Assembly (NCBI RefSeq): GCF_003149145.1
Contig: NZ_QGDQ01000012.1
Coordinates: 62,001-126,000, forward strand
Direction of reading: 5' to 3'
Source: Quadrisphaera granulorum
GTDB lineage: Bacteria; Actinomycetota; Actinomycetes; Actinomycetales; Quadrisphaeraceae
DNA: 64,000 bases
Shown: positions 1 to 64,000 of the stretch, one piece after another
How positions within the stretch are numbered: the stretch's first letter is position 1
Layout of the letters: every line of letters starts with the position of its first letter
Made by a program: the position numbers and the translations under genes
Notes under the pieces: generated by a model
The model's database searches: none
Told to the model about the DNA's origin: nothing
Seen by the model: only the letters and a program-made list of their open reading frames with translations

Positions 1-460
1 CGTCGTATCCCCAGCCGCGGCGGCCCGGGAACGCGGCCACCGGCAGCAGCTCGATGACGTCGACGCCGAGCGCCGCCAGGTGCGGCAGCTTCGCGATCGC
101 CGCGTCGAGCGTGCCCTCGGGGGTGAAGGTGCCGATGTGCAGCTCGTAGATGGCGGCGCCGCGGGCGTCGCAGCCCTGCCAGGTGGTGTCGCCCCAGGTG
201 TGGGCGCTCGCGTCGAAGACACGGCTCGGGCCGTGCACGTCGTGCGGCTGGTGGGCGCTGCGCGGGTCGGGGCGGGGGTCGCCGCCGTTCACCCGGAAGG
301 CGTAGTCGGTGCCGTCGCCCGCTTCGGCCACGTCGAGAGCCCACCAGCCGGGCGCCGGGTCATCGGCGCGCCCCATGGGCAGGGTCTGCGTTCCGGTGGG
401 GAGGTGGACGTCGAGCTCGACGCGATCAGCGGAGGGCGCCCAGACGGCGAAGCGATGCAC
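1..460 (-). CDS. treZ: Malto-oligosyltrehalose trehalohydrolase, N-terminal part
   Basis: Would release trehalose from maltooligosyl-trehalose in the cytoplasm, the last step of the TreX-TreY-TreZ route from glycogen. The visible 153 codons begin HRFAVWAPSADRVELDV, the N-terminal beta-sandwich typical of TreZ. They continue with YELHIGTFTPEGT and end in GRRGWGYD, the start of the GH13 barrel. The catalytic residues lie beyond the window. A GTG at 460 fits the family start; an in-frame TTG at 472 is the alternative. It lies on the same strand as glgX and treY, but about 2 kb and three genes away from treY, and its upstream spacer is filled with inverted repeats. Identity is secure from the domain pattern; the rest of the gene cannot be judged. 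Confidence 0.88.
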   Translation of the reverse strand, partial: MHRFAVWAPSADRVELDVHLPTGTQTLPMGRADDPAPGWWALDVAEAGDGTDYAFRVNGGDPRPDPRSAHQPHDVHGPSRVFDASAHTWGDTTWQGCDARGAAIYELHIGTFTPEGTLDAAIAKLPHLAALGVDVIELLPVAAFPGRRGWGYD

Positions 461-474
461 GCGACCACCCAATC

Positions 475-541
475 GGTGATCATGGGCGTCCGCCACCCGA
501 GTGACGCTCCCCTCCCCGTGATCATGGACCTCCGGAACGCC
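475..541. repeat. GTGATCATGG repeat, locus 1
   Basis: Two direct copies of the GTGATCATGG unit lie here. The first (475-501) is followed by GCGTCCGCCACC and the second (517-541) by ACCTCCGGAAC. Read on the minus strand, this is the same order of units as the right half of the loci at 50441, 57095 and 58901: a CCGGAGGTCCATGATCACGG unit and a GGTGGCGGACGCCCATGATCAC unit. It lies between treZ and the methyltransferase gene. Confidence 0.7.
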
Positions 542-562
542 GTGGGTGGATCCGCCCCCCTT

Positions 563-621
563 GAATGGCACGGAGTGGCCCCGTGCCAGGAGGAGTGTCA
601 CGGGGTGGCCCTGTGCCATTC
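563..621. repeat. Inverted repeat around GGCACGG/CCGTGCC units
   Basis: Two 26-nt half-elements (563-588 and 596-621) face each other. GAATGGCAC at 563 pairs with GTGCCATTC at 613-621, and each half contains a second GTGGCC/CGTGCC unit. The plan of short palindromic units in an inverted set resembles the GTGATCATGG loci, but the sequence is unrelated. It lies 10 nt after the methyltransferase stop codon, so it could also act as its terminator; there is no T-tract. Confidence 0.55.
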
Positions 622-630
622 GAGGGTGGG

Positions 631-1371
631 TCAGGCGCGGGCCCGCAACACCTGAGTCGGCATCCATGGGCCGGTCCACCACCCGCGCCACCCGGCGTCG
701 CGTGGTCCCTCGACGTCCAGGCCAGCCTCGCGCAGCGCATCGGCGTACTCGGAGGTGTGCTGGATGTCCATGATCGCGACGCGGCCGCCCGGGGCAAGCA
801 CCCGCACCACCTCGCGCACGGCCCGGCGGCGATCGGCGGGTGAAGGCAGGTTGTGGATCGACAGGCTCGCCGTCACCAGCTCGAACGAGGCGTCGGAGAA
901 CGGGAGCTCACGCATGTCCGCCGTGACGTAGCGCACCCGGTCGGTCACAGCCGCGGCACTGGCGTTGCGCGCGGCGGCGTCGGGGGAGTTGCCGGACTGG
1001 TCGGCCGTGTGCCACAGATCCACACCCGTCACGTGAGCCCCGGGGAACCGTCGGGCGGTCATGATGGCGACGGCGCCGCGGCCGCACCCGATGTCGAGCA
1101 CGCGTGCAGGCGCGGGGGCGCCGTCGTCGAGCAGGTCACTCCAGAGCTGGAACTTGCCGCGCACGCTGGTGTGCAGATGCACCGCAGCGCCTGCGGCGTT
1201 GCCCAGTGCGCCGAGCAGCAGCAGGGTGCCGAGTGGCTGCGCCCATGGCCTGCGGACGCGCGCCGCGAGGGCCGCCCCCGCGGCGGCAGACGCTGCGGCA
1301 AGGCCCACCCATAGCCGCGGCACCGCGGGTGCGTCGATGCCGTAGGACCCTGCGGGTCTGCACGTGGCCAT
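631..1371 (-). CDS. Membrane-anchored class I SAM-dependent methyltransferase
   Basis: Predicted methyltransferase of about 246 residues. Two hydrophobic segments near the N-terminus (LWVGLAAASAAAGAALAA and PLGTLLLLGALGNAAGAAV) should anchor it to the membrane. The catalytic domain has SAM motif I VLDIGCGRGAVA, an acidic VTGVDLW strand II, and TADMRELPFSDASFELV as motif II/III. The start is taken as ATG 1371, which has AGGACGG upstream; the TTG at 1404 overlaps the divergent promoter and has no ribosome site. It diverges from a PadR regulator across a 55-nt gap, a classic regulator-target pair. The substrate is not evident; small lipids or quinones are possible because of the anchor. Confidence 0.75.
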   Translation of the reverse strand: MATCRPAGSYGIDAPAVPRLWVGLAAASAAAGAALAARVRRPWAQPLGTLLLLGALGNAAGAAVHLHTSVRGKFQLWSDLLDDGAPAPARVLDIGCGRGAVAIMTARRFPGAHVTGVDLWHTADQSGNSPDAAARNASAAAVTDRVRYVTADMRELPFSDASFELVTASLSIHNLPSPADRRRAVREVVRVLAPGGRVAIMDIQHTSEYADALREAGLDVEGPRDAGWRGWWTGPWMPTQVLRARA

Positions 1372-1426
1372 GTCGTCGCCGTCCTGCCTGGGGTCGATAC
1401 TCAAGTTTTAGTAAGCGTGTACCGAC

Positions 1427-1975
1427 ATGAGGGCTATGTCCAGGACCACCACCCGACTGATGGTGCTGGGTGTCATCGCGCACCGGCAGCCCATCGGCGG
1501 TTACGGCGTCGAGGCGGTGCTGCGCGAGTGGGCCGTCGAGCGGTGGACCACCATTGCCCCGGCGTCGATCTACCAGCAGCTCAAGACGCTCGAGTCGGCC
1601 GGCTCTATCCACCGCACGAGCGGCGACGGCTCACGGGCAGCGCTTTTCACCTGCACCGACGACGGGTGGGAGGAGCTGCGCCGCCTCTGTCGATCGCTGC
1701 TTGACGACGACGTACGCCCGCTCGGCCTGGTGCCGCTGCTGCACTTCACGCCCGTCCTGCCCACCGCTGAGCTGGTCGCCGGGCTGGAGCGGCGGATCAA
1801 CCACATCGACGCCGCCCTTGCGCACGAGGAAGACGTCCTGGCGCTGGCCGGCTCGCGCGGGCCGGCGCACGTCGTCGAGATCTTCCGGCTGACCGTGCAC
1901 GCCCTGCGGGCCGAGCGCACCTGGAGCCAGGAGTTCATCGGACGGCTGCGCGCCGGCGAGCGAGCCGGGAGCTGA
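1427..1975 (+). CDS. PadR-family transcriptional regulator
   Basis: A 182-residue DNA-binding regulator. The N-terminal winged helix matches PadR: RLMVLGVIAHRQPIGGYGVEAVLREW, then APASIYQQLKTLESAGSI as the recognition helix region. A C-terminal helical dimerisation half (residues about 95-180) contains GLERRINHIDAALAHEEDVL. The family usually represses a neighbouring gene in response to a small ligand. Here the divergent methyltransferase is the obvious target, and the 55-nt shared promoter region holds an AT-richer stretch (TTTTAGTAAG) unusual for this DNA. The start could be ATG 1427 or ATG 1436. Confidence 0.85.
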   Translation: MRAMSRTTTRLMVLGVIAHRQPIGGYGVEAVLREWAVERWTTIAPASIYQQLKTLESAGSIHRTSGDGSRAALFTCTDDGWEELRRLCRSLLDDDVRPLGLVPLLHFTPVLPTAELVAGLERRINHIDAALAHEEDVLALAGSRGPAHVVEIFRLTVHALRAERTWSQEFIGRLRAGERAGS

Positions 1976-1981
1976 CGCGGA

Positions 1982-2629
1982 TCAGACGCGGCCCGTCCAG
2001 GTCAGCGACTGCAGGTCGGCCTTGTCGATGTAGAGGCCGCCGCCGAGGTGGTCGATCTCGTGCTGCATGATCCGCGCCGACCAGCCGTGGAACACCTCGT
2101 CGAAGGCGCGGCCCGCCTCGTCCTGACCGACCACGCGCACCGACCGGAAGCGCGCCACCTCGGCCTCGTACCCGACCACCGAGAGGCACCCTTCCTCGAA
2201 CACCACGCGCTCGGCCTCCTCCACGGACACGGGCGCTCCCGAGGCGTCCACAGGGGAGTAGGACGGGTTCACGATCACCCGGAACGGAAGGTCGGAGCGT
2301 TCGCGCGGGTCGTCGTCGTCATCGCCGGAGTCTTCGACGACGGCGAGGGCCAGCCCCAGCCCGATCTGCGGCGCCGCGAGCCCCACGCCCGGCGCGGCGT
2401 GCATCGAGACCTTCATCGCCTCCACGAGGTCGGCCATGAGCTCGGGCGAGAGCTCACCGTCGTAGGGCTGGGCGACCTCCCGCAGCACCGGGTGCCCCGC
2501 CTGCACGATGGGCAGCGGCTGCGGTCCGCGCAGCAGCTTTCCCACCGCCTTGCGGAGGTCCTTGCTGCTCATGGGACGGCGGATGCCGTCCACGACGCTG
2601 GTGGGGCTCGACTGCTGGGCCATGCTCAC
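1982..2629 (-). CDS. def: Peptide deformylase
   Basis: Removes the formyl group from the initiator methionine of new proteins, a metal-dependent cytosolic reaction. The three family motifs are present: GVGLAAPQIG (motif 1), EEGCLSV (motif 2, Cys metal ligand) and QHEIDHL (motif 3, HExxH ligands and catalytic Glu). The protein is 215 residues with an N-terminal extension of about 35. A GTG at 2629 overlaps the treY stop codon (GTGA), and ATG 2623 lies two codons downstream, so translational coupling to treY is likely. Its position at the end of a glycogen/trehalose operon is functionally odd. It may be one of several deformylases in the genome. Confidence 0.92.
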   Translation of the reverse strand: MSMAQQSSPTSVVDGIRRPMSSKDLRKAVGKLLRGPQPLPIVQAGHPVLREVAQPYDGELSPELMADLVEAMKVSMHAAPGVGLAAPQIGLGLALAVVEDSGDDDDDPRERSDLPFRVIVNPSYSPVDASGAPVSVEEAERVVFEEGCLSVVGYEAEVARFRSVRVVGQDEAGRAFDEVFHGWSARIMQHEIDHLGGGLYIDKADLQSLTWTGRV

Positions 2630-5253
2630 GGCGCAGCATCTTCCCCCACGGCCGCCGTGGCGGCGGCAGCCACCTCGCTGGAGCCCTCGCGGACCAGCAG
2701 CGCGACCGGCATCGAGGCCAGCAAGCGCGCGAGCTGGATGGCGCCGCCGTCGTGGAGGGCTCCGGTGAGCAGGTCACGCCATGCGCCGGGGCCGTCCTGG
2801 CCGGGACGGGCCTCCGGGAGCACCACGGTGTGCTGCCCCCAGCCGCCGAGCCGCTCCAGCGAGGCCGCCAGGCGGGTGGCCACGACCACCACCTGCGGCA
2901 CCCCGCCGTCCAGCTCGGTCGTGCCGCGGCCGAAGGCCACGGCGTTGCCCGTGGAGGTCGCCACGGCCGTGTACGTCGCGCCTTCGCCGACGAACCACTC
3001 GGGGTGCTCGCGGCGCAGTCGCAGCGCGCGGGAGGTGACGAGCAGCTTCTCGTCGGACAGGTCGCCAGGTCGGGCGCCGGAGTCGAGTCGTGCCAGACGA
3101 CGACGGCGCTCGGGGTAGTCGACGGGGCGCCGGTTGTCGGGGTCCACCAGGGACAGCGAGACCACTTCGGTGCCCTGGTAGACGTCCGGGACGCCCGGCA
3201 TCGTCAGCTGCACGAGCTTCTGCCCGAGCACGCCCACGCGCACCGGCCCGGCGATGCGCTGGGAGAACGCCTCGACGGCTTCCAGGATGGCCGCGTCTCC
3301 GAGCACGCCCATCGCGAAGGACCTCACGGCGTCCTCGTAGGCCTCGTCGGGGTTCGTCCACGTGGTGTGGAGCTTCGCCTCGCGGATGGCCTTCTCGAGG
3401 TAGCCCAGCAGGCGTTCACCGCTGATGGGTCCGCCGTCGCGACCGGATCCCCAGGTGCCGAGCAGGGTCTGCCAGATGAGGTGCTCGGTCTGACCGTCCA
3501 GCTCCTGGTGACGGTGCTCGGCGGCCAGGCGCCGCCACTGTCGCAGCGCCTCGGCGAACTCCAGTGGCAGCTCCGAGAGGACGGCGAGCCGCGCCCGTAC
3601 GTCTTCGTCGCGCTTGGTGTCGTGCGTGGTGAGCGTGGTCATGGCCACGGGCCAGTCGCGCACCTGCTGCGCGCAGTAGGCGTGGAACTCCTCCGGCGCC
3701 ACGCCCACGCGGTCGGGGTCTCCGCCGACCTCGTTGAGCCCGGCCAGGCGGAACCAGCGGTAGAACGCCGTGTCCTCCACACCCTTGGCCATGACGGGTC
3801 CGCACGTCTGCTGGAACCTCACCACCAGCTCGGCGCGGTCGGCGTCGGCCAGCCGCCCCGCGCTGCCGACCTCGCGGCCCAGCAACAGGTCGACGACGAC
3901 GGCGAGGGTGTCCCACCGCTCCTCCGGCAGGTGCTCGCGTGCCTGCTCCGCGGCCTCCTCGAGCACCCGCTGGGCCTCGGCCGGAGCCGGCTCGCCGGGC
4001 ACCACGTAGGCGCGGTAGCGCGGGAAGGCCACGAGCAGCTCCACCACGCACTCGCGCAGGGCCCGCTCGGTGTGGTCGCGCAGGCGGACGTCCGCCGCGA
4101 CGATCTGCACGAGCAGCTGCACGAGGCGATGCACCTCGGCGTACAGCCCCGCCTCGACCACCTCCCGCTTGGCGGCGGCGACGACGGCGGGGAAGCCCGT
4201 CGCTTCGCCCGTGACCTCCGCGAGCAGCGCCGACAGCGGCCCGGCGCCGGCCGGGTCCACGAAGAGCCCGCCGACGCGCAGCAGTGCGTCGTAGCCGGTG
4301 GTGCCGGCCACGGGCCAGTCGTCCGGGAGTACCTCGGAGCCCTCGAGGATCTTCTCCACCACGACCCACGCCCCGCCGGAGTGCTCGGCGAGGCGGCGCA
4401 CGTACCCGCGCGGGTCGGCGAGGCCGTCGGGGTGGTCGATGCGCAGCCCCTCCAGCTCCCCGGACGCGAGCAGCTCCAGCAGCAGTTCGTGGGTGGCGTC
4501 GAAGACCTCCGGGTCCTCCACGCGGATGGCGGCGAGGGTGTCGACGTCGAAGAACCGGCGGTAGTTCAACTCTTCGTCGGCCACGCGCCAGTGCGCCAGG
4601 CGGTACCACTGCCGGTCGACGAGCTCGGCCAGCGGCAGCGACTCCGTGCCAGGACGCACCGGGAAGACGTGGTCGTAGTAGCGCAGCAGTGGCTCGCTGC
4701 CAGAGCTGTCGAGCTTCAGCTCCCCGGAGCCGAGCACCTGCCCGATCCGCGAGCCGAGCACCGGCATGAGGATCGCGTGGCCCGACGTCCACCAGTCGAC
4801 GTCGAACCAGCGCGCGTACGGCGAGTCCGGTCCGTCACGCAGCACCGACCACAGGGCTCGGTTGAGCCGCGCCGGGGTCGGTACGGCCATGTGGTTGGGG
4901 ACGACGTCGGCGACGGCGGCCAGGCCCCTGCTGCGCAGGCGCTTCACCAGCACGTCGAGCGCCTCGCGGCCTCCGGCCTCGGGGTTGACGCGGCTGTGGT
5001 CGACGACGTCGTAGCCGTGCGCCGAACCCGGCGTCGGCTCCAGCAGCGGCGACAGGTAGGCGTGGGAGACGCCGAGGGCGTCGAGGTGGTCGACGATGGC
5101 GGTGGCGTCGTCGTACCCGAACTCCGGCCTGATCTGCAGCCGGTAGGTCGAGACAGGGACCGGCTTGCCGGGCGCGGGGCGATGCTGGGCGGCGGAGCCG
5201 CCCTGTCCGTCCGTGCGTCCGTCGGGGCGCGCCTCAGGTGCGGTGTCGCTCAC
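2626..5253 (-). CDS. treY: Maltooligosyl trehalose synthase
   Basis: Converts the reducing-end alpha-1,4 bond of maltodextrins to the alpha,alpha-1,1 bond of trehalose. The 875-residue product has the long GH13_26 architecture: STYRLQIRPEFGYDDA at the start, YLSPLLEPTPGSAHGYDVVD, VVPNHMA, then the nucleophile region GLRIDHPDGLADP near residue 272 and VVVEKILEGSE with the acid/base Glu. TTHDTKRDEDVRARL supplies the third carboxylate. The start is GTG 5253, which overlaps the glgX stop codon (GTGA) and has GGAGG five bases upstream. The open frame runs further upstream, but that part lies inside glgX and is discarded. It is coupled to glgX and def on either side. Confidence 0.95.
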   Translation of the reverse strand: MSDTAPEARPDGRTDGQGGSAAQHRPAPGKPVPVSTYRLQIRPEFGYDDATAIVDHLDALGVSHAYLSPLLEPTPGSAHGYDVVDHSRVNPEAGGREALDVLVKRLRSRGLAAVADVVPNHMAVPTPARLNRALWSVLRDGPDSPYARWFDVDWWTSGHAILMPVLGSRIGQVLGSGELKLDSSGSEPLLRYYDHVFPVRPGTESLPLAELVDRQWYRLAHWRVADEELNYRRFFDVDTLAAIRVEDPEVFDATHELLLELLASGELEGLRIDHPDGLADPRGYVRRLAEHSGGAWVVVEKILEGSEVLPDDWPVAGTTGYDALLRVGGLFVDPAGAGPLSALLAEVTGEATGFPAVVAAAKREVVEAGLYAEVHRLVQLLVQIVAADVRLRDHTERALRECVVELLVAFPRYRAYVVPGEPAPAEAQRVLEEAAEQAREHLPEERWDTLAVVVDLLLGREVGSAGRLADADRAELVVRFQQTCGPVMAKGVEDTAFYRWFRLAGLNEVGGDPDRVGVAPEEFHAYCAQQVRDWPVAMTTLTTHDTKRDEDVRARLAVLSELPLEFAEALRQWRRLAAEHRHQELDGQTEHLIWQTLLGTWGSGRDGGPISGERLLGYLEKAIREAKLHTTWTNPDEAYEDAVRSFAMGVLGDAAILEAVEAFSQRIAGPVRVGVLGQKLVQLTMPGVPDVYQGTEVVSLSLVDPDNRRPVDYPERRRRLARLDSGARPGDLSDEKLLVTSRALRLRREHPEWFVGEGATYTAVATSTGNAVAFGRGTTELDGGVPQVVVVATRLAASLERLGGWGQHTVVLPEARPGQDGPGAWRDLLTGALHDGGAIQLARLLASMPVALLVREGSSEVAAAATAAVGEDAAP

Positions 5254-7418
5254 AGCGCCTCCACTGACGGACGGGTGACCACGAGGAGGCTGCGCCCCGC
5301 CACGGTGACATCGGACCCGGCGGGGAACGGCCCGGCGGGTGCTGCGGCGGCCAGAGCCACCGCAGCAGGTTTGGCTGGTGACGGAGCCTCGGGTGGCGAG
5401 GCGGTGTCGACCACCACCCGCCACTCGAACCCGTACTCCTCCGGCGGCAGCGTGAAGACGACGTCCTCGTGGGACGCGTTGAACATGATGTAGAAGCTGT
5501 CGTCGACGATCTGTTCGCCCCGGGGGTCCGGCTCGGGGATCGCCCAGCCGTTGAGGAAGACGCCGAGGGAGCGGGCGTACCCGGTGGACCAGTCGCTGTG
5601 CGTCATGTGGAGCCCAGCGGGGGTGAACCAGGCGATGTCGCCCAGGGAGCTCTCGCCGCCGTGCTGGGCGTCTCCGGCGAAGAATCGGCGGCGCCGGAAG
5701 ACGGGATGGTTCATCCGCACGGAGATGACCTGCTGGGTGAAGCGCAGCAGGTCGCGCTGCTCGTCCGTGAGGTTCCAGTCCACCCACGAGGTGCGGTTGT
5801 CCTGGCAGTAGGTGTTGTTGTTGCCCTTCTGCGTACGGCCCAGCTCGTCGCCGTGGAGGATCATCGGCACGCCCTGGGACAGCAGCAGCGTCGCGAGCAT
5901 GTTGCGCTGCTGGCGCGCGCGCAGCGCGTTGACGCCCTTGTCCTTGGTCTCGCCCTCGACACCGCAGTTCCACGAGCGGTTGTGGCTCTCGCCGTCGCGC
6001 CCGCCCTCGCCGTTGGCCTCGTTGTGCTTCTCGTTGTACGAGACGAGGTCGCGCATCGTGAAGCCGTCGTGCGCGGTGACGAAGTTGATGGACGCGATGG
6101 GCTTGCGGCCGTTGTGCTCGTAGAGGTCGGACGAGCCCGAGATGCGACTGGCGAACTCCGCCAGCGCGCTCGGCTCGCCGCGCCAGAAGTCACGGACGGT
6201 GTCGCGGTACTTGCCGTTCCACTCCGTCCACAGCGGGGGGAAGCCGCCCACCTGGTAGCCGCCGTCGCCGACATCCCACGGCTCGGCGATGAGCTTGACC
6301 TGGGAGACCACCGGGTCCTGCTGGATGAGGTCGAAGAACGCCGACAGCCGGTCCACCTCGTGGAACTGGCGCGCCAGGGTGCTCGCCAGGTCGAAGCGGA
6401 ACCCGTCGACGTGCATGTCGTTCACCCAGTACCGCAGCGAGTCCATGATCAGCTGCAGCACGTGGGGCGACCGCATGAGCAGCGAGTTCCCGGTGCCGGT
6501 AGTGTCGTAGTAGTGCGCCTTGTCCGAGTCGACGAGGCGGTAGTAGGCCGCGTTGTCGATGCCGCGGAAGCACAGCGTCGGGCCCATGTGGTTGCCCTCG
6601 GCGGTGTGGTTGTAGACGACGTCGAGGATCACCTCGATGCCCGCCTGGTGCAGCGTGCGCACCATCGACTTGAACTCCATGACCTGCTGGCCGCGGCTGC
6701 CGGTGGAGGAGTAGGCGTTGTGCGGGGCGAAGAACCCGATGGTGTTGTAGCCCCAGTAGTTGGTCATGCCCTTCTCCTGCAGGTGGGTGTCCTGCACGAA
6801 CTGGTGGACGGGCATGAGCTCGATGGCGGTGACGCCGAGGTCGGTGAGGTGCTCGACCATCGCCGGGTGGCCGATGCCGGCGTAGGTGCCGCGGATCTCC
6901 TCGGGCAGGCCGGGGTGCGTCATCGTCAGGCCCTTGACGTGCGCCTCGTAGATGACCGTCTCGTGGTAGTCGCGCGCCGGCGGCCGGTCGGTGCCCCAGT
7001 CGAAGTAGGGATTGACGACGACGGACAGCATCGTGTGGCGGGCGCTGTCGGCCGTGTTGCGGCGCGACGGGTCCTTGAAGGAGTAGCTGAAGAGCGACTC
7101 GTGACCGTCCACCTGGCCGTCGATGGCCTTCGCGTACGGGTCGAGCAGCAGCTTGCTGGGGTTGCAGCGGTGCCCGGCGGCCGGGTCGTACGGGCCGTGC
7201 ACGCGGTACCCGTACCGCTGACCGGGCTGGATCCGCGGCAGGTAGGCGTGCCAGACGAACCCGTCGACCTCGGGCAGGTCGAACCGCGTCTCCCGCCCCC
7301 GCTCGTCCACGAGGCACAGCTCCACGCGCGAGGCGACCTCCGAGAAGAGCGCGAAGTTCGTCCCCGCGCCGTCGAAGGTGGCCCCCAACGGGTAGGGGCG
7401 TCCTGGCCAGACCTGCAT
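5250..7418 (-). CDS. glgX: Glycogen debranching enzyme GlgX/TreX
   Basis: Cuts alpha-1,6 branches of glycogen and limit dextrins, feeding linear maltodextrins to TreY. The 722 residues begin with the CBM48 domain (YPLGATFDGAGTNFALFSEV), followed by a GH13_11 barrel. Catalytic residues are the Asp in DGFRFDLAS (about 342), the Glu in LIAEPWDVG (about 376) and the Asp in TAHDGF (about 449). The C-terminal 30 residues are a proline/alanine-rich linker and a short strand. It starts at ATG 7418 after a spacer with no clear promoter and is first in the glgX-treY-def run. The operon setting supports a trehalose-forming (TreX) role. Confidence 0.95.
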   Translation of the reverse strand: MQVWPGRPYPLGATFDGAGTNFALFSEVASRVELCLVDERGRETRFDLPEVDGFVWHAYLPRIQPGQRYGYRVHGPYDPAAGHRCNPSKLLLDPYAKAIDGQVDGHESLFSYSFKDPSRRNTADSARHTMLSVVVNPYFDWGTDRPPARDYHETVIYEAHVKGLTMTHPGLPEEIRGTYAGIGHPAMVEHLTDLGVTAIELMPVHQFVQDTHLQEKGMTNYWGYNTIGFFAPHNAYSSTGSRGQQVMEFKSMVRTLHQAGIEVILDVVYNHTAEGNHMGPTLCFRGIDNAAYYRLVDSDKAHYYDTTGTGNSLLMRSPHVLQLIMDSLRYWVNDMHVDGFRFDLASTLARQFHEVDRLSAFFDLIQQDPVVSQVKLIAEPWDVGDGGYQVGGFPPLWTEWNGKYRDTVRDFWRGEPSALAEFASRISGSSDLYEHNGRKPIASINFVTAHDGFTMRDLVSYNEKHNEANGEGGRDGESHNRSWNCGVEGETKDKGVNALRARQQRNMLATLLLSQGVPMILHGDELGRTQKGNNNTYCQDNRTSWVDWNLTDEQRDLLRFTQQVISVRMNHPVFRRRRFFAGDAQHGGESSLGDIAWFTPAGLHMTHSDWSTGYARSLGVFLNGWAIPEPDPRGEQIVDDSFYIMFNASHEDVVFTLPPEEYGFEWRVVVDTASPPEAPSPAKPAAVALAAAAPAGPFPAGSDVTVAGRSLLVVTRPSVEAL

Positions 7419-7587
7419 GGCGTCCTCTCACGGGCGACGGTGGTGCAGCCCGCCGCGTGAGCGGCAGGCAGGGGTCATCCTGGCCGAGCGCGCGCTCTGC
7501 CGCCTCGTGGACTGCCAGGACGCGCCTCGAGGAGCGTCCTGCGGCCACATGGGAGGGGGTGGTTCGACTCAGCCCCCTGGCGTGAAG

Positions 7588-7593
7588 TAATGT
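7588..7593 (+). promoter_or_regulatory. Putative -10 box for the tRNA cluster
   Basis: TAATGT lies 29 nt before tRNA-Gly, with a weak TTCGAC at 7563-7568 as a possible -35 (spacing 19). This is the most AT-rich part of the 203-nt gap between glgX and the tRNAs; nothing else is recognisable in that gap. Confidence 0.4.
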
Positions 7594-7621
7594 TCTTCTC
7601 GTTCGGCCGCGAGGCCGGTAC

Positions 7622-7694
7622 GCGGACGTGGCTCAGTTGGTAGAGCATCACCTTGCCAAGGTGAGGGTCGCGGGTTCGAATCCCGTCGTCCGCT
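7622..7694 (+). tRNA. tRNA-Gly (GCC)
   Basis: Complete cloverleaf. The acceptor GCGGACG pairs with CGTCCGC, the anticodon stem TCACC/GGTGA encloses loop TTGCCAA (anticodon GCC), and the T-arm is GCGGGTTCGAATCCCGT. The discriminator base is T and no CCA is encoded. First of three tandem tRNAs. Confidence 0.96.
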
Positions 7695-7737
7695 CGGAGG
7701 GCACCGCTCGAGGGTCGCTCGGACTCGGATGCCCCTC

Positions 7738-7808
7738 GGTGGAGTGGCCGAGAGGCGAGGCAACGGCCTGCAAAGCCGTGTACACGGGTTCGAATCCCGT
7801 CTCCACCT
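7738..7808 (+). tRNA. tRNA-Cys (GCA)
   Basis: Cloverleaf with acceptor GGTGGAG/CTCCACC. The anticodon stem ACGGC/GCCGT holds loop CTGCAAA (anticodon GCA), and the T-arm is ACGGGTTCGAATCCCGT. It lies 43 nt after tRNA-Gly, probably in the same transcript. Confidence 0.95.
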
Positions 7809-7831
7809 CAAGCGTCACCTCGGTGCCGCAC

Positions 7832-7906
7832 GGGCGATTGGCGCAGTGGTAGCGCGCTTCCTTGACACGGAAGAGGTCACTGGTTCGAACCCAGTATCGC
7901 CCACCA
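7832..7906 (+). tRNA. tRNA-Val (GAC), CCA encoded
   Basis: Cloverleaf with acceptor GGGCGAT/ATCGCCC. The anticodon stem CTTCC/GGAAG holds loop TTGACAC (anticodon GAC). The tRNA body ends at 7903 and CCA follows in the DNA. The order Gly-Cys-Val, seen here, is common in actinobacteria. A second, near-identical tRNA-Val with anticodon CAC lies at 17992. Confidence 0.95.
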
Positions 7907-7911
7907 CACCA

Positions 7912-7934
7912 GGCCCCGGTCTTCGACCGGGGCC
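7912..7934 (+). terminator. Terminator of the tRNA cluster
   Basis: A perfect 10-bp stem GGCCCCGGTC/GACCGGGGCC with a TTC loop is followed by TTTGTC. It lies 6 nt after tRNA-Val and ends the Gly-Cys-Val transcript. Confidence 0.85.
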
Positions 7935-7966
7935 TTTGTCGTACCCGCGACCTCTCACGGTGGACC

Positions 7967-8983
7967 TCAGGCGCCGGAGTGCGGGTGTGCGGCGAAGAAC
8001 TCCCACAGCTGCTGCGTGGCGTCCCAGCCCGTGTAGACCTCCTCGCCGTACGGAGTCTGCGACCCGTGCGGCGAGGGCCACTCGTGGCCGTAACCCTTGA
8101 TCGTCACCAGGGTGACGGACCGCCCGCCGGGGCAGGTCGCCGCGGCGGTCACCACGGGTCCATGTGTGGTCGTGCTGGGAGCCGGGCACCCATTGACGTC
8201 CCGCCACATCTGCGCCACGTCGAGGGCAGCGGTCGCGTGGATGGTGGCGGGCCCGACCTTCGACGTCCCGCCGTCGTACAGCACCCGGGTGTCGGTGGTT
8301 CCGTTCACGAGCATCACCGAGGGGTGCCCCGGCGGGCGGCAGGGGGTGTCCGGCGCGATGGTTCCCGCTACGGCCCCCACGGCGGCCACCACGTCGCTCG
8401 CGCAGGCCAGGCGCTGCGCCATCATGGCTCCGTTCGACATGCCCGCCGCGTAGACGCGCGTCCTGTCGACGGGTACGCGGGCGCTGACGTCATCCACGAC
8501 CGCAGTGAGAAAGGCCACGTCGTCGACGTCCTCGCGGGCTGCGGCGCCGCAGCAGTCACCTCCGGAGTTCCACGCCCTCCCGAAGCCCTCGGGGTAGACG
8601 ACGAGGGCGTGCTCCCGTTCCGCGACGTCGTTCCAGCCGTAGGACTGCTCTGCCTGGGAGGCGCTGCCGAACCCGCCGTGGAGCACGAGCACGAGAGGGG
8701 CTGGGTCGCTCAGGTCGGCGGGCACGTGTACGGCGTATGTGCGTGCATGGGCGCCGCTGGTGAGGCGCACGGTCGACGTCCCGACGGGGAGACCCGGGAG
8801 CCGGGCGGAGTCCGCCGTCGACGACGACGGCGGTGGGCTGGCCGTGATGGGCGAGCCTGGCCCCGAGGCGACGCGCAGGTTCTGTGCTCGGTGGCGCTCG
8901 ACGAGCCGGGCGCCGACGACGAGCACGAGCATCACGAGCACGAACACCGCCACCGGTGCTGCGCTCCGCGGGAGCCCCCTCAC
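7967..8983 (-). CDS. Secreted esterase of the PHB-depolymerase/feruloyl esterase type
   Basis: Alpha/beta-hydrolase of about 338 residues. A hydrophobic N-terminal segment (VAVFVLVMLVLVVGARLV) acts as signal peptide or anchor, followed by a Ser/Pro-rich linker. The catalytic domain reads PLVLVLHGGFGSASQ (oxyanion loop) and AGMSNGAMMAQRLAC (GxSxG-type nucleophile elbow). VNGTTDTRV carries the acid and GYGHEWP the histidine. This is the poly(3-hydroxybutyrate) depolymerase-like family (LpqC type), whose members cleave polyesters or feruloyl/acetyl groups outside the cell. The longer open frame upstream is discarded: GTG 8983 gives a normal signal peptide. It converges on the tRNA cluster, and the substrate is not predictable. 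Confidence 0.82.
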   Translation of the reverse strand: MRGLPRSAAPVAVFVLVMLVLVVGARLVERHRAQNLRVASGPGSPITASPPPSSSTADSARLPGLPVGTSTVRLTSGAHARTYAVHVPADLSDPAPLVLVLHGGFGSASQAEQSYGWNDVAEREHALVVYPEGFGRAWNSGGDCCGAAAREDVDDVAFLTAVVDDVSARVPVDRTRVYAAGMSNGAMMAQRLACASDVVAAVGAVAGTIAPDTPCRPPGHPSVMLVNGTTDTRVLYDGGTSKVGPATIHATAALDVAQMWRDVNGCPAPSTTTHGPVVTAAATCPGGRSVTLVTIKGYGHEWPSPHGSQTPYGEEVYTGWDATQQLWEFFAAHPHSGA

Positions 8984-9080
8984 GGGCGGGCACGCTAGCG
9001 GCGCGTGCCGCCCACCGGTGGGTGCGTGCGACGAACCGGCAGACGAACGGAGACGCAGCCCCCCCGTGCGCGGGGGCCCC

Positions 9081-9707
9081 TCAGACGTTGCGGGCGCGCG
9101 CGAGAGCTGCGTCGATGACCGTCTGGATGCTGAGCTGCCGGACCGTGGCCCCGGTGAGCTTCGCGAGACCCTCCCGGCTGGCAGCAATCTCGGGGTAGCG
9201 GGCGGCGTCGAGTCCTGGCGCCGGTGCCACCCAGGGGTCCCCGCCCTCGGCGTGCACGGCGCTCGAGGCGAAGGCCAGCACGAAACCGCTGTAGACGCTG
9301 TACGCGCGCACGAGATCGTCCCCGGTGAGCCCCGCCGCGCGGAAGGCGGACAGGATCGCTTCCATCGAGTCGAGCTCCGCTTCACCCTCGGTGTTGAGTC
9401 GCATCGCCTCGAGGCCGATGGCCGGGTGCGCCACGAAGGTCTCGACGGTGCGCTCGGCGAACTCGTGGAGGTAGGCCTCCCAGTCGTCGACGGTTGAGGT
9501 CATCGAGTCCAGGACGAGTGCCATGACCCGGTCGAGGAGGCGGCGGACGAGCTCGTCGCGGTTGCGGAAGTGTCGGTAGATCGCGGTCGGGTCGGCATTC
9601 AGGCGCGCACCCATTTCGCGGACGGTCACGCTCTTGCCCGCGCGAGCGAGCTCCAGGCCTGCCGCGAGGATCGTCTCCCGGTCAAGTCTCTGTGCCTTCG
9701 TCATCAT
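9081..9707 (-). CDS. TetR-family regulator of the amidohydrolase/ABC operon
   Basis: A 208-residue repressor. The N-terminal helix-turn-helix reads LDRETILAAGLELARAG, then VTVREMGARLNADPTAIYRHF, the TetR signature with DPTAIYRHFRNRDEL; the C-terminal ligand and dimer domain follows. ATG 9707 and ATG 9704 both lie at good distances from AGGAGG, while ATG 9713 abuts it directly, so the start is 9707 or 9704. It is divergent from the amidohydrolase gene with a 125-nt shared region containing two perfect palindromes. It therefore most likely controls itself and the amidohydrolase-transporter operon, with the transported compound or its breakdown product as the likely effector. Confidence 0.87.
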   Translation of the reverse strand: MMTKAQRLDRETILAAGLELARAGKSVTVREMGARLNADPTAIYRHFRNRDELVRRLLDRVMALVLDSMTSTVDDWEAYLHEFAERTVETFVAHPAIGLEAMRLNTEGEAELDSMEAILSAFRAAGLTGDDLVRAYSVYSGFVLAFASSAVHAEGGDPWVAPAPGLDAARYPEIAASREGLAKLTGATVRQLSIQTVIDAALARARNV

Positions 9708-9752
9708 GCCCATCCTCCTCCCTGCCCCATGACGATAGCGGATCGTTGCCAT

Positions 9753-9782
9753 TGTGTAAACACAGTTGTCAACACTGTTGAC
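9753..9782. promoter_or_regulatory. Twin palindromes, probable TetR operator
   Basis: TGTGTAAACACA (9753-9764) is a perfect inverted repeat. It is followed by GTCAACACTGTTGAC (9768-9782), a perfect 7-1-7 inverted repeat. Both lie in the AT-rich divergent region between the TetR gene (start 9707) and the amidohydrolase gene (start 9833). The length and symmetry of the second are typical of TetR operators. Confidence 0.7.
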
Positions 9783-9832
9783 GCAGGTAGGGAGCGCTCT
9801 TACGGTCCGTCCCATCCAGAAGGGAGGATCTT

Positions 9833-11452
9833 GTGCACACACTCTTCATCGGCGGTCACGCCTATGTGCCCGGTGAGCCCGGGCCCCGTACCGCAGGTGT
9901 TGCCGTCGAGGACGGTCGCATCGTCGCCGTGGCGCCCGATGCCCAACTGCTCGCGCACCGCACGGTCGGCACCGAACTGGTCGATCTCCGGGGCGGCCTG
10001 GTGCTGCCGGGCTTCGTCGACTCTCACGCGCACCCGCTCATCGGGGGGTACGAAGCCGGGCAGTGCGATCTCGGTAGCGCGACGGACGTCGCCACGACCC
10101 TGGCGCTCGTCAAGGAGTACGCCGCCAGGTCGGCGACATCCTGGATTCTCGGCGGCGGCTGGTCGATGGAGCACTTCATCGGCGGCAACCCGCACCGGTC
10201 GCTGCTCGACGACGTGGTCTCCGACCGCCCCGTCGCTGTGGTGAGCCGTGACCACCACACGCTCTGGACGAACTCCCTTGCCCTCGAGCGCGCGGGTATC
10301 AACGCCTCCACGCCCGATCCTGAGGGAGGACGCATCGAGCGAGGTCCTGACGGCACTCCCACCGGGGTCATCCATGAGCGCGCGATGGAGCTCGTGCTGG
10401 ATGTCCAGCCGCCAGCGACGTCCGAACAGGTGGTCACGGGGTTGCTCCGGGGGCAAGACGTCATGGCCTCGGTCGGGGTCACCGCGTGGCTCGACGCGCG
10501 TGTCGGTGCGCAGCACGGGCTGCCCGACACACTCGACGCCTACCTCGCGGCCGACGCTGCCGGCTCGCAGCGCGCCAAGGTCACCGCCGCGCTCTGGTGG
10601 GACCCTGCGCAGGGGGTCGAACAGGTTGACGAGCTGCTCGCCCGACGCGCACGGGCGAGCAGCGGGACCGGACGTATCAGCGCTTCCGTCGTGAAGATCA
10701 TGGTGGACGGCATCGCCGAGAATCGCACGGCAGCGCTCTCGCAGCCGTATCGAGACCCGCTCGGCCACCCCACCGACAATCACGGCGAGACGTTCCTCAC
10801 GACCGCGCAGCTGAACGCGGCGGTCGCGGCGGTGATGGCAGCGGGCTTCGACGCCCACTTCCACACCCTCGGCGACCGCGCCGTCAGCGAGGCACTGGAT
10901 GCGATCGAGGCGGCCTCGTCCGGGCGTCGGGCAACACTCGCCCATCTGCAGATGGTGACTGCCCGGGACGTGGCGAGGTTCGCGCAGCTGGGAGTCGCGG
11001 CGAGCATCCAGATGCTCTGGGCCCAGCCGGAGCCCCAGCTCGTCGAACTCACGCTTCCGTTCGTCCACCCGGACCTCGTGGAGAGGCACTACCCCTTCGG
11101 CGAGCTGCACGACGCCGGTGCCCTGCTGGCCGCGGGCAGCGACTGGCCGGTCTCCAGCCCCGACCCTCTCGAAGCGATCCAGGTGGGTGTTCTCCGTCGC
11201 GACCCACGCCACTCGCGCACGGCCCTCGGTCCGTGCGGCCACCAGCTCGACCTGGCGACGGCGCTGACCGCCGCGACTGCCGGTGCCGCCTGGGCGCTCG
11301 GCCGTGAACACGAGTTCGGCACGCTGACGGTCGGCTCGAGCGCCGATCTCGTCACGCTCGCCCACAACCCCTTCACGGCTCCCCCGGAGCAGATCGCGGC
11401 ATCTCGCGTCACATCGACGTGGATCGACGGGGTACGCGTCCACTCCATCTGA
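9833..11452 (+). CDS. Amidohydrolase family 3 (YtcJ-like) metal-dependent hydrolase
   Basis: A 539-residue cytoplasmic hydrolase. It has the small beta-sandwich at both ends (TLFIGGHAYVPGEPGP; SADLVTLAHNPFTAPPEQI) around a TIM barrel. Metal and catalytic sites are visible: GFVDSHAHPL near residue 62, VKIMVDGIAENRTAAL, FHTLGDRAVSEALDAIE, HLQMV and LAAGSDWPVSSPDPLEA with the conserved Asp. Relatives cleave amide or formamide C-N bonds. The start is GTG 9833 with GGGAGGA upstream. The gene leads an operon with a complete peptide-type importer, so it probably hydrolyses the imported compound. The exact substrate is unknown. Confidence 0.85.
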   Translation: MHTLFIGGHAYVPGEPGPRTAGVAVEDGRIVAVAPDAQLLAHRTVGTELVDLRGGLVLPGFVDSHAHPLIGGYEAGQCDLGSATDVATTLALVKEYAARSATSWILGGGWSMEHFIGGNPHRSLLDDVVSDRPVAVVSRDHHTLWTNSLALERAGINASTPDPEGGRIERGPDGTPTGVIHERAMELVLDVQPPATSEQVVTGLLRGQDVMASVGVTAWLDARVGAQHGLPDTLDAYLAADAAGSQRAKVTAALWWDPAQGVEQVDELLARRARASSGTGRISASVVKIMVDGIAENRTAALSQPYRDPLGHPTDNHGETFLTTAQLNAAVAAVMAAGFDAHFHTLGDRAVSEALDAIEAASSGRRATLAHLQMVTARDVARFAQLGVAASIQMLWAQPEPQLVELTLPFVHPDLVERHYPFGELHDAGALLAAGSDWPVSSPDPLEAIQVGVLRRDPRHSRTALGPCGHQLDLATALTAATAGAAWALGREHEFGTLTVGSSADLVTLAHNPFTAPPEQIAASRVTSTWIDGVRVHSI

Positions 11453-11513
11453 TCTGGCCCCACCGCTCCATCCCCTTGCCCCCATCACCCCCTTTCCGAG
11501 CAGGAGCTGCACG

Positions 11514-13190
11514 ATGCCCACGGCACTCACTCGCGCACGTAGCGCGCCCGGCCGCACCTTCGCCTCCGCGGTCGCCCTGGCAACCGCCTCCGTTCTCTCC
11601 GCGTGTAGCGGCTCGACGCCCTCGCAGGAACCGCCTGCGGCAGGAGGACGTGACGCCGGCTTCGACGTCGTGAACTCCCTGGCCGCCGGGAGAACCCCGG
11701 TCGAGTCGGTCACCTGGGCGCTCGCCGAAGGTGAGCCCAGCTCGCTCGATCCGGCACTCGGCTACTCGTACGTGACACCCAATCTGTGCGAGAACCTGCT
11801 GCTGCTGAACGAGGACTTCTCGGTGAGCGAGCACATCGCCCAGCGGGCCGAGTGGTCGACCGACACCACGTTCGTCATCGAGTTGCGCGACGACGTCACC
11901 TTCTGGGACGGCTCACCGGTCACCGCGGCTGATGTCGTCTACAGCCTCTCGCGCAACCTCCAGCCGTCGTCGAACTGGTACAGCCCCTTCTTCTTCGTCA
12001 CGGACATCGCGCAGACCGGCGATCTCGAGGTGACTCTGACTTTCAGTCAGCACTCGTCGCAGTTCCGTGAGGTGCTCAGCGGCGGCGCCGGCGCTGTCAT
12101 GCAGAAGGCCTACGGCGAATCGGTGGGTGATGCGGTCGGCACGGCGGAGACCGGGCTGATGTGCACCGGCCCCTTCATGGTCGAGAAGGGCGGGTGGACC
12201 CCTGGCACCTCCATCACCACCCGGGCGAACCCTGCCTATTGGAACGGGACGGTGCTCGCCCAGGAGATCACCTACGTGTTCGTCCCCGACTCGACGAGCC
12301 TCACCAGTGCCCTGCTCAGCGGAGAGGTCGACGGCGCCTTCGGTGTTCCCACCTCGGCTGCGGCGCAGTTCACCGAGAGCGACGCCGGCCAGTTCGTTGT
12401 CGGTGACTCGACGGGCTTCATCTCGATCATGGGCACCTCGCCGCAGAGCCCCGCGGCCATCGCCGCGGTGCGCCGGGCGCTCGGCCTCGCGATCGATCGT
12501 GCCCAGTTCCTCGAGACTATCCTCCACGGCTACGGCACCGAGATGAAGACGCTCGTGCCGCCGTTCATCTGGTCGGGAAGCCCCGTCAGGGACATCTACG
12601 ACGCGGGTTACGCCTCGCTCCCGGACATCGAGCACGACGTCGAACGAGCTCGCGAGCTCATCGCGGAGTCGGGAGCAGATCTTTCGGAGCCGATGGTCAT
12701 GGCGGTCCCGGCGGGCAACACCGAGGCGATGCAGACGGCGCTCATCGTCCAGGCAGCGGGCGAGGCGATCGGCCTCACGATCGAGATCGACGAGAAGCAA
12801 CCCGCCGACTACGGCGCGCTGTACGGCGACCCCGCCCTCAGGGACACCGTCGACCTCATGCTCAGCGTCGACTACATCGCAGTTCCGGCCTTCGTGGCCT
12901 ACACGCGACTGAACTTCATGCCCACGGACAGGGGCGGCTACTTCAACTGGACTGGCTACAGCAACGAGGCGGTCATTGCTGGTCTGGACGAGGCCGCCAC
13001 CGCTACGGACGCGACGGCCGCAGCGAAGGCGTACGTCGCCGCCCAGGATGCGTACGTCGCGGACCTCCCCGTCGTGCCGCTCGCTGCCACCTACCAGACC
13101 ACGTTCCTCGCCGAGGGACTCACCGGCGTCGTGACCTCGAAGGCATCCGTGAGCTCGCCCTGGGCCCTGCACCTGGGCGGACGGGAGTAG
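11514..13190 (+). CDS. Peptide-type ABC transporter substrate-binding lipoprotein
   Basis: Family 5 solute-binding protein, 558 residues. The N-terminal signal ends in the lipobox SVLSAC, so the protein is lipid-anchored outside the membrane. The mature part shows SSLDPALGYSYVTPNLCENLL, then VTFWDGSPVTAADVVYSLSRNL, the hallmark of the SBP_bac_5 fold, and VRRALGLAIDRAQFLETILHGYGT. The family binds oligopeptides, opines, nickel chelates or other small amide compounds. The gene lies 61 nt after the amidohydrolase, with GAGCAGGAGC as ribosome site, and precedes two permeases. Together with the cytosolic hydrolase it suggests uptake and cleavage of an amide-containing nutrient. Confidence 0.9.
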   Translation: MPTALTRARSAPGRTFASAVALATASVLSACSGSTPSQEPPAAGGRDAGFDVVNSLAAGRTPVESVTWALAEGEPSSLDPALGYSYVTPNLCENLLLLNEDFSVSEHIAQRAEWSTDTTFVIELRDDVTFWDGSPVTAADVVYSLSRNLQPSSNWYSPFFFVTDIAQTGDLEVTLTFSQHSSQFREVLSGGAGAVMQKAYGESVGDAVGTAETGLMCTGPFMVEKGGWTPGTSITTRANPAYWNGTVLAQEITYVFVPDSTSLTSALLSGEVDGAFGVPTSAAAQFTESDAGQFVVGDSTGFISIMGTSPQSPAAIAAVRRALGLAIDRAQFLETILHGYGTEMKTLVPPFIWSGSPVRDIYDAGYASLPDIEHDVERARELIAESGADLSEPMVMAVPAGNTEAMQTALIVQAAGEAIGLTIEIDEKQPADYGALYGDPALRDTVDLMLSVDYIAVPAFVAYTRLNFMPTDRGGYFNWTGYSNEAVIAGLDEAATATDATAAAKAYVAAQDAYVADLPVVPLAATYQTTFLAEGLTGVVTSKASVSSPWALHLGGRE

Positions 13191-13229
13191 CCGGCACATG
13201 ACCTCGTCCATGACTTCGGGAGACCGCCG

Positions 13230-14168
13230 GTGCTGAGGCGCGTCCTCGCTCAGCTCGGCGGGCTGCTCTCGACCCTCGTCATCGCCAGTGCGGTGATCTT
13301 TGGGGCGCTCGTGCTCACGCCGGGCGACCCCGTCTCGGCGATCATCGGCGGAGTACAGCCCACGCCGGAGCTCATCGCGCAGGTGCGCGCGGACCACCAC
13401 CTGGACGCTCCCGTGTGGGAGCGATACCTCCAGTGGGTGGGAGGCATCCTGTCCGGTGACCTCGGGCAGTCCATGGTCTACAAGACCAGCATCAGCGCCC
13501 TCCTCGCGCCCCGCATCGCCGTCACCGCGACCCTGGTCGCGTACGCGGCGACGATCGTCGCCCTCGTGGGAATCGGGTCCGGCATCCTCGCGTCGCGAGG
13601 CGGCCCGTGGGACCAGGCCGTGCTCGTGTCGACCACGGTGGGGCTGGCCATGCCGACCTTCGTCGTCGCGATCCTCCTGGTCTGGGTCTTTGCGCGGCTC
13701 CTGGGATGGTTCCCCGTCCTCGGCGTCGGGGACGGGGGCTGGGACACCTTGCGGCACCTGACGCTTCCGGCGGTCTCCCTCGCGATCATCTACATCGCCT
13801 ACGTGAGCCGGATTACCCGTGGGTCCCTCGTGGCCCAGCAGACGCGGGAGCACGTCGAGACCGCGCGCGTGCGAGGGATCCCGTCGGCCCGGATCTTCCG
13901 TGCGCACGTGCTGCGCAACGCATCGCCGCAGATCCTCGCCGTCTCCGGCACGACCTTTGCGTCGATGTTCGCGACGGCGGCCATCGCCGAGCAGGCCTTC
14001 GGGCTCGGTGGTGTCGGTGCCCTCTTCACCGAAGCCGCGTCGAGGAAGGACATCCCCGTGGTACAGGTCATCGCACTGCTGATGGTGTCGATCTTCGTTG
14101 CGGCCAACGCACTCGTCGACATCATCGCCGCGCTCATCGATCCCCGCAGCGACCGGACACACGCATGA
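13230..14168 (+). CDS. ABC importer permease, DppB type
   Basis: A 312-residue inner-membrane permease with about six hydrophobic segments. Typical DppB/OppB features are the start LRRVLAQLGGLLSTLVIASAVIFGALVLTPGDP, the LDAPVWERYLQWVGGILSGDLGQSMVY region, and the EAA-like loop EHVETARVRGIPSARIFRAHVLRN that docks on the ATPase. GTG 13230 has GGGAG upstream. The stop codon overlaps the start of the next permease (ATGA). The start overlaps nothing; two upstream ATGs are out of frame. Confidence 0.92.
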   Translation: MLRRVLAQLGGLLSTLVIASAVIFGALVLTPGDPVSAIIGGVQPTPELIAQVRADHHLDAPVWERYLQWVGGILSGDLGQSMVYKTSISALLAPRIAVTATLVAYAATIVALVGIGSGILASRGGPWDQAVLVSTTVGLAMPTFVVAILLVWVFARLLGWFPVLGVGDGGWDTLRHLTLPAVSLAIIYIAYVSRITRGSLVAQQTREHVETARVRGIPSARIFRAHVLRNASPQILAVSGTTFASMFATAAIAEQAFGLGGVGALFTEAASRKDIPVVQVIALLMVSIFVAANALVDIIAALIDPRSDRTHA

Positions 14169-15028
14169 GCGCCGCTCCCTCCGTCGCACGTCCGTCCCTG
14201 CAGCGTGCATGGAGGACGGCGCGCGGCGGTCCCGGTGTCATCGTCGCAGGGGCGGCGCTCGCAGCGATCGTCGCGAGCGCGGCCCTCGGCCCGCTCGTTG
14301 CGCCCTACGACCCCCACCAGCCCTTCGTTGGGCAACCGTTCGAGCCAGCCTCCTTCGAGCACTGGCTCGGCACCGACGCGATCGGGAGGGACGTCTTGTC
14401 GAGGATCCTCGCCGGAGCGCCGGGGAGTGTCCTCCCGCCCTTCGTGGTCGCCGTCGGCGCGACTTTGCTCGGTGCGATCGTCGGCGTCACGGCCGCGTGG
14501 TGCGGGCGGGCTGTCGACTGGTGGCTCTCACGTGTGGTCGACGTCATCTTCGCGGTCCCCGGGCTCGTGCTGGCCGTGTTGGCCGTCGCCATGTTCGGCA
14601 AGGGCCTCGTGGCACCGTCCATCGCGCTCGTCATCTCGTCGTTGCCGCTGACCGCTCGGCTCATCCGCGTCACCGCCCGAGTGGAGCTCAGCAAGCCGTA
14701 CGTCGAGGCACTCCACGTACAGGGCACGGGCCGGCTCGCCGTCTGGGGGCGCCATCTGGCGCCGGCCCTCGCTCCGACGTTGCTCGCGCAGGCAACCATC
14801 GGCTTCGCCTACGCGATGCTCGACCTCGCCGCGATCTCCTACCTGGGCCTCGGGGTGCAACCACCGTCGGCCGACTGGGGCTCCATGATCGCGGACGGTC
14901 AAGCGGCCATCCTCCAGGGACACCCCGGTCAGTCACTCGCCGCCGCGACCCTCGTGCTCGCAACGGTGCTGAGCGTGAGCGTCCTCGGTGCGCACGCCAC
15001 GACCTGGGCCGAGGGGACCGACACGTGA
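14165..15028 (+). CDS. ABC importer permease, DppC type
   Basis: A 287-residue permease, second half of the heterodimeric channel. The N-terminal helix is followed by PLVAPYDPHQPF and HWLGTDAIGRDVLSRILAGA, the characteristic DppC/OppC segment. The EAA loop is ELSKPYVEALHVQGTGRLAVWGRHLAP, and the C-terminal region contains AISYLGLGVQPPSADWGSMI. ATG 14165 overlaps the upstream stop, and its own stop overlaps the GTG of the ATPase gene, so the three are translationally coupled. Confidence 0.93.
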   Translation: MSAAPSVARPSLQRAWRTARGGPGVIVAGAALAAIVASAALGPLVAPYDPHQPFVGQPFEPASFEHWLGTDAIGRDVLSRILAGAPGSVLPPFVVAVGATLLGAIVGVTAAWCGRAVDWWLSRVVDVIFAVPGLVLAVLAVAMFGKGLVAPSIALVISSLPLTARLIRVTARVELSKPYVEALHVQGTGRLAVWGRHLAPALAPTLLAQATIGFAYAMLDLAAISYLGLGVQPPSADWGSMIADGQAAILQGHPGQSLAAATLVLATVLSVSVLGAHATTWAEGTDT

Positions 15029-16647
15029 GCACCGTCGCGCCGCCGCTGCTCGACATCGAGTCCCTGCGCATCACCTCGCCCGCGCGGGTGCTCGTCGAGG
15101 ACTGCACCCTGTCCGTCGCGTCCGGTGAGGTCGTCGGTCTCATCGGCGAGTCGGGTTCCGGCAAGTCGCTGTCCCTGCGTGCGGTCGTGGGCCTGCTCGA
15201 CGCACGTCTGACCCAGTCCGGGCGGATCTCCGTGGACGGCAAGAACCTTGACGCACTCGACAAGGCCGCTCGGCGCCGGGTGCGGTCACACTCGATGGGG
15301 GTGGTCTTCCAGACACCGCGGGCGCATCTCAACCCGCTCCGCAGCATCGGCGACTTCATGACCGAGGCGCTGACATGCGTCGCGGGAGTCTCCGCGTCCG
15401 AGGCTGAGGTGCGCGCGGAGTCGCTGCTGGAGGAGGTGGGGATCACCGACCCCCGCCGACGCATGCGCCAGCACCCCGGTGACCTGTCCGGGGGTCTCCT
15501 GCAGCGAGTCATGATCGCGTCAGCCCTCGCCATGGAGCCACAACTGTTGCTCGCCGACGAGATGACAACCGCGCTCGACGTCACGGTGCAGGAGGAGGTC
15601 ATGGCCGTCCTGCTCGACCTCCAGCGCGAGCGCGGTCTCGGCATCCTCTTCGTGACGCACGACCTGCAGCTCGCGAGAGCGGTGTGCGACCGGATCGCCG
15701 TCATGTCCGCGGGGCGGATCGTCGAGACAATCCCCGCTGCTCGCCTCGACAACGCGGTCGAGCCCTACACGCGAGCACTCGTCGCGTCGTCCACCCTGTC
15801 GAGGCAGCCCGCGGCGACGGACAGCGAGGCGGCGAGCGAGCCCATCCTCGAGGTCCGGGGCCTGCGCCGAGAGTTCATGGTCCGGAAGGCCCGCGGGTGG
15901 GGTCGTGAGCCGTTCGTCGCAGTGGACGGTGTCGACCTGACGCTCGGCGCCGGACGGGCACTCGCCGTGGTCGGCCAGTCGGGGTCGGGGAAGACGACGA
16001 CGGCCCGGATCATCTGCGGGCTGGAGCGTGCCGACGCCGGGACGGTCACCGTCCAGGGGGAGGACTGGAGCCAACCGGCGCGGTCTGTCCGCGAGCGAAG
16101 GCACCGCGCAGCCATGGCCCAGATGGTGTTCCAGGATCCTTATCAGTCGCTGGACCCGCGGCAGAGCGTCGAGTCGTGCCTCGCGGAAGCTGTTCGGCTG
16201 CAGGAACCGGGCAGTGCGGACGCGGTGCGGGAGCGCGTCCGAGAGCTGGTCCGCAGCGTTGCGCTCGACGAGTCGGTGCTCGATCGCACACCGCGCTCCC
16301 TGTCGGGTGGTCAGCGGCAGCGGGTCGCCATCGCCCGGGCGCTGGCGGCGCGACCGAAGCTGCTGGTGCTCGACGAGGCCGTCAGCGCCCTCGATGTGAC
16401 GGTTCGTGCCGAGATTCTCGATGTGCTCGAAGAGATCCGACACGATGCGGGTGTCGCCCTGCTCATGATCACGCACGACCTCGACGTCGCTGAGCGCCTG
16501 TGCTCACACGTCGTGGTCATGCGCGCAGGTCGCGTCATCGAGTCGGGCCCGGTCGCGGAGGTCTTCTCCGCTCCGGCGGAAAGCTACACGCGAACTCTCC
16601 TGGCATCGATCCCCAGGCCAGGCTGGGTGCCGCGTCGTCGTGGCTGA
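15025..16647 (+). CDS. Fused double ATPase of the peptide-type ABC importer (DppD-DppF)
   Basis: A single 540-residue protein holding two nucleotide-binding domains that are usually separate DppD and DppF subunits. Domain 1 (about 1-260) has Walker A GESGSGKS, signature LSGGLLQRV and Walker B LLLADEMTTALD. Domain 2 (about 275-540) has GQSGSGKT, LSGGQRQRV and LLVLDEAVSALD. The Pro normally after the Walker-B Glu is Met or Ala here, and the first signature has Leu instead of Gln in LSGGQ. Both keep the catalytic Glu and the H-loop His (FVTHDL, MITHDL). The gene ends the operon and a strong hairpin follows. Confidence 0.93.
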   Translation: MSTVAPPLLDIESLRITSPARVLVEDCTLSVASGEVVGLIGESGSGKSLSLRAVVGLLDARLTQSGRISVDGKNLDALDKAARRRVRSHSMGVVFQTPRAHLNPLRSIGDFMTEALTCVAGVSASEAEVRAESLLEEVGITDPRRRMRQHPGDLSGGLLQRVMIASALAMEPQLLLADEMTTALDVTVQEEVMAVLLDLQRERGLGILFVTHDLQLARAVCDRIAVMSAGRIVETIPAARLDNAVEPYTRALVASSTLSRQPAATDSEAASEPILEVRGLRREFMVRKARGWGREPFVAVDGVDLTLGAGRALAVVGQSGSGKTTTARIICGLERADAGTVTVQGEDWSQPARSVRERRHRAAMAQMVFQDPYQSLDPRQSVESCLAEAVRLQEPGSADAVRERVRELVRSVALDESVLDRTPRSLSGGQRQRVAIARALAARPKLLVLDEAVSALDVTVRAEILDVLEEIRHDAGVALLMITHDLDVAERLCSHVVVMRAGRVIESGPVAEVFSAPAESYTRTLLASIPRPGWVPRRRG

Positions 16648-16699
16648 GCCGGGAAGCCGGACCAGAACGAGGCCTCGATGCGGCGTCCCCCGAACAACA

Positions 16700-16735
16700 G
16701 GAGGGCGCCGCCCCGTCGCCGGGATGGCGCCCTCC
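16700..16735 (+). terminator. Terminator after the ABC importer operon
   Basis: A ten-base arm GGAGGGCGCC (16700-16709) pairs with GGCGCCCTCC (16726-16735) over a 16-nt loop. It lies between the convergent ATPase gene and the SsgA-like gene and may serve both strands. Confidence 0.7.
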
Positions 16736-16762
16736 TCGTCCGAGCGGGAGCTGGGTCTCGAG

Positions 16763-17185
16763 CTAGACAGCGCGGCCCAGGAGCTCGGCAAGTTCGTCGT
16801 CGACGTGGACGTGGCGGCTCTCGGCGCCCGGAGGCACGAGGGCGTGGGTGCGGTCGAGGAAGTCACGCAGGTCGGCGGCGTCGGCCTCCAGGACAGCGTG
16901 GCCGTCGGGGGAGCTGAGGGACACGAGGACGACCTCGAGTCCGTCGACCTCGCCGGGCCAGACCTGCACGTCACCCTCACCGGTGGGACGGCGCAGGCCC
17001 TCACGGAGGAGGTCACGGGCGAAGACCCACTCGATGGAGCCGCCGTCACCCCGGAAGGACGCCGTCACGGCGAACGGGTCGTGCACGCCGTAGCCGAACT
17101 CCACCGAGACCGGCACCTTGCCCGACTCGGGGACGACGAGGCGCAGCTCGACCTCGGCGTCGACGTGAGCTGAGCCTCTGGGCAC
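16763..17185 (-). CDS. SsgA-like cell-division/sporulation regulator
   Basis: A 140-residue soluble protein of the SsgA-like family, found only in morphologically complex actinomycetes. There, members help position FtsZ and remodel peptidoglycan during septation. The match covers most of the length: ELRLVVPESGKVPVSVEFGY, DPFAVTASFRGDGGSIEWVFARDLLREGL, then GDVQVWPGEVDGLEVVLVSL and a C-terminal acidic helix FLDRTHALVPPG. The start is GTG 17185, five bases after GGGGAGGA; the open frame extends much further upstream but without family similarity. Only one such gene is seen here, so which paralogue (SsgB or other) cannot be decided. Confidence 0.82.
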   Translation of the reverse strand: MPRGSAHVDAEVELRLVVPESGKVPVSVEFGYGVHDPFAVTASFRGDGGSIEWVFARDLLREGLRRPTGEGDVQVWPGEVDGLEVVLVSLSSPDGHAVLEADAADLRDFLDRTHALVPPGAESRHVHVDDELAELLGRAV

Positions 17186-17296
17186 GCTGGTCCTCCCCGG
17201 TGATGCGGCGGCACGGAGCCGGCAACGGAGCCGACCCTGTGGTCGGACACCTTCGATGTTCCCCTGTCCCGGACGGATCAAACACCCCCGGGCGGC

Positions 17297-17857
17297 GTGT
17301 CGTACGAGACGTACCCTAGGCGGGTGCAGCCTGCGCCGCCGGTCCCTCCCGCCCCTGAGGGCAGCCGGACCCCCCCTGAACAGGGCGGGGACCACCCATC
17401 CGGGCGCACCGGCGCCACGCGCAGCGGGCTCGCCGCGCGGCGCGCCGAGTACCGCGACCGTTGGGAGTGGCGCGCTCGTATCCGCGCGGACCCGGGCAAG
17501 CACCGCATCTACCGCGTCGTCGTGGCCTGCGTCGGGGTCTTCCTCATCCTGCTCGGGGCCGCAACCGGCTGGCTCCCTGGTCCGGGGGGCATCCCGTTGG
17601 TGCTCGCCGGTCTCGCGGTGCTCGCGAGCGAGTTCGTCTGGGCCCACCGGCTGCTCAAGCGCGCCCGCCTCGCCGTCCACCGCTTCACCCGCTGGGCGGG
17701 CAGGCAGCCTCTGTGGCTGCGACTCACGGGCTCCGGGGTGGGGGTCGCCGTGGCCCTGGGCGGCGCCTGGCTGTTCCTCGTGGTGCTGGGGCCCCCCGAG
17801 GTGCTGCCGGCCGGGGCCATCGCCCTGCTCGATCGGATCCCCGGCGTCGACAGCTAA
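17297..17857 (+). CDS. PGPGW-domain membrane protein
   Basis: Small membrane protein of 186 residues. A proline-rich, probably disordered N-terminus of about 55 residues precedes two paired hydrophobic segments: IYRVVVACVGVFLILLGAA, then WLPGPGGIPLVLAGLAVLASEF, which carries the family PGPG motif, and a second pair near the end. An alternative start at GTG 17324 lies seven bases after a good -10 box (TACCCT, 17312-17317) and would be leaderless; it removes only nine disordered residues. The function of the family is unknown. Confidence 0.75.
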   Translation: MSYETYPRRVQPAPPVPPAPEGSRTPPEQGGDHPSGRTGATRSGLAARRAEYRDRWEWRARIRADPGKHRIYRVVVACVGVFLILLGAATGWLPGPGGIPLVLAGLAVLASEFVWAHRLLKRARLAVHRFTRWAGRQPLWLRLTGSGVGVAVALGGAWLFLVVLGPPEVLPAGAIALLDRIPGVDS

Positions 17858-17991
17858 TCGGTCGACAGCTGATCGACGGCCAGTTGACGGTCAGGTGACC
17901 GCTGGCCCGACACCCGCTCAGGCACCGGCGCAGGCGGGTGCGGCCCGTGAACGGCCGACCCCGACGGGCCTGTAGTGTGTTCTCCGCACCC

Positions 17992-18063
17992 GGGCGATTG
18001 GCTCAGCGGTAGAGCGCCTCGTTCACACCGAGGAGGTCACTGGTTCGATCCCAGTATCGCCCA
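17992..18063 (+). tRNA. tRNA-Val (CAC)
   Basis: Cloverleaf with acceptor GGGCGAT/ATCGCCC. The anticodon stem CCTCG/CGAGG holds loop TTCACAC (anticodon CAC), and the T-arm is ACTGGTTCGATCCCAGT. It is nearly identical to tRNA-Val(GAC) at 7832 outside the anticodon arm. A TAGTGT at 17973-17978 could be its -10 box. Confidence 0.95.
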
Positions 18064-18070
18064 CCCGGGT

Positions 18071-18105
18071 CTGACGGGCCGTCCCTGACAGGGACGGCCC
18101 GTCAG
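18071..18105 (+). terminator. Terminator of tRNA-Val(CAC)
   Basis: A perfect 16-bp stem (18071-18086 with 18090-18105) and a 3-nt loop, built on CTGACGGGCC, is followed by TGCTTTCC. It is the strongest simple hairpin in the window. Confidence 0.85.
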
Positions 18106-18147
18106 TGCTTTCCAGGCTTTTCAGGTGCTCCCGCGAGGAGGTCGTCG

Positions 18148-18786
18148 GTGACCGAGGGCGTCGTCGTCGGGCGGGTCGCGCTGCTGAGGCGCTTTCCGCT
18201 CCGCTCCGCGGGCGGAGACCTCCCGACGAGCGTCCACCTGGACGCCGCGGGTCTCCAGCACGACCGGCGCTGGCAGCTCCTCGACGCCGCGGGGTCACCG
18301 CTGCGGGCTCGTGAGCTGCCGGAGCTGGCCGCTCTGTCCGCCTCTGTCGACGACGACGCGCTGCGCGTGCGACGAGCCGCCACTGACGCGCTTCCTCTCG
18401 ACAGTGGCTGGCCGGAGCAGCTGGCTGGACCCGGCGCCCGCCTGCAGGACTCTCGTGCCGAGGGGGACGGCCGTCGCGGGGGCCACCGCGACGGCGCGGC
18501 GGTGCACCTGGTGGCCGCCGGTGCCGCTGACGCACCGGACGCGCCCGCTGAGTGCGACCCGGGGGAGCGTGCCAACGTCGTCGTCGACCTCGACCCTGCT
18601 GCGGCGCGCCCCGGGGACGAACGCGGCTGGGTCGGCCGCCGCTTACGCCTCGCAGGCACAGGCGAGGCGGCCGGGCCGCTGCTGGAGGTCACCCGCACCC
18701 CGAAGCGCTGCCTGGGGGTGTACGCCGACGTCGTCGAGCCCGGCGAGGTCCGCGTGGGCGACGTCGTCGTCCTCCTCGACCTGTGA
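18148..18786 (+). CDS. MOSC-domain protein
   Basis: A 212-residue protein with the MOSC N-terminal barrel (VGRVALLRRFPLRSAGGD, LDAAGLQHDRRWQLLDAAG). It also has the MOSC core near the end (TRTPKRCLGVYADVVEPGEVRVGD), whose Cys is the conserved sulfur-carrying position. Proteins of this type are predicted to deliver sulfur or handle molybdenum cofactor; no molybdenum gene lies nearby. The start is GTG 18148 with GCGAGGAGG upstream. The last four codons CTC GAC CTG TGA are present three times in tandem, so the stop codon is followed by two in-frame copies of itself. Confidence 0.78.
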   Translation: MTEGVVVGRVALLRRFPLRSAGGDLPTSVHLDAAGLQHDRRWQLLDAAGSPLRARELPELAALSASVDDDALRVRRAATDALPLDSGWPEQLAGPGARLQDSRAEGDGRRGGHRDGAAVHLVAAGAADAPDAPAECDPGERANVVVDLDPAAARPGDERGWVGRRLRLAGTGEAAGPLLEVTRTPKRCLGVYADVVEPGEVRVGDVVVLLDL

Positions 18787-18810
18787 CTCGACCTGTGACT
18801 CGACCTGTGA
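18775..18810 (+). repeat. Three tandem copies of a 12-mer ending in a stop codon
   Basis: CTCGACCTGTGA occurs three times head to tail at 18775, 18787 and 18799. The first copy encodes the last residues and stop of the MOSC protein; the others repeat the stop in the same frame. It is probably a slippage product. Confidence 0.9.
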
Positions 18811-18842
18811 AGGGGCCTCGGCGGGCGCTGCGGCCCGCGCCG

Positions 18843-18848
18843 TAGAGT
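18843..18848 (+). promoter_or_regulatory. -10 box of thrS (leaderless)
   Basis: TAGAGT lies seven bases before the thrS GTG at 18856. No ribosome-binding site is possible in that space, so the message is probably leaderless. Confidence 0.6.
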
Positions 18849-18855
18849 CACGGCC

Positions 18856-20862
18856 GTGTCTGAGCCTGCTGTCCTGCGCGTGGTGGTCGACGGTGACGAG
18901 CGCGAGGTCGCGGCCGGCACCACAGCGGCGCAGCTCTACGAGACCCGCCGCGACGTCGTGGTGGCCCGCATCGACAGCGGGTCGGGGCCCGAGCTGAAGG
19001 ACCTGACCACCGAGCTGTCCGACGGTGACGTCGTGGAGGCCGTCGAGATCGGCAGCCCTGACGGTCTCGACGTGCTGCGCCACTCCACCGCGCACGTGCT
19101 CGCGCAGGCCGTCCAGTCCCTGCACCCGCAGGCGAAGTTGGGCATCGGGCCGCCCGTGCGCGACGGCTTCTACTACGACTTCGACGTCGACGTCCCCTTC
19201 ACCCCCGAGGACCTCAAGGCCCTCGAGAAGGAGATGCAGCGCATCGTCAAGGAGGGGCAGACCTTCGCCCGGCGCGTCGTGACGGACGAGGAGGCGCGCG
19301 CGGAGCTCGCCTCCGAGCCGTACAAGCTGGAGCTCATCGGGCTCAAGGGCGGCACGGGCAGTGCGGACGACGGCACCGAGGTGGCTGAGGGCGCCTCCGT
19401 CGAGGTCGGAGCCGGCGAGCTCACGATCTACGACAACGTCCGCCGCGGTGGCGAGGTGGCCTGGAAGGACCTGTGCCGCGGCCCGCACGTGCCGAGCACC
19501 CGCCTGCTGGCCAACGGCTGGCAGCTCACCCGTACCGCCGCCGCCTACTGGCGCGGTGACCAGGCCAATCAGCAGCTGCAGCGCGTCTACGGCACCGCGT
19601 GGCCGTCCAAGGACGAGCTGCGCGCCCACCTGGAGCGCCTCGCCGAGGCCGAGCGGCGTGACCACCGCCGCCTGGGCGCCGAGCTCGACCTGTTCTCCTT
19701 CCCCGACGAGATCGGCTCCGGCCTGGCGGTGTTCCACCCGCGCGGTGGCGTCATCAAGCGGGAGATGGAGGACTACGTCCGCCGGCGGCACGTGGAGGAG
19801 GGCTTCGACTACGTCGGCACGCCCCACATCTCCAAGCAGCACCTGTTCGAGACGTCGGGCCACCTGCCGTACTACGCCGACACGATGTTCCCGCCGATGG
19901 AGCTCGAGAACGCGCAGTACTACCTCAAGGCCATGAACTGCCCCATGCACAACCTGATCTTCAGGTCGCGTGGGCGGTCCTACCGCGAGCTGCCGCTGCG
20001 CTTCTTCGAGTTCGGGTCCGTCTACCGCTACGAGAAGTCGGGTGTGGTGCACGGCCTGACCCGCGTGCGCGGCCTCACCCAGGACGACTCCCACAGCTAC
20101 TGCACCCCCGAGCAGGCACCGGCCGAGATCGAGAAGCTGCTCAATTTCGTGCTGGGGCTGCTGAAGGACTTCGGCCTGGACGACTACTACCTCGAGCTGT
20201 CCACTCGCGGCAGCAGTGACAAGTTCATCGGGTCCGATGAAGAGTGGGAGCAAGCCACGGAGGTCCTGCGCGGCTGCGCCGAGCGCACCGGCCTGGAGCT
20301 CGTGGCCGACCCGGGTGGCGCCGCGTTCTACGGCCCGAAGATCTCCGTTCAGGCGCGCGACGCCATCGGCCGCACCTGGCAGATGTCGACCATCCAGTAC
20401 GACTTCAACCAGCCGGCCCGCTTCGGCCTGGAGTACACCGCTGCTGACGGCTCCCACCAGCAGCCCGTGATGATCCACTCGGCGAAGTTCGGCTCGCTGG
20501 AGCGGTTCTTCGGTGTGCTCGTCGAGCACTACGCGGGTGCCTTCCCCCCGTGGCTCGCGCCCGTGCAGGTGGTCGGCGTGCCGGTCGCGGAAGACTTCGC
20601 CCCGCACCTGCACGACGTGGTCCGTCAGCTCAAGGCGCAGGGGATCCGCGCCGAAGTGGACGACTCCGACGACCGCATGCAGAAGAAGATCCGCACCCAC
20701 TCCAAGGCGAAGGTGCCGTTCGTGCTCATTGCCGGTGGCGACGACGTCGAGGCCGGCGCGGTCTCCTTCCGCTACCGCGACGGCTCGCAGGACAACGGCG
20801 TGCCGGTGGCGGAGGCCATCGCGCGCATCGTCGAGGCGGTCCGCTCCCGGGTCCAGGTGTGA
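18856..20862 (+). CDS. thrS: Threonine--tRNA ligase
   Basis: Charges tRNA-Thr. The 668 residues contain, in order, the TGS domain ([23 protein letters not shown]), the editing domain with [13 protein letters not shown] (zinc/editing HxxxH), and the class II catalytic core. The core has motif 2 [13 protein letters not shown]-like [14 protein letters not shown], zinc ligands MNCPMH, and [20 protein letters not shown]. The C-terminal anticodon-binding domain ends [17 protein letters not shown]. The start GTG 18856 is leaderless. The stop overlaps the start of the HIT gene (GTGTGA then GTGAGC), the usual actinobacterial arrangement leading into the PIM-lipid genes. Confidence 0.97.
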
Positions 20863-21473
20863 GCGAGCCCTTCGACGCCGCTGCCGCCCAGGGGGCCGAG
20901 GATCCCGCCGGGTTCGCCCGGGAAGCTGACGGCTTCGAGCGTCTGTGGACGCCCCACCGCATGGCGTACATCGGCGGGGAGAACAAGCCGCCGAGTGCTG
21001 CTGCCGGGTCCGGCTGCCCGTTCTGCCGGGCACCGTCGCTGGACGACGACGACGCCCTCGTCGTCGCCCGCGGCGAGCTGTGCTTCGTGGTGCTCAACCT
21101 CTACCCGTACAACCCCGGGCACCTCATGGTCTGCCCCTATCGGCACGTGGCGGGCTACGTCGATCTGACGCCCCAGGAGACCGTCGAGGTCGCGACGCTC
21201 ACGCAGAGCGCGCTGCGGGTGCTCACGCACGTCAGCAACCCCTCGGGGTTCAACCTCGGTGTGAACCAGGGCGACGCCGGCGGTGCGGGCATCGCCGCGC
21301 ACCTGCACCAGCACGTGGTGCCCCGCTGGACGGGCGACGCGAACTTCCTGCCCGTCATCGGGCGGACCAAGGCGCTGCCGGAGCTGCTCGCGGACACCCG
21401 CGCCAAGCTCGCCGACGCCTGGGCCCGGACGGGTGAGCCCGGCACCACCGCCAGCACCATCGGCCCTCGCTGA
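20859..21473 (+). CDS. HIT-family nucleotide hydrolase/phosphorylase
   Basis: A 204-residue member of the histidine-triad family. It has the active-site motif [10 protein letters not shown] (HxHxHxx) near residue 150, preceded by [20 protein letters not shown]. The CPFC pair near residue 55 and the LW..HRMAYI start are typical of the mycobacterial Rv2613c group, whose members act on diadenosine tetraphosphate. GTG 20859 overlaps the thrS stop. The gene order thrS-HIT-pgsA is conserved in actinobacteria; the link to lipid synthesis is unexplained. Its stop codon lies inside the left arm of the hairpin that covers the pgsA start. Confidence 0.9.
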
Positions 21474-21530
21474 GCATCTCCTCTGCAGGCCCTCCGGACC
21501 TGGTCCGGTTAGCCTGCAGAGGACATGCTC
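21472..21530 (+). promoter_or_regulatory. Long hairpin covering the HIT stop and the pgsA start
   Basis: A 19-nt arm (21472-21490) pairs with 21512-21530 with a single mismatch. Inside is a second perfect palindrome CCGGACC-T-GGTCCGG (21494-21508). The right arm contains GAGGAC and the pgsA ATG (21525); a TAGCCT -10-like box starts at 21510. In RNA it would bury the pgsA start site; in DNA it could be an operator or the HIT terminator. Confidence 0.65.
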
Positions 21531-22169
21531 AACCGCTACGCCCGGGCCTGGTTGGCGCGCGTTCTGACGCCGCTGGCCGTCTTCCTGCTGCGCCGGGGCG
21601 TCAGCCCCGACACCGTCACGGTGGTCGGCACCGTCGGCGTCGTCGTCTCCGCCCTGGTGGCCTACCCGCAGGGCCAGCTGTTCTGGGGCACCATCGCCAT
21701 CACCTTCTTCGTGTTCTCCGACGCCCTCGACGGCACCATGGCCCGGCTGTCGGATCGCAGCAGCGCCTGGGGCGGTTTCCTCGACTCCACCCTCGACAGG
21801 TTCGGGGATGCCGCCGTCTTCGGCGGTCTGGTCCTCTACGCCACGGGAGTAGGCGTGGGCACCCCCTGGGCTCGCACGCTGGCGGTGCTCGCGCTGCTCA
21901 ACCTCGCGCTCGGCTTCCTCGTGTCCTACGCCCGGGCTCGTGCCGAGGCCGCCGGGGCTCGCGCCGACGTCGGCGTCGCCGAGCGCAGCGAGCGCCTCGT
22001 GGCCACGCTCGTGGTGACCGCCTTCGTGGGTCTGGGCCTACCGCACCAGGTGCTCGTGGTGGTCCTGGCGCTGCTGGCGGTCGCGAGCAGCATCACGCTG
22101 GGGCAGCGCTTCTCGCTCGTGCGCCGCCAGCTGCAGCCGGGTGACGAGCCGGCTCGTGCGCGCAGCTGA
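21525..22169 (+). CDS. pgsA: Phosphatidylinositol phosphate synthase (CDP-alcohol phosphatidyltransferase)
   Basis: Makes phosphatidylinositol phosphate from CDP-diacylglycerol and inositol phosphate in the inner membrane, the first committed step to PIM lipids. The 214-residue protein has about six hydrophobic segments and the full family motif: SDALDGTMARLSDRSSAWGG followed by FLDSTLDRFGD (D-x2-DG-x2-AR-x8-G-x3-D-x3-D) near residues 66-93. The neighbours patA and pimA support inositol specificity rather than glycerol phosphate. The ATG lies inside a long hairpin. The 3' end overlaps patA by 29 nt. Confidence 0.93.
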   Translation: MLNRYARAWLARVLTPLAVFLLRRGVSPDTVTVVGTVGVVVSALVAYPQGQLFWGTIAITFFVFSDALDGTMARLSDRSSAWGGFLDSTLDRFGDAAVFGGLVLYATGVGVGTPWARTLAVLALLNLALGFLVSYARARAEAAGARADVGVAERSERLVATLVVTAFVGLGLPHQVLVVVLALLAVASSITLGQRFSLVRRQLQPGDEPARARS

Positions 22170-23175
22170 GGCGGGGCGCAGCGCAGCGGCGCTCGGGTAC
22201 CGGGCGGCGTTCGCCGTCGTCCCCCGCCTCCCGGAGGCCCTCGTGCGTGGGGCGGCGTCGCTGGGGGCCGACGTCGCCGCCCGTCGCCACGGACCGGGGG
22301 TGCGCCGGCTGGAGGCCAACCTCGCGCGAGCGACGGGTGCCGGTGGTGTCGAGCTGCAGCAGCTCGTGCGCGACGGCATGCGCTCGTACGCCCGTTACTG
22401 GGCCGACGCGTTCCGCCTGCACACCTGGACCCCTGAGCAGCTGCGGGAACGCACCCGCGTCGAGGGCGAGGGCCTGCCCGAGCTGGTCGAGGCGCTGGAG
22501 TCCGGACGCGGTGGCGTCGCCTTCCTGGGGCACTCCGGCTCGTGGGACCAGGTGGGCGCTTGGGCGGCCGCCACATGGAAAGCCCCCGTCGTCACGGTGG
22601 CCGAGCGCCTGGAACCCGCCGAGGTCTTCGAGGCGTTCCTCGCCTTCCGCGAGCGGCTCGGCCTGACCGTGGTGGCGATGGCACCCAACAGAGGATCAGG
22701 CAGCGGCGGTGGCGGAGCCAGCTTCGCCTCCCTCGTGAGGGCGCTGCGCGGTGGCGCGTTCGTGCCGCTGCTGGCCGACCGCGACCTGTCCGGCGGCGGC
22801 GTTCCGGTGCAGCTGCTCGGGCACCCGTCTCGCGCCGCCGCGGGACCTGCGGCGCTGGCCCTGGCCACGGGGGCGCCACTGTTCCCGGTGAGCGTCCACT
22901 ACGAGCCGGCCGCCCGGGAGCGGCGCGGCCGCAACCGGTGGCGGCCGTGGACGGCCGTCGCCGTCGTCCACCCGCGGGTCACCGTCCCCGCGCCGCTGGC
23001 CGCCGAACCCGGGACACGGCCCGACCGCCGGGCCCAGGCCGCTGCCATGACGCAGGCCTGCGTCGATGTGCTGAGCGCCGCGGTGCGGGAGCACCCCGCG
23101 GACTGGCACATGCTCCAGCGGATCTTCACCGAGGGTGACCGCATCGAGGGTGTTCGCACGGGGGCAGCGTCGTGA
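22141..23175 (+). CDS. patA: Phosphatidylinositol mannoside acyltransferase
   Basis: Acyl transferase of the lysophospholipid acyltransferase superfamily that adds palmitate to the mannose of PIM on the cytoplasmic face of the membrane. The 344 residues contain the catalytic HxxxxD box as GHSGSWDQVGAW (residues about 134-145) and the acceptor region PLLADRDLSGGGVPVQLLGHPSRAAAGPAALAL. The C-terminus ends DWHMLQRIF, as in the mycobacterial homologue. The start GTG 22141 lies inside pgsA and the stop overlaps pimA, so pgsA-patA-pimA are read as one unit. Confidence 0.92.
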   Translation: MTSRLVRAAEAGRSAAALGYRAAFAVVPRLPEALVRGAASLGADVAARRHGPGVRRLEANLARATGAGGVELQQLVRDGMRSYARYWADAFRLHTWTPEQLRERTRVEGEGLPELVEALESGRGGVAFLGHSGSWDQVGAWAAATWKAPVVTVAERLEPAEVFEAFLAFRERLGLTVVAMAPNRGSGSGGGGASFASLVRALRGGAFVPLLADRDLSGGGVPVQLLGHPSRAAAGPAALALATGAPLFPVSVHYEPAARERRGRNRWRPWTAVAVVHPRVTVPAPLAAEPGTRPDRRAQAAAMTQACVDVLSAAVREHPADWHMLQRIFTEGDRIEGVRTGAAS

Positions 23176-24386
23176 GGGTCGGTCTCGTCTGCCCGTACTC
23201 CTTCGACGTCCCGGGCGGCGTCCAGGCGCACGTCAGCGACCTCGCCGAGGTGCTCCTGGAGCAGGGGCACGAGGTGTCGGTGCTGGCTCCGGTCTCCGAG
23301 CCCGACTCGGCCTCACCCGAACCACTGCCGCCCTGGCTGGTGTCCGCCGGCGGCGCCGTCCCCGTCTCCTACAACGGTTCCGTCGCCCGGGTGAGCTTCG
23401 GGCCGGTGGTCGGTCTGCGGGTGCGCCGCTGGCTGGCCGAGGGCCACTTCGACGTCGTCCACCTCCACGAGCCCGTCACCCCGAGCATCGCCCTCATCGC
23501 GATGCTCACCGCCGAGGCGCCGCTGGTCGCCACCTTCCACACGGCCTCGCTGCGCTCGCGGGCCCTGCAGGCCGCGCTGCCGCTGGTACGGCCGGGGCTG
23601 GAGAAGCTGTCGGCCCGGATCGCCGTCAGCGAGGATGCCCGCCGCCGAGTGGTCGAGCACCTGGGGGGAGACGCCGTCGTCGTCCCCAACGGGGTGTCCG
23701 TGGACAGGTACGCCGCCGCACCGGTGCGCCAGGAGTGGCGCGGGCGCCCCGGGGCGCCGGTACTGCTCTTTCTCGGGCGCTTCGAGGAGCCGCGCAAGGG
23801 CTTCGGGGTGCTCGCGCAGGCGCTGCCCGCCCTGCGCGCCGCCCACCCGGGGCTGCGGGTGCTCGTCGCCGGACGGGGAGACCCCCGGGTCGCTCATGAG
23901 CTCGCCGGCGACCACGCCGAGTGCCTGGAGATGCTCGGGTCCGTCAGCGAGGCCGACAAGGCCTCCCTACTCGCCTCCGCCGACCTGTACGTCGCGCCGC
24001 AGACCGCGGGGGAGAGCTTCGGCATCGTGCTCGTGGAGGCCATGAGCGCCGGCACACCCGTCCTGGCCAGCGCGCTGCCCGCCTTCTCCCGTGTGCTCGA
24101 CGGCGGCACCCTCGGGGAGCTCGTGCCCGTCGGTGACCCTGCGGCGCTCGCGGAGGCGGCAGCGGCGTTGCTCGACGACGACGAACGCCGCCGCGCCGTC
24201 GCCGCCGCAGCCTCGCGCGCCGTGCGCCGCTACGACTGGTCCGTGGTGGCCCACCAGGTACTGACCGTCTACGAGACGGTGCTCAGCGGGGTGCACGGCA
24301 CGGCGGCGGCCCTCGGCGAGCCCGGCGGTGACCCTGCCGCTGGGCGCCTCCTCGCGCAGTGGCGCGGCGCCGAGGTGCTCCCGTGA
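23172..24386 (+). CDS. pimA: Phosphatidylinositol alpha-mannosyltransferase PimA
   Basis: Transfers the first mannose from GDP-mannose to phosphatidylinositol. The 404-residue GT4 enzyme starts MRVGLVCPYSFDVPGGVQAHV with the GGVQ sugar-nucleotide loop. It continues DVVHLHEPVTPSIALIAM and TFHTA. The C-terminal Rossmann half has LFLGRFEEPRKGF and APQTAGESFGIVLVEAMSAGTPVLAS, holding the conserved EX7E pair. GTG 23172 overlaps the patA stop and its own stop overlaps the next gene. Placement after pgsA and patA settles the assignment among GT4 enzymes. Confidence 0.95.
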   Translation: MRVGLVCPYSFDVPGGVQAHVSDLAEVLLEQGHEVSVLAPVSEPDSASPEPLPPWLVSAGGAVPVSYNGSVARVSFGPVVGLRVRRWLAEGHFDVVHLHEPVTPSIALIAMLTAEAPLVATFHTASLRSRALQAALPLVRPGLEKLSARIAVSEDARRRVVEHLGGDAVVVPNGVSVDRYAAAPVRQEWRGRPGAPVLLFLGRFEEPRKGFGVLAQALPALRAAHPGLRVLVAGRGDPRVAHELAGDHAECLEMLGSVSEADKASLLASADLYVAPQTAGESFGIVLVEAMSAGTPVLASALPAFSRVLDGGTLGELVPVGDPAALAEAAAALLDDDERRRAVAAAASRAVRRYDWSVVAHQVLTVYETVLSGVHGTAAALGEPGGDPAAGRLLAQWRGAEVLP

Positions 24387-25009
24387 GCGACCAGGCGTTC
24401 ACGATGGTCACGCTGGTGCTGGCGGGCGTCGTCGTCCTCGGAGGACTCGCCTGGTGGCTCAGCGCGCGGGCGGCGCGCCTCGACAGGATGCACGTGCGGG
24501 TGGAGTCCACGCGGGCCGCGCTCGATGCGGCGCTGTTGCGCCGGGCCGCCGCGACGGAGGCGCTGGTCGCGAGCGGCGCGCTCGACCCGGCCAGCGCGCT
24601 GCTGCTCGCCTCCGCCGCGGCCGAGGCGACCGCGCCGCTGGAGGAGGTCGAGCGTGAGGTGGTCGAGTCCGACCTCAGCCGAGCGCTGCGCGCGGTGCTG
24701 ACGCCCGGCGCTGTGCAGGTGCTGCACGACCGGCGCGACGTCGTCGTGGAAGGGCTCCTGGCCGACCTGGCCACCGCGTGCGAGCGGGTGGTGCTGGCTC
24801 GCCGGTTCGCCAACGACGCCGTGGTCGCCGCGCGGCGCACCCGGGGGCGGCGCGTGGAGCGGTGGGCACACCTGGCGGGCCGGGCGCCGCTGCCGCGCAC
24901 CTTCGACGTCGACGACGAGCCGCCAGCGCTCGCGCCTCGCGGGGCAGCCGGGGCAGTAGCCGAGAGCGGGGCGCAGCCCCCGGCACCACGGGACCGGCTC
25001 GCGGGCTGA
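24383..25009 (+). CDS. Conserved single-pass membrane protein of the pimA operon
   Basis: A 208-residue protein with one transmembrane helix near the start (MVTLVLAGVVVLGGLAWWLSA). A long alpha-helical domain follows with repeated Ala/Leu/Arg heptads (RMHVRVESTRAALDAALLRRAAATEAL) and a disordered tail. The topology, a short N-terminus and one helix followed by a helical bundle, resembles LemA-type proteins; this is an impression, not a domain match. The same position after pimA is occupied by a conserved membrane protein in mycobacteria. GTG 24383 overlaps the pimA stop. The role is unknown, with a PIM-related function suggested by context. Confidence 0.65.
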   Translation: MSDQAFTMVTLVLAGVVVLGGLAWWLSARAARLDRMHVRVESTRAALDAALLRRAAATEALVASGALDPASALLLASAAAEATAPLEEVEREVVESDLSRALRAVLTPGAVQVLHDRRDVVVEGLLADLATACERVVLARRFANDAVVAARRTRGRRVERWAHLAGRAPLPRTFDVDDEPPALAPRGAAGAVAESGAQPPAPRDRLAG

Positions 25010-25022
25010 CAGGCTGGGCCGC

Positions 25023-25592
25023 GTGGTGGACGCAGCCGGCGAGCAGCCCGACGAGTGGGCGCTGGGCGATGACGGCCTCTGGTTCCGCCGAGGCGCTCGC
25101 GTGCTGCTGGTCGACACCGCTCGCGGCACCGCGTCCGACGAGGTGCGCCTACTGCTCGTGCGCGGGCACGACGCCGACCAGGTCGAGCGGTCGTGGTGGT
25201 TCACGGTCGGCGGGGGTATCGGGGCCGCCGAGGACGCGCGGGAGGCCGCCGCGCGGGAGGTGCGTGAGGAGACCGGCCTGGACGTGTCCGCTGAGGAACT
25301 CGTCGGGCCCGTGGGGGAGCGCAGCGCCGTCTTCGACTTCGCGGCCCGCACGTGCCGGCAGGACGAGCTGTTCTTCGTCGCCGTCGTCCCCGGGGCCGAG
25401 GCGCGCGGGGTCTCGACCAGCGGGTGGACGGTGCTGGAGGGCGACGTCCTCGACGAGCTGCGCTGGTGGTCGCTGCCGGAGCTGGCCGCCGCGCAGGCGG
25501 CCGGGGCGACCGTCTACCCGCACGCGCTGGTCAGCCTGGTGGAGGAGCTGCTGGACGGCTGGGACGGTGTGCTGCGCCAGATCGGTGACTGA
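25023..25592 (+). CDS. Nudix hydrolase
   Basis: A 189-residue hydrolase of nucleoside-diphosphate-linked compounds. The Nudix box is GGGIGAAEDAREAAAREVREETGLDV-like, seen as GAAEDAREAAAREVREETGL around residues 65-85, and keeps the REVREE metal-binding helix. It starts at GTG 25023, 14 nt after the preceding gene, and closes the thrS-pimA run. In mycobacteria a Nudix domain is also found next to pimA. The substrate cannot be read from the sequence. Confidence 0.85.
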   Translation: MVDAAGEQPDEWALGDDGLWFRRGARVLLVDTARGTASDEVRLLLVRGHDADQVERSWWFTVGGGIGAAEDAREAAAREVREETGLDVSAEELVGPVGERSAVFDFAARTCRQDELFFVAVVPGAEARGVSTSGWTVLEGDVLDELRWWSLPELAAAQAAGATVYPHALVSLVEELLDGWDGVLRQIGD

Positions 25593-25672
25593 TCCGTCAC
25601 GTCCGGTTCGGGGGCCTGCAGGTCGCAGCGCTGACCAGTGATCGGCGGTGCGGCGTGCCCGACGCGCCGCCG

Positions 25673-25678
25673 TACGAT
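25673..25678 (+). promoter_or_regulatory. -10 box of pdxS
   Basis: TACGAT ends eight bases before ATG 25686 and overlaps ATG 25677. If it is the promoter, transcription begins close to 25686 and pdxS is leaderless from that ATG. Confidence 0.5.
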
Positions 25679-25685
25679 GGACGAC

Positions 25686-26618
25686 ATGTCCGAGTCCTCC
25701 ACCTCCGCCTCCGCACCGCAGGTCAGCGGCGCCGCGCCCCAGGTCGGTACCTCCCGCGTGAAGCGCGGCATGGCCGAGATGCTCAAGGGCGGCGTGATCA
25801 TGGACGTCGTCACCGCTGAGCAGGCGCGCATCGCTGAGGACGCCGGCGCCGTCGCCGTCATGGCCCTGGAGCGCGTGCCCGCGGACATCCGCGCGCAGGG
25901 CGGCGTGGCCCGGATGAGCGACCCCGACCTCATCGACGCCATCCAGGCCGAGGTCTCCATCCCGGTCATGGCCAAGGCCCGCATCGGCCACTTCGTCGAG
26001 GCGCAGGTGCTGCAGAGCCTCGGGGTCGACTACGTCGACGAGTCCGAGGTGCTCACCCCGGCCGACTACACGCACCACATCGACAAGTGGCAGTTCACGG
26101 TGCCCTTCGTCTGCGGCGCCACCAACCTCGGCGAGGCGCTGCGCCGCATCACCGAGGGCGCGGCGATGATCCGCTCCAAGGGCGAGGCAGGCACCGGTGA
26201 CGTCTCCAACGCCACCACGCACATGCGCACCATCCGTGCGGAGATCGCCCGGCTGACCTCGCTCAGCAAGGACGAGCTCTACGTGGCCGCCAAGGAGCTG
26301 CAGGCCCCCTACGACCTCGTCGTCGAGGTCGCTGAGGCCGGCCGCCTGCCCGTCGTGCTGTTCACCGCCGGCGGCATCGCCACCCCGGCCGACGCCGCGA
26401 TGATGATGCAGCTCGGCGCCGACGGTGTCTTCGTCGGGTCCGGCATCTTCAAGTCGGGCAACCCGCAGCAGCGTGCCGAGGCGATCGTGCAGGCCACCAC
26501 CTTCCACGACGACCCCGACGTCATCGCCAAGGTCTCCCGCGGCCTGGGCGAGGCCATGGTCGGCCTGAACGTCGAGGCCATCCCCGAGCCTCACCGCCTG
26601 GCGCAGCGCGGCTGGTGA
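25686..26618 (+). CDS. pdxS: Pyridoxal 5'-phosphate synthase, lyase subunit
   Basis: Condenses ribose 5-phosphate, glyceraldehyde 3-phosphate and ammonia to pyridoxal phosphate; ammonia comes from PdxT. The 310-residue TIM barrel shows [17 protein letters not shown], the catalytic Lys in [36 protein letters not shown] (phosphate and Lys149-type region) and [16 protein letters not shown] 25686 fits the -10 box; ATG 25677 would add three residues, and the longer frame from 25638 is not supported. The partner pdxT is 5 kb downstream rather than adjacent, with eight unrelated genes in between. Confidence 0.96.
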
Positions 26619-26659
26619 GCTGACACCTCTGCACCCGCCTGCACCGAGCAGGACGACGA

Positions 26660-26691
26660 CGGCCGGCGCCCCCGCGAGGGGGCGCCGGCCG
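26660..26691 (+). terminator. Terminator after pdxS
   Basis: A perfect 14-bp GC stem (26660-26673 with 26678-26691) with loop GCGA is followed by TTGCC. It lies 42 nt after the pdxS stop. Confidence 0.8.
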
Positions 26692-26736
26692 TTGCCGTGC
26701 TCGGGGTGTGTTCGGCCCGTGCGCTCCTCGCCGCAG

Positions 26737-26842
26737 CTGACCGTGGTCACTTCCGGGACTGACCGTGGTCACCTGCGGTGGCGTCAGCCCAGGAACGCGT
26801 CGTCACAGGTGACCGAGGTCAGCTCCAGACCTGACCACGGTC
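26737..26842. repeat. Inverted set of CTGACCGTGGTCAC units
   Basis: CTGACCGTGGTCAC at 26737-26750 and again at 26759-26772 face GTGACCGAGGTCAG at 26809-26822 and CTGACCACGGTC at 26831-26842. The core GACCGTGGTC is itself palindromic apart from the centre. Two units on each side of a 36-nt spacer give the same plan as the GTGATCATGG elements. It fills the gap between convergent pdxS and the next gene. Confidence 0.7.
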
Positions 26843-26894
26843 GGTTTCGGGAGCGGCGGTATCAGGGGTAGCGGGTGCTCAGCGCCCGATGGAG

Positions 26895-27266
26895 TCAGCG
26901 CCCGATGGAGAGTGCGCGGTTGACGTCGTCGACGGCCATGCGAGGGTCCGGCACCTCCACGACGACGCGGGCAAAGCCCGCGGTGTCCGCTCCCGGTTCC
27001 AGTTGGACGACGACGGTCCGCCGCCCGGAGTGCACGGCGTAGAGCGTCTTCGCGCCGCCGCGGTGGAACGTGCCCACGGCCGCGACCCCCGGCAGGTGCA
27101 GACCCGGGGCGCGGACGCCCTTCGGCTCGGCGGCGGCGCCCGGATCGGCCGTGGCGCCGCGCACCGCCGACAGCGGCACCACGAGCCGGCGCCGCATCGC
27201 CCACACGGCGTCGAGGCCGGTGAGCCTCACCTCGAGGTTGCTGTCACTGACCGTGATGCGTGCCAT
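26895..27266 (-). CDS. Conserved hypothetical protein, possible PH-like fold
   Basis: A 123-residue soluble protein not assigned to a known function. The alternating strands (ARITVSDSNLEVRL, RRRLVVPLSAVRGA, TLYAVHSGRRTVVVQLEP) and one final helix (MAVDDVNRALSIG) look like a bacterial PH-like barrel. ATG 27266 is chosen because AAGGAGG lies five bases upstream; it overlaps the stop of the TetR gene by one base (TGATG), so the two are coupled. It may be a target or partner of that regulator. Confidence 0.6.
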   Translation of the reverse strand: MARITVSDSNLEVRLTGLDAVWAMRRRLVVPLSAVRGATADPGAAAEPKGVRAPGLHLPGVAAVGTFHRGGAKTLYAVHSGRRTVVVQLEPGADTAGFARVVVEVPDPRMAVDDVNRALSIGR

Positions 27267-27724
27267 CACGTCCTCCTTGTCGCTGCTGGTGTGGGAGCCG
27301 GGGGCACCGGCGTTGTCGTGGCCGGGAGCCCGTCGGGAGGGTCGCCGTCGAGGCGAGCCCGATCCAAGAGGCGTTGCCCGAGCACGCCGGCGGCCCGCGG
27401 GCCCAGCCGCGCGCAGGCGTCGCGCACGATGTCGCGGACCGCGTCGTCGTGCGGGGCCAGCTCGAGAGCGGCCACGAGCAGCAGGTCGAGCGCACGGTCG
27501 CCGTCGTCGTCCTCGGTCCCCCAGGAGAGCAGGGGGGTGTGGCGGGCCAGGGCGGCGAGGAAGAGGCCGCGCTTGCTCCCGAAGGCGCCGTAGAGGCTGC
27601 CGCGGTGCAGGCCGGTGGCGCTGACGAGGTCGTCGACGGAGGTCGCGGCGTAGCCGAGCTCGGTGAAGCAGCGGGTGGCGGCGTCGACGACCACCCCCTC
27701 ATCGAAGCTGCGGGGTCTCGCCAT
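27266..27724 (-). CDS. TetR-family regulator
   Basis: A 152-residue regulator, shorter than most of the family. The DNA-binding domain is clear: FDEGVVVDAATRCFTELGYAATSVDDLVSATGLHRGSLYGAFGSKR (residues about 7-52, quoted in part as SVDDLVSATGLHRGSLYGAF). The ligand domain is truncated to about 90 residues with a Pro/Thr-rich end, so the sensing pocket may be reduced. It starts at ATG 27724 and is divergent from the Uma2 gene. An imperfect palindrome in the shared region is the likely operator. Confidence 0.8.
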   Translation of the reverse strand: MARPRSFDEGVVVDAATRCFTELGYAATSVDDLVSATGLHRGSLYGAFGSKRGLFLAALARHTPLLSWGTEDDDGDRALDLLLVAALELAPHDDAVRDIVRDACARLGPRAAGVLGQRLLDRARLDGDPPDGLPATTTPVPPAPTPAATRRT

Positions 27725-27743
27725 GCCGCCATCATCACCCATG

Positions 27744-27761
27744 AATGAACGATCAGTCAAT
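27744..27761. promoter_or_regulatory. Probable TetR operator
   Basis: AATGAACGATCAGTCAAT is an imperfect palindrome (TGA-N8-TCA) in a short AT-rich patch, 20 nt upstream of the TetR start. Its form matches common TetR-family sites. Confidence 0.6.
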
Positions 27762-27823
27762 AACCCTGGTCGTGGGTGTCGTGGATCTGGCGCGCTGTCG
27801 GTGCCAGCGGTCACCATGGCCGG

Positions 27824-28396
27824 GTGAGCGCGCAGCCCCTCGAGAGCGACCCGGAGGTCCGCCGCTTCGGCATCACCCGGGAGCAGTTCGACAGGATGGT
27901 CGGACCCGACGGCTATGACAGTCCTCCAGTGGAACTGCTGGAAGGAGTGCTGGTCGAAGTGGTGCCGCAGGGTGGGGAGCACAATGATGTCGTCGGCGAG
28001 CTCGGTCAGATGCTGGCGCAGGCTGTGCGGCCGCCCTGGCGTGTGCGGACGCACTCCCCCTTCGCGGCGGGCGTCCGGTCTCAGCCCGAGCCTGACGTCG
28101 CCGTCGTCCTGCGTCGTCCCGGTGCCCACCCCGACACCGCCGCGCTCATCGTGGAGGTGGCCCAGTCGAGCCAGCGGCTCGACCTCGTGCACAAGCCACG
28201 CGTCTACGCGGCGGCCGGAGTGCCGGTGTACTGGGTGGTTGATCTGCCGGCGCGGGAGGTCGTCGTCCACAGCGACCTCGTGGACGGCGGCTACGCCAGC
28301 GTGGAGCGGGCGCCGTGGACGGCGTCGCTCGAGGTGACGATCGGAGATGAGGCGCTGACGGTCGTGCTCGAGGAGCTGCTCGCCGATGGGGAGTGA
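27824..28396 (+). CDS. Uma2-family (DUF820) endonuclease-fold protein
   Basis: A 190-residue protein of the Uma2 family, which has a PD-(D/E)XK nuclease fold. Family features are PPVELLEGVLVEVVPQGGEHNDVV, the catalytic Asp in QPEPDVAVVLR, VEVAQSSQRLD (Glu), HKPRVYAAAGVPVYWVVDL (Lys) and a final VTIGDEALTV strand. GTG 27824 is preferred over the longer frame. Such genes are abundant in actinobacteria and cyanobacteria with no proven role. This one is divergent from a TetR gene. Confidence 0.82.
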   Translation: MSAQPLESDPEVRRFGITREQFDRMVGPDGYDSPPVELLEGVLVEVVPQGGEHNDVVGELGQMLAQAVRPPWRVRTHSPFAAGVRSQPEPDVAVVLRRPGAHPDTAALIVEVAQSSQRLDLVHKPRVYAAAGVPVYWVVDLPAREVVVHSDLVDGGYASVERAPWTASLEVTIGDEALTVVLEELLADGE

Positions 28397-28505
28397 CCCG
28401 GGGTGTCTCGGTCTGAGACAGACCCTTCCCTGGCGGCGGCGTCAGGTGTCAGCGTGCGATCGCGCCCGGGGGCGGACCCGGGCACCTCAGCGAGGAGGAC
28501 CTGCG

Positions 28506-28823
28506 ATGACCACCCCCACCGACGAGCGCCGGGATCTGCTGACCGTGGTTGCCACCATGCGTGCCCGCGCCGGTAAGGAAGAGGAGCTGCGCGAGGCTCT
28601 GGAGGCCTTGGTCGAGCCGACCAGCCACGAGGCCGGGTACGTCAACTACGACCTGCACCAGAACCTCGAAGACCCGGCCGAGTTCGCCTTCTACGAGAAC
28701 TGGGAGAGCCCCGACCACCTCGACGCGCACCTCGCCGCCCCGCACCTGGTGGAGTTCGTCGAGAAGATCCCGGACCTGCTCGACGGTCCGCTGGTCGTGC
28801 GCCGCATGCGTCGGATTGCCTGA
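28506..28823 (+). CDS. Antibiotic biosynthesis monooxygenase (ABM) domain protein
   Basis: A 105-residue single-domain protein of the dimeric alpha/beta-barrel ABM fold. It reads LLTVVATMRARAGKEEELREAL, then SHEAGYVNYDLHQNLEDPAEFAFYENW and HLDAHLAAPHLVEFV, the usual family path. Members oxidise phenolic or quinone compounds without cofactors, or act as stress-related quinol oxidases. ATG 28506 follows GAGGAGG. The stop lies 10 nt before the GTG of the cupin gene, and the two are probably co-transcribed. Confidence 0.85.
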   Translation: MTTPTDERRDLLTVVATMRARAGKEEELREALEALVEPTSHEAGYVNYDLHQNLEDPAEFAFYENWESPDHLDAHLAAPHLVEFVEKIPDLLDGPLVVRRMRRIA

Positions 28824-28833
28824 GGCCGGCCAG

Positions 28834-29352
28834 GTGGGCCGTCACGAGCAGCCCCACGCCGACCACTCCGACGATCCTGAGCACGGCGAGCACAGCTACA
28901 CCCCCGAGGAGGGCCTGCACGGCGGGCGTTCGGTCAGCACCGACGTCGACGTGTCCGTGGTCACGCCCGACCAGCGCGACGCCGGCACCGCCCAGACCGC
29001 CGGTGGTCTGCACCGCTGGGCAGCGGTGAGCGAGGCGATGAACGGCGCGAGCTTCTGGATGGGCTTCGCCGTGCTCGACCCGGGCGGGCAGACCGGCGTG
29101 CACCACCACGGCGAAGCCGAGACCGCGATCTACATCCTCAAGGGCACCACGCGCTGGTGGGTGGGAGACCGGCTTGACGAGCCGCGCGAGGCCACAGCCG
29201 GTGACTTCGTGCACATCCCCGCCGGCGTCGTGCACTGGGAGCAGAACGCCAGCGACACCGAGCCGGTGGAGATGGTGGTGGTGCGCAGCACGCAGGAGGC
29301 CGTAGTGGTCAACCTCCACGACCACCCGCACGCGCCGGAGCACGCCCGCTGA
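28834..29352 (+). CDS. Cupin-domain protein
   Basis: A 172-residue protein with one cupin barrel. Motif 1 is TGVHHHGEAETAIYILKGTTRWWVGD, seen as GVHHHGEAETAIYILKG around residue 92. Motif 2 is DFVHIPAGVVHWEQN. The metal ligands (three His and Glu) are intact. A His/Asp-rich N-terminus (HEQPHADHSDDPEHGEH) precedes it and could bind metal. GTG 28834 is chosen; a TTG at 28816 overlapping the preceding stop is possible. The family ranges from dioxygenases to sugar isomerases, so no reaction is assigned. Confidence 0.78.
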   Translation: MGRHEQPHADHSDDPEHGEHSYTPEEGLHGGRSVSTDVDVSVVTPDQRDAGTAQTAGGLHRWAAVSEAMNGASFWMGFAVLDPGGQTGVHHHGEAETAIYILKGTTRWWVGDRLDEPREATAGDFVHIPAGVVHWEQNASDTEPVEMVVVRSTQEAVVVNLHDHPHAPEHAR

Positions 29353-29355
29353 GCG

Positions 29356-30132
29356 CTACCCCTCGAAGCCCGCGCTCACGGTGACTGTGCCGGGGGCGAC
29401 CTCGGTGTAGCCGGCGTCGCGGATGTCCACCCGCTGCGACGCCGGCAGCACCGGCGCTCCCTGGAGGACGACGACGGCGAGGGCCGTGGCCACGTCGGGG
29501 TCCGCGCTGGCCAGCCATGCGGAGACGGTGGCCCGGTCGAGTCGTTCCAGCGCCAGCTGCGCCGCGTGCCCGACCTGCGCGACGGCCTTGCCCGTGCTCA
29601 TGGTCACGCCGGGGGCGAGCCGGATCGTCAGCACCGGCCCACCCCGTCCGTGATCATGGGCGTCCGCCACCACCGAGGGTGGCGGACGCCCATGATCACG
29701 GGGGGAGGGGTCGGGGTCGGTGAGGTCCAGACCGCCGACCTGCAGGTCGCGCAGGAGCTTCGGGGAATCGTCGCGCGGGTGCGGCGCGAACGCCCTCACT
29801 TGCGCCGGCGGCGTCTGCCCGTCACCGCCCGCGCGGGCCTCGACGTGCGGCAGCTCTGCCGTCCTGTCCCACCGCGACCCCCGCGCGCGCCGCCCGATCT
29901 TGCGGATCCGCTGGCCGCGCCAGCGGGCGACGGCGTCGTGGAAGACGCCGTCGGGGTCGGTGGTCCGTTCGTCGATGAGCAGGGCGACGACGGCGCGCGC
30001 CGCCGCCACCAGCACGTCCGTGTGCGCGGGCGGTCCGCCGGCGCTCTCGCGCTCGACCCGCACCACGAGCGAGAGCGCCCACGGTTCCTCTTCCGGTGGC
30101 AGCCACTCCTGCTCGGCGTTCTGCTCGCTCAT
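29356..30132 (-). CDS. PTH2-family peptidyl-tRNA hydrolase with an in-frame repeat insertion
   Basis: A 258-residue protein. The C-terminal 90 residues are a PTH2 domain with the hallmark [20 protein letters not shown] (catalytic Lys and His near residue 180). The N-terminal part ([54 protein letters not shown]) is the actinobacterial extension of this family. Between them, residues about 144-162 ([18 protein letters not shown]) are encoded by a complete GTGATCATGG inverted repeat at 29648-29701 that keeps the frame. It sits in a linker just before the first strand of the PTH2 core. The ATG overlaps the kynureninase stop (ATGA). Confidence 0.82.
29648..29701. repeat. GTGATCATGG repeat, locus 2 (inside PTH2 gene)
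   Basis: CCGTGATCATGGGCGTCCGC at the left pairs perfectly with the complementary right arm around a short ACCGAG loop, 24 bp per arm. It is 54 nt long, a multiple of three, and is read through as 18 codons of the PTH2 gene. Confidence 0.92.
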
Positions 30133-31424
30133 GTGACGGTCGGCCGCTCGGACAGCTCCGCTGCCTCGTGCTCGCCGCCGTCCAGGACGGCCCTCAGCGC
30201 GACGACGGCGGCCAGCACGTCTGCGTGGGACAGGTACAGCGGTGCGATGCCCCACCTCATGACGTCCGGCGCGCGGAAGTCGCCTTCCACGCCGCGCGCG
30301 TGCAGCGCCCTGACGAGCCCCCACGACTGCGGGTGACGCAGCGCCAGGGCGCTGCCCCGCCGCTCGGGTTCACGCGGCGTGACGACCTCCACCTCCGGCA
30401 CGAGCGCGTCCAGGGCCTCGAGCGCGAAACCCGTCAGCGACAGCGACTTCGCGCGCACGGCCTGCACCTCGACGTCGTCGTACGCGGTCAGAGCCGCCTC
30501 GAGGGCCAGCATGCTGATCATCTGCGGGGTGCCCGTGCGGGCCACGGCGATGTCGGTGGCGGGGGTGTATTCGGCCGTCATGGCGAACGGCTGCGCCGCG
30601 GAGTTCCAGCCCGGGATGGGGTTGGCGAAGGCGGCCTGCAGTCGGTGCGGCACGTAGATCCACGCCGGGGCGCCCGGGCCGCCGTTGAGGAACTTGTAGC
30701 TGCAGCCGACGGCGTAGTCGACGTCGTTCGCGTCGAGGTCAGCGGGGACCACCCCGGCGGAGTGGCACAGGTCCCACAGCACGAGCGCCCCGACGTCGTG
30801 GGCCGCGCGGGTCAGACCGGGGAGGTCCCACAGCTCCCCGGTGCGGTAGTCGACCTGGCTGAGGGTCACCAGCGCGACCTCCCCGCCGCGCGCGGCGAGC
30901 ACGGCAGGCACGTCCGGGGGAGAGGCCAGCACCACCTCCCAACCGGCGAGGCGAGCGTCGGAAGCCAGGACGTACAGGTCGGTGGGGAAGGAGGCCGGGT
31001 CGGCGACGACGACGCGGCGTGCGCCGTCCGCGCCGTCCGCGCTGCGCCGCCGGGTCTCGGCGGCCGCCGCCAGGTGGACCTTGTGCAGCTGCACGCTGGT
31101 GCAGTCGCCCGCCACCACCTGGCCAGGCGCAGCGCCGAGCAGCTCGCCGATGCGGTCACCGACGCGCTGCGGCGCCGCCCACCAGCCAGAGGTGTTCCAG
31201 CCCCCGACCCGCGAACGGCCCCACTGCCGCTGGACGGCGTCGGCGACGGCGGGGGCCACCGCCCGCGGCAGCGCTCCGAGGCTGTTGCCCACCAGGTACA
31301 CCGAACCGTCATCAGGCAGGTCGAACCTGTCGCGGACGTGGCCGAGGGAGTCGGCTGAGTCCAGCGCGGCAGCCTGTCCGAGCAGGGGAGCCGGCGCGCT
31401 CAGGTGATCGGCGGCGGTGCTCAC
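30129..31424 (-). CDS. kynU: Kynureninase
   Basis: PLP enzyme that splits kynurenine to anthranilate and alanine. The 431-residue aspartate-aminotransferase-fold protein has [34 protein letters not shown] (Asp for the pyridine N), the Schiff-base lysine in [17 protein letters not shown], and [21 protein letters not shown] near the end, all typical of kynureninase. GTG 31424 is divergent from pdxT with overlapping upstream regions. No tryptophan 2,3-dioxygenase lies nearby. The downstream PTH2 gene overlaps it by four bases. PLP dependence may explain proximity to pdxT. Confidence 0.93.
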
Positions 31425-31458
31425 CGTTCCATCTTGCCGGGGCTGGGACCATGGAGGG

Positions 31459-32160
31459 GTGAGCGCGCCCTCCGTGACCTCGCACCAGCCCTCGGTGCCG
31501 CCGTCCGAGCAGCCGTCCGTGCATCCTTTCGGGCAGCGGCGGTCGTCCAGCGACGCCCCGCTCGTCGGCGTCCTCGCCCTTCAGGGAGACGTCCGCGAGC
31601 ATGCCAGAGCCCTGGAAGCCGTGGGCGCGCGTGCCGTCCCGGTGCGCCGCCCGAGCGAGGTGCGCGCCGTCGACGGCCTCGTGCTTCCGGGTGGGGAGTC
31701 CACCACTATCGACAAGCTGGCCCGGCGGTTCGAGCTGCACGATCTCCTGCGCGAGCGGATCGCCGAGGGCATGCCCGCCTACGGGTCGTGCGCCGGTCTG
31801 ATCATGCTCGCCGACCGGCTGGTCGACGGCATCGAGGGGCAGCAGACGTTCGGCGGGCTCGACGTGCTGGTGCGGCGCAACGCCTTCGGGCGGCAGGTCG
31901 AGTCGTTCGAGGAGGACCTCGACGTCGTCGGCGTCGAGGGCGGCCCGGTCCGCGCCGCGTTCATCCGGGCACCCTGGGTGGAGGAGGTCGGCCCCGGTGT
32001 GGAGGTGCTCGCCCGCACCCGCACGGCCGCAGCCGCCGACAGGGCGGTGGCGGTGAGATCGGGCCACCTGCTGGCGACGTCCTTCCACCCGGAGATCACC
32101 GGCGACCACCGCGTCCACGCGCTGTTCGTCCGGATGATCGAAGAGGCTGCTCGGCAGTGA
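31459..32160 (+). CDS. pdxT: Pyridoxal 5'-phosphate synthase, glutaminase subunit
   Basis: Class I glutaminase that supplies ammonia to PdxS. The core begins [19 protein letters not shown] and contains [11 protein letters not shown], the nucleophile in [33 protein letters not shown] and the catalytic TSFHPEIT His/Glu. From GTG 31459 the protein has 233 residues, about 33 more than usual. The extra N-terminal part is Ser/Pro-rich and may not be translated, since several in-frame GTGs lie downstream (for example 31474). It is followed 83 nt later by yebC, as in many actinobacteria. Confidence 0.93.
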
Positions 32161-32180
32161 GCGCCGCCGCTCACGCTCGG

Positions 32181-32186
32181 TAGACT
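32181..32186 (+). promoter_or_regulatory. -10 box of yebC
   Basis: TAGACT lies 58 nt before the yebC ATG. The leader between them contains three tandem ACCTG units (about 32202-32216) and a GAGGAGGTG ribosome site. Confidence 0.5.
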
Positions 32187-32243
32187 GGACTGTTGATTCG
32201 ACCTGACCTGACCTGAACCAGCGAGCCCCCGAGGAGGTGTGCG

Positions 32244-32993
32244 ATGTCGGGCCACTCCAAGTGGGCGACCACCAAGCACCAGAAGGCCGTCAAGGACGCC
32301 AAGCGCAGTTCGGCCTTCGCCAAGCTCATCAAGAACATCGAAGTTGCGGCCCGCACCGGCGGCGGCGACCCGGCCGGCAACCCGACGCTCTACGACGCCA
32401 TCCAGAAGGCGAAGAAGAACTCGGTGCCGAACGACAACATCGACAGGGCGGTCAAGCGCGGCTCCGGTCAGGAGACCGGCGGCGCCGACTACCAGACGAT
32501 CATGTACGAGGGGTACGCCGCGCACGGCGTGGCCGTGCTCGTCGAGTGCCTCACCGACAACCGCAACCGTGCGGCCTCCGACGTGCGCGTGGCGTTCACG
32601 CGCAACGGCGGCACCATGGCCGACCCGGGCAGCGTGGCGTACCTGTTCTCGCGCAAGGGCGTCGTTGAAGTACCAGCGGTCCCGACCCTGGACGAGGACG
32701 ACGTCCTCGCCGCCGTCCTCGACGCGGGCGCTGAGGAGGTGAATCGCGTCGGAGACTCCTTCGAGGTGGTCTCCGAGGCGACCGACCTCGTGGCCGTGCG
32801 CACCGCGCTGCAGGAAGCCGGCATCGAGTACGACTCCGCCGAGGCGCAGTTCGTGCCCTCGATGCAGGTCCCGCTCGACGAGGAGCAGGCGCGCTCGGTG
32901 CTCAAGCTCATCGACGCCCTGGACGACCTGGACGACGTCCAGAACGTCTACGCCAACCTCGATGTGCCGGAGGGCGTGCTCGAGGACGCCTGA
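32244..32993 (+). CDS. YebC/TACO1-family protein
   Basis: A 249-residue protein with the invariant start [20 protein letters not shown] and the family segments [43 protein letters not shown] and [18 protein letters not shown]. YebC proteins have been described as transcription regulators and, more recently, as factors that help ribosomes through difficult sequences. It has its own -10 box. The stop is only 3 nt from the ruvC stop, because ruvC is inverted here, so the two genes converge tightly. Confidence 0.96.
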
Positions 32994-32996
32994 GGC

Positions 32997-33629
32997 TCAC
33001 CGCGCGGGAACGCGCCACTCCTTGGGCTGGGCCCGTGCCGCTGCGGCGGCACGGGCCCACGCCGTCTGCGCCGCGGTCGGTGCGCCGGCGCTCCCGGCCA
33101 CGGACGCCAGCGGGTCTGCGTGGTAGGCCGTGTCCTGGCCGGCGGCCAGGGCGGTCGGGCCACCGCGCCACAGGTGACAGACCGCCAGAGCGAGGCCGTC
33201 GGCGGCGTCGGCGGGCTTCGGGGCCTGGGCGAGACCGAGGATCTTGGTGATCATCAAGGTGACCTGCGCCTTGTCGGCGCGGCCGTTGCCGGTGACGGCG
33301 GCCTTGACCTCGCTGGGGGTGTGCGTGGCCACCGGGAGGCCGTGCTGTGCGGCCAGCATCATGGCGATGCCGCTGGCCTGCGCCGTCCCCATGATCGTGG
33401 AGACGTCGTTGCGGGCGAAGACCCGCTCCACTGCCACCGCGTCCGGCAGGCACTCCCTCAGGACGGCGGTGAGCCCGTCCGCCACCTGCAGCAGCCGCTG
33501 CGCCAGAGGGAGATCCGGATCGGTGCGGACGACGCCGACGGCGACCAGCTTCGCCTTGCGTCCGGGCAGGCCGTCGATCACGCCCCACCCGCAACGGGTG
33601 AGGCCCGGGTCGACCCCCAGGACACGCAC
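32997..33629 (-). CDS. ruvC: Holliday junction endonuclease RuvC, inverted relative to ruvAB
   Basis: Resolves Holliday junctions made during recombination. The 210 residues hold the four acidic metal ligands: Asp in [12 protein letters not shown], Glu in [14 protein letters not shown], and two Asp in [15 protein letters not shown]. The C-terminal 45 residues are an Ala/Arg-rich tail longer than usual. The gene is on the minus strand, convergent with yebC (3-nt gap) and divergent from ruvA (141-nt gap). In most actinobacteria ruvC is co-directional with ruvA and ruvB. A single-gene inversion explains this layout. Confidence 0.95.
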
Positions 33630-33670
33630 GGGACCACCCTCGCACGCCGCACGCCCGTTCGGGTGACAGG

Positions 33671-33689
33671 CCGTGACGCCGTGTCACGG
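33671..33689. promoter_or_regulatory. Palindrome between divergent ruvC and ruvA
   Basis: CCGTGAC-N5-GTCACGG lies in the 141-nt gap from which ruvC and ruvA are read in opposite directions. It does not match the actinobacterial SOS box (GAAC-N4-GTTC). It may be an operator or chance. Confidence 0.3.
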
Positions 33690-33770
33690 CGAACGGTCGG
33701 GTCTTCGGCATGTCCGGTGGCTCGTCCGGGCTGTCGGTGGCGCGTGCGAGGCTGCCCGGGTGATGAGGTC

Positions 33771-34427
33771 ATGATCGCTTCGGTGCGCGGCTCGGTGCTC
33801 TCGATCCGGCTCGACGGCGTCGTCGTCGAGGTCGGGGGAGTGGGGATGCTCGTGCACACCACCCCGCGAACCCTGGCCGACCTGCGCCGCGGCGCGGAGG
33901 CGATGCTCCACACGAGCCTCGTCGTCCGTGAAGACTCGCTGACCCTGTTCGGGTTCGCCGAGGCCGACGAGCGAGACGTCTTCGAGGTGCTGCAGTCCGT
34001 GACGGGCGTCGGGCCGCGCCTGGCGCTCGCGGTCCTCGCGGTGCACTCCCCGGAGGAGCTGCGCGTCGCCGTCGCGTCCGAAGACCTCGTGGCGCTCAAG
34101 CGCGTACCGGGCATCGGTCAGAAGGGCGCGCAGCGGATGGTGCTCGACCTCGCCGACAAGATCGGCGCGCCCAGCGGTGAGCTTCCCGCGCCGCGCGCCG
34201 GTCGCACCGCCGCAGCCGCGCCGGCTGCGGCCAAGCCGGCGCCGTCACCCGTCGTGGAGGCACTGGTGGGCTTCGGCTTCAGCGCCAAGCAGGCCGAGGA
34301 CGCCGTTGCCGCCGTCACCTCCGCCGATGGCGGCTCCGACGGGACGGGCCGGGCCGGCGCGGGCGACGCCGCCGCCGACCTCGCCACCACCCTGCGCGCC
34401 GCTCTGCGGCACCTCGGACGGCACTGA
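33771..34427 (+). CDS. ruvA: Holliday junction branch-migration protein RuvA
   Basis: Junction-binding subunit that recruits RuvB. The 218 residues comprise domain I ([29 protein letters not shown]), and two helix-hairpin-helix motifs ([24 protein letters not shown] and [24 protein letters not shown]). A long Ala/Pro linker and the RuvB-binding domain III ([21 protein letters not shown]) follow. The stop overlaps the ruvB start (TGATG). Confidence 0.95.
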
Positions 34428-35608
34428 TGAGCGATCGCTCCCGCGAGCTCTCCGGTGAGGGCCCCGCAGAAACCGGCGACGGAGCGCTCGGGGTCCGCCT
34501 CGTCGAGCCCGGCGCTGACGAGACCGAGCGGGCCGCCGAGAGCGCGCTGCGTCCCAAACGCCTGCGCGACTTCGTCGGCCAGCAGGTGGTGCGCAACCAG
34601 CTCTCGATCGTCCTGGAGTCCGCCCGGGCCCGTGGTCGCGCACCCGACCACGTGCTCCTGTCCGGCCCGCCGGGCCTCGGCAAGACGACCCTGTCGATGA
34701 TCATCGCGGCGGAACTCGGTACCCACCTGCGTATCACCTCCGGCCCCGCCATCCAGCACGCCGGAGACCTCGCGGCCGTGCTCACCTCGCTCGAAGAGGG
34801 CGACGTGCTCTTCGTCGACGAGGTGCACCGCATCGCGCGGCCCGCCGAGGAGCTGCTCTACGTGGCGATGGAGGACTTCCGCGTCGACGTCGTCGTCGGC
34901 AAGGGACCCGGGGCTACCGCCATCCCGCTCGACCTGCCGCCCTTCACCCTCGTCGGCGCCACCACCCGCGCCGGGCTGCTGCCCGCGCCGCTGCGCGACA
35001 GGTTCGGCTTCACCGCCCACCTCGACTTCTACTCCACCGCCGAGCTCCAGCAGGTGCTGCACCGCTCCGCCGCCCTGCTCGGCGTCGCCCTCACCAGCGA
35101 GGGCGCGACCGAGGTCGCACGGCGCTCCCGGGGCACGCCGCGTATCGCCAACCGGCTCCTGCGCCGCGTCCGCGACTGGTCGCTGGTGCGCGGCAGCGGC
35201 GCCACGGGCGGGGGAGTCGTCGTCGACGAAGCCTCCGCACGGGCGGCGCTGGAGGTCTACGAGGTCGACCCGCTCGGCCTCGACAGGATCGACAGGGCTG
35301 TGCTGCGGGCGCTGTGCCGCACCTTCGGAGGCGGCCCGGTCGGGCTGTCCACGCTGGCCGTGGCCGTCGGGGAGGAAGCCGAGACGGTCGAGACCGTGGT
35401 CGAGCCGTTCCTCGTGCGCGAAGGCATGATCGGGCGTACGCCGCGCGGCCGGGTGGCCACGGACGCGGCCTGGCGTCACCTCGGGCTCGAACCCCCGCTC
35501 ACGCGGCCCGGCGGGCTGCCCGGGCAGCTGGAGCTGGGGGAGCCGGGTTCAGGGCGATCCCCGGAGCAGCTTCCCCGAAGCGCGGATGACCTCAGCGACG
35601 GCAGGTAG
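34427..35608 (+). CDS. ruvB: Holliday junction DNA helicase RuvB
   Basis: AAA+ motor for branch migration. The 393 residues include [14 protein letters not shown], Walker [10 protein letters not shown], Walker [10 protein letters not shown], sensor [20 protein letters not shown], the Arg finger region [19 protein letters not shown] and the winged-helix end [24 protein letters not shown] 25-residue N-terminal extension and a Gly/Ser-rich tail are extra to the core. It is coupled to ruvA and followed 11 nt later by yajC. Confidence 0.96.
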
Positions 35609-35619
35609 GGTCCCTGGCA

Positions 35620-36021
35620 ATGGACGCCGTGATCCTGCTCATCCCGATCGCCCTCCTGCTCTGGCTGATCCTCCGCGGACGCAAGCAGCAGCGGGCCGTC
35701 TCCGACCTGCAGGCTTCCCTGGCCGTGGGCCAGCGCGTCATGACGGCCTCCGGCCTGTACGGCACGGTCGTCGAGGTCGGTGACACCACCGTCGACCTCG
35801 AGCCCTCGCCGGGCGTCCGGATGACGTGGGCGCGCGCGGCCGTCGCCCGCGTCGTCGACCCTGTCGACGCCGCCCCCTCGGCCGACTCTGCCAAGCAGGC
35901 CACCATCACCTCGACCACCGACCCGTCGGCGCCGCCGACGGCTGACGGTGGCACCCACGGTGACACCGCCCCCGGCGCCGCGGGCACCTCCTCCGAGGCG
36001 CCGGAGCGTCACGACCGCTGA
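35620..36021 (+). CDS. yajC: Preprotein translocase accessory subunit YajC
   Basis: A 133-residue single-pass membrane protein. The helix AVILLIPIALLLWLILRG is followed by RKQQRAVSDLQASLAVGQRVMTASGLYGTVVEVGDTTVDLE and TWARAAVARVV, the YajC domain. The last 45 residues are Thr/Ala/Pro-rich and disordered. It accompanies SecDF, encoded directly downstream. Confidence 0.93.
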   Translation: MDAVILLIPIALLLWLILRGRKQQRAVSDLQASLAVGQRVMTASGLYGTVVEVGDTTVDLEPSPGVRMTWARAAVARVVDPVDAAPSADSAKQATITSTTDPSAPPTADGGTHGDTAPGAAGTSSEAPERHDR

Positions 36022-36087
36022 TCCCGCGCGGCACCTGCGCCGCCCATCGCCGACCCACGGGCCGGCCTCCGTCCGGAAGAGACCCCG

Positions 36088-38241
36088 TTGGCACGCTCCC
36101 GCTCCTCAACGTCCCGCGCCCGTCGCTCCCTGCTGTGGCTGACGGCCCTCGTCGTCGCCCTCGTCGCCGGCCTCGGCTCGGCGGTGCAGTGGGGCGGCGC
36201 CGGATGGACGCCCAAGCTCGCCCTCGACCTGGCCGGCGGCACGCAGATCATCCTGACGCCGCAGCTGCGGGGTGGTGAGAGCGCCGACGAGATCACCCCG
36301 CAGACCATCGCGGACGCCATCACGATCATCCGCCAGCGCGTCGACTCCTCCGGCCTCACCGAGGCGGAGATCACCAGCTCCGGCGGCAACAACATCGTCG
36401 TCAGCCTCCCCGGAGACCCGGCCGAGCAGGCCGGTGCCGTCGAGCTCGTCTCGCAGTCCGCGCAGATGCGGTTCCGGCCGGTGCTCTACGCCGAGCCGGT
36501 TGGTGCGCCCGCGCCCGCCCCGACGGACGGCGCCACCCCCGGAGCGACCCCCGGGGCCACGGACGGCGCGACACCGGGGGCCACCGACGGCGCGACCCTG
36601 GGCGCCACACCGAGGGCGACGGACAGCGCGAGCCCAGCTACCACGGGCAGTGCGCCCGCGGCGTCGCAGAGCGTCACCGGAGGCGCAGCGCCGTCCGAGA
36701 GCCAGCAGGGCAGCCGACTGCCCGGTGCGCTGCTGTCAGGTGCCAGCCCCACCGCCAGTGGCACTGCGACTCCGACGCCCACCGACGCAGCGAGCCCGGC
36801 GGCCAGCGACGCAGCGACTCCGGCGCCCAGCGATGCCGCCAGCCCTGGGGCGGCCCAGGCTCCGGACCCGTCGAACCCGAGCGACCTGAACCAGATCACG
36901 CCCGAGCTGTACGCGCAGTTCCAGGCGCTGGACTGCAGCAACCCCGTCGCCGTGGGGCAGCAGCTGAACGACGTGGCGGACGGTCCGGTCGTCACCTGCG
37001 CCACCAATGGCACCGAGAAGTACATCCTCGGCCCGGTCGAGGTCGAGGGCACCGACATCAGCGGCGCCACTGCCGGCCTGCAGACGTCGAGCACGGGCGC
37101 CGTCAGCAACAACTGGGTGGTGAACCTCAGCTTCGACAGCCGCGGTGCCGAGGAGTTCGGCAAGACCACCACGCGCCTGTTCCAGCTCCAGAGCCCCCAG
37201 AACCGGTTCGCCATCGTCCTCGACGGCACCGTGGTGTCGGCACCCTCGGTGAACGGCCCCATCACCGACGGCAACGCGGAGATCAGCGGCTCCTTCACGC
37301 AGGAGACCTCGACGACGCTCGCGAACCAGCTGAAGTTCGGCGCGCTGCCGATCTCCTTCACCACGCAGAGCGTGGACAGGATCTCCGCCGTCCTCGGCTC
37401 CGAGCAGCTCGAGCGCGGCCTCCTGGCCGGCGCCATCGGTCTGGTGCTCGTCGTCCTCTACTCACTGGCGCAGTACCGGGCGCTGGGCCTGGTCACCGTG
37501 GCCAGCCTCGTGCTCGCCGCCGGCATCTCCTACCTGGTGACGGTGCTGCTGGGCTGGTACCAGGGCTACCGCCTGAGCCTCGCGGGTGTCGCCGGTTTCA
37601 TCGTCTCGATCGGCATCACGGCCGACTCGTTCATCGTGTTCTTCGAGCGCGTCCGCGACGAGGTGCGCGAGGGCAGATCCCTGACCTCGGCCGTCGAGAC
37701 GGGCTGGGCTCGCGCCCGCCGGACGATCATCATCTCCGACGTCGTGAACTTCATGGCCGCCGCGGTGCTCTACTTCCTCGCCGTCGGCGGGGTGAAGGGC
37801 TTCGCGTTCATCCTCGGCCTGACCACCGTCATCGACCTGCTCGTCGTGATGCTCTTCACGCACCCGATCCTCGTGCTGCTCGCCCGCCGGCGGTTCTTCG
37901 CCACTGGCCACCGCATGTCCGGCTTCGACGGAGAGCGGCTCGGCCGGGCGCCCGCCTACGCCGGACGTGGGCGCGTGCGCACCCCCGCCGAGCGCACGAC
38001 CCGCGCCGGGAAAGCACGCTCAAAGGCCACGGACGACGCGACGCCCCACCCCGGCTTCGATGACGGCGACGGCGCCGAACACCGCGAGCCGGTGACCACC
38101 GGCTCGCCGGGCCGCACCACCATCGCCCAGCGCCGCGCCGCCGAGGCCGCGCGCCAGCGCAGCGCCGACGGAGACGACGGCAGCCCGGGCAGCTCAGCCG
38201 GGTCCGGCAGCGCCTCCGGCACGACCACCGAGGAGCGCTGA
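36088..38241 (+). CDS. secD: Protein translocase subunit SecD with a large low-complexity insert
   Basis: With SecF it uses the proton gradient to help pull exported proteins through SecYEG. The 717 residues have a first membrane helix, LALDLAGGTQIILTP, RVDSSGLTEAEI, the P1 domain, and five C-terminal membrane helices (AGFIVSIGITADSFIVFFERVRDEVREG). Residues about 145-265 are inserted and consist of ATPGATDGAT-like repeats and Ser/Pro/Ala runs. The C-terminal 110 residues are a charged tail. The start appears to be TTG 36088, with GGAAGAG upstream; no ATG or GTG fits as well. Confidence 0.94.
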   Translation: MARSRSSTSRARRSLLWLTALVVALVAGLGSAVQWGGAGWTPKLALDLAGGTQIILTPQLRGGESADEITPQTIADAITIIRQRVDSSGLTEAEITSSGGNNIVVSLPGDPAEQAGAVELVSQSAQMRFRPVLYAEPVGAPAPAPTDGATPGATPGATDGATPGATDGATLGATPRATDSASPATTGSAPAASQSVTGGAAPSESQQGSRLPGALLSGASPTASGTATPTPTDAASPAASDAATPAPSDAASPGAAQAPDPSNPSDLNQITPELYAQFQALDCSNPVAVGQQLNDVADGPVVTCATNGTEKYILGPVEVEGTDISGATAGLQTSSTGAVSNNWVVNLSFDSRGAEEFGKTTTRLFQLQSPQNRFAIVLDGTVVSAPSVNGPITDGNAEISGSFTQETSTTLANQLKFGALPISFTTQSVDRISAVLGSEQLERGLLAGAIGLVLVVLYSLAQYRALGLVTVASLVLAAGISYLVTVLLGWYQGYRLSLAGVAGFIVSIGITADSFIVFFERVRDEVREGRSLTSAVETGWARARRTIIISDVVNFMAAAVLYFLAVGGVKGFAFILGLTTVIDLLVVMLFTHPILVLLARRRFFATGHRMSGFDGERLGRAPAYAGRGRVRTPAERTTRAGKARSKATDDATPHPGFDDGDGAEHREPVTTGSPGRTTIAQRRAAEAARQRSADGDDGSPGSSAGSGSASGTTTEER

Positions 38242-38242
38242 C

Positions 38243-39403
38243 ATGCCGTCCTTTTCCCAGCTCGGCAATGATCTCTACACGGGTCGGCGTGGCCTCGACG
38301 TCATGCGCACCCGGCGCACGTGGTACGTCGTCGCGTCGCTGCTCGTGGGGCTGTCCGTCGTCCTGCTCCTCACCAAGGGGCTCAACGCGGGCATCGAGTT
38401 CCGGGGCGGCTCGGAGTTCCGGGTCTCCAACGTCACGACCACCTCGCAGGATCCGGCCGAGGCCGCGGTGCGCTCGGTGGTCCCGGACGGTGAGCCGCCG
38501 CGCATCTCCACGGTGGGCGACAACGCCGTCCGCGTGCAGACCGAGCAGCTCAGCCAGCAGCAGACCGACGCCGTGGCCAAGGCCCTCGCCGAGGGCTACG
38601 GCGTGCCGGCCGGCAGCGTCACCGACTCCTTCGTCGGCCCCAGCTGGGGCAAGGACGTCACCACCAACGCCCTCACCGGCCTGGGCATCTTCGTGGTGCT
38701 CGCCGCGGTGGTGCTGGCGCTGTACTTCCGCACCTGGAAGATGTCCGTCGCCGCGCTGGTGGCGCTCGTGCACGACGTCGTCATCACCGCCGGGGTCTAC
38801 TCCCTGTCGGGGTTCGAGGTCACACCCGCCACGGTGATCGGCTTCCTCACCATCCTCGGGTACTCGCTCTACGACACCGTGGTGGTGTTCGACAAGATCC
38901 GCGAGAACACCGAGCACGTGCTCTCCAGCAGCTCCAAGACCTTCGCCGAGGCCGCCAACCTCGCGGTCAACCAGACGCTGGTGCGCTCCATCAACACCTC
39001 GGTGGTGGCGCTCCTGCCGGTCGCCTCGATCCTCTTCATCGGTGCGCTGTTGCTGGGCGCGGGCACGCTGCGTGACATCTCGCTGGCGCTGTTCGTGGGC
39101 ATCATGGCGGGCACCTACTCCTCGGTCTTCCTCGCGCCGCCGCTGTACGTGCAGATGCGCGAACGCGAGCCCGACATCGCCCGCCAGCGCGACAAGGTCC
39201 TGGCGCGTCGCAGCGGGTCCGCGGAGCCGACCACCGGCTCGACGGCCGCCGTGGCGGCAGGAGTGGCCAGCGACGGTGGGGAGGCGACCTCCGGGGGGAC
39301 GGCGACGGCGGTCCTCGAGCGCCCGTCCACCGGCCGTACACCCCGGCCCCCGTCGGGTGGGCAGCGCAGCCAGCCGCGCCGACCTGGCGGCCGGCGCCGG
39401 TGA
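38243..39403 (+). CDS. secF: Protein translocase subunit SecF
   Basis: Partner of SecD. The 386 residues have the first helix YVVASLLVGLSVVLLLTKG, then NAGIEFRGGSEFRV. The membrane half contains ALVALVHDVVITAGVYSLSGFEVTPATVIGFLTILGYSLYDTVVVFDKIREN and NTSVVALLPVASI (only key stretches quoted here: GYSLYDTVVVFDKIREN). A 70-residue Gly/Ser/Arg tail follows the last helix. The ATG lies 1 nt after the secD stop, and the stop overlaps the apt start. Confidence 0.95.
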   Translation: MPSFSQLGNDLYTGRRGLDVMRTRRTWYVVASLLVGLSVVLLLTKGLNAGIEFRGGSEFRVSNVTTTSQDPAEAAVRSVVPDGEPPRISTVGDNAVRVQTEQLSQQQTDAVAKALAEGYGVPAGSVTDSFVGPSWGKDVTTNALTGLGIFVVLAAVVLALYFRTWKMSVAALVALVHDVVITAGVYSLSGFEVTPATVIGFLTILGYSLYDTVVVFDKIRENTEHVLSSSSKTFAEAANLAVNQTLVRSINTSVVALLPVASILFIGALLLGAGTLRDISLALFVGIMAGTYSSVFLAPPLYVQMREREPDIARQRDKVLARRSGSAEPTTGSTAAVAAGVASDGGEATSGGTATAVLERPSTGRTPRPPSGGQRSQPRRPGGRRR

Positions 39404-40002
39404 GCAGCAGCGAGCACCGCGCCACCCATCGGGCCCACCATCGGGCGACGACGGACGACGACGCGGCGGGCTTGCTATCGCTGCTGCGCGCCGTGCCGGA
39501 CCACCCGGCCCCGGGCATCACGTTCTGGGACATCACGCCGCTGCTCGGTGACGCGGGCGCCCTGGCCAGGGCCACCGAGGCCCTGGCGGTCGCCGCGCAG
39601 GCCCTGCCCGGTGGCCGGGTCGACCTCGTGGCCGGCGTCGAGGCTCGCGGCTTCGTGCTCGGTGCGCCGCTCGCGCTGGCCCTCGGGGCGGGGTTCGTCC
39701 CGCTGCGCAAGGCGGGCAAGCTGCCGTGGCGCACGGTCCGGCAGGACTACTCCCTGGAGTACGGGAAGGCGTCGATCGAGGCCCACGAGGACGCCGTCCC
39801 CGCGGGCGCCCGCGTGCTCGTCATCGACGACGTCCTGGCCACCGGCGGCACTGCCGCCGCGGCCTGCGCCCTGGTCAATCGGCTGGGCGGTGAGCTCGCA
39901 GGGGTGGTCTTCCTCCTGGAGCTGCTCTCCCTGCAGGGGCGTGCGGCGCTCGCGCCGGCCCTGGCAGGCGCGCCGGTCACCTCGGTGCTGCAGACCCCCT
40001 GA
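39400..40002 (+). CDS. apt: Adenine phosphoribosyltransferase
   Basis: Salvages adenine to AMP with PRPP. The 200-residue protein has [65 protein letters not shown], and the PRPP loop [21 protein letters not shown] 39400 overlaps the secF stop. The first 25 residues are His/Arg-rich and not part of the fold. The position between secF and rel is typical of actinobacteria. Confidence 0.94.
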
Positions 40003-40064
40003 GGTCAGCGACCCGCCGCGGCGCGGCCAGCGCGCGGCGTCCGTCGTCGTCCTCCTCTTCCTGC

Positions 40065-40127
40065 CGCACTTTCCGCGGCAAGTGCGCTTCCTGAGCCTCC
40101 CTTCTCGCACTTTCCTCGGAAAGTGCG
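40065..40127. repeat. Pair of CGCACTTTCC palindromes
   Basis: CGCACTTTCCTCGGAAAGTGCG (40106-40127) is a perfect 10-2-10 palindrome. CGCACTTTCC-GC-GGcAAGTGCG (40065-40086) is the same element with one mismatch, 19 nt upstream. Both lie between apt and rel. In form they resemble the paired units of the other spacer repeats. Confidence 0.75.
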
Positions 40128-40191
40128 GGTGGGGAGCCGACAGAGAGGGCGGGAGTGTCGTGAGCGCCGGAGGCGTTGACCTCGACGGTCG

Positions 40192-40197
40192 TAGACT
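40192..40197 (+). promoter_or_regulatory. Putative -10 box of rel
   Basis: TAGACT lies 28 nt before the preferred rel start at GTG 40226. A TTGACC at 40176 is only 10 nt away, too close to be its -35. Confidence 0.4.
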
Positions 40198-40225
40198 CGG
40201 CAGTCCAGCGGGCCCGGGAGGTGTG

Positions 40226-42619
40226 GTGGACCAGACAGCGCAGTCGTCATCAGCGGTGAGTGCCGACGGTCCCGACTCCTCGGGGCTGCCGGTCGGACAG
40301 GCAGCAGCCCAGGCCACCGCGCCTCCACCGGCTCCCCAACCGGAGGCCGTCGAGGCACCCCCGCCGCCCGGCAACGGCATCCGCCGCCGTCTGGCGCGCC
40401 TGGGGACCCGCCCGCCGGCCACGCCCGCTGCCATCGAGCCGCTGCTCACGGCGGTGCGCGCCAACCATCCCCGCGCGGACACGGCCGTGCTGGAGCGGGC
40501 TTACGTCGTCGCCGAGAAGGCGCACCGCGGCCAGCGCCGCAAGAGCGGTGACCCGTACATCACGCACCCTGTCGCGGTCGCGACGATCCTCGCCGAACTG
40601 GGCATGACCCCGCCCACCCTGGCCGCAGCGCTCCTGCACGACACGGTCGAGGACACCGGCTACGCCCTCGCCGAGCTGCGCCGCGAGTTCGGCGACGAGA
40701 TCGCCGACCTGGTCGACGGCGTCACCAAGCTCGACAAGGTCACCTACGGTGACGCCGCCCAGGCCGAGACCGTCCGCAAGATGGTCGTGGCGATGGCCAA
40801 GGACATCCGCGTGCTGGTCATCAAGCTCGCTGACCGCCTCCACAACGCCCGCACCTGGAAATTCGTGCCGGCGGCCTCGGCGGAGAAGAAGGCCCGGGAG
40901 ACCCTCGAGATCTACGCCCCGCTGGCGCACCGCCTGGGCATGAACACCATCAAGTGGGAGCTGGAGGACCTGTCCTTCGCCACCCTCTACCCGCGCATGC
41001 ACGAGGAGGTGGTGCGCCTCGTCGCCGAGCGCACCCCCGCGCGCGAGGAGTACCTGGCCACCGTGCGCGAGCAGGTCAACGCCGACCTGCGTGCCGCCAA
41101 GATCCGCGCCACGGTGTCGGGCAGGCCCAAGCACTACTACTCCGTGTACCAGAAGATGATCGTGAGGGGCCACGACTTCACGGACATCTACGACCTGGTG
41201 GGCCTGCGCGTCCTGGTCGACACGGTCCGCGACTGCTACGCCGTCCTCGGTGCGCTGCACGCGCGCTGGAACCCGGTGCCCGGCCGGTTCAAGGACTACA
41301 TCGCGATGCCCAAGTTCAACATGTACCAGTCGCTCCACACGACGGTCGTGGGGCCCGACGGCAAGGCCGTCGAGATCCAGATCCGCACCCACGACATGCA
41401 CCGCCGCGCGGAGTACGGCGTGGCCGCGCACTGGAAGTACAAGGACGCCTCCGTCGGCGGGGGTGCCGGCGGCAAGGGCAACCTCGAGGACATGTCCTGG
41501 CTGCGCCAGCTCGTCGACTGGCAGTCCGAGACGGCCGACCCGGGCGAGTTCCTCGACAACCTGCGCTTCGAGATCAACGCGCAGGAGGTCTTCGTCTTCA
41601 CCCCCAAGGGCGAGGTCATCGGCCTGCCCGCGGGATCCACCCCGGTCGACTTCGCCTACGCCGTCCACACCGAGGTCGGCCACCGCACCATGGGCGCCCG
41701 CGTCAACGGGCGCCTCGTGCCGCTGGAGAGCCAGCTCGACAACGGCGACGTCGTCGAGATCTTCACCTCCCGCGTGGAGGGCGCCGGCCCCAGCCGCGAC
41801 TGGCTGATGTTCGTCAAGAGCCCGCGCGCCCGCAACAAGATCCGCGCGTGGTTCTCCAAGGAGCGCCGCGAAGAGGCGATCGAACAGGGCAAGGACGCCA
41901 TCGCCAAGGCGATGCGCAAGCAGCACCTGCCGATCCAGCGCCTCATGAGCCACGAGGCCCTCGTGGGCCTGGCCAACGAGATGCGCTACGCCGACGTCTC
42001 CGCCCTCTACGCCGCCGTCGGTGAGGGGCACGTCTCCGCGCAGTCGGTGGTGGAGAAGCTCGTCGCCGCGCTCGGCGGTGAGGAGGGCGCCACCGAAGAC
42101 CTGGCGGAGGCCACCACCCCCTCCCCGGCCGTCCGGCGGCCTCGCACCGGTGACCCCGGTGTCGTGGTCAAGGGCGTCGACGACGTCTGGGTCAAGCTCG
42201 CCCGCTGCTGCACGCCCGTGCCGGGCGACACCATCGTCGGGTTCGTCACGCGTGGCGCCGGGGTTTCGGTGCACCGCGAGGACTGCGGCAACGTCGTCGG
42301 TCTGCGCACCGAGCCCGACCGCATCGTCGAGGTCGAGTGGGACGTCAGCTCCGCCAGCGTCTTCCTCGTGCAGATCCAGGTCGAGGCCCTGGACCGCTCG
42401 CGGCTGCTCTCCGACGTCACCCGCGTGCTGTCCGACAGCCACGTCAACATCCTGTCGGCGCAGGTCACCACCTCACGCGACCGCGTGGCGCTCTCGCGGT
42501 TCACCTTCGAGATGGCCGACGCCACCCACCTCGGGCACGTCATCAACGCGGTGCGCCGCGTCGACGGCGTGTTCGACGCCTACCGCGTCACCGGCAGCAC
42601 CGCGGGCCGACAGGCCTGA
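40226..42619 (+). CDS. rel: Bifunctional (p)ppGpp synthetase/hydrolase Rel
   Basis: Makes and degrades the stringent-response alarmone. The 797 residues contain the HD hydrolase ([28 protein letters not shown]), the synthetase domain ([44 protein letters not shown]), a TGS domain ([31 protein letters not shown], quoted here as [20 protein letters not shown]), the helical and zinc-finger region ([13 protein letters not shown]) and an ACT domain. The synthetase loop reads RFKD, the RXKD form of bifunctional enzymes. GTG 40226 is chosen because GGGAGG lies four bases upstream. The first 60 residues are a disordered Pro/Ala extension. Confidence 0.95.
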
Positions 42620-43216
42620 CGCCCGTCCCTGCGCCTCCACAGGGGGACGACGACGGGAGCCGGGCAGGCGGCGCAGCTCGCGCCGACCTGCCCGCTGCCC
42701 GGGACGGCGCCGGGCTGCCAGAAGGCGCAGCGCGAGTGCCGGGTCGGCCCCGGCCGCGACAGCGGCCCGGAGCAGCGGGGCGGCGTCGTCAGCGGGGAGC
42801 CACAGCGCGATGTCGGTGGCCGTGCGCTCCAACGTGGTCACCGGGACACCCCACAGCTCCTCCACGTGGTGCGCGGCGAGGTGGGCGTGCCGCGTGCGCC
42901 GCCAGGCCGGGTCTCGGCGCGACCCTCCGGCCCCGTGGTTGCCGACGACGACGTCGACCACGGGGCACCGCTCCAACGCCCCGCGCAGCCACAGCGCCGC
43001 GGCCCCGCCGACGACCTCGTCGGGCGCGAGCCGCTCCCGGAGCAGACCGGCACGCGCCGCAGGGACGGCGGCGGTGTCGGCCGGCAGGTGACCGTCGAGC
43101 TCGGGCACGAGCACGCCCTCGTGGACGAGGGCGGCGACGTCACTGGTGGACAGACCTGAGGTGCTACCTGGGCTGCTGTGTGGAGCGAGGAGCCAGGCAA
43201 GGGCGGGGGAGACCAC
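42473..43216 (-). CDS. AbiEi-like protein, possibly decayed, running antisense into rel
   Basis: The first 180 residues resemble the actinobacterial family annotated as AbiEi antitoxin or DUF559-linked proteins: [61 protein letters not shown] and [20 protein letters not shown]. Normal members continue into a nuclease-like domain. Here the frame instead runs without a stop into the antisense strand of rel, and residues after about 200 look like shadow sequence. GTG 43216 is a possible start. It is either a truncated gene that lost its stop or a 3'-eroded pseudogene. Confidence 0.45.
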
Positions 43217-43343
43217 ACGCGCAGCCTGCCCGGAAACGCCGTCCTCCCGCTGGCGCCGTCCACAGGCACCCCGACTCGAGTCGTAGCGCTGCCGCTCACT
43301 CAAGACAACGCCCCGCCCATGACAATGCCCCGTTCATGCCTGA

Positions 43344-43385
43344 GGGCCGCTGAGGACCCGCCTGGCGGCGGGTCCTCAGCGGCCC
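43344..43385. terminator. Strong bidirectional terminator before the DUF349 gene
   Basis: A 19-bp perfect stem (43344-43362 with 43367-43385, built on GGGCCGCTGAGGACCCGCC) and a TGGC loop lies 28 nt beyond the DUF349 gene stop. A minus-strand transcript would pass it first after that stop. Confidence 0.8.
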
Positions 43386-43413
43386 TTAACAGCAACGCAG
43401 CGGGCCGGCCCGA

Positions 43414-45159
43414 TCAGCCGGACGCCTCCTCCGCGGTGCGGCGCGCGGTCTCGAGCCACAGCCGGCGCGCTTCCAGCGCGATCTGCGCCTTCGCCTCGGC
43501 GCGGGAGTCTCCCTTGGCGCGGGCGGCGGCCAGGTCTGCCTCGAGGTCGGCGACGACGCGTTCCAGCTGCTGGACCGCGCTGTCGGCCCGGGCCTTGACC
43601 TCGGGGTTGGTCCGCTTCCAGGTGGCGCCCTCGGCGTCGTTGACGGCCTGTTCGACGGCCCGCAGGCGCTTCTCCACGCGCTGGAGGTCGGCACGGGGCA
43701 CCTTGCCGGCGGCGTCCCACCGCTCCTGGATCGAGCGCAGCGCCCGGCGCGCCGAGCGCGCGTCGGTGACCGGGAGGAGCTTCTCGGCCTCGACGAGCAG
43801 CTCCTCCTTGACAGCGAGGTTGCCGCGGAAGGACTCGTCCTCGGCCTCGTTAGCCGCGGTGCGCGCCGCGAAGAACGCGTCCTGGGCGGCGCGGAAGCGC
43901 ACCCACAGGGCGTCGTCGTCCTTGCGAGAGCCGCGCGGGGCCGCCTTCCAGCGGTCCATGAGCTGGCGGTACGCGGTGGACGTCGGGCCCCAGGCGGTGG
44001 AGGTCGCGAGGGACTCGGCCTCGATGACGATCTCTTCCTTGGTCTGCTTCGCCTCGGAGTTGCGCTCCTCCAGGGCCGAGAAGTACGCGCGGCGGGCCCT
44101 GTCGAAGCTCGTCCGGGCGGCGCTGAACCGCTTCCAGAGGTCGTCCTCGGACTTCTTGTCGAGGCGCTGGGCGCGCTGGGCGTCCTTCCACGCGTCGAGC
44201 AGCTCCCGCAGGCGGTCACCGCTGGGGCGCCACTGCATGCGCTCGGGGTCGACGGCCGCGATCTGCTCGGCCTCCTCGACGATGGCGTTGCGCGCGCTCA
44301 GCGCGGCCTCACGGGCCGCAGCTCGGGCGGCGTCGGCTTCCTCGCGGCGGGCGGCGGCCACGGCCTCCAGGTCACGCGTGCGCTGCGCGAGGCCCTCGAG
44401 GTCTCCCACGGCCAGCACGTCGGCCAGGGAGCCACGCAGCGCGCGCAGCTGCCCGACGACCTCGCCGGGGGCCACCTCGGCGGACATGAGCCGCTGCTCG
44501 GCGATGTCGACCTGAGCGACCAGGGCGTCGAACTCGCGCCCGTAGTGCGCCAGCGCCTCGGCCTCGGTGGCGTCGACGACGGTGCCGACCTGACGCTCAC
44601 CCTCGGCGGTGCGGACCCACACGACGCCCTCGGCGTCCATGCGACCCCAGGGCGTGGGGTCCGACGGGGGACGGACGGCGGGGCGCGTCGTCGGTGCGTG
44701 CGGACGCGGTGCGCGACGCGGCTTGGGCGCTGGACGGCCGCGCCCGCCGCCACCGCCGGGCTTGGGTGCCCCCGGGGCGGGGGTGGCGGCCGCAGCCGCC
44801 GCCTCGTCGGCCGGAGCCTGCTCCGCTGCCTCGTCGGTCGGAGCCTGCTCCGCTGCCTCGTCGGTCGGAGCCTGCTCCGCTGCCTCGTCGGTCGGAGCCT
44901 GCTCCGCGGCGTCGCTCGGCTCGTTGGTGGCGTCGGCCTCGGCAGCGGGTGCCTCGGCGGCGTCCGCGGGTGCGTCGGCAGCGTCGCTCGGCTCGGAGGC
45001 CGGCTCGCCGGTCGGCTCGGCGCTCTCCTGCGCCGCGGCCTCCTGGAGGGCCGCGGCGACCTCGGCCACCTCGGGGCGCTCCGAGGTGGTGGTGGGCTCG
45101 GTCACGGCGTCTCCAGCCTCCTCGCCGATGGCGGGGGTGGGGGTCGTCTGGTCGCTCAC
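43414..45159 (-). CDS. DUF349-domain coiled-coil protein
   Basis: A 581-residue protein of the actinobacterial DUF349 family, function unknown. The C-terminal 400 residues contain repeated helical DUF349 units, each with a W-K/R pattern: LLDAWKDAQRAQRLDKKSED-type, YRQLMDRWKAAPRGSRKDDD and LRSIQERWDAAGKVPRADLQ. The N-terminal 150 residues are acidic and disordered, and contain four tandem copies of EQAPTDEAA. GTG 45159 overlaps the stop of the peptidylprolyl isomerase (GTGA). The gene pair lies between rel and hisS. Confidence 0.85.
   Translation of the reverse strand: MSDQTTPTPAIGEEAGDAVTEPTTTSERPEVAEVAAALQEAAAQESAEPTGEPASEPSDAADAPADAAEAPAAEADATNEPSDAAEQAPTDEAAEQAPTDEAAEQAPTDEAAEQAPADEAAAAAATPAPGAPKPGGGGGRGRPAPKPRRAPRPHAPTTRPAVRPPSDPTPWGRMDAEGVVWVRTAEGERQVGTVVDATEAEALAHYGREFDALVAQVDIAEQRLMSAEVAPGEVVGQLRALRGSLADVLAVGDLEGLAQRTRDLEAVAAARREEADAARAAAREAALSARNAIVEEAEQIAAVDPERMQWRPSGDRLRELLDAWKDAQRAQRLDKKSEDDLWKRFSAARTSFDRARRAYFSALEERNSEAKQTKEEIVIEAESLATSTAWGPTSTAYRQLMDRWKAAPRGSRKDDDALWVRFRAAQDAFFAARTAANEAEDESFRGNLAVKEELLVEAEKLLPVTDARSARRALRSIQERWDAAGKVPRADLQRVEKRLRAVEQAVNDAEGATWKRTNPEVKARADSAVQQLERVVADLEADLAAARAKGDSRAEAKAQIALEARRLWLETARRTAEEASG
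44801..44908 (-). repeat. Four tandem 27-bp repeats in the DUF349 gene
   Basis: The 27-bp unit starting GCCTCGTCGGTCGGAGCCTG occurs at 44801, 44828, 44855 and 44882, identical except for one C/T change in the first copy and the last base of the fourth. It encodes EQAPTDEAA in the disordered N-terminus. Near-identity at DNA level suggests recent copy-number change. Confidence 0.92.
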
Positions 45160-45998
45160 TGGACAGTCACCTGCTCGATGCTGATCGGGGTGGTCGGTTT
45201 GCCGTCTCCGGGGCCGTTGCTGCCGTCGTCACCGGCGGAGGCCACCCGCTGCACGACGTCCAGACCGCTGGTGATGCGGCCGAGCACCGTGTACCCGCCC
45301 GCCGTGTCCGACGGGATGGTCGAGTCCTGGTAGACGAGGAAGAACTGGCTGCCCTGGCTGTCGCCGTCGCTGCCGCGGCGGGCCATCGCGATGGTGCCGG
45401 CCGGGTACACGTTGTCAGACGGGGCGGCCTCCACCGGCCCGAACGTGTAACCGGGGCCGCCGGTGCCGGTGCCGGTGGGGTCACCGCACTGCAGCACGTA
45501 GATGCCGGACGTCGTGAGGCGGTGGCAGGGCGTGCCGTTGAAGAAGTTGTCACGGGCCAGGGTCACGAACGACGCCACGGCTCGCGGCGCCTTCGCGCCG
45601 TCGAGCTCGACGCCGATGTCTCCGCACGACGTGACGAGCGTGCCGGCCCAGGTGCGCCCCTGGGCCACCGACGGGTCGGGGGCCGAGGAGAGCTGGGTGG
45701 CGGAGGCGTCGGGCGTCGAGGTGGGCGCCGGGCAGGCGTTGGCCGGCGGCGAGGCGCTGGTGGTAGCCGCTGCGCTGGGGCTCGCGCCGGGAGCCGCGGC
45801 CTCGTCAGCTGCGGAGGGACGGAAGCTGAACCACGCGACGACGGCGATACCCGCCAGGACGACGACGACCAGCGTCGCCGCGATCGCGGTGTTCCGGCGG
45901 CGGCGCCGCTCGGCGGCCTTGGCCGCCTGGCGTCGCTGCCACGCCTGGTGGCGCCGTCGCTCGTAGTCGCGCTCGCGTTCGCTCTTGCTGGGTGGCAT
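45156..45998 (-). CDS. Membrane-anchored cyclophilin-type peptidylprolyl isomerase
   Basis: A 280-residue protein. A basic N-terminus (SKSERERDYERRRHQAWQRRQ) and one membrane helix (TAIAATLVVVVLAGIAVVAWF) are followed by an Ala/Ser/Pro linker and an extracytoplasmic cyclophilin domain. The domain includes APRAVASFVTLARDNFFNGTPCHRL, GSDGDSQGSQFFLVYQDS and YTVLGRITSGLDVVQRVA. The catalytic Arg of typical cyclophilins (FHR) is present as CHR. Some residues of the active site differ, so isomerase activity is probable but not certain. ATG 45998 has GGAGG upstream. Confidence 0.87.
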   Translation of the reverse strand: MPPSKSERERDYERRRHQAWQRRQAAKAAERRRRRNTAIAATLVVVVLAGIAVVAWFSFRPSAADEAAAPGASPSAAATTSASPPANACPAPTSTPDASATQLSSAPDPSVAQGRTWAGTLVTSCGDIGVELDGAKAPRAVASFVTLARDNFFNGTPCHRLTTSGIYVLQCGDPTGTGTGGPGYTFGPVEAAPSDNVYPAGTIAMARRGSDGDSQGSQFFLVYQDSTIPSDTAGGYTVLGRITSGLDVVQRVASAGDDGSNGPGDGKPTTPISIEQVTVQ

Positions 45999-46104
45999 GC
46001 CGCCCCTCACCTCCTGCGGCCTCGTCGTGAGCCGGTCGTCTGCGCTCCCGCTGGACGAACGGGCCCCGGGGAGTCTACGGCGCGGCATCGAGCCGGGTCC
46101 TGAC

Positions 46105-46110
46105 TAGGCT
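46105..46110 (+). promoter_or_regulatory. -10 box of the MBL-fold gene (leaderless)
   Basis: TAGGCT ends six bases before GTG 46117, leaving no room for a ribosome-binding site. Confidence 0.55.
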
Positions 46111-46116
46111 CCCCGC

Positions 46117-46851
46117 GTGCTGGCGTCCGCGATCCCCGACACCGTCATGGGCACCAACTGCTGGGTGCTGGCGACGGGCCGGGGCCAGGAGTGCATCGTC
46201 GTCGACCCCGGCTTCGACGTGCTGGACCGCCTGCGCGCGGAGCTTCTCGAGCACCGGCTGCGCCCGGCCGCCGTCGTCCTGACCCACGGCCACGCCGACC
46301 ACGTCTGGTCGGTGACCCCGGTGTGCCGCTCCGGCGCGGCGGGCAGCGGCGGCGTGCCCGCGCTCGTGCACGGCGACGACAGGTACCGCCTGCGCGACCC
46401 GCTCGCCGACCTGTCCGCACCGCTGCGAGCCATGCTCGAGCAGCAATTCGGCCCCGCGGCGCGCTGGGAGGAGCCCGACGACGTGCGCGACCTCGTGGCC
46501 GACCAGGTGCTGGAGATCGCGGGCCTGTCCCTGCGGGTCCAGCACGCCCCCGGCCACACCGAGGGCTCGACCGTGCTCAGCCTCGACGAGGCGCCCGACG
46601 TCCTGTCCGGGGCGCTCGCCGGTGCGGAGCGGGTGGTGATGACGACGACGTCGACGGTGCTCGCCGGTGACGTCCTCTTCGCCGGAAGCATCGGCCGCTG
46701 CGACCTGCCCGGTGGCGACCCCGCCGCGATGGCCCGGTCGCTGCGCGACGTCGTCCTCCCGATGCCCGACGACAGGCTCGTGCTGCCCGGTCACGGCCCC
46801 GTCACCACCATCGGCCGCGAGCGCGCGGTCAACCCGTTCCTGCCGCGCTGA
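46117..46851 (+). CDS. MBL-fold metallo-hydrolase (glyoxalase II-like)
   Basis: A 244-residue hydrolase with the metal motif VVLTHGHADHVWSV (HxHxDH) near residue 56, HAPGHTEGSTVLSL for the third His, AGDVLFAGSIGRCDLPGGD for the bridging Asp and LVLPGHGPVTTIG for the last His. It is close to the actinobacterial Rv2581c type that always lies next to hisS. The function is probably thioester or other acyl hydrolysis. The start is a leaderless GTG. Confidence 0.88.
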   Translation: MLASAIPDTVMGTNCWVLATGRGQECIVVDPGFDVLDRLRAELLEHRLRPAAVVLTHGHADHVWSVTPVCRSGAAGSGGVPALVHGDDRYRLRDPLADLSAPLRAMLEQQFGPAARWEEPDDVRDLVADQVLEIAGLSLRVQHAPGHTEGSTVLSLDEAPDVLSGALAGAERVVMTTTSTVLAGDVLFAGSIGRCDLPGGDPAAMARSLRDVVLPMPDDRLVLPGHGPVTTIGRERAVNPFLPR

Positions 46852-46905
46852 CGACCCGCTGACACCCTGCTGCACTGACGACCCGTCCGAGACTGGAGAA
46901 CCCCT

Positions 46906-48267
46906 GTGGCCCGCCCCACCCCGCTGTCCGGCTTCCCCGAGCTGCTGCCGTCGGCCCGCCTGGTCGAGCAGCACGTGCTCGACGTGCTGCGCGAGGTGTT
47001 CGAGCTGCACGGCTTCTCGAACATCGAGACCCGCGCGGTGGAGCCACTGTCGGTGCTGCTGCGCAAGGGCGAGATCGACAAGGAGGTCTACGTCGTCCGT
47101 CGGCTCCAGGCCGAGGCCGGCGAGGAGAGCGGTTCATCCGACGATCTGGCGCTTCACTTCGACCTCACGGTGCCGTTCGCGCGCTACGTGACCGAGAACG
47201 CGGGTCACCTGCAGTTCCCCTTCCGCCGCTACCAGATCCAGAAGGTGTGGCGGGGTGAGCGCCCGCAGGAGGGTCGCTACCGCGAGTTCACGCAGGCCGA
47301 CATCGACGTCGTCGACAGGGGCACCCTCGCCGTCCACCACGACGCCGACATGGCCCGCGTCATGGGCGAGGCCCTCGCGCGGCTGCCGCTGCCGGGTGTG
47401 ACGCTGCAGGTCAACAACCGCCGGCTGGTGGAGGGTTTCTACCGCGGGCTGGGGCTTGAGGGTGACGTCCTGACGGGGTCGATCGGGGCCACGATGCGGG
47501 CCGTCGACAAGCTCGACAAGGTCGGCGCTCGCGGTGTGGCCGACCTGCTCGCCCAGGCCGGGCTCACGCAGGCCCAGGCCGACGGGGCGCTCGCTCTCGC
47601 GCAGGTCCGTGCCGGCGCCGGTGACCTCGTGGCGTCCGTGAGGGCGCTCGGCGTCAGCCACGAGCTGCTCGACCAGGGCCTGGAGGAGCTGCTGGCGGTG
47701 CTCACCGCCGTCGACGACCTCCCCGCGGACCGCGTCGCCGTCGTCGCCGACCTGTCCGTGGCTCGCGGCCTGGACTACTACACGGGCACCGTCTACGAGA
47801 CGCGCATGCGCGGCTGGGAGTCGCTCGGGTCGATCTGCTCGGGCGGTCGCTACGACGCCCTCGCCGATGACGGCCGCGACGTGTACCCCGGCGTCGGCAT
47901 CTCCCTCGGCGTGACGCGGGCGATCATCCCGCTGCTGGGCAAGGGCGCCGTGCGCGCCAGCCGCCCCACGCCGACCGTCGTCGTCGTCGCCGTCGCCGAC
48001 GAGGCCCACCGCCGTGACGCCGACCGGGTGGCGAGTGCGCTGCGGGCGCGCGGCGTGGCTGCTGAGGTGTCGCCGACGGCGGCGAAGTTCGGCAAGCAGA
48101 TCCGCTTCGCCGACCGGCGCGGGGTGCCGTTCGTGTGGTTCTCGCAGGAGGACGGCTCCCACGAGGTGAAGGACATCCGTTCCGGCGAGCAGGTGCTGGC
48201 TGACCCGGCGTCGTGGCTGCCGCCCGCGGCCGACCTGCGTCCGACCGTGGTGCTGCCCGAGGCCTGA
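46906..48267 (+). CDS. hisS: Histidine--tRNA ligase
   Basis: Charges tRNA-His. The 453-residue class II enzyme has PLSGFPELLPSARLVEQHVLD, motif 2 PFRRYQIQKVWRGERPQEGRYREF with the preceding DLTVPFARYV, and the histidine-specific VARGLDYYTGTVYE and SGGRYD-like CSGGRYDAL. The C-terminal anticodon domain (PTVVVVAVADEAHRRDA) completes it. GTG 46906 has GGAGAA upstream. The PGFPELLP start region is of the longer actinobacterial type seen in some families. Confidence 0.95.
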   Translation: MARPTPLSGFPELLPSARLVEQHVLDVLREVFELHGFSNIETRAVEPLSVLLRKGEIDKEVYVVRRLQAEAGEESGSSDDLALHFDLTVPFARYVTENAGHLQFPFRRYQIQKVWRGERPQEGRYREFTQADIDVVDRGTLAVHHDADMARVMGEALARLPLPGVTLQVNNRRLVEGFYRGLGLEGDVLTGSIGATMRAVDKLDKVGARGVADLLAQAGLTQAQADGALALAQVRAGAGDLVASVRALGVSHELLDQGLEELLAVLTAVDDLPADRVAVVADLSVARGLDYYTGTVYETRMRGWESLGSICSGGRYDALADDGRDVYPGVGISLGVTRAIIPLLGKGAVRASRPTPTVVVVAVADEAHRRDADRVASALRARGVAAEVSPTAAKFGKQIRFADRRGVPFVWFSQEDGSHEVKDIRSGEQVLADPASWLPPAADLRPTVVLPEA

Positions 48268-48287
48268 CCCGCACGCAGACGCGACCA

Positions 48288-48318
48288 AGGGCACGCAGGA
48301 CCAGGCCCTGCGTGCCCT
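48288..48318. terminator. Terminator after hisS
   Basis: AGGGCACGCAGG (48288-48299) pairs with CCTGCGTGCCCT (48307-48318) over a 7-nt loop, with outer GCGAC/GTCGC pairing. It lies between convergent hisS and the antitoxin-like gene. Confidence 0.75.
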
Positions 48319-48326
48319 CTGTCGCG

Positions 48327-48536
48327 TCAGCTGCGGGGTTCTCCGCCGCGCGCGTCGCCCTGGCCGTCGAGGAAGGTGTTCGCCTTCTCCTGGCCGATGT
48401 CGACCTTGTCGGCGTACTTGCCGCCGGTCCGGGCGTCGATCGCGTCGCCGCCCCTCTCGACCGCCTGGTCCGCCTGGTCGGGGTGCTTGCCGGCGAGGTC
48501 CTTGGCCTTGTCCGCGAGGCCCTTGAAGTCCACCAC
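48327..48536 (-). CDS. MT0933-type antitoxin-like small protein
   Basis: A 69-residue protein matching the mycobacterial MT0933/Rv0909 antitoxin family: DFKGLADKAKDLAGKHPDQADQAVERGGDAIDARTGGKYADKVD in outline, of which the diagnostic parts are GLADKAKDLAG and DARTGGKYADKVD. Two GTGs at 48536 and 48533 follow GGAGGA. No toxin gene is adjacent, as is usual for this family in many actinobacteria. The same motif may be a stress-associated helical protein rather than a true antitoxin. Confidence 0.75.
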   Translation of the reverse strand: MVDFKGLADKAKDLAGKHPDQADQAVERGGDAIDARTGGKYADKVDIGQEKANTFLDGQGDARGGEPRS

Positions 48537-48651
48537 GGTCTCCTCCTGCTCTCTCGTTCGGTCGTGCGCCCCGACGCTACGACTGGGCTGTCCATCGCGC
48601 CCCTCGATCACTGTCGGTGATTATGCCTTTGCCACGCGCTGTCAGCCGCTG

Positions 48652-49080
48652 TCAGGCTGGGGCGAGTCCGCAGACGGAGCGGACGGCCGCCAGCCCTTCG
48701 GGCGTGCCCGGCCAGTGCCGCTCCAGGGCCTGCGGCCCCGCGCGGCGCACCACGGACCGCAGGACAAGGACGACGGCGACGACGTCGTCCGCCCAGCCGA
48801 TTACCGGCAGCACGTCCGGCACGAGGTCGAACGGGAGCGCCAGGTAGCCGAGCAGCAGCCACAGGCGCACGCGGACGCCGCGCGGCAGGGTCCGGTCGGC
48901 GGCGAGGCGGCGCACCAGACGCAGTAGGTCGGGGAGCAGCCGCAGCGCATCGCGCCAGGTGGTCTGCCCCTGCGAGACGCGCCAGAGGACGGCGAGCAGC
49001 AGCAGCCAGCAGATCAACAGGGCGACGACGAGGCCCCCGACCACGGCGAGCACCGTCCCGCAGGTGCCGTCGATGCCCAC
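48652..49080 (-). CDS. YkvA-family (DUF1232) membrane protein
   Basis: A 142-residue protein with an N-terminal hydrophobic helix (LAVVGGLVVALLICWLLLLAVLW) and the DUF1232 core PFDLVPDVLPVIGWADDVVAVVLVL with PD and DD pairs. The function is unknown; some members have been linked to calcium or metal stress. The start is GTG 49080; no better ATG exists. It is divergent from the ClC gene, with repeat locus 3 between them. Confidence 0.82.
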   Translation of the reverse strand: MGIDGTCGTVLAVVGGLVVALLICWLLLLAVLWRVSQGQTTWRDALRLLPDLLRLVRRLAADRTLPRGVRVRLWLLLGYLALPFDLVPDVLPVIGWADDVVAVVLVLRSVVRRAGPQALERHWPGTPEGLAAVRSVCGLAPA

Positions 49081-49126
49081 GAGGTGACGCTACCGACGCG
49101 CCGCTGCGCTCTGGCCCGCTTCCCCG

Positions 49127-49181
49127 CCGTGATCATGGACAGTCGGCCACCACCCAGGTGGCCGACTGTCCATGATCACGG
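49127..49181. repeat. GTGATCATGG repeat, locus 3
   Basis: A perfect 25-bp inverted repeat beginning CCGTGATCATGGACAGTCGG, with loop ACCCA. It lies between the divergent YkvA and ClC genes. The right arm contains an ATG (49172) in frame with ClC. Confidence 0.93.
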
Positions 49182-49207
49182 TCGGGGCGGTGTGGTTGGG
49201 TGGCCGC

Positions 49208-50446
49208 GTGCCGCTGCCGCTGAGGTGGGCCGCCGCCGTGGCGGCCACCGGCGTGGTCGCCGGACTCGCTGGGGCGGCGCTCATGGGGGTGCTGCGGCTC
49301 GTCCAGCACCTCGCCTACGGTCTGTTCGACCACGGCTTCGGAGCGGCCGTGGTCGCCGCCGACCCCGCCCGGCGGGTAGCGGCGATGGCTGCTGGCGGTC
49401 TCGCGGTGGGGCTCGGCTGGTGGGCGCTGCAGCGATGGACGTCGCCGGTGCGCGAGGCGGAGGACGTCGTCGGCGGGCCTCTTGGCGGGCGGATGCGGCT
49501 GCGATCGACGGCGGCGGACGCGGTGCTGCAGGTGGTGGCCGTGGGGGCGGGCGCATCGCTGGGGCGCGAAGGTGCCCCGCGTCAGGTCGGTGCGGCGGCG
49601 GGCGGCTGGTTGGCGGCGCGGTGCGGGCTGGAAGCTCAGGCGCAGCGGGTGCTGCTCGCGTGCGGCGCCGGCGCCGGGCTCGCTGCTGTCTACGACGTGC
49701 CGCTCGGGGGAGCGTTGTTCACCCTCGAGGTACTGCTGACCACCCTGGCACCGGTCGCGGTGCTCTCCGCTGTCGCGACGTCGGTCATCGCTGCCATGGT
49801 GGCCTGGCCGTTCGTGGGGATGGGACACGTCTTCACCGTCAGCCACCTCACGTCGCCGACGGCGTCGCTCGTGGTGGCAGCCGTCGTCGTCGGCCCTCTC
49901 GCGGCAGGGGTGGGCCTCGCGTTCCGCGCGCTCGCCGGATGGGCACGACGGCTGGCGCCGCGCGGGTGGCGGCTGCCGGTGGCCACCACGCTGGCCTTCG
50001 CGGTGGTCGGGCTGGTCGCCGTCCCGCTGCCGCAGGTGCTCGGCAACGGGCGCGCGCCCGCCGAGTTGGCGTTCGTCGGACAGCTGGGACTGGTCACTGC
50101 CGTGTTGCTGCTGGTCGCCCGGCCTCTGGCCACTGCCCTGTGTCTCGGTTCAGGGGCGAGGGGTGGCCTGCTCACGCCCGCGGTTGCACTGGGTGCGCTG
50201 CTCGGACTGCTGGGGGCTGCGGCCTGGTCGCAGCTGTGGCCGGGAGCGCCGGCGTCGGCGCTCGCGGTGGTCGGGGCGGCGGCGGTGCTGAGCGTGACGC
50301 AGCGTGCTCCGCTGACCGCCACCGTGCTGCTGCTGGAGTTCACCGGCAGTGCGACGACGCTGCTGGTGCCGGTGCTTGCAGCCGTGACGACGGCGACGGC
50401 GACGGCGCGCCTGGTCGGCTCCCGCCCCTCCCCAACCCCGCCGTGA
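49208..50446 (+). CDS. ClC-family chloride channel/transporter
   Basis: About 412 residues and ten or more hydrophobic segments. ClC signatures are LGREGAPRQVGAAAGGWLA (the GREGP-type selectivity loop, with Ala for Pro order changed), ACGAGAGLAAVYDVPLGGALFTLE (GAAAGLAAAFNAPLAG-type) and GSGARGGLLTPAVALG (GxFxP-type). No C-terminal CBS domains are present. GTG 49208 (GGGTGG upstream) is preferred; the frame is also open from GTG 49190 and from ATG 49172 inside the repeat. The TGA stop is part of repeat locus 4 (CCGTGATCATGG). Confidence 0.85.
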   Translation: MPLPLRWAAAVAATGVVAGLAGAALMGVLRLVQHLAYGLFDHGFGAAVVAADPARRVAAMAAGGLAVGLGWWALQRWTSPVREAEDVVGGPLGGRMRLRSTAADAVLQVVAVGAGASLGREGAPRQVGAAAGGWLAARCGLEAQAQRVLLACGAGAGLAAVYDVPLGGALFTLEVLLTTLAPVAVLSAVATSVIAAMVAWPFVGMGHVFTVSHLTSPTASLVVAAVVVGPLAAGVGLAFRALAGWARRLAPRGWRLPVATTLAFAVVGLVAVPLPQVLGNGRAPAELAFVGQLGLVTAVLLLVARPLATALCLGSGARGGLLTPAVALGALLGLLGAAAWSQLWPGAPASALAVVGAAAVLSVTQRAPLTATVLLLEFTGSATTLLVPVLAAVTTATATARLVGSRPSPTPP

Positions 50447-50536
50447 TCATGGACGCTGGCCACCTTACGGATCCGTAGGGTGGCGGACGCCCATGATCAC
50501 GGGGGGAAGGTGCTCCGGAAGTCCATGATCACGGGG
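50441..50536. repeat. GTGATCATGG repeat, locus 4
   Basis: The left unit CCGTGATCATGGACGCTGGC (50441) faces TGGCGGACGCCCATGATCAC ending at 50500. The loop holds its own palindrome, ACGGATCCGT. A third unit GGAAGTCCATGATCACGG follows at 50517-50534. The first bases include the ClC stop codon. The two arms differ more than at other loci. Confidence 0.88.
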
Positions 50537-50669
50537 GTGGGGAGCGGGGGTGGGGGATCGCCCACAGCGGAAAGTCCTGGCGACTGTCAGACCCGAGCCC
50601 TAGCCTCGTTCGCCGGGGCAACCGGCCGTCCGGAAGCCGAGCCGCCCCGACTCCGTGGAGGTGGGCCGC

Positions 50670-52463
50670 GTGCTCCTTCAGCTCCTGCGGCGCTACCTGC
50701 GCCCGTACTGGTCACTGCTGGCGGGCGTCGTCGTCTTCCAGACCCTGCAGACCCTCGCCTCGCTGTACCTGCCGACGCTGAACGCCGACATCATCGACAA
50801 GGGCGTCGTCACCGGAGACACGCACTACGTGCTGGTCACGGGCCTGTGGATGCTCCTGGTGACGCTCGGGCAGGTGGCGGCCACCGTCGTCGCCGTGTAC
50901 TTCGGCGCCAAGACGGCCATGGGCTTCGGGCGCGACGTGCGCGCCGCCGTCTTCGGGCACGTGGCGGCGCTGAGCGAGCGCGAGGTCGGGCGCTTCGGGG
51001 CCGCGAGTCTCATCACCCGCACCACCAACGACGTGCAGCAGGTGCAGATGCTCGTGCTCATGGGCGCGACGCTGCTGGTCACCAGCCCGATCACCGCCGT
51101 CGGCGGGGTCGCGTTGGCGCTCCACCAGGACGTCGGCATGGCGTGGGTGCTCGTCGTCGCCGTCCCGGTGCTGCTGGGGGCGGTCGGCGCGATCGTCGCG
51201 CGGATGGTGCCGCAGTTCCGGCTCATGCAGGTCCGCCTCGACGGGGTGAACCGGGTGCTGCGCGAGCAGCTCACCGGGGTCCGTGTGGTCCGCGCCTTCG
51301 TCCGCGAGCCCGTGGAGGAGGAGCGCTTCGCCGCGGCCAGCACGGATCTGACGCAGACCGCCCTGCGGGCCGGGCGGCTCATGGCGCTGATGTTCCCCAC
51401 GGTGATGCTCGTCATGAACGCCTCCACGGTGGCCGTCGTGTGGCTCGGCGCCTACCGCATCGCCGACGGCGACCTCCAGATCGGCCAGCTCACGGCGTTC
51501 ATCTCCTACCTCGTGCAGATCCTCATGGCCGTGATGATGACGACGATGCTCGCGTTCCTCCTGCCGCGCGCCGCCGTCTCCGCGGACCGGATCGGGGAGG
51601 TGCTGGGCGCCGAGCCGTCCGTGGTGCCGCCCGCTGCCTCCGCCGCGGTGCGCGAGGCCGATCTCGACTCCGCGCTGCGCGGCACCGTCGAGCTGCGCGG
51701 CGCCACGTTCTGCTACCCCGGCGCCGAGGAGCCGGTGCTGCACAACATCACCTTCACGGCCGCTCCGGGGACGACGACGGCGGTGGTCGGCTCCACCGGC
51801 GGCGGCAAGACCACGCTCGTCAACCTGCTGCCCCGGCTCTTCGACGCCACGGGCGGTGAGGTGCTCGTCGACGGTGTGGACGTGCGCCGGCTCGACCCCG
51901 ACGTGCTGTGGGACCGCATCGGCCTGGTGCCGCAGCGGGCGTTGCTGTTCGCCGGCACCATCGCCTCCAACCTCCGCTTCGGCCGTCCCGACGCCACCGA
52001 CGCGGAGCTGTGGGAGGCCCTGGAGATCGCGCAGGCCGCCGACTTCGTCCGGGCGATGCCGGGCCAGCTCGAGGAGCCGGTCACCCAGGGCGGCACGAGC
52101 GTCTCCGGTGGGCAGCGACAGCGGCTGGCCATCGCCCGCGCCCTGGTCAAGAGACCGGCGGTCTACGTCTTTGACGACGCGTTCAGCGCCCTCGACACCG
52201 CCACCGACGCCCGCCTGCGCGCCGCGCTCGACGCCGCCGAGGGCGTGCGGGAGGCGACGCGGATCGTCGTCGCCCAGCGGGTGGCCACGGTGGTCTCGGC
52301 CGACCAGATCCTCGTGCTGGAGCACGGGCGGGTGGTGGCGCGCGGCACGCACGCGCAGCTGCTGGAGACCTCCGCGGAGTACCAGGAGATCGTCACGAGC
52401 CAGCTGTCCGCAGCCGATGCCGTGGCTGGCGCTGGCGCAGGGGCTGCGGGAGGTGCGGCGTGA
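50670..52463 (+). CDS. ABC exporter half-transporter with degenerate ATP site (subunit 1)
   Basis: About 597 residues: six membrane helices (LLRRYLRPYWSLLAGVVVFQTLQ, then TLNADIIDKGVVTGDTHYVL) and a C-terminal ATPase domain. Walker A is GSTGGGKTT and the signature is VSGGQRQR. The Walker B reads VYVFDDAFSALD with Asp in place of the catalytic Glu, and the H-loop His is Gln (VVAQRVATV). These losses mark the non-catalytic half of a heterodimeric exporter. GTG 50670 gives the usual family start MLLQLLRRYLRPYW; GTG 50655 is possible. Its stop overlaps the partner gene. Confidence 0.9.
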   Translation: MLLQLLRRYLRPYWSLLAGVVVFQTLQTLASLYLPTLNADIIDKGVVTGDTHYVLVTGLWMLLVTLGQVAATVVAVYFGAKTAMGFGRDVRAAVFGHVAALSEREVGRFGAASLITRTTNDVQQVQMLVLMGATLLVTSPITAVGGVALALHQDVGMAWVLVVAVPVLLGAVGAIVARMVPQFRLMQVRLDGVNRVLREQLTGVRVVRAFVREPVEEERFAAASTDLTQTALRAGRLMALMFPTVMLVMNASTVAVVWLGAYRIADGDLQIGQLTAFISYLVQILMAVMMTTMLAFLLPRAAVSADRIGEVLGAEPSVVPPAASAAVREADLDSALRGTVELRGATFCYPGAEEPVLHNITFTAAPGTTTAVVGSTGGGKTTLVNLLPRLFDATGGEVLVDGVDVRRLDPDVLWDRIGLVPQRALLFAGTIASNLRFGRPDATDAELWEALEIAQAADFVRAMPGQLEEPVTQGGTSVSGGQRQRLAIARALVKRPAVYVFDDAFSALDTATDARLRAALDAAEGVREATRIVVAQRVATVVSADQILVLEHGRVVARGTHAQLLETSAEYQEIVTSQLSAADAVAGAGAGAAGGAA

Positions 52464-54505
52464 GCGGCGCCCGGCCGATCCCGGCCCCCCGACCCGGAGG
52501 ACCTGGCGGCCCGGGAGGACCTGGGGGCCCCGGCATGCGCCGGGGCCCGATGGGCGGCGGCGGGATGATGGGCATGGCGATGCCGGCCGAGAAGTCGAAG
52601 GACTTCTGGCCCAGCACCCAGCGGCTCCTCGCGCGGCTGCGGCCGGAGCGGGCGTGGATCGCGTTCGTCGTCGTCGTCGGAACCGCCTCGGTGGCCCTGG
52701 CGGTGGCGGGCCCAAAGCTGCTCGGCAGGGCCACCGACCTCGTGGTGGCCGGGGCGGTTGGCGTGCGGTTCCCCGAGGGGACCACGCGAGACGCCGTGCT
52801 GGCCCAGCTGCAGTCCGCAGGGCAGGGGTCGGAGGCCGACTTCCTGCGCACGGTCGACTTCACGCCCGGCCAGGGCGTCGACTTCGGGGCGCTTGGTGCG
52901 CTGCTGACCCTGGTGCTCGCGCTGTACGTCGCGTCCAGCCTGCTCGGGTGGCTGCAGGGGTACGTGCTCGCCGGCGTGACGCAGCGGACGGTCTACCGGC
53001 TCCGGGAAGACGTCGAGCGCAAGATCAACGCCCTGCCGCTCTCGCACCTCGACCGCACGCCCCGCGGTGAGCTGCTCAGCCGCGTCACCAACGACATCGA
53101 CAACATCTCCCAGACCGTGCAGCAGACGCTGAGCCAGCTCGTGACGTCGCTGCTGACGGTGGTCGGGGTGATCGTCATGATGGTGTGGATCTCGCCGGTG
53201 CTCGCGCTCGTGGCGCTGGTCACCATCCCGCTGACGGTGGTGGTGACGGGGTTCATCGCCAAGCGGTCGCAGAAGCTCTTCGTGGCCCAGTGGAAGCACA
53301 CCGGTGAGCTCAACGCGCAGGTCGAGGAGGCCTACACCGGCCACGCACTGGTCAAGGTGTTCGGGCGGCGCCGGGAGGTGGCGGACCGCTTCGCCGTGAC
53401 CAACGGGCAGCTGCACGACGCCGCCTTCGGCGCGCAGTTCGTGTCCGGGCTGATCATGCCGGCGCTGACGTTCGTGGGGAACCTCGTCTACGTGGGCATC
53501 GCCGTCGTCGGTGGGCTCATGGTGGCTGGTGGCTCGCTGCGCATCGGTGACGTGCAGGCGTTCGTCCAGTACTCCCGCCAGTTCACGCAGCCGCTGGCGC
53601 AGCTCGGGTCGATGGCCAACCTCCTGCAGTCGGGGGTGGCCAGCGCGGAGCGGGTGTTCGAGCTGCTCGACGCCGAGGAGCAGTCGCCGGACTCGGCGGC
53701 GTCCGCCTCAGCGCTGGTCGACGGTCCGGGGCGGCTGGAGTTCGAGCGCGTCTCGTTCAGCTACGCCACCGATCCGGGAGTCGAGCCGCTGATCGAAGAC
53801 CTGTCGCTGGTCGCCGAGCCAGGCCAGACGGTCGCCATCGTCGGACCCACCGGCGCCGGCAAGACCACGCTGGTCAACCTCATCATGCGGTTCTACGAGG
53901 TGGACGGCGGTCGGATCCTCCTGGACGGCGTCGACGTGCGCGACCTGCCCCGGGCCGCCCTGCGGGCAGCGACCGGCATGGTGCTGCAGGACACGTGGCT
54001 GTTCGGCGGCACCATCCGCGACAACATCCGCTACGGACGCCCCGACGCCACCGAGGCCGAGGTCGAGCAGGCCGCCCGTGACGCGCTCGCGGACCGGTTC
54101 GTGAGGTCTCTGCCGGACGGGTACGACACCGTCATCGACGACGAGGCCTCCAACCTCTCCGCGGGCGAGCGGCAGCTGCTCACCATCGCGCGGGCGTTCC
54201 TGCGGCGGCCCAAGCTGCTCATCCTCGACGAGGCCACCAGTTCGGTGGACACGCGCACCGAGCTACTGGTCCAGCGGGCCATGAGCGAGCTGCGCAAGGA
54301 CAGGACGGCGTTCGTCATCGCCCACCGGCTCTCGACCATCCGCGACGCCGACCTCATCCTCGTCATGGAGGCGGGCCGGCTGGTGGAGCAGGGCACGCAC
54401 GCCGAGCTGCTGGCCGCGGGCGGCGCGTACGCGCGGCTGTACGAGGCGCAGTTCGCCGCACCGACCGACCAGGGCGCCGCTTCGTCTGCTCCCGCTGCTC
54501 GCTGA
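52460..54505 (+). CDS. ABC exporter half-transporter with active ATP site (subunit 2)
   Basis: A 681-residue partner of the preceding gene. A Gly/Pro-rich N-terminus (PGGPGGPGGPGGPGMRRGPM) precedes six membrane helices, an extended extracytoplasmic loop after the first helix, and an ATPase domain. Walker A is GPTGAGKTT, Walker B LLILDEATSSVD with intact Glu, and the H-loop FVIAHRLSTI is intact. The signature is LSAGERQL rather than LSGGQ, which complements the degenerate site of subunit 1. Such pairs export lipids or drugs; the substrate is unknown. GTG 52460 overlaps the upstream stop. Confidence 0.92.
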   Translation: MSGARPIPAPRPGGPGGPGGPGGPGMRRGPMGGGGMMGMAMPAEKSKDFWPSTQRLLARLRPERAWIAFVVVVGTASVALAVAGPKLLGRATDLVVAGAVGVRFPEGTTRDAVLAQLQSAGQGSEADFLRTVDFTPGQGVDFGALGALLTLVLALYVASSLLGWLQGYVLAGVTQRTVYRLREDVERKINALPLSHLDRTPRGELLSRVTNDIDNISQTVQQTLSQLVTSLLTVVGVIVMMVWISPVLALVALVTIPLTVVVTGFIAKRSQKLFVAQWKHTGELNAQVEEAYTGHALVKVFGRRREVADRFAVTNGQLHDAAFGAQFVSGLIMPALTFVGNLVYVGIAVVGGLMVAGGSLRIGDVQAFVQYSRQFTQPLAQLGSMANLLQSGVASAERVFELLDAEEQSPDSAASASALVDGPGRLEFERVSFSYATDPGVEPLIEDLSLVAEPGQTVAIVGPTGAGKTTLVNLIMRFYEVDGGRILLDGVDVRDLPRAALRAATGMVLQDTWLFGGTIRDNIRYGRPDATEAEVEQAARDALADRFVRSLPDGYDTVIDDEASNLSAGERQLLTIARAFLRRPKLLILDEATSSVDTRTELLVQRAMSELRKDRTAFVIAHRLSTIRDADLILVMEAGRLVEQGTHAELLAAGGAYARLYEAQFAAPTDQGAASSAPAAR

Positions 54506-54599
54506 CGCTGGCCGTTGGTTGCTGGACGACGACGACGACGGGCGCGGGCGCGGTCGGCCGTCGGCCGCTGCGCTGGGCCGACCCGCCTCATCAGCCGGA

Positions 54600-54692
54600 A
54601 TTCCGCCCCTTCGCGCGAGTTCCCGCCCCATCGCGTCCCTCGATGGGGCGGGAACTCGGTTCATGGGGCAGGAACTCGGGCGAAGGGGCGGA
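54600..54692. repeat. Inverted set of CCCGCCCC/GGGGCGGG units
   Basis: GAGTTCCCGCCCCAT (54617-54631) faces ATGGGGCGGGAACTC (54643-54657) and ATGGGGCAGGAACTC (54663-54677). An outer pair TTCCGCCCCTTCGC (54601-54614) and GCGAAGGGGCGGA (54680-54692) encloses them. It is the most regular nested set of its type and lies between convergent genes. Confidence 0.8.
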
Positions 54693-54712
54693 TCGGCGGA
54701 TTTCCGCCGTGC

Positions 54713-55099
54713 TCAGAAGGCGTCGCCCGTGCGCCAGGGCATCTGCTGCAGCACGAGGGAGTTGCCGTCCGGGTCGTGCAGGCCCGCGTAGAGCACGCCG
54801 CCGCCAGCGTCGGTGATGTCGCCGACGTCAACGCCCCGGCCGAGCAGCTCAGCGCGGGCGGCCTCGATGTCGTTGACCACGAGGTGCAGGCCGCGCACCG
54901 ACCCTGGCTCGCCGCCGTACACGGGCAGGCCGGTGCCGAAGCCGAGCGAGCAGCTAGAACCCGGAGGTGTCACCTGCACCACGCGGATGCCCGGTGCGGG
55001 GGTGACGTCGACGTCGACGGTGAAGCCGAGACTGTCGGCGTAGAAGGCCTTGGCGGCGTCGACGTCGGAGACGGGCAGCGGCACCAGCTCGAGCTTCAT
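54713..55099 (-). CDS. VOC (glyoxalase/dioxygenase-fold) protein
   Basis: A 128-residue protein with the vicinal-oxygen-chelate fold: KLELVPLPVSDVDAAKAFYADSLGF at the start, RVVQVTPPGSSCSLGFGTGL, and a second half RGLHLVVNDIEAARAELLGRGVDV ending GLHDPDGNSLVLQQ. Metal ligands are not all evident. The group includes many small actinobacterial proteins of unknown substrate. ATG 55099 is taken; GTG 55105 is two codons upstream. Confidence 0.82.
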   Translation of the reverse strand: MKLELVPLPVSDVDAAKAFYADSLGFTVDVDVTPAPGIRVVQVTPPGSSCSLGFGTGLPVYGGEPGSVRGLHLVVNDIEAARAELLGRGVDVGDITDAGGGVLYAGLHDPDGNSLVLQQMPWRTGDAF

Positions 55100-55148
55100 G
55101 TCCACGGGATCCAGCCTGGCATGGAGGCCCGACCGCCCGGTGGCGCAG

Positions 55149-55279
55149 AGGCAGGCGCGTCATCGTCGGTGTGGGAGGCGCCTGCCTGCTCGATGACGGG
55201 GGAGCCTCAGGCCCGGTGGGGAGCCTGATGTCCGCTTCCAGGGCCGGATGCGGACGGGAGGCTCCTCACCGGACGTCCG
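55149..55279. repeat. Cluster of interlocked inverted repeats before the aldo-keto reductase
   Basis: AGGCAGGCGC (55149-55158) and CGTCATCG (55158-55165) are followed by their complements in the same order, GCGCCTGCCT (55178-55187) and CGATGACG (55191-55198). The two pairings therefore interlock rather than nest. GGAGCCTCAGG and GGGGAGCCTGATG then face GGGAGGCTCC, and GGACGTCC at 55271-55278 is palindromic. No gene is seen in the 293-nt gap. Confidence 0.6.
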
Positions 55280-55401
55280 ATTCCCCACTCGCGCTGGCCG
55301 AGTGGCGCAAACTCGCTTGATCGTGGGCGGGGGCTGCTGGCCGTCGTCGTCCCAGGGTCCTCTGAGAGCGTTCACAGCGGGCGGGTCGTAGCGTGCGGAC
55401 C

Positions 55402-56409
55402 ATGACGACGATGGAGACGCGGACGCTCGGGCGCACCGGAGCGCAGGTCAGCGTGATCGGCCTGGGGTGCTGGCAGATCGGCGGCGGCTGGGGCGACGTC
55501 AGCGACGCCGACGCCACGGCCACGTTGCATGCGGCGTTGGAAAGCGGCGTCACGCTCTTCGACACCGCGGACGTGTACGGCGACGGGCGCAGCGAGCAGC
55601 TCATCGGGCAGTTCCTGCGGGAGCTGCCCGAGACGGACCGGCCGTTCGTGGCCACCAAGTGCGGGCGTCGCGCCGACCCGCACGTGCCGGCGGCGTACAC
55701 CGCGGAGAACCTCCGCGCGTGGACGGACCGGTCGCGGAAGAACCTCGGCGTGGAGCGGCTCGACCTCGTGCAGCTGCACTGCCCGCCGACCCCGGTGTAC
55801 TCCGACGACGCCGTGTACGACGCCCTCGACAAGCTCGTGGCCGACGGCGCCATCGCCGCGTACGGCGTCTCGGTGGAAACCGTCGAGGAGGCGCTGACGG
55901 CGATCGCCCGTCCTGGTGTGGCGAGCGTGCAGATCATCCTCAACGCGTTCCGGCGCAAGCCGCTGGAGCGGGTGCTGCCTGCGGCGGCCGAGGCCGGTGT
56001 CGGGATCCTCGCGCGCGTGCCGCTGGCGTCGGGGCTGCTCACGGGCAAGTACGACGAGAGCACGCAGTTCGGCGACGACGACCACCGGAGCTTCAACCGC
56101 AACGGCGAGCAGTTCGACAAGGGTGAGACGTTCTCGGGCGTCCCGTACGAGGTGGGCGTGGCGGCGGCGCGCAAGGTCGCGGCGCTCGCGAGCGAGGCCG
56201 GGGACGGTGTCACCACGGCCCAGCTCGCGCTGCGGTGGATCCTCGACCAGCCCGGCGTGACCGCCGCCATCCCCGGGGCCCGCAACCCCGAGCAGGCCCG
56301 CGGCAACGCTGCCGCGGCGTCGGTGGCGCCGCTCGACGACGACGTGCTGGCAGCTATCGAGCGCATCTACGACGAGCGCATCCGCGAGCACGTCCACGCC
56401 ACCTGGTGA
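55402..56409 (+). CDS. Aldo/keto reductase
   Basis: A 335-residue NADPH-dependent oxidoreductase of the TIM-barrel aldo-keto family. Motifs are TLGRTGAQVSVIGLGCWQIGGGWG, LFDTADVYGDGRSEQLIG (catalytic Asp and Tyr), FVATKCGRRAD (Lys) and LDLVQLHCPP (His). The C-terminal cofactor region is AAIPGARNPEQARGNAAAA. Closest in style to the aryl-alcohol/YajO-type group. ATG 55402 follows a TAGCGT -10-like box by eight bases and may be leaderless; GTG 55393 would extend it by three residues. Confidence 0.9.
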   Translation: MTTMETRTLGRTGAQVSVIGLGCWQIGGGWGDVSDADATATLHAALESGVTLFDTADVYGDGRSEQLIGQFLRELPETDRPFVATKCGRRADPHVPAAYTAENLRAWTDRSRKNLGVERLDLVQLHCPPTPVYSDDAVYDALDKLVADGAIAAYGVSVETVEEALTAIARPGVASVQIILNAFRRKPLERVLPAAAEAGVGILARVPLASGLLTGKYDESTQFGDDDHRSFNRNGEQFDKGETFSGVPYEVGVAAARKVAALASEAGDGVTTAQLALRWILDQPGVTAAIPGARNPEQARGNAAAASVAPLDDDVLAAIERIYDERIREHVHATW

Positions 56410-56416
56410 CCAGCCG

Positions 56417-57100
56417 GTGACCAGCGTCGGCGTGCCCTCGCCCGGGCAGGACGGCGTCGCTCGTCCCGCCCGGCCGTGGGGCGCGCCCGGGCGCTGGTGG
56501 CCACGATGGGCGTGGGGTAGCGAGCTCGCCCTCGCGTACTCCGGCCTCGTGGTCGTCGTTGCGGTGGTGCTCAGCCAGCTGGCGCCCGCGGCGCATCGCG
56601 CGGCAGTGCTCGCGGCGAGCACCAACCTCGAGAACCTCCGGCACACGCCGGCTGCGGTGCTGCTGTTGTCCGCGTTCGTCGTGCAGACCCGCGCCGAGGT
56701 GCTGCTGCTCGTGCCGCTCGTCGTCGTCATGACGCTGTGCAGCCGTTGGATCGGGCGCTCGTCCACGGTGGTCGCGGCACTGTTCGGGCACGTCGGCGCC
56801 ACGCTGCTCGTCGCGACGTTCCTGGCGGCCGGGGTGAGGCGCGGGTTCGTCTCGCACAGCGTCGTGACGGCGCCGGACGTCGGCGTCAGCTACGCCCTCG
56901 CGGGGGTGGCGGGGCTGCTCGCCGCCGTCGTCCCGCGGTGGTGGCGGTGGGTTTACGTGGTCGGAGGGCTGGCGACGCTCGTGGTGCTCATCAGTGCCGA
57001 CACCGACTTCACCAACGTCGGTCACCTGCTCGCGTTCACGACGGGCCTTGGCCTTGCCGTGGTCTCCGTCCCGTCCCGCCCTCGCATCGTCTCGCCGTGA
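56417..57100 (+). CDS. Rhomboid-like membrane protein
   Basis: A 227-residue protein with about six hydrophobic segments. It shows the actinobacterial rhomboid-like pattern STNLENLRHTPAAVLLLSAFVV (a conserved leading motif), LFGHVGATLLVATFL, DVGVSYALAGVAGLLA and NVGHLLAFTTGLGL. The Ser in GVSYA and the His in GHLLA sit where the protease dyad would be, although the Ser motif is not the canonical GxSG. It may be protease-competent or a pseudoprotease. Its TGA stop is contributed by the CCGTGATCATGG of repeat locus 5. Confidence 0.75.
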   Translation: MTSVGVPSPGQDGVARPARPWGAPGRWWPRWAWGSELALAYSGLVVVVAVVLSQLAPAAHRAAVLAASTNLENLRHTPAAVLLLSAFVVQTRAEVLLLVPLVVVMTLCSRWIGRSSTVVAALFGHVGATLLVATFLAAGVRRGFVSHSVVTAPDVGVSYALAGVAGLLAAVVPRWWRWVYVVGGLATLVVLISADTDFTNVGHLLAFTTGLGLAVVSVPSRPRIVSP

Positions 57101-57181
57101 TCATGGGCGGTCGGCCACCCGGTGAGGTGGCCGACCGTCCATGATCACGTTGGGAAAGTGCTTCGGAAGTCCATGATCACG
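57095..57181. repeat. GTGATCATGG repeat, locus 5
   Basis: The left unit CCGTGATCATGGGCGGTCGG pairs with its complement ending at 57149 around loop CGGTGA, with one or two mismatches. A third unit CGGAAGTCCATGATCACG lies at 57164-57181, after GTTGGGAAAGTGCTT. It overlaps the rhomboid-like gene stop codon. The remaining 140 nt to the permease gene hold no clear signal beyond a ribosome site. Confidence 0.92.
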
Positions 57182-57320
57182 TTGGGGAAGTGGGGGTGGG
57201 CTGCGCTGTGCGGAATCCGGACAGCGCGTGCGTCCGGCGGATGGTGGCCCTCCCGCGCCGTCCCTAGCGTCCGGGGTCACCTCGACCAGCTCGAGCCACC
57301 CTCTCCCTGAAGGACGGACG

Positions 57321-58769
57321 ATGGCTGACAGCACTCCCACGGATGCGGCCCTGCGGAGCCGCATGGAGGACCACGCGCTCACCGCGGTCCCCGAGTCCGA
57401 GCGCCGCTCGGGCTGGGGCCTGATGACCAACACCGCCGGCATCGCCTCGACCCTCATCCAGCTCGCCATCGGCGGCACCGTCACGCTGATCGCCGGTGTG
57501 TGGGCGGGCCTGGCGGCGGGCGTCGTCGTCGCCATCTTCGGTGGTGTTCTGGGGTGGCTCGTCGGGCACGTGTCGTACCGGTCGGGCACGTCCAGCACGG
57601 TGACCGCGCGCTTCTACGGGCTGGGCACGCGTGGCTCGGCGCTGGCCTCCCTGATCTTCGCGTTCATGATCCTGGGCTTTCTCGCGCTGGAGAACGCGTT
57701 GCTCTACTACGGCACGCTGTTCATGTTCGGATGGGCGCCGACGACGGCGAACGCCATCGCCATCTACGGGCTGCTGACGCTGGCGTGGATCGGGCTGACC
57801 GTCTTCGGGTTGCCGATCGTGCAGCGCACCTCGACGGTGCTGCTGGTCGCGTTCGTGGCGCTCACGGTGGTCCTGACGTTCGTGGCGCTCAACCAGTCCG
57901 GGATGACGCTGGGTCAGGTGTTCTCCGGCGGTCCGGTGGTGCCGGGCTTCGACAGTGACGTCACCCGGTTCACCACGGTGCTCTCGATTCTCGCGGGTTC
58001 AGCGGGGGCGCTGGCTCTTGTCGACGCCGACTTCGCGCGGTACGCCCGCTCCACCAAGGACGTCGGCATCCTCGCCGTCGGTGGCGCGATCATGATCGAC
58101 GTCGTTGCCGTGGTCCTCGGGACGGTCATCGTGCACGCCGGCTCGGGTGTCGTCACCGAGTTCCTCACGGCCAACCCGGCCGTGGCAGCCACCCAGGGTG
58201 GCGAGACGGTGGCCGACAAGGTGGCGTGGATGATCGCCAACAATGCGGGCGCGTTCTTCGTGGTGCTGGCCGGTGGGCTCGGCTTCGTGCTGATGTACGT
58301 CGCGCAGGTCAAGGCGCAGGTGCTCAACACCTACAGCGGGTCGCTGGCGCTGACCAACCTCGCTGACGGCATCGTCGGGCGAAGCCCCAGCCGGGTGGTC
58401 ATGGTGGTGATCGGCAACCTCGTGGCGCTGGCGATGGTCGCCGGAGACATCCTCGGCCTCATCGGCAGCTACCTGGGTCTCCTGGGCGTCACGACGACGG
58501 CGCTGGCCAGCGTGATCATCGCTGACTTCTTCATCGTTCGCGGACGGCGCGTGGCCCACCCGGCGGAGACCGAAGCGGTGAACTGGGCCGGTGTCCTCTC
58601 CGTGGTCGGTGCTTCGGTGCTCGGCGGGGTGCTGCAAGAGACCGGTGTCACGCCGCTGGGCTTCGTGGTGGCGCTCGTGGCGGTGCTCATCGCATACCCG
58701 GTGCTGCGCACGACCGTGCTCAAGCCGGCGAGTTCCCAGGTGGCTGCGCCCCGCGTGCCTGTCCCCTGA
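57321..58769 (+). CDS. NCS1-family nucleobase/cofactor permease
   Basis: A 482-residue transporter with about twelve membrane helices. The NCS1 (cytosine, uracil, allantoin, thiamine) signature appears as SGWGLMTNTAGIASTLIQLAIGGTVTL at the start, VDADFARYARSTKDVG in the middle (the ADYARY-type motif) and NTYSGSLALTNLADGIVG. The end carries FIVRGRR. It probably imports a pyrimidine-, purine- or hydantoin-like ring compound with sodium or protons. Neighbouring oxidation and hydrolysis genes fit use of the imported ring. ATG 57321 follows AAGGACGG. Confidence 0.88.
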   Translation: MADSTPTDAALRSRMEDHALTAVPESERRSGWGLMTNTAGIASTLIQLAIGGTVTLIAGVWAGLAAGVVVAIFGGVLGWLVGHVSYRSGTSSTVTARFYGLGTRGSALASLIFAFMILGFLALENALLYYGTLFMFGWAPTTANAIAIYGLLTLAWIGLTVFGLPIVQRTSTVLLVAFVALTVVLTFVALNQSGMTLGQVFSGGPVVPGFDSDVTRFTTVLSILAGSAGALALVDADFARYARSTKDVGILAVGGAIMIDVVAVVLGTVIVHAGSGVVTEFLTANPAVAATQGGETVADKVAWMIANNAGAFFVVLAGGLGFVLMYVAQVKAQVLNTYSGSLALTNLADGIVGRSPSRVVMVVIGNLVALAMVAGDILGLIGSYLGLLGVTTTALASVIIADFFIVRGRRVAHPAETEAVNWAGVLSVVGASVLGGVLQETGVTPLGFVVALVAVLIAYPVLRTTVLKPASSQVAAPRVPVP

Positions 58770-58784
58770 CCCTCACGCTTCCCA

Positions 58785-58986
58785 CCGTGATCGAGCCTGT
58801 TGCGAAATGGCCATTTCGGGCCCTTCGGCGCATGAGGGCAAAGCTCTGACCTGCGGTGATTCTCAGCGCAGGTCGCCTCAGATCGCATTTCGCAACAGGC
58901 TCGATCATGGACGGTCGGCCACCCGCAAGAGGTGGCCGACCGTCCATGATCACGGTGGGAAGTGTTTCGGAAGTCCATGATCACGG
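58785..58986. repeat. GTGATCATGG repeat, locus 6, nested with a second inverted repeat
   Basis: A perfect 21-bp inverted repeat (58789-58809 and 58886-58906, beginning GATCGAGCCTGTTGCGAAAT) encloses a 76-nt loop. The loop includes CGAAATGGCCATTTCG (58803-58818, a perfect palindrome sharing bases with the left arm). Its right arm ends in CGATCATGG, the first unit of a locus-5-like element: CGATCATGGACGGTCGGCC, its complement ending near 58955, and a third CGGAAGTCCATGATCACGG at 58968-58986. It fills the gap between convergent permease and AraC genes. Confidence 0.92.
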
Positions 58987-58991
58987 AGGGG

Positions 58992-60026
58992 TTAGCGAGT
59001 GCGGCGCAGGGTGGCGCTGGGAGACTCGCCGAAGGCCTCCCGGTACTGCACCGACAGCCGGCCCAGGTGCGTCAGCCCCCAGCGGGCCGCGGCCTCGGTG
59101 ACGGACTCGGCAGCCCCGGCCGACAGGTCTTCCCGCACGCGGTGCAGCCGTACGGTCCGCAGGTGGGCCATCGGCGTCTCGCCGAGGTGCTGGGCGTAGC
59201 CCGCCTGCAGCGCCCGGACCCCCACGCCCACCGCGGCGGCGATGTCGGCCGTGGTCAGCGGCTCGTCGCAGTGCTCCTCCACGTACCGCACCGCGCGCGC
59301 CACGCAGCTGCGGTTGGCGGCGGCGCGCAGCGCGCCCGGCTCCTCGCCCCCGCTGGCGGCGTGCTGCGCGCTGATCAGGGAGTCGACCAGGGCGACGGCG
59401 AGCGACCGCGTGGCCAGCGGCACCGGGCCGGCGCTGCCGAGCGCCTCGACGTCGTCGAGGGCCACGTCGAGCAGCCGGCGGAACGCCGCTCCGGCGCCCG
59501 TGGTCAGGTCCAGGACGGGTGCGATCCCAGCCCCCGCTGTGGCCCGCCCCGCGAGCCCGGCCAGGCCCGCCATCTCCCGCCGACGGTGCACGAGCGCCGA
59601 CGGCACCTGCAGCATCACGCGCGGGGTGCCCGGGGCGTACCGCATCCGCCACGGCGAACCGGGCCCGCACACCAGGGCCGACCCGACGACGGCGACACCG
59701 CGCCGCGTGCCACGACCGCCACCGCCGTCGTCCACCGACGCCGCCCCCGCCAGGGGGACCTGCACGAGCCAGAACGGCATCCCCGCCACGCGTACCTCGA
59801 CGTCGGAGCCGTAGTCGATCCAGTGCAGCGCCACCTCCGCGAAGGGCGCGCGGTGGTGGCGCAGTGAGAAGCCACCTCGGCCGCGCTCGTCGTCGTCGTG
59901 AGCCCACCGACCGCGGGGGAAGAGGTCGTGAGGGCACAGCTCACCCGCGACGCCCTCGCGGGCCTCGTCGAGGTCGGTGGTGGCCAGTAGTCGGTGCGCC
60001 GCGAGGCGCGGGGTGAGGACGTTCAC
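58992..60026 (-). CDS. AraC-family regulator of the catabolic cluster
   Basis: A 344-residue regulator. The N-terminal half resembles AraC_binding_2 sensing domains (VNVLTPRLAAHRLLATTDLDEAR, FWLVQVPLAG). The C-terminal 100 residues are two helix-turn-helix units: EPLTTADIAAAVGVGVRALQAGYAQHLGETPMAHLRTVRLHRVREDL and TEAAARWGLTHLGRLSVQYREAFGESPSATLR (in part). GTG 60026 has GGAGG upstream. It is divergent from the flavin monooxygenase gene. Three copies of a shared motif at cluster promoters are its likely binding sites. Confidence 0.87.
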   Translation of the reverse strand: MNVLTPRLAAHRLLATTDLDEAREGVAGELCPHDLFPRGRWAHDDDERGRGGFSLRHHRAPFAEVALHWIDYGSDVEVRVAGMPFWLVQVPLAGAASVDDGGGGRGTRRGVAVVGSALVCGPGSPWRMRYAPGTPRVMLQVPSALVHRRREMAGLAGLAGRATAGAGIAPVLDLTTGAGAAFRRLLDVALDDVEALGSAGPVPLATRSLAVALVDSLISAQHAASGGEEPGALRAAANRSCVARAVRYVEEHCDEPLTTADIAAAVGVGVRALQAGYAQHLGETPMAHLRTVRLHRVREDLSAGAAESVTEAAARWGLTHLGRLSVQYREAFGESPSATLRRTR

Positions 60027-60063
60027 GGGACCTCCGTCAGTGGAGAACCTCGACTGGACAGTG

Positions 60064-60083
60064 CGTCGCTCGCGGGATAGCGG
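60064..60083. promoter_or_regulatory. AraC-site candidate 1 (CGCTnnCGGGATAG motif)
   Basis: CGTCGCTCGCGGGATAGCGG lies between the divergent AraC and flavin monooxygenase genes. It shares the CGCT-n2-CGGGATAG core with the sites at 63057 and 63095. The GGGATAG is 9 nt before GTG 60089 and 36 nt before ATG 60116. Confidence 0.55.
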
Positions 60084-60115
60084 GCCCCGTGGGCATGCGC
60101 GCATCCTCCCGCAGC

Positions 60116-61216
60116 ATGAGCACACCGATCACCTCCGCGAGCCACTTCCGCCTGGGGTTGTTCTCCTCGAACTGCTCGGGTGGCCTAGCCGTCACGAAGA
60201 TCCCCGAGCGCTGGTCGGCGTCGTGGGAGGACAACCTGGCGATGGCGAAGCTGGCCGACGAGGTCGGCATCGACTTCGTGCTGCCGATCGCCCGGCTCAT
60301 CGGCTACGGCGGCGAGACCAACTTCCACGAGAGCGTGCTCGAGCCGATCCCGTGGGCGACGGCGATCGTGGCCGCCACGAAGCGGCTGACGGCGTTCGCC
60401 ACGGTGCACACGGCGTTCAACCACCCGGTGGTGGTGGCCAAGCAGCTCGCGACCATCGACGCGATGGCACCCGGACGCGTGGGCCTCAACGTGGTGGCCG
60501 GGTGGAACCAGCCCGAGTACGAGGCGATGGGCGTGGACCTGCCCACCGCGCACGACGCCCGCTACGCCTACGCGCAGGAGTGGTTCGACGCGGTGGCCAC
60601 GCTGTGGTCGCGTGAAGGGCGCTACGACCTGCCGGGGGAGTACTTCGACCTGCGCGGCGTGGAGTCCAGCCCCAAGCCGGCTGCGGGGCGGGTGCCGATC
60701 CTCAACGCCGGGTCGAGTCCGCAGGGCAAGGCGTTCGCGGCGCGCAACGCCGACTTCGTCTTCACCATCGTCGCCGGCCCGGAGCAGGGGGCTTCGGTGG
60801 TCGCGGAGGTGACCGCGGCGGGGCGGGCGCTGGGGCGGTCGCCCGGGGTGCTGACGCCGACGCACGTGGTGTGCCGGTCCACGCACGCCGAGGCGGAGGA
60901 GTACCTGCGGTACTACGCGGAGGAGAACGCCGACTGGGCCGCCGTCGACAACCTCATGCGGCTGCAGGGCATGCACGCGCAGTCGTTCTCGCCGGAGATG
61001 CTCGCGACGTTCCGCGGGCGCTTCGCCGCTGGTCACGGGACCTGTCCGATCATCGGGACGCCGGACGAGGTGGCCGACGAGATCGAGAAGTTCGCGACGG
61101 CGGGCTTCGGTGGGATCACGATGTCGTTCGTCGACTACACGGGCGAGCTGGAGCACTTCGCCGCCGAGGTGATGCCGCGCCTGGAGAAGAAGGGCCTGCG
61201 TCCGGCGCCCGCCTGA
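60116..61216 (+). CDS. LLM-class flavin-dependent monooxygenase, RutA-like
   Basis: A 366-residue FMN-dependent oxygenase of the bacterial luciferase-like fold. Family features are FRLGLFSSNCSGGLAVTKIP, MAKLADEVGIDFVLPIARLIGYGGETNFHE (compare the RutA segment [21 protein letters not shown]), ATIDAMAPGRVGLNVVAGWNQPEYEAMGV, and GTPDEVADEIEKFATAGFGGITMSF. RutA opens the uracil ring; related enzymes oxidise sulfones and other ring compounds. ATG 60116 is chosen although there is no Shine-Dalgarno; GTG 60089 is possible and would be leaderless. No flavin reductase gene is seen in the window. Confidence 0.88.
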   Translation: MSTPITSASHFRLGLFSSNCSGGLAVTKIPERWSASWEDNLAMAKLADEVGIDFVLPIARLIGYGGETNFHESVLEPIPWATAIVAATKRLTAFATVHTAFNHPVVVAKQLATIDAMAPGRVGLNVVAGWNQPEYEAMGVDLPTAHDARYAYAQEWFDAVATLWSREGRYDLPGEYFDLRGVESSPKPAAGRVPILNAGSSPQGKAFAARNADFVFTIVAGPEQGASVVAEVTAAGRALGRSPGVLTPTHVVCRSTHAEAEEYLRYYAEENADWAAVDNLMRLQGMHAQSFSPEMLATFRGRFAAGHGTCPIIGTPDEVADEIEKFATAGFGGITMSFVDYTGELEHFAAEVMPRLEKKGLRPAPA

Positions 61217-61230
61217 CCCCCGCCCTCTGG

Positions 61231-61366
61231 CCGTGATCATGGGAGTTGTGCACGGAACTGACTGTGATCATGGACGTTGTGCGCAGCAGCTGGGTGCCCG
61301 GCAGGGCGCGACGTGCACAACCCCCATGATCACGACCCTCTCTGTGCACAGCGTCCATGATCACGG
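61231..61366. repeat. GTGATCATGG repeat, locus 7 (variant with GTGCAC units)
   Basis: Two left units (61231-61242 and 61263-61274) face two right units (61324-61334 and 61355-61366). The bases next to each core are different from the other loci: GAGTTGTGCACG and CGTGCACAACCC pair, and CGTTGTGCGCAG pairs partly with CTGTGCACAGCG. A 34-nt loop with GCAG-rich sequence separates them. It lies between convergent monooxygenase and FAD oxidoreductase genes. Confidence 0.88.
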
Positions 61367-61372
61367 TGGGGG

Positions 61373-63025
61373 TCAGGGGCGGCGCAAGCGCGGTCGGCGG
61401 GACGGGCGCAGCAGCGTCTGCGCCACCAGGTGCCCCGACCCCGCGCCCAGCCCCGGCCCCGGGTGCGTCGACGCGCCGATGTGCCACAGCCCGGGCACGG
61501 GCGTGCGGTGCCGCCCCGACGAGGGCAGCGGCCGCCACAGGTAGCTCTGGTCGATGGTTGCCTGCCCGCCGTACGGGTCACCGGCGACGGCGTTCGCGTT
61601 GTGCGCGAGCAGGTCGACCGGGCTGATGACGTGCAGCCCGACGACGAGCGCCTCCAGCCCCGGAGCGTGCTGCGCGACCCGGTCCAGCGCCCGCCCGGCG
61701 TACTCGCGCGCCAGTTCCGGCGTCCAACCAGAGCTGACGTCCAGCAGCCCCGCGGCGTCGCCGGACGGCGTGAACGGCAGCTCCTGCAGCTGCAGCCACA
61801 GCGCCGCCGTGCCCGCCGGCACGCGCGACGCGTCGAGCAGGTGCTGCTGGCCCACCACCACGGTCGGCCGGGCCGGCAGCAGCCCCGCCTCCGCCTGCGC
61901 GCACGCGATCCCCGTGCTCCCGGAGCCGTCGGAGACGTGCACGAGCGGCACGTCGCGCAGCCGTGCGTCGCTCCACGGCACCGGTCCGGACAGCGCCACG
62001 TGCACCTGCATGGCGGCGCGTCCGTGGCGGAACTTCTCCGCCTCCGACGTGACCTGAGGCTTCACGGACCCCGCCGGCAGCAGCGACCCGTACAGCGCCG
62101 ACGGCGTCACCGACGCCAGCACGGCCTTGCGCGCCCGCAGGATCTGACCCCCCACCGAGCCGCCCGACGGGCCGCCCAGCGAGACGCCCACCGCGCGGCC
62201 GCCCTCCACCACCACGCGCTCGACGCGCTCACCCGTGATCACCCGCACGCCCCGCTCCGCCAGCAGCCGCGAGAACGCCTCCACGAACCTCCCCGCCCCA
62301 CCGACGACGACGGGCAGCCCGGCCCCGTGCAGCGTCGCCGCGAAGACCGGCATCATCAGGCCGCCGGAGGCGTGGTCGGGGGAGAGCCCGGCGTGCAGCA
62401 GCCACGGCGACCACAGGTGGTCGACCTCGTGCCCGCGGAACTCCCGCCGCGCCCAGTCGCGTCCGCTCGTGGCGGCGTCGCGCAGCAGCGCCTCGCTGTC
62501 TCGCGGACCACCGGCCCGTAGCAACGCAGTTACCGGTCCGAGCGCCCGTGGCGAGCGCAGCTCGCTGCCGAGCAGCCCGCCGATCCCGGCGGCGCGACGC
62601 CCGAAGTCGTCGAGGTGCTTCAGGTACGCGCGTCCGTCCTCGGGGTGCTCGAACCCGGCGGCCGTGGCGGCCGGGTCGCGGTGCGCCAGCGACACCCGCC
62701 CGTCGTCGGTGACGCTCGCCGTCAGCGGCCCGTCGGTGTTCGCGTACTCCAGGCCGTGCCGGTGCAGGTCCGCCCCGAGCGCGGCGTACGCACCGCCGGT
62801 CACGAACAGCGGGTGCCACGAGGAGTACACGTCGTGCAGGTAGCCGGGCGCGGTGACCTCGCCGGAGGCGATGAACCCACCCAGGTGCGGCGCTGCCTCG
62901 ACGACGACGACGGACCACCCCGCCCCGGCCAGCTCCGCCGCCGCGACCAGGCTGTTCACCCCACCCCCGACGACGACGACGTCAGCCTCGTCCTGCCCGG
63001 TCCGGGTGTGCTGCGCAGCGCTCAT
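61373..63025 (-). CDS. FAD-dependent oxidoreductase (phytoene dehydrogenase/PYROXD2-like)
   Basis: A 550-residue flavoenzyme. The dinucleotide-binding motif DVVVVGGGVNSLVAAAELAG opens the protein after a short tail, followed by GWSVVVVEAAPHLGG, LFVTGG, VVVGGAGRFVEAFSRLL (substrate/FAD region), and PGLWHIGASTHPGPGLGAGSG near the C-terminus. This is the pattern of amine oxidase/phytoene-desaturase-related enzymes such as the PYROXD2 group. ATG 63025 is chosen, with GCGC upstream and no strong ribosome site. It is divergent from the cyclase gene with two candidate AraC sites between them. Confidence 0.85.
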   Translation of the reverse strand: MSAAQHTRTGQDEADVVVVGGGVNSLVAAAELAGAGWSVVVVEAAPHLGGFIASGEVTAPGYLHDVYSSWHPLFVTGGAYAALGADLHRHGLEYANTDGPLTASVTDDGRVSLAHRDPAATAAGFEHPEDGRAYLKHLDDFGRRAAGIGGLLGSELRSPRALGPVTALLRAGGPRDSEALLRDAATSGRDWARREFRGHEVDHLWSPWLLHAGLSPDHASGGLMMPVFAATLHGAGLPVVVGGAGRFVEAFSRLLAERGVRVITGERVERVVVEGGRAVGVSLGGPSGGSVGGQILRARKAVLASVTPSALYGSLLPAGSVKPQVTSEAEKFRHGRAAMQVHVALSGPVPWSDARLRDVPLVHVSDGSGSTGIACAQAEAGLLPARPTVVVGQQHLLDASRVPAGTAALWLQLQELPFTPSGDAAGLLDVSSGWTPELAREYAGRALDRVAQHAPGLEALVVGLHVISPVDLLAHNANAVAGDPYGGQATIDQSYLWRPLPSSGRHRTPVPGLWHIGASTHPGPGLGAGSGHLVAQTLLRPSRRPRLRRP

Positions 63026-63056
63026 GCGCGGCGACGCTAGGCGCGGTGGCAGCGGC

Positions 63057-63076
63057 CGACTATCCCCGCAGCGCGG
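63057..63076. promoter_or_regulatory. AraC-site candidate 2 (reverse orientation)
   Basis: Read on the minus strand this is CCGCGCTGCGGGGATAGTCG, the same core as candidate 1 with one base more in the GC run. It points toward the FAD oxidoreductase gene, whose start is 32 nt away. Confidence 0.5.
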
Positions 63077-63094
63077 CGGTGCTCCGCGTCGGGC

Positions 63095-63114
63095 AACGCT
63101 CTCGGGATAGCCGC
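63095..63114. promoter_or_regulatory. AraC-site candidate 3
   Basis: AACGCTCTCGGGATAGCCGC carries CGCT-n2-CGGGATAG exactly as in candidate 1. It points toward the cyclase gene (ATG 63219). A TAGCGT at 63132-63137 downstream could be the -10 box. Confidence 0.55.
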
Positions 63115-63218
63115 TCGCAGGCGGGGCGCCTAGCGTGCGCCGCACGCACCAACCCGGCACCAATCCGGCATCGAGTCCCAGCCAACCACTCCCAGTCAAC
63201 CGACCCGCAGGAGCAGCC

Positions 63219-63995
63219 ATGTCGACCCTGAGCGATCTCACCGCGGCTCTGACCGGCGGCGCCGTCGAGGTCATCGACCTCACCGCGCCACTGAGCCCGA
63301 GCACCCCGGTGCTGCAGCTGCCGCCGCCGTTCGCCAACACCATCCCGCTGAGCCTGGAGCCCGTCAGCGACTTCGACGACGCCGGGCCGTTCTGGGGCTG
63401 GAACAACATCCACACCGGTGAGCACACGGGCACGCACCTGGACGCGCCGTCCCACTGGGCCACCGGGCGTGACGGCGCCACGGTCGACAAGGTGCCGCCG
63501 GCGCGGCTGGTGGCGCCCGCCGTCGTCGTCGACATCTCCGCCCAGGTGGCGGAGAACCCCGACTTCCTCCTGGAGCCCGAGCACCTCGAGAAGTGGGAGG
63601 CCGAGCACGGCCGCCTGCCGGACGGCGCGTGGGTGCTGCTGCGCTCCGGGTGGTCAGCGCGCAACAGTGACGCGAAGGCCTTCCTCAACGCTGACGAGAA
63701 CGGCCCGCACACGCCCGGTCCCTCGGCGGACGCTTCCCTGTGGCTCGCCACCGAGCGCGGCATCGTCGGTCTGGGCGTGGAGACGGTCGGCATCGACGCC
63801 GGTGCCGCGGGCGGCTTCACCCCGCCGTTCCCCGCGCACCACCACCTGCTCGGGCACGACAAGTACGGCCTGACCCAGCTGCAGAACCTCGACAGGCTGC
63901 CGGTGACCGGTGCGGTGCTCGTCGTGGCGCCGCTGCCGATCGTCGGCGGTACCGGGAGCCCGGCGCGCGTGTTCGCGCTGGTGGAGCAGGGCTGA
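63219..63995 (+). CDS. Cyclase-family (kynurenine formamidase/isatin hydrolase-like) metal hydrolase
   Basis: A 258-residue hydrolase. The manganese/zinc motif is HTGTHLDAPSHW (HxGTHxDxPxH) near residue 70, with EVIDLTAPLSPSTPVLQLPPPF at the start and FPAHHHLLGHDKYGLTQLQNLDRLP near the end. The catalytic Glu and His of the family are probably in the latter. Relatives open amide rings (isatin hydrolase) or remove formyl groups from N-formylkynurenine. ATG 63219 has GGAG upstream. The stop overlaps a new ATG (TGATG), so another gene of the operon starts at the window edge. Confidence 0.9.
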   Translation: MSTLSDLTAALTGGAVEVIDLTAPLSPSTPVLQLPPPFANTIPLSLEPVSDFDDAGPFWGWNNIHTGEHTGTHLDAPSHWATGRDGATVDKVPPARLVAPAVVVDISAQVAENPDFLLEPEHLEKWEAEHGRLPDGAWVLLRSGWSARNSDAKAFLNADENGPHTPGPSADASLWLATERGIVGLGVETVGIDAGAAGGFTPPFPAHHHLLGHDKYGLTQLQNLDRLPVTGAVLVVAPLPIVGGTGSPARVFALVEQG

Positions 63996-64000
63996 TGAGT
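63995..64000 (+). CDS. Start of a gene cut by the window edge
   Basis: ATGAGT begins at the last base of the cyclase stop codon (TGATG). Only two codons are visible. By analogy with the other overlaps in this window it is probably the next gene of the cyclase operon; nothing can be said of its product. Confidence 0.35.

Follow-up and report, generated by a model that had tools for sequence, protein, structure and literature searches.

Seven repeat loci in the window

The window analysed here, a stretch of 64,000 nucleotides, carries seven loci of a repeat built around a near-invariant tag, GTGATCATGG, which lie among predicted genes that include a CLC gene and an open frame leading into a PTH2 domain. 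Each repeat unit consists of a C-rich tract, the tag and an arm of 12-13 nt that belongs to one of a few subfamilies, and two units in opposite orientation form a long hairpin that is often nearly perfect. The 64-kb window holds 19 exact matches to the tag, and with up to one mismatch the count rises to 31 against 2.43 expected, a number reached in 0 of 100 shuffles. Rfam at gathering scores returned four tRNAs from the window and nothing else.

Table 1. Repeat elements and the nested insertion in the window (positions are those of the window; z, folding score against shuffles).
Feature	Position	Strand	Details
Direct unit pair	476..541	+	Tags 476-485 and 518-527, 42 bp apart; arms GCGTCCGCCACC, ACCTCCGGAAC; no hairpin, z -0.62
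Inverted pair	29650..29699	.	Arms GCGTCCGCCACC; z -9.71
Inverted pair	49129..49179	.	Arms ACAGTCGGCCACC; z -12.52
Array +--	50443..50532	.	Inverted pair 50443-50500 and third minus unit, tag 50523-50532; z -5.39
Inverted pair and third minus unit	57097..57180	.	Pair 57097-57148, tag 57171-57180; z -6.57
Split element +--	58785..58984	.	Left tag CCGTGATC 58785-58792, then GATCATGG from 58903; minus tags 58944-58953 and 58975-58984; z -5.31 (58896-58990 folded)
MITE-like insertion, 110 bp	58793..58902	.	Ends GAGCCTGTTGCGAAA / TTTCGCAACAGGCTC, within tag
Nested element ++--	61233..61364	.	Tags 61233, 61264, 61324, 61355; arms mostly TTGTGCAC type; z -8.87

The tag was found at or beside every one of the seven loci that the initial annotation had listed as inverted repeats, and six of them fold much more stably than shuffled sequence (z -5.3 to -12.5), whereas the seventh, 475-541, is a direct pair of units in the same orientation. 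A third unit had been described at four loci, and we find it as GGAAGTCCATGATCACG at 50441, 57095 and 58901, but the first locus reads GGAGGTCC, not GGAAGTCC. At 58901-58986 a tag element is present, but the extent assigned to it was incomplete: a 110-bp inverted-repeat insertion splits its left tag, and the element therefore runs from 58785 to 58984.

The pair at 29650-29699 sits within a 322-codon open frame, upstream of the PTH2 domain; in three congeners the orthologous gap shows a length difference of -5, -35 and -23 nt, and the frame through the pair is therefore not conserved. The place of the pair at 49129-49179 is occupied by a pair in G002 and by one unit in G004. Arm pairing is imperfect at the 50441 locus, where the predicted CLC gene ends at a TGA within the first tag, and the predicted gene upstream of 57097-57180 likewise ends at a TGA within the first tag of that element.

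Copy number and taxonomic spread

The tag repeat is real and spread across the whole genome. The window genome (4.88 Mb) contains 405 copies of GTGATCATGG, about one per 12 kb, and 264 copies of the 12-mer CCGTGATCATGG, whereas the reversed control of each occurs 0 times, and inverted pairs GTGATCANGG...CCNTGATCAC number 59. A genome-wide count was the check that the initial annotation had set for its repeat family, and the numbers lie far above the control. They also contradict a chance or coding artefact of GC-rich DNA, to which we give practically no credence, even with one window tag, at 25794, sitting within a predicted gene. This exact tag recurs in congeners along with the surrounding coding sequence; we did not take it as a unit, yet it is retained in mechanical counts.

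Five congeners carry 106-183 copies of the 12-mer each, and 33 other sampled genomes of the same order only 0-7. Smaller tag sets with different arms occur in Frankiales, in Geodermatophilaceae and Streptosporangiaceae MAGs and in a few Micromonospora, and a wider contig scan for tag pairs found at least 81 loci. When the literature was searched by tag sequence and by topic, no paper on the GTGATCATGG family appeared among the matches listed; among those listed for the 10-mer, none concerned bacterial repeats, and in those for the 9-mer combined with palindrome and actinobacteria the matching passages were 16S primers.

Paired arms and hairpins

The tag centre, TGATCA (6 bp), is the sole palindromic part of a single unit. 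Single units (TGG plus a 14-nt arm, n = 158) have a mean folding z of -0.23, which rules out a self-hairpin inside one unit and sets it apart from the palindromic single unit of REPs, and inverted clusters (n = 38) have a mean of -8.9. Units are combined in arrays of the types +-, -+, +-- and ++--. Arm pairing was assessed by permutation on a sample of 36 inverted pairs of this genome, a test preferred to a structure count because one base separates A-type from B-type arms, which lie out of register in alignment A1. None of 2000 permutations matched the arms of +- pairs as well, and 1 of 2000 did so for -+ pairs, bearing out the complementary arm variation described in the initial annotation. 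General homogenisation of neighbouring units was rejected, as it is absent in -- pairs, whose arms are not matched (932/2000 permutations as good), and slight in ++ pairs, which show some arm likeness (21/2000). The annotation had also taken the arm changes as a hairpin kept by compensation. The complementarity stands, but it is no proof by itself of hairpin selection, because template switching inside a palindrome could produce the same arms.

Arm subfamilies are common to many loci and differ between species. A crude classifier, which could not assign 42 of the 158 G000 arms, gives C-type arms to 16 of the 26 tags sampled in G004 vs 23 of 158 in G000, and makes the A-type the commonest in G002 (7/16). 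Among related copies found via recognisable arms, the tag carries 0-2 mismatches in 78 of 84 and 3-5 mismatches in 6, and half-decayed tags beside recognisable arms are few.

Placement at gene ends

Gene ends and placement rest on a simple in-house gene predictor, run on samples that comprise C1 and the window as a whole and slices of C2-C10 picked for holding tags. Of the 91 clusters in the first 1.25-Mb sample, 81 lie between genes, 8 within genes and 2 at edges, which supports a REP-like palindromic family that is dispersed and mainly intergenic. Convergent gaps hold 32 of these 81 clusters vs 16% of intergenic bases (p 3e-7), and divergent gaps hold 6 vs 27% (p 1e-5). In the second 1.25-Mb set, predicted genes contain 8 of the 59 clusters, and divergent gaps, with 27% of bases, contain 8 of the 50 intergenic ones (p 0.05). 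In co-directional gaps, units of a single orientation run with rather than against the genes by 20:5 (p 0.004) in the first sample and by 9:8 in the second, or 29:13 pooled (p 0.02). Over the 20 nt just upstream of outermost tags (n = 108), C makes up 51% and G 21%, vs 40% and 33% in 395 other 3' UTRs. At predicted gene ends, paired elements place a GC-rich hairpin a short way past the stop codon, as intrinsic terminators do, and no U-tract was seen at them by eye.

We infer a gene-end function for this repeat, as a REP/BIME/REPIN-like element in which the tag is read as DNA and the paired arms act as transcript hairpins, and put the probability of this reading at about one half. The tag would be the binding site of a candidate trans-acting protein. 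Paired units would serve as boundary elements at gene ends, where the transcript hairpin could stop or cap transcription from one or both sides and the bound protein might add a roadblock. The arms may have spread among loci through a putative copying process, and selection, template switching or both could have made them complementary.

Neisseria-like DNA uptake sequences, often paired as terminators, would give a similar picture of a near-invariant 10-12-mer frequently present as inverted pairs in convergent gaps. Such sequences differ from this repeat in density, genic share and flank subfamilies, however, and given a density of about one tag per 12 kb, a genic share of 8 among 91 clusters and flanks that fall into subfamilies, we regard this origin as very improbable.

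Spacing of tags

Tag spacings cluster near 31, 41 and 51 bp. Inverted pairs are spaced 30-31, 40-44 or 49-52 bp apart in 102 of 109 cases and direct pairs 30-32 bp in 64 of 70, about 31 bp being three helical turns. Spacing near multiples of ~10.4 bp is suggestive of helical phasing in a test on 18 lineage values that were hand-set and non-independent and that excluded pairs from the class scan. The signal is weaker when we restore the 8 of 81 loci omitted as presumed chance matches, mostly from outside Actinobacteria (spacings 36, 32, 28, 45, 33, 39, 54 and 28): the best period then becomes 11.0, and its strength is equalled in 5 of 3000 random draws, or in 39 of 3000 when taxon groups are used. 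The GTGATCAAGG set in G375, with 35-36 bp spacing (5 of 7 pairs listed), runs counter to phasing.

This spacing, with the same weakening, would suit an array whose sole role is to bind a nucleoid or topology protein and whose arms became complementary only via template switching in replication. Such an array would also fit a nearly invariant tag beside variable arms and some Streptosporangiaceae pairs that, by eye, hold 40-bp spacing despite poor arm pairing. We consider it improbable nonetheless, as the C-rich flank and the preference for convergent gaps suit transcription ends at least equally and we know of no binding protein.

Orthologous sites and mobility

Tags often persist at orthologous sites while both arms can change together. 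The exact tag is kept in 40 of 67 orthologous comparisons with both flanks mapped and is missing from 27, counting each genome pair in both directions, including the coding tag at 25794 and dropping 162 comparisons without mapped flanks and 19 with flanks too far apart. At G000 58571 / G004 18536 and again at G004 73890 / G002 80836, where the G002 hairpin centre reads NN, both arms differ between the species and pair within each. At one site the whole element, including the C-rich and G-rich flanks, is present in G002 and G004 and absent from G001; no target duplication was seen at this single clean presence/absence site, other sites being too diverged to judge.

Such a presence/absence site, the 27 of 67 two-way comparisons without an exact tag and, as far as the crude classifier goes, the species-differing arm subfamilies common to many loci could reflect a miniature mobile element (MITE or REPIN) that an enzyme recognising GTGATCATGG copies in trans, the gene-end position marking only where insertions are tolerated. 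We hold this to be possible but rather unlikely, since the clean site lacks a target duplication, half-decayed copies are few, many tags stay at orthologous places and neither enzyme type searched for is present throughout. GTAG-tagged REP-type repeats are usually attributed to RAYT transposases, and RAYT was rejected as mobiliser after a search of 13 tag-bearing genomes (six of the genus and seven others), all of them drafts and one 68% complete, found the Y1 (RAYT-type) domain PF01797 in none, with controls matching in E. coli. IS110 was rejected as well, its C-terminal domain occurring in only 3 of 6 genus genomes. Of the REP/MITE-type mobile element proposed in the initial annotation, the REP-like palindromic family stands and its mobilisation stays putative, and the accompanying statement that no transposase is present holds for the ten window proteins compared with Pfam.

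In the first sample, an autonomous parent was sought among the predicted proteins encoded between + and - tags that are separated by 150-3500 bp (36 listings, some of them recurring, judged by eye, with two window proteins run against Pfam), and the only transposase-like protein was that of an IS110-type gene, which sits inside an element.

Relation to known repeat families

REPINs are REP doublets that form hairpins (Bertels and Rainey 2011, PMC3116915), and, by the available part of that account, our gene-end repeat resembles them in being extragenic and of high copy number, with inverted doublets forming predicted hairpins and several sequence groups per genome. Unlike REPINs, it has a 10-bp near-invariant tag, a hairpin-free single unit and no RAYT-type Y1 transposase among the genomes searched. 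The GTAG and CGTC REPs, of which CGTC families lack a dedicated transposase (Di Nocera et al. 2013, PMC3733652), share with it, in the portions available, a constant tag at one end, variable stems and a placement mainly 3' of genes, between neighbours that are convergent or unidirectional; as for CGTC REPs, no dedicated transposase was found for the GTGATCATGG family in the genomes searched. Here, however, the tag is GTGATCATGG and the stem is built from two units. GTAG occurs in only 2 of 15 aligned pairs, in the loop region, the constant end being GTGATCATGG, and CGTC lies within paired A-type arms, not at a constant unpaired end. Moreover, the family belongs to Actinobacteria, a word missing from the main text of PMC3733652 as available. 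Enterobacterial BIMEs, described in the accessible text of PMC2817692 as mosaic arrays of alternating orientation and regular spacing, resemble the +-, -+, +-- and ++-- arrays with their preferred spacings, but our arrays have no GTAG tag, and no RAYT was found in the genomes searched.

A further reading, which we offer tentatively and hold to be less likely than not, is that of a RAYT-independent REPIN class over several actinobacterial orders, its helix-phased, near-invariant tag being a gene-end docking site. Equally tentatively, a putative conserved DNA-binding factor would keep the tag while species-specific copying replaced the arms in matched pairs. The family is large, has one tag in several orders and matched arm changes at fixed places, and no RAYT was found. 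It thereby offers a test case for REP persistence in the absence of a known enzyme and for separating hairpin selection from mutational correction of palindromes, and it points to a DNA motif from which a binding factor, should there be one, could be isolated by direct pull-down.

An insertion within the tag

The MITE-like insertion at 58793-58902 is bounded by GATC copies at 58789-58792 and 58903-58906. Insertion sequences that target REPs are known (Tobes and Pareja 2006, PMC1525189), and the 110-bp element resembles those in the available text of that report in having landed inside the repeat, here within its tag. Unlike them it is non-autonomous, and a search of the genome found no parent. 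Three copies were found in the genome, and all three lie inside a tag, one of these tags carrying one mismatch.

Distribution of the repeat family

Each unit of the family consists of a C-rich tract, a near-invariant 10-nt tag and an arm of 12-13 nt. The tag, GTGATCATGG, was recovered at all seven loci listed by the initial annotation, and the window holds 19 exact copies and 31 matches with at most one mismatch (2.43 expected). Across the whole genome of Quadrisphaera granulorum (G000; 4.88 Mb in 86 contigs), CCGTGATCATGG occurs 264 times against 0 for its reversed control and the 10-mer tag 405 times against a control of 0, together with 59 GTGATCANGG...CCNTGATCAC pairs. The 12-mer is found in 106-183 copies in each of five congeners, in 0-6 copies in seven other family members and in 0-7 copies in 26 further members of the order, and the records of Quadrisphaera sp. 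INWT6 carry the same arm types as the genus samples. At least one GTGATCANGG...CCNTGATCAC pair is present in 22 of the 394 genomes in a class-wide sample, mostly as 1-3 pairs. With controls of 0 or 1, tags number 49-65 in three Frankiales MAGs, 43 and 26 in two Geodermatophilaceae MAGs and 79 in one Streptosporangiaceae MAG. A related set, whose ends are GTGATCAAGG...CCTTGATCAC, forms 7 pairs in the 9.8-Mb genome of another class member (G375), spaced 35-36 bp among the matches listed (5 of the 7 pairs).

Paired arms and a constant tag

In 1.25 Mb of G000, 158 exact tags fall into 91 clusters, comprising 37 single units, 44 two-unit clusters and 10 larger ones, and the frequent arms are GCGTCCGCCACC, GCRGTYGGCCAC, ACTTCCGGARCA, and GAGTTGTGCAC or ACGCTGTGCAC. 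The proposal that arms vary while remaining complementary holds for inverted pairs, both +- (n=25, mean arm edit distance 1.64, 0/2000 permutations as good) and -+ (n=11, 2.18, 1/2000), but not for -- pairs (n=15, 5.67, 932/2000). Arm complementarity is thus mainly a property of inverted pairs, with some arm likeness also in ++ pairs (n=13, 3.92, 21/2000); none of the 12 arm positions is restricted to a single base type among matched pairs. In two orthologous inverted pairs, both arms differ between species and are complementary within each, the G002 hairpin centre of one of these pairs reading NN. A ++ array in three species keeps its 32-bp spacing with different arms, and C-type arms accompany 16/26 tags in the sample of the congener G004 versus 23/158 in G000.

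Searching outward from the arms, with the neighbouring 12-mer scored by its mismatches to the tag, separated two classes, 84 copies at 0-5 mismatches and unrelated matches at 7-12. The tag itself has 0-2 mismatches in 78 of these 84 copies, and each base of GATCATGG is conserved in at least 94% of them. At orthologous sites of congeners, in two-way comparisons with both flanks mapped, the exact tag is retained in 40/67 cases and absent in 27/67; a comparison of one region also gave 7 one-mismatch tags, four of which are the coding tag at window 25794-25803. This window tag lies within a predicted gene, is exact in one congener and has one mismatch in two others with shared coding context, and is probably a coding coincidence.

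Six of the seven window loci fold as inverted repeats, as annotated (z -5.3 to -12.5 against shuffled sequence); locus 1 is instead a direct pair without a hairpin (z -0.62). The element at 58901 is present, but its left tag is split by a 110-bp inverted-repeat insertion (58793-58902, the MITE treated below) flanked by two GATC copies. The pair at 29650 lies inside an open reading frame that precedes a PTH2 domain (window 29356-30324, minus strand); conservation of the frame across the pair is contradicted by length differences between orthologous gaps that are not multiples of three.

Spacing of tags

Among the matches listed, 109 inverted pairs from 18 groups are spaced at 30-31 bp (20), 40-44 bp (62), 49-52 bp (20) or other distances (7). 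Likewise among the matches listed, three Frankiales MAGs favor 31 bp (19/20) and another 40 bp (2/2), the Geodermatophilaceae and Streptosporangiaceae MAGs 40 bp (11/12), and Micromonospora 51 bp (4/4); of the direct pairs, 64/70 are 30-32 bp apart. When each lineage is represented by a single hand-set value, the best period is 10.4 bp (0/3000 uniform draws as strong), the lineages being partly non-independent and the scan for other lineages having allowed 28-58 bp only. The best period is 10.2 bp for all pairs together and 10.7 bp for distinct values per lineage. Restoring eight loci left out of the spacing count as presumed chance matches moves it to 11.0 bp (5/3000), and 39/3000 draws are as strong for 11 taxon groups with the dropped taxa. 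This clustering is suggestive, though no proof, of binding on one face of the DNA.

Gene context and proposed role

By our own gene predictor, 81 of the 91 clusters in the first sample lie between genes. Convergent gaps hold 32/81 of these clusters versus 16% of intergenic bases, and divergent gaps 6/81 versus 27%. In a second 1.25-Mb set (G001, G002, G004, INWT6 and other parts of G000), where 8/59 clusters lie within predicted genes, the convergent enrichment recurs (17/50 versus 20% of bases, p 0.014), with 8/50 in divergent gaps versus 27% (p 0.05). Unit orientation is biased 20:5 in the first sample and 9:8 in the second (pooled 29:13, p 0.02), and we therefore treat this bias as weak. 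In 16 units, the TGA within the tag is the stop of the predicted upstream gene.

The family works like REP/BIME/REPIN elements, as dispersed, extragenic, hairpin-forming doublets. By the definitions in PMC3733652, it differs from GTAG REPs in its tag and in the lack of a RAYT among the 13 tag-bearing draft genomes searched, and from CGTC REPs in its tag. We favor a gene-end element, whose tag would be a DNA site read by a recognition factor and whose paired arms would form a hairpin in the transcript, possibly serving termination; a copying process would spread arms between loci.

Mobility and insertions into tags

No Y1 transposase (PF01797), the usual REP/REPIN partner, was detected in 6 genus and 7 other tag-bearing draft genomes, with control genomes positive; the IS110 C-terminal domain occurs in 3/6 genus genomes. 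At one site, the element with its C-/G-rich flanks is present in G002 and G004 and cleanly absent from G001, and a target duplication was not evident.

With 2 or fewer mismatches allowed, the ends of the 110-bp MITE mark three copies in G000, and no longer element with such ends was seen there. All three lie in tags, one of which has one mismatch. Since exact tags make up 127 of the 888 intergenic GATC sites sampled, the chance of this is about 0.003. This resembles the targeting of REPs by some insertion sequences, as described in PMC1525189.

Copies of the 110-bp MITE in the Q. granulorum genome
Element	Location	Insertion site
110-bp MITE (ends GAGCCTGTTGCGAAA)	window 58793-58902	GATC, centre of tag
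110-bp MITE (ends GAGCCTGTTGCGAAA)	sequence slice L265 11945-12054	GATC, centre of tag
110-bp MITE (ends GAGCCTGTTGCGAAA)	G000 contig C2 17533-17642	GATC, centre of tag

An IS110-type transposase gene lies within one tag element (slice L156 11620-13300, G000 contig C6), where it apparently interrupts a GGGGGCACCTCCCGCTAATG...CGGGGGA hairpin adjoining a tag. About 21.5 kb of G000 contig C12, from window 57063 to past the window end, was not found in the G001 stretch compared; this segment starts beside the element at 57097, and its flanks are 85 bp apart in G001, with G004 and G002 similar. Another palindromic repeat (GAGTTCCCGCCCCAT...) at window 54571-54695 has ~72-80% matches at several sites in G000 and congeners.
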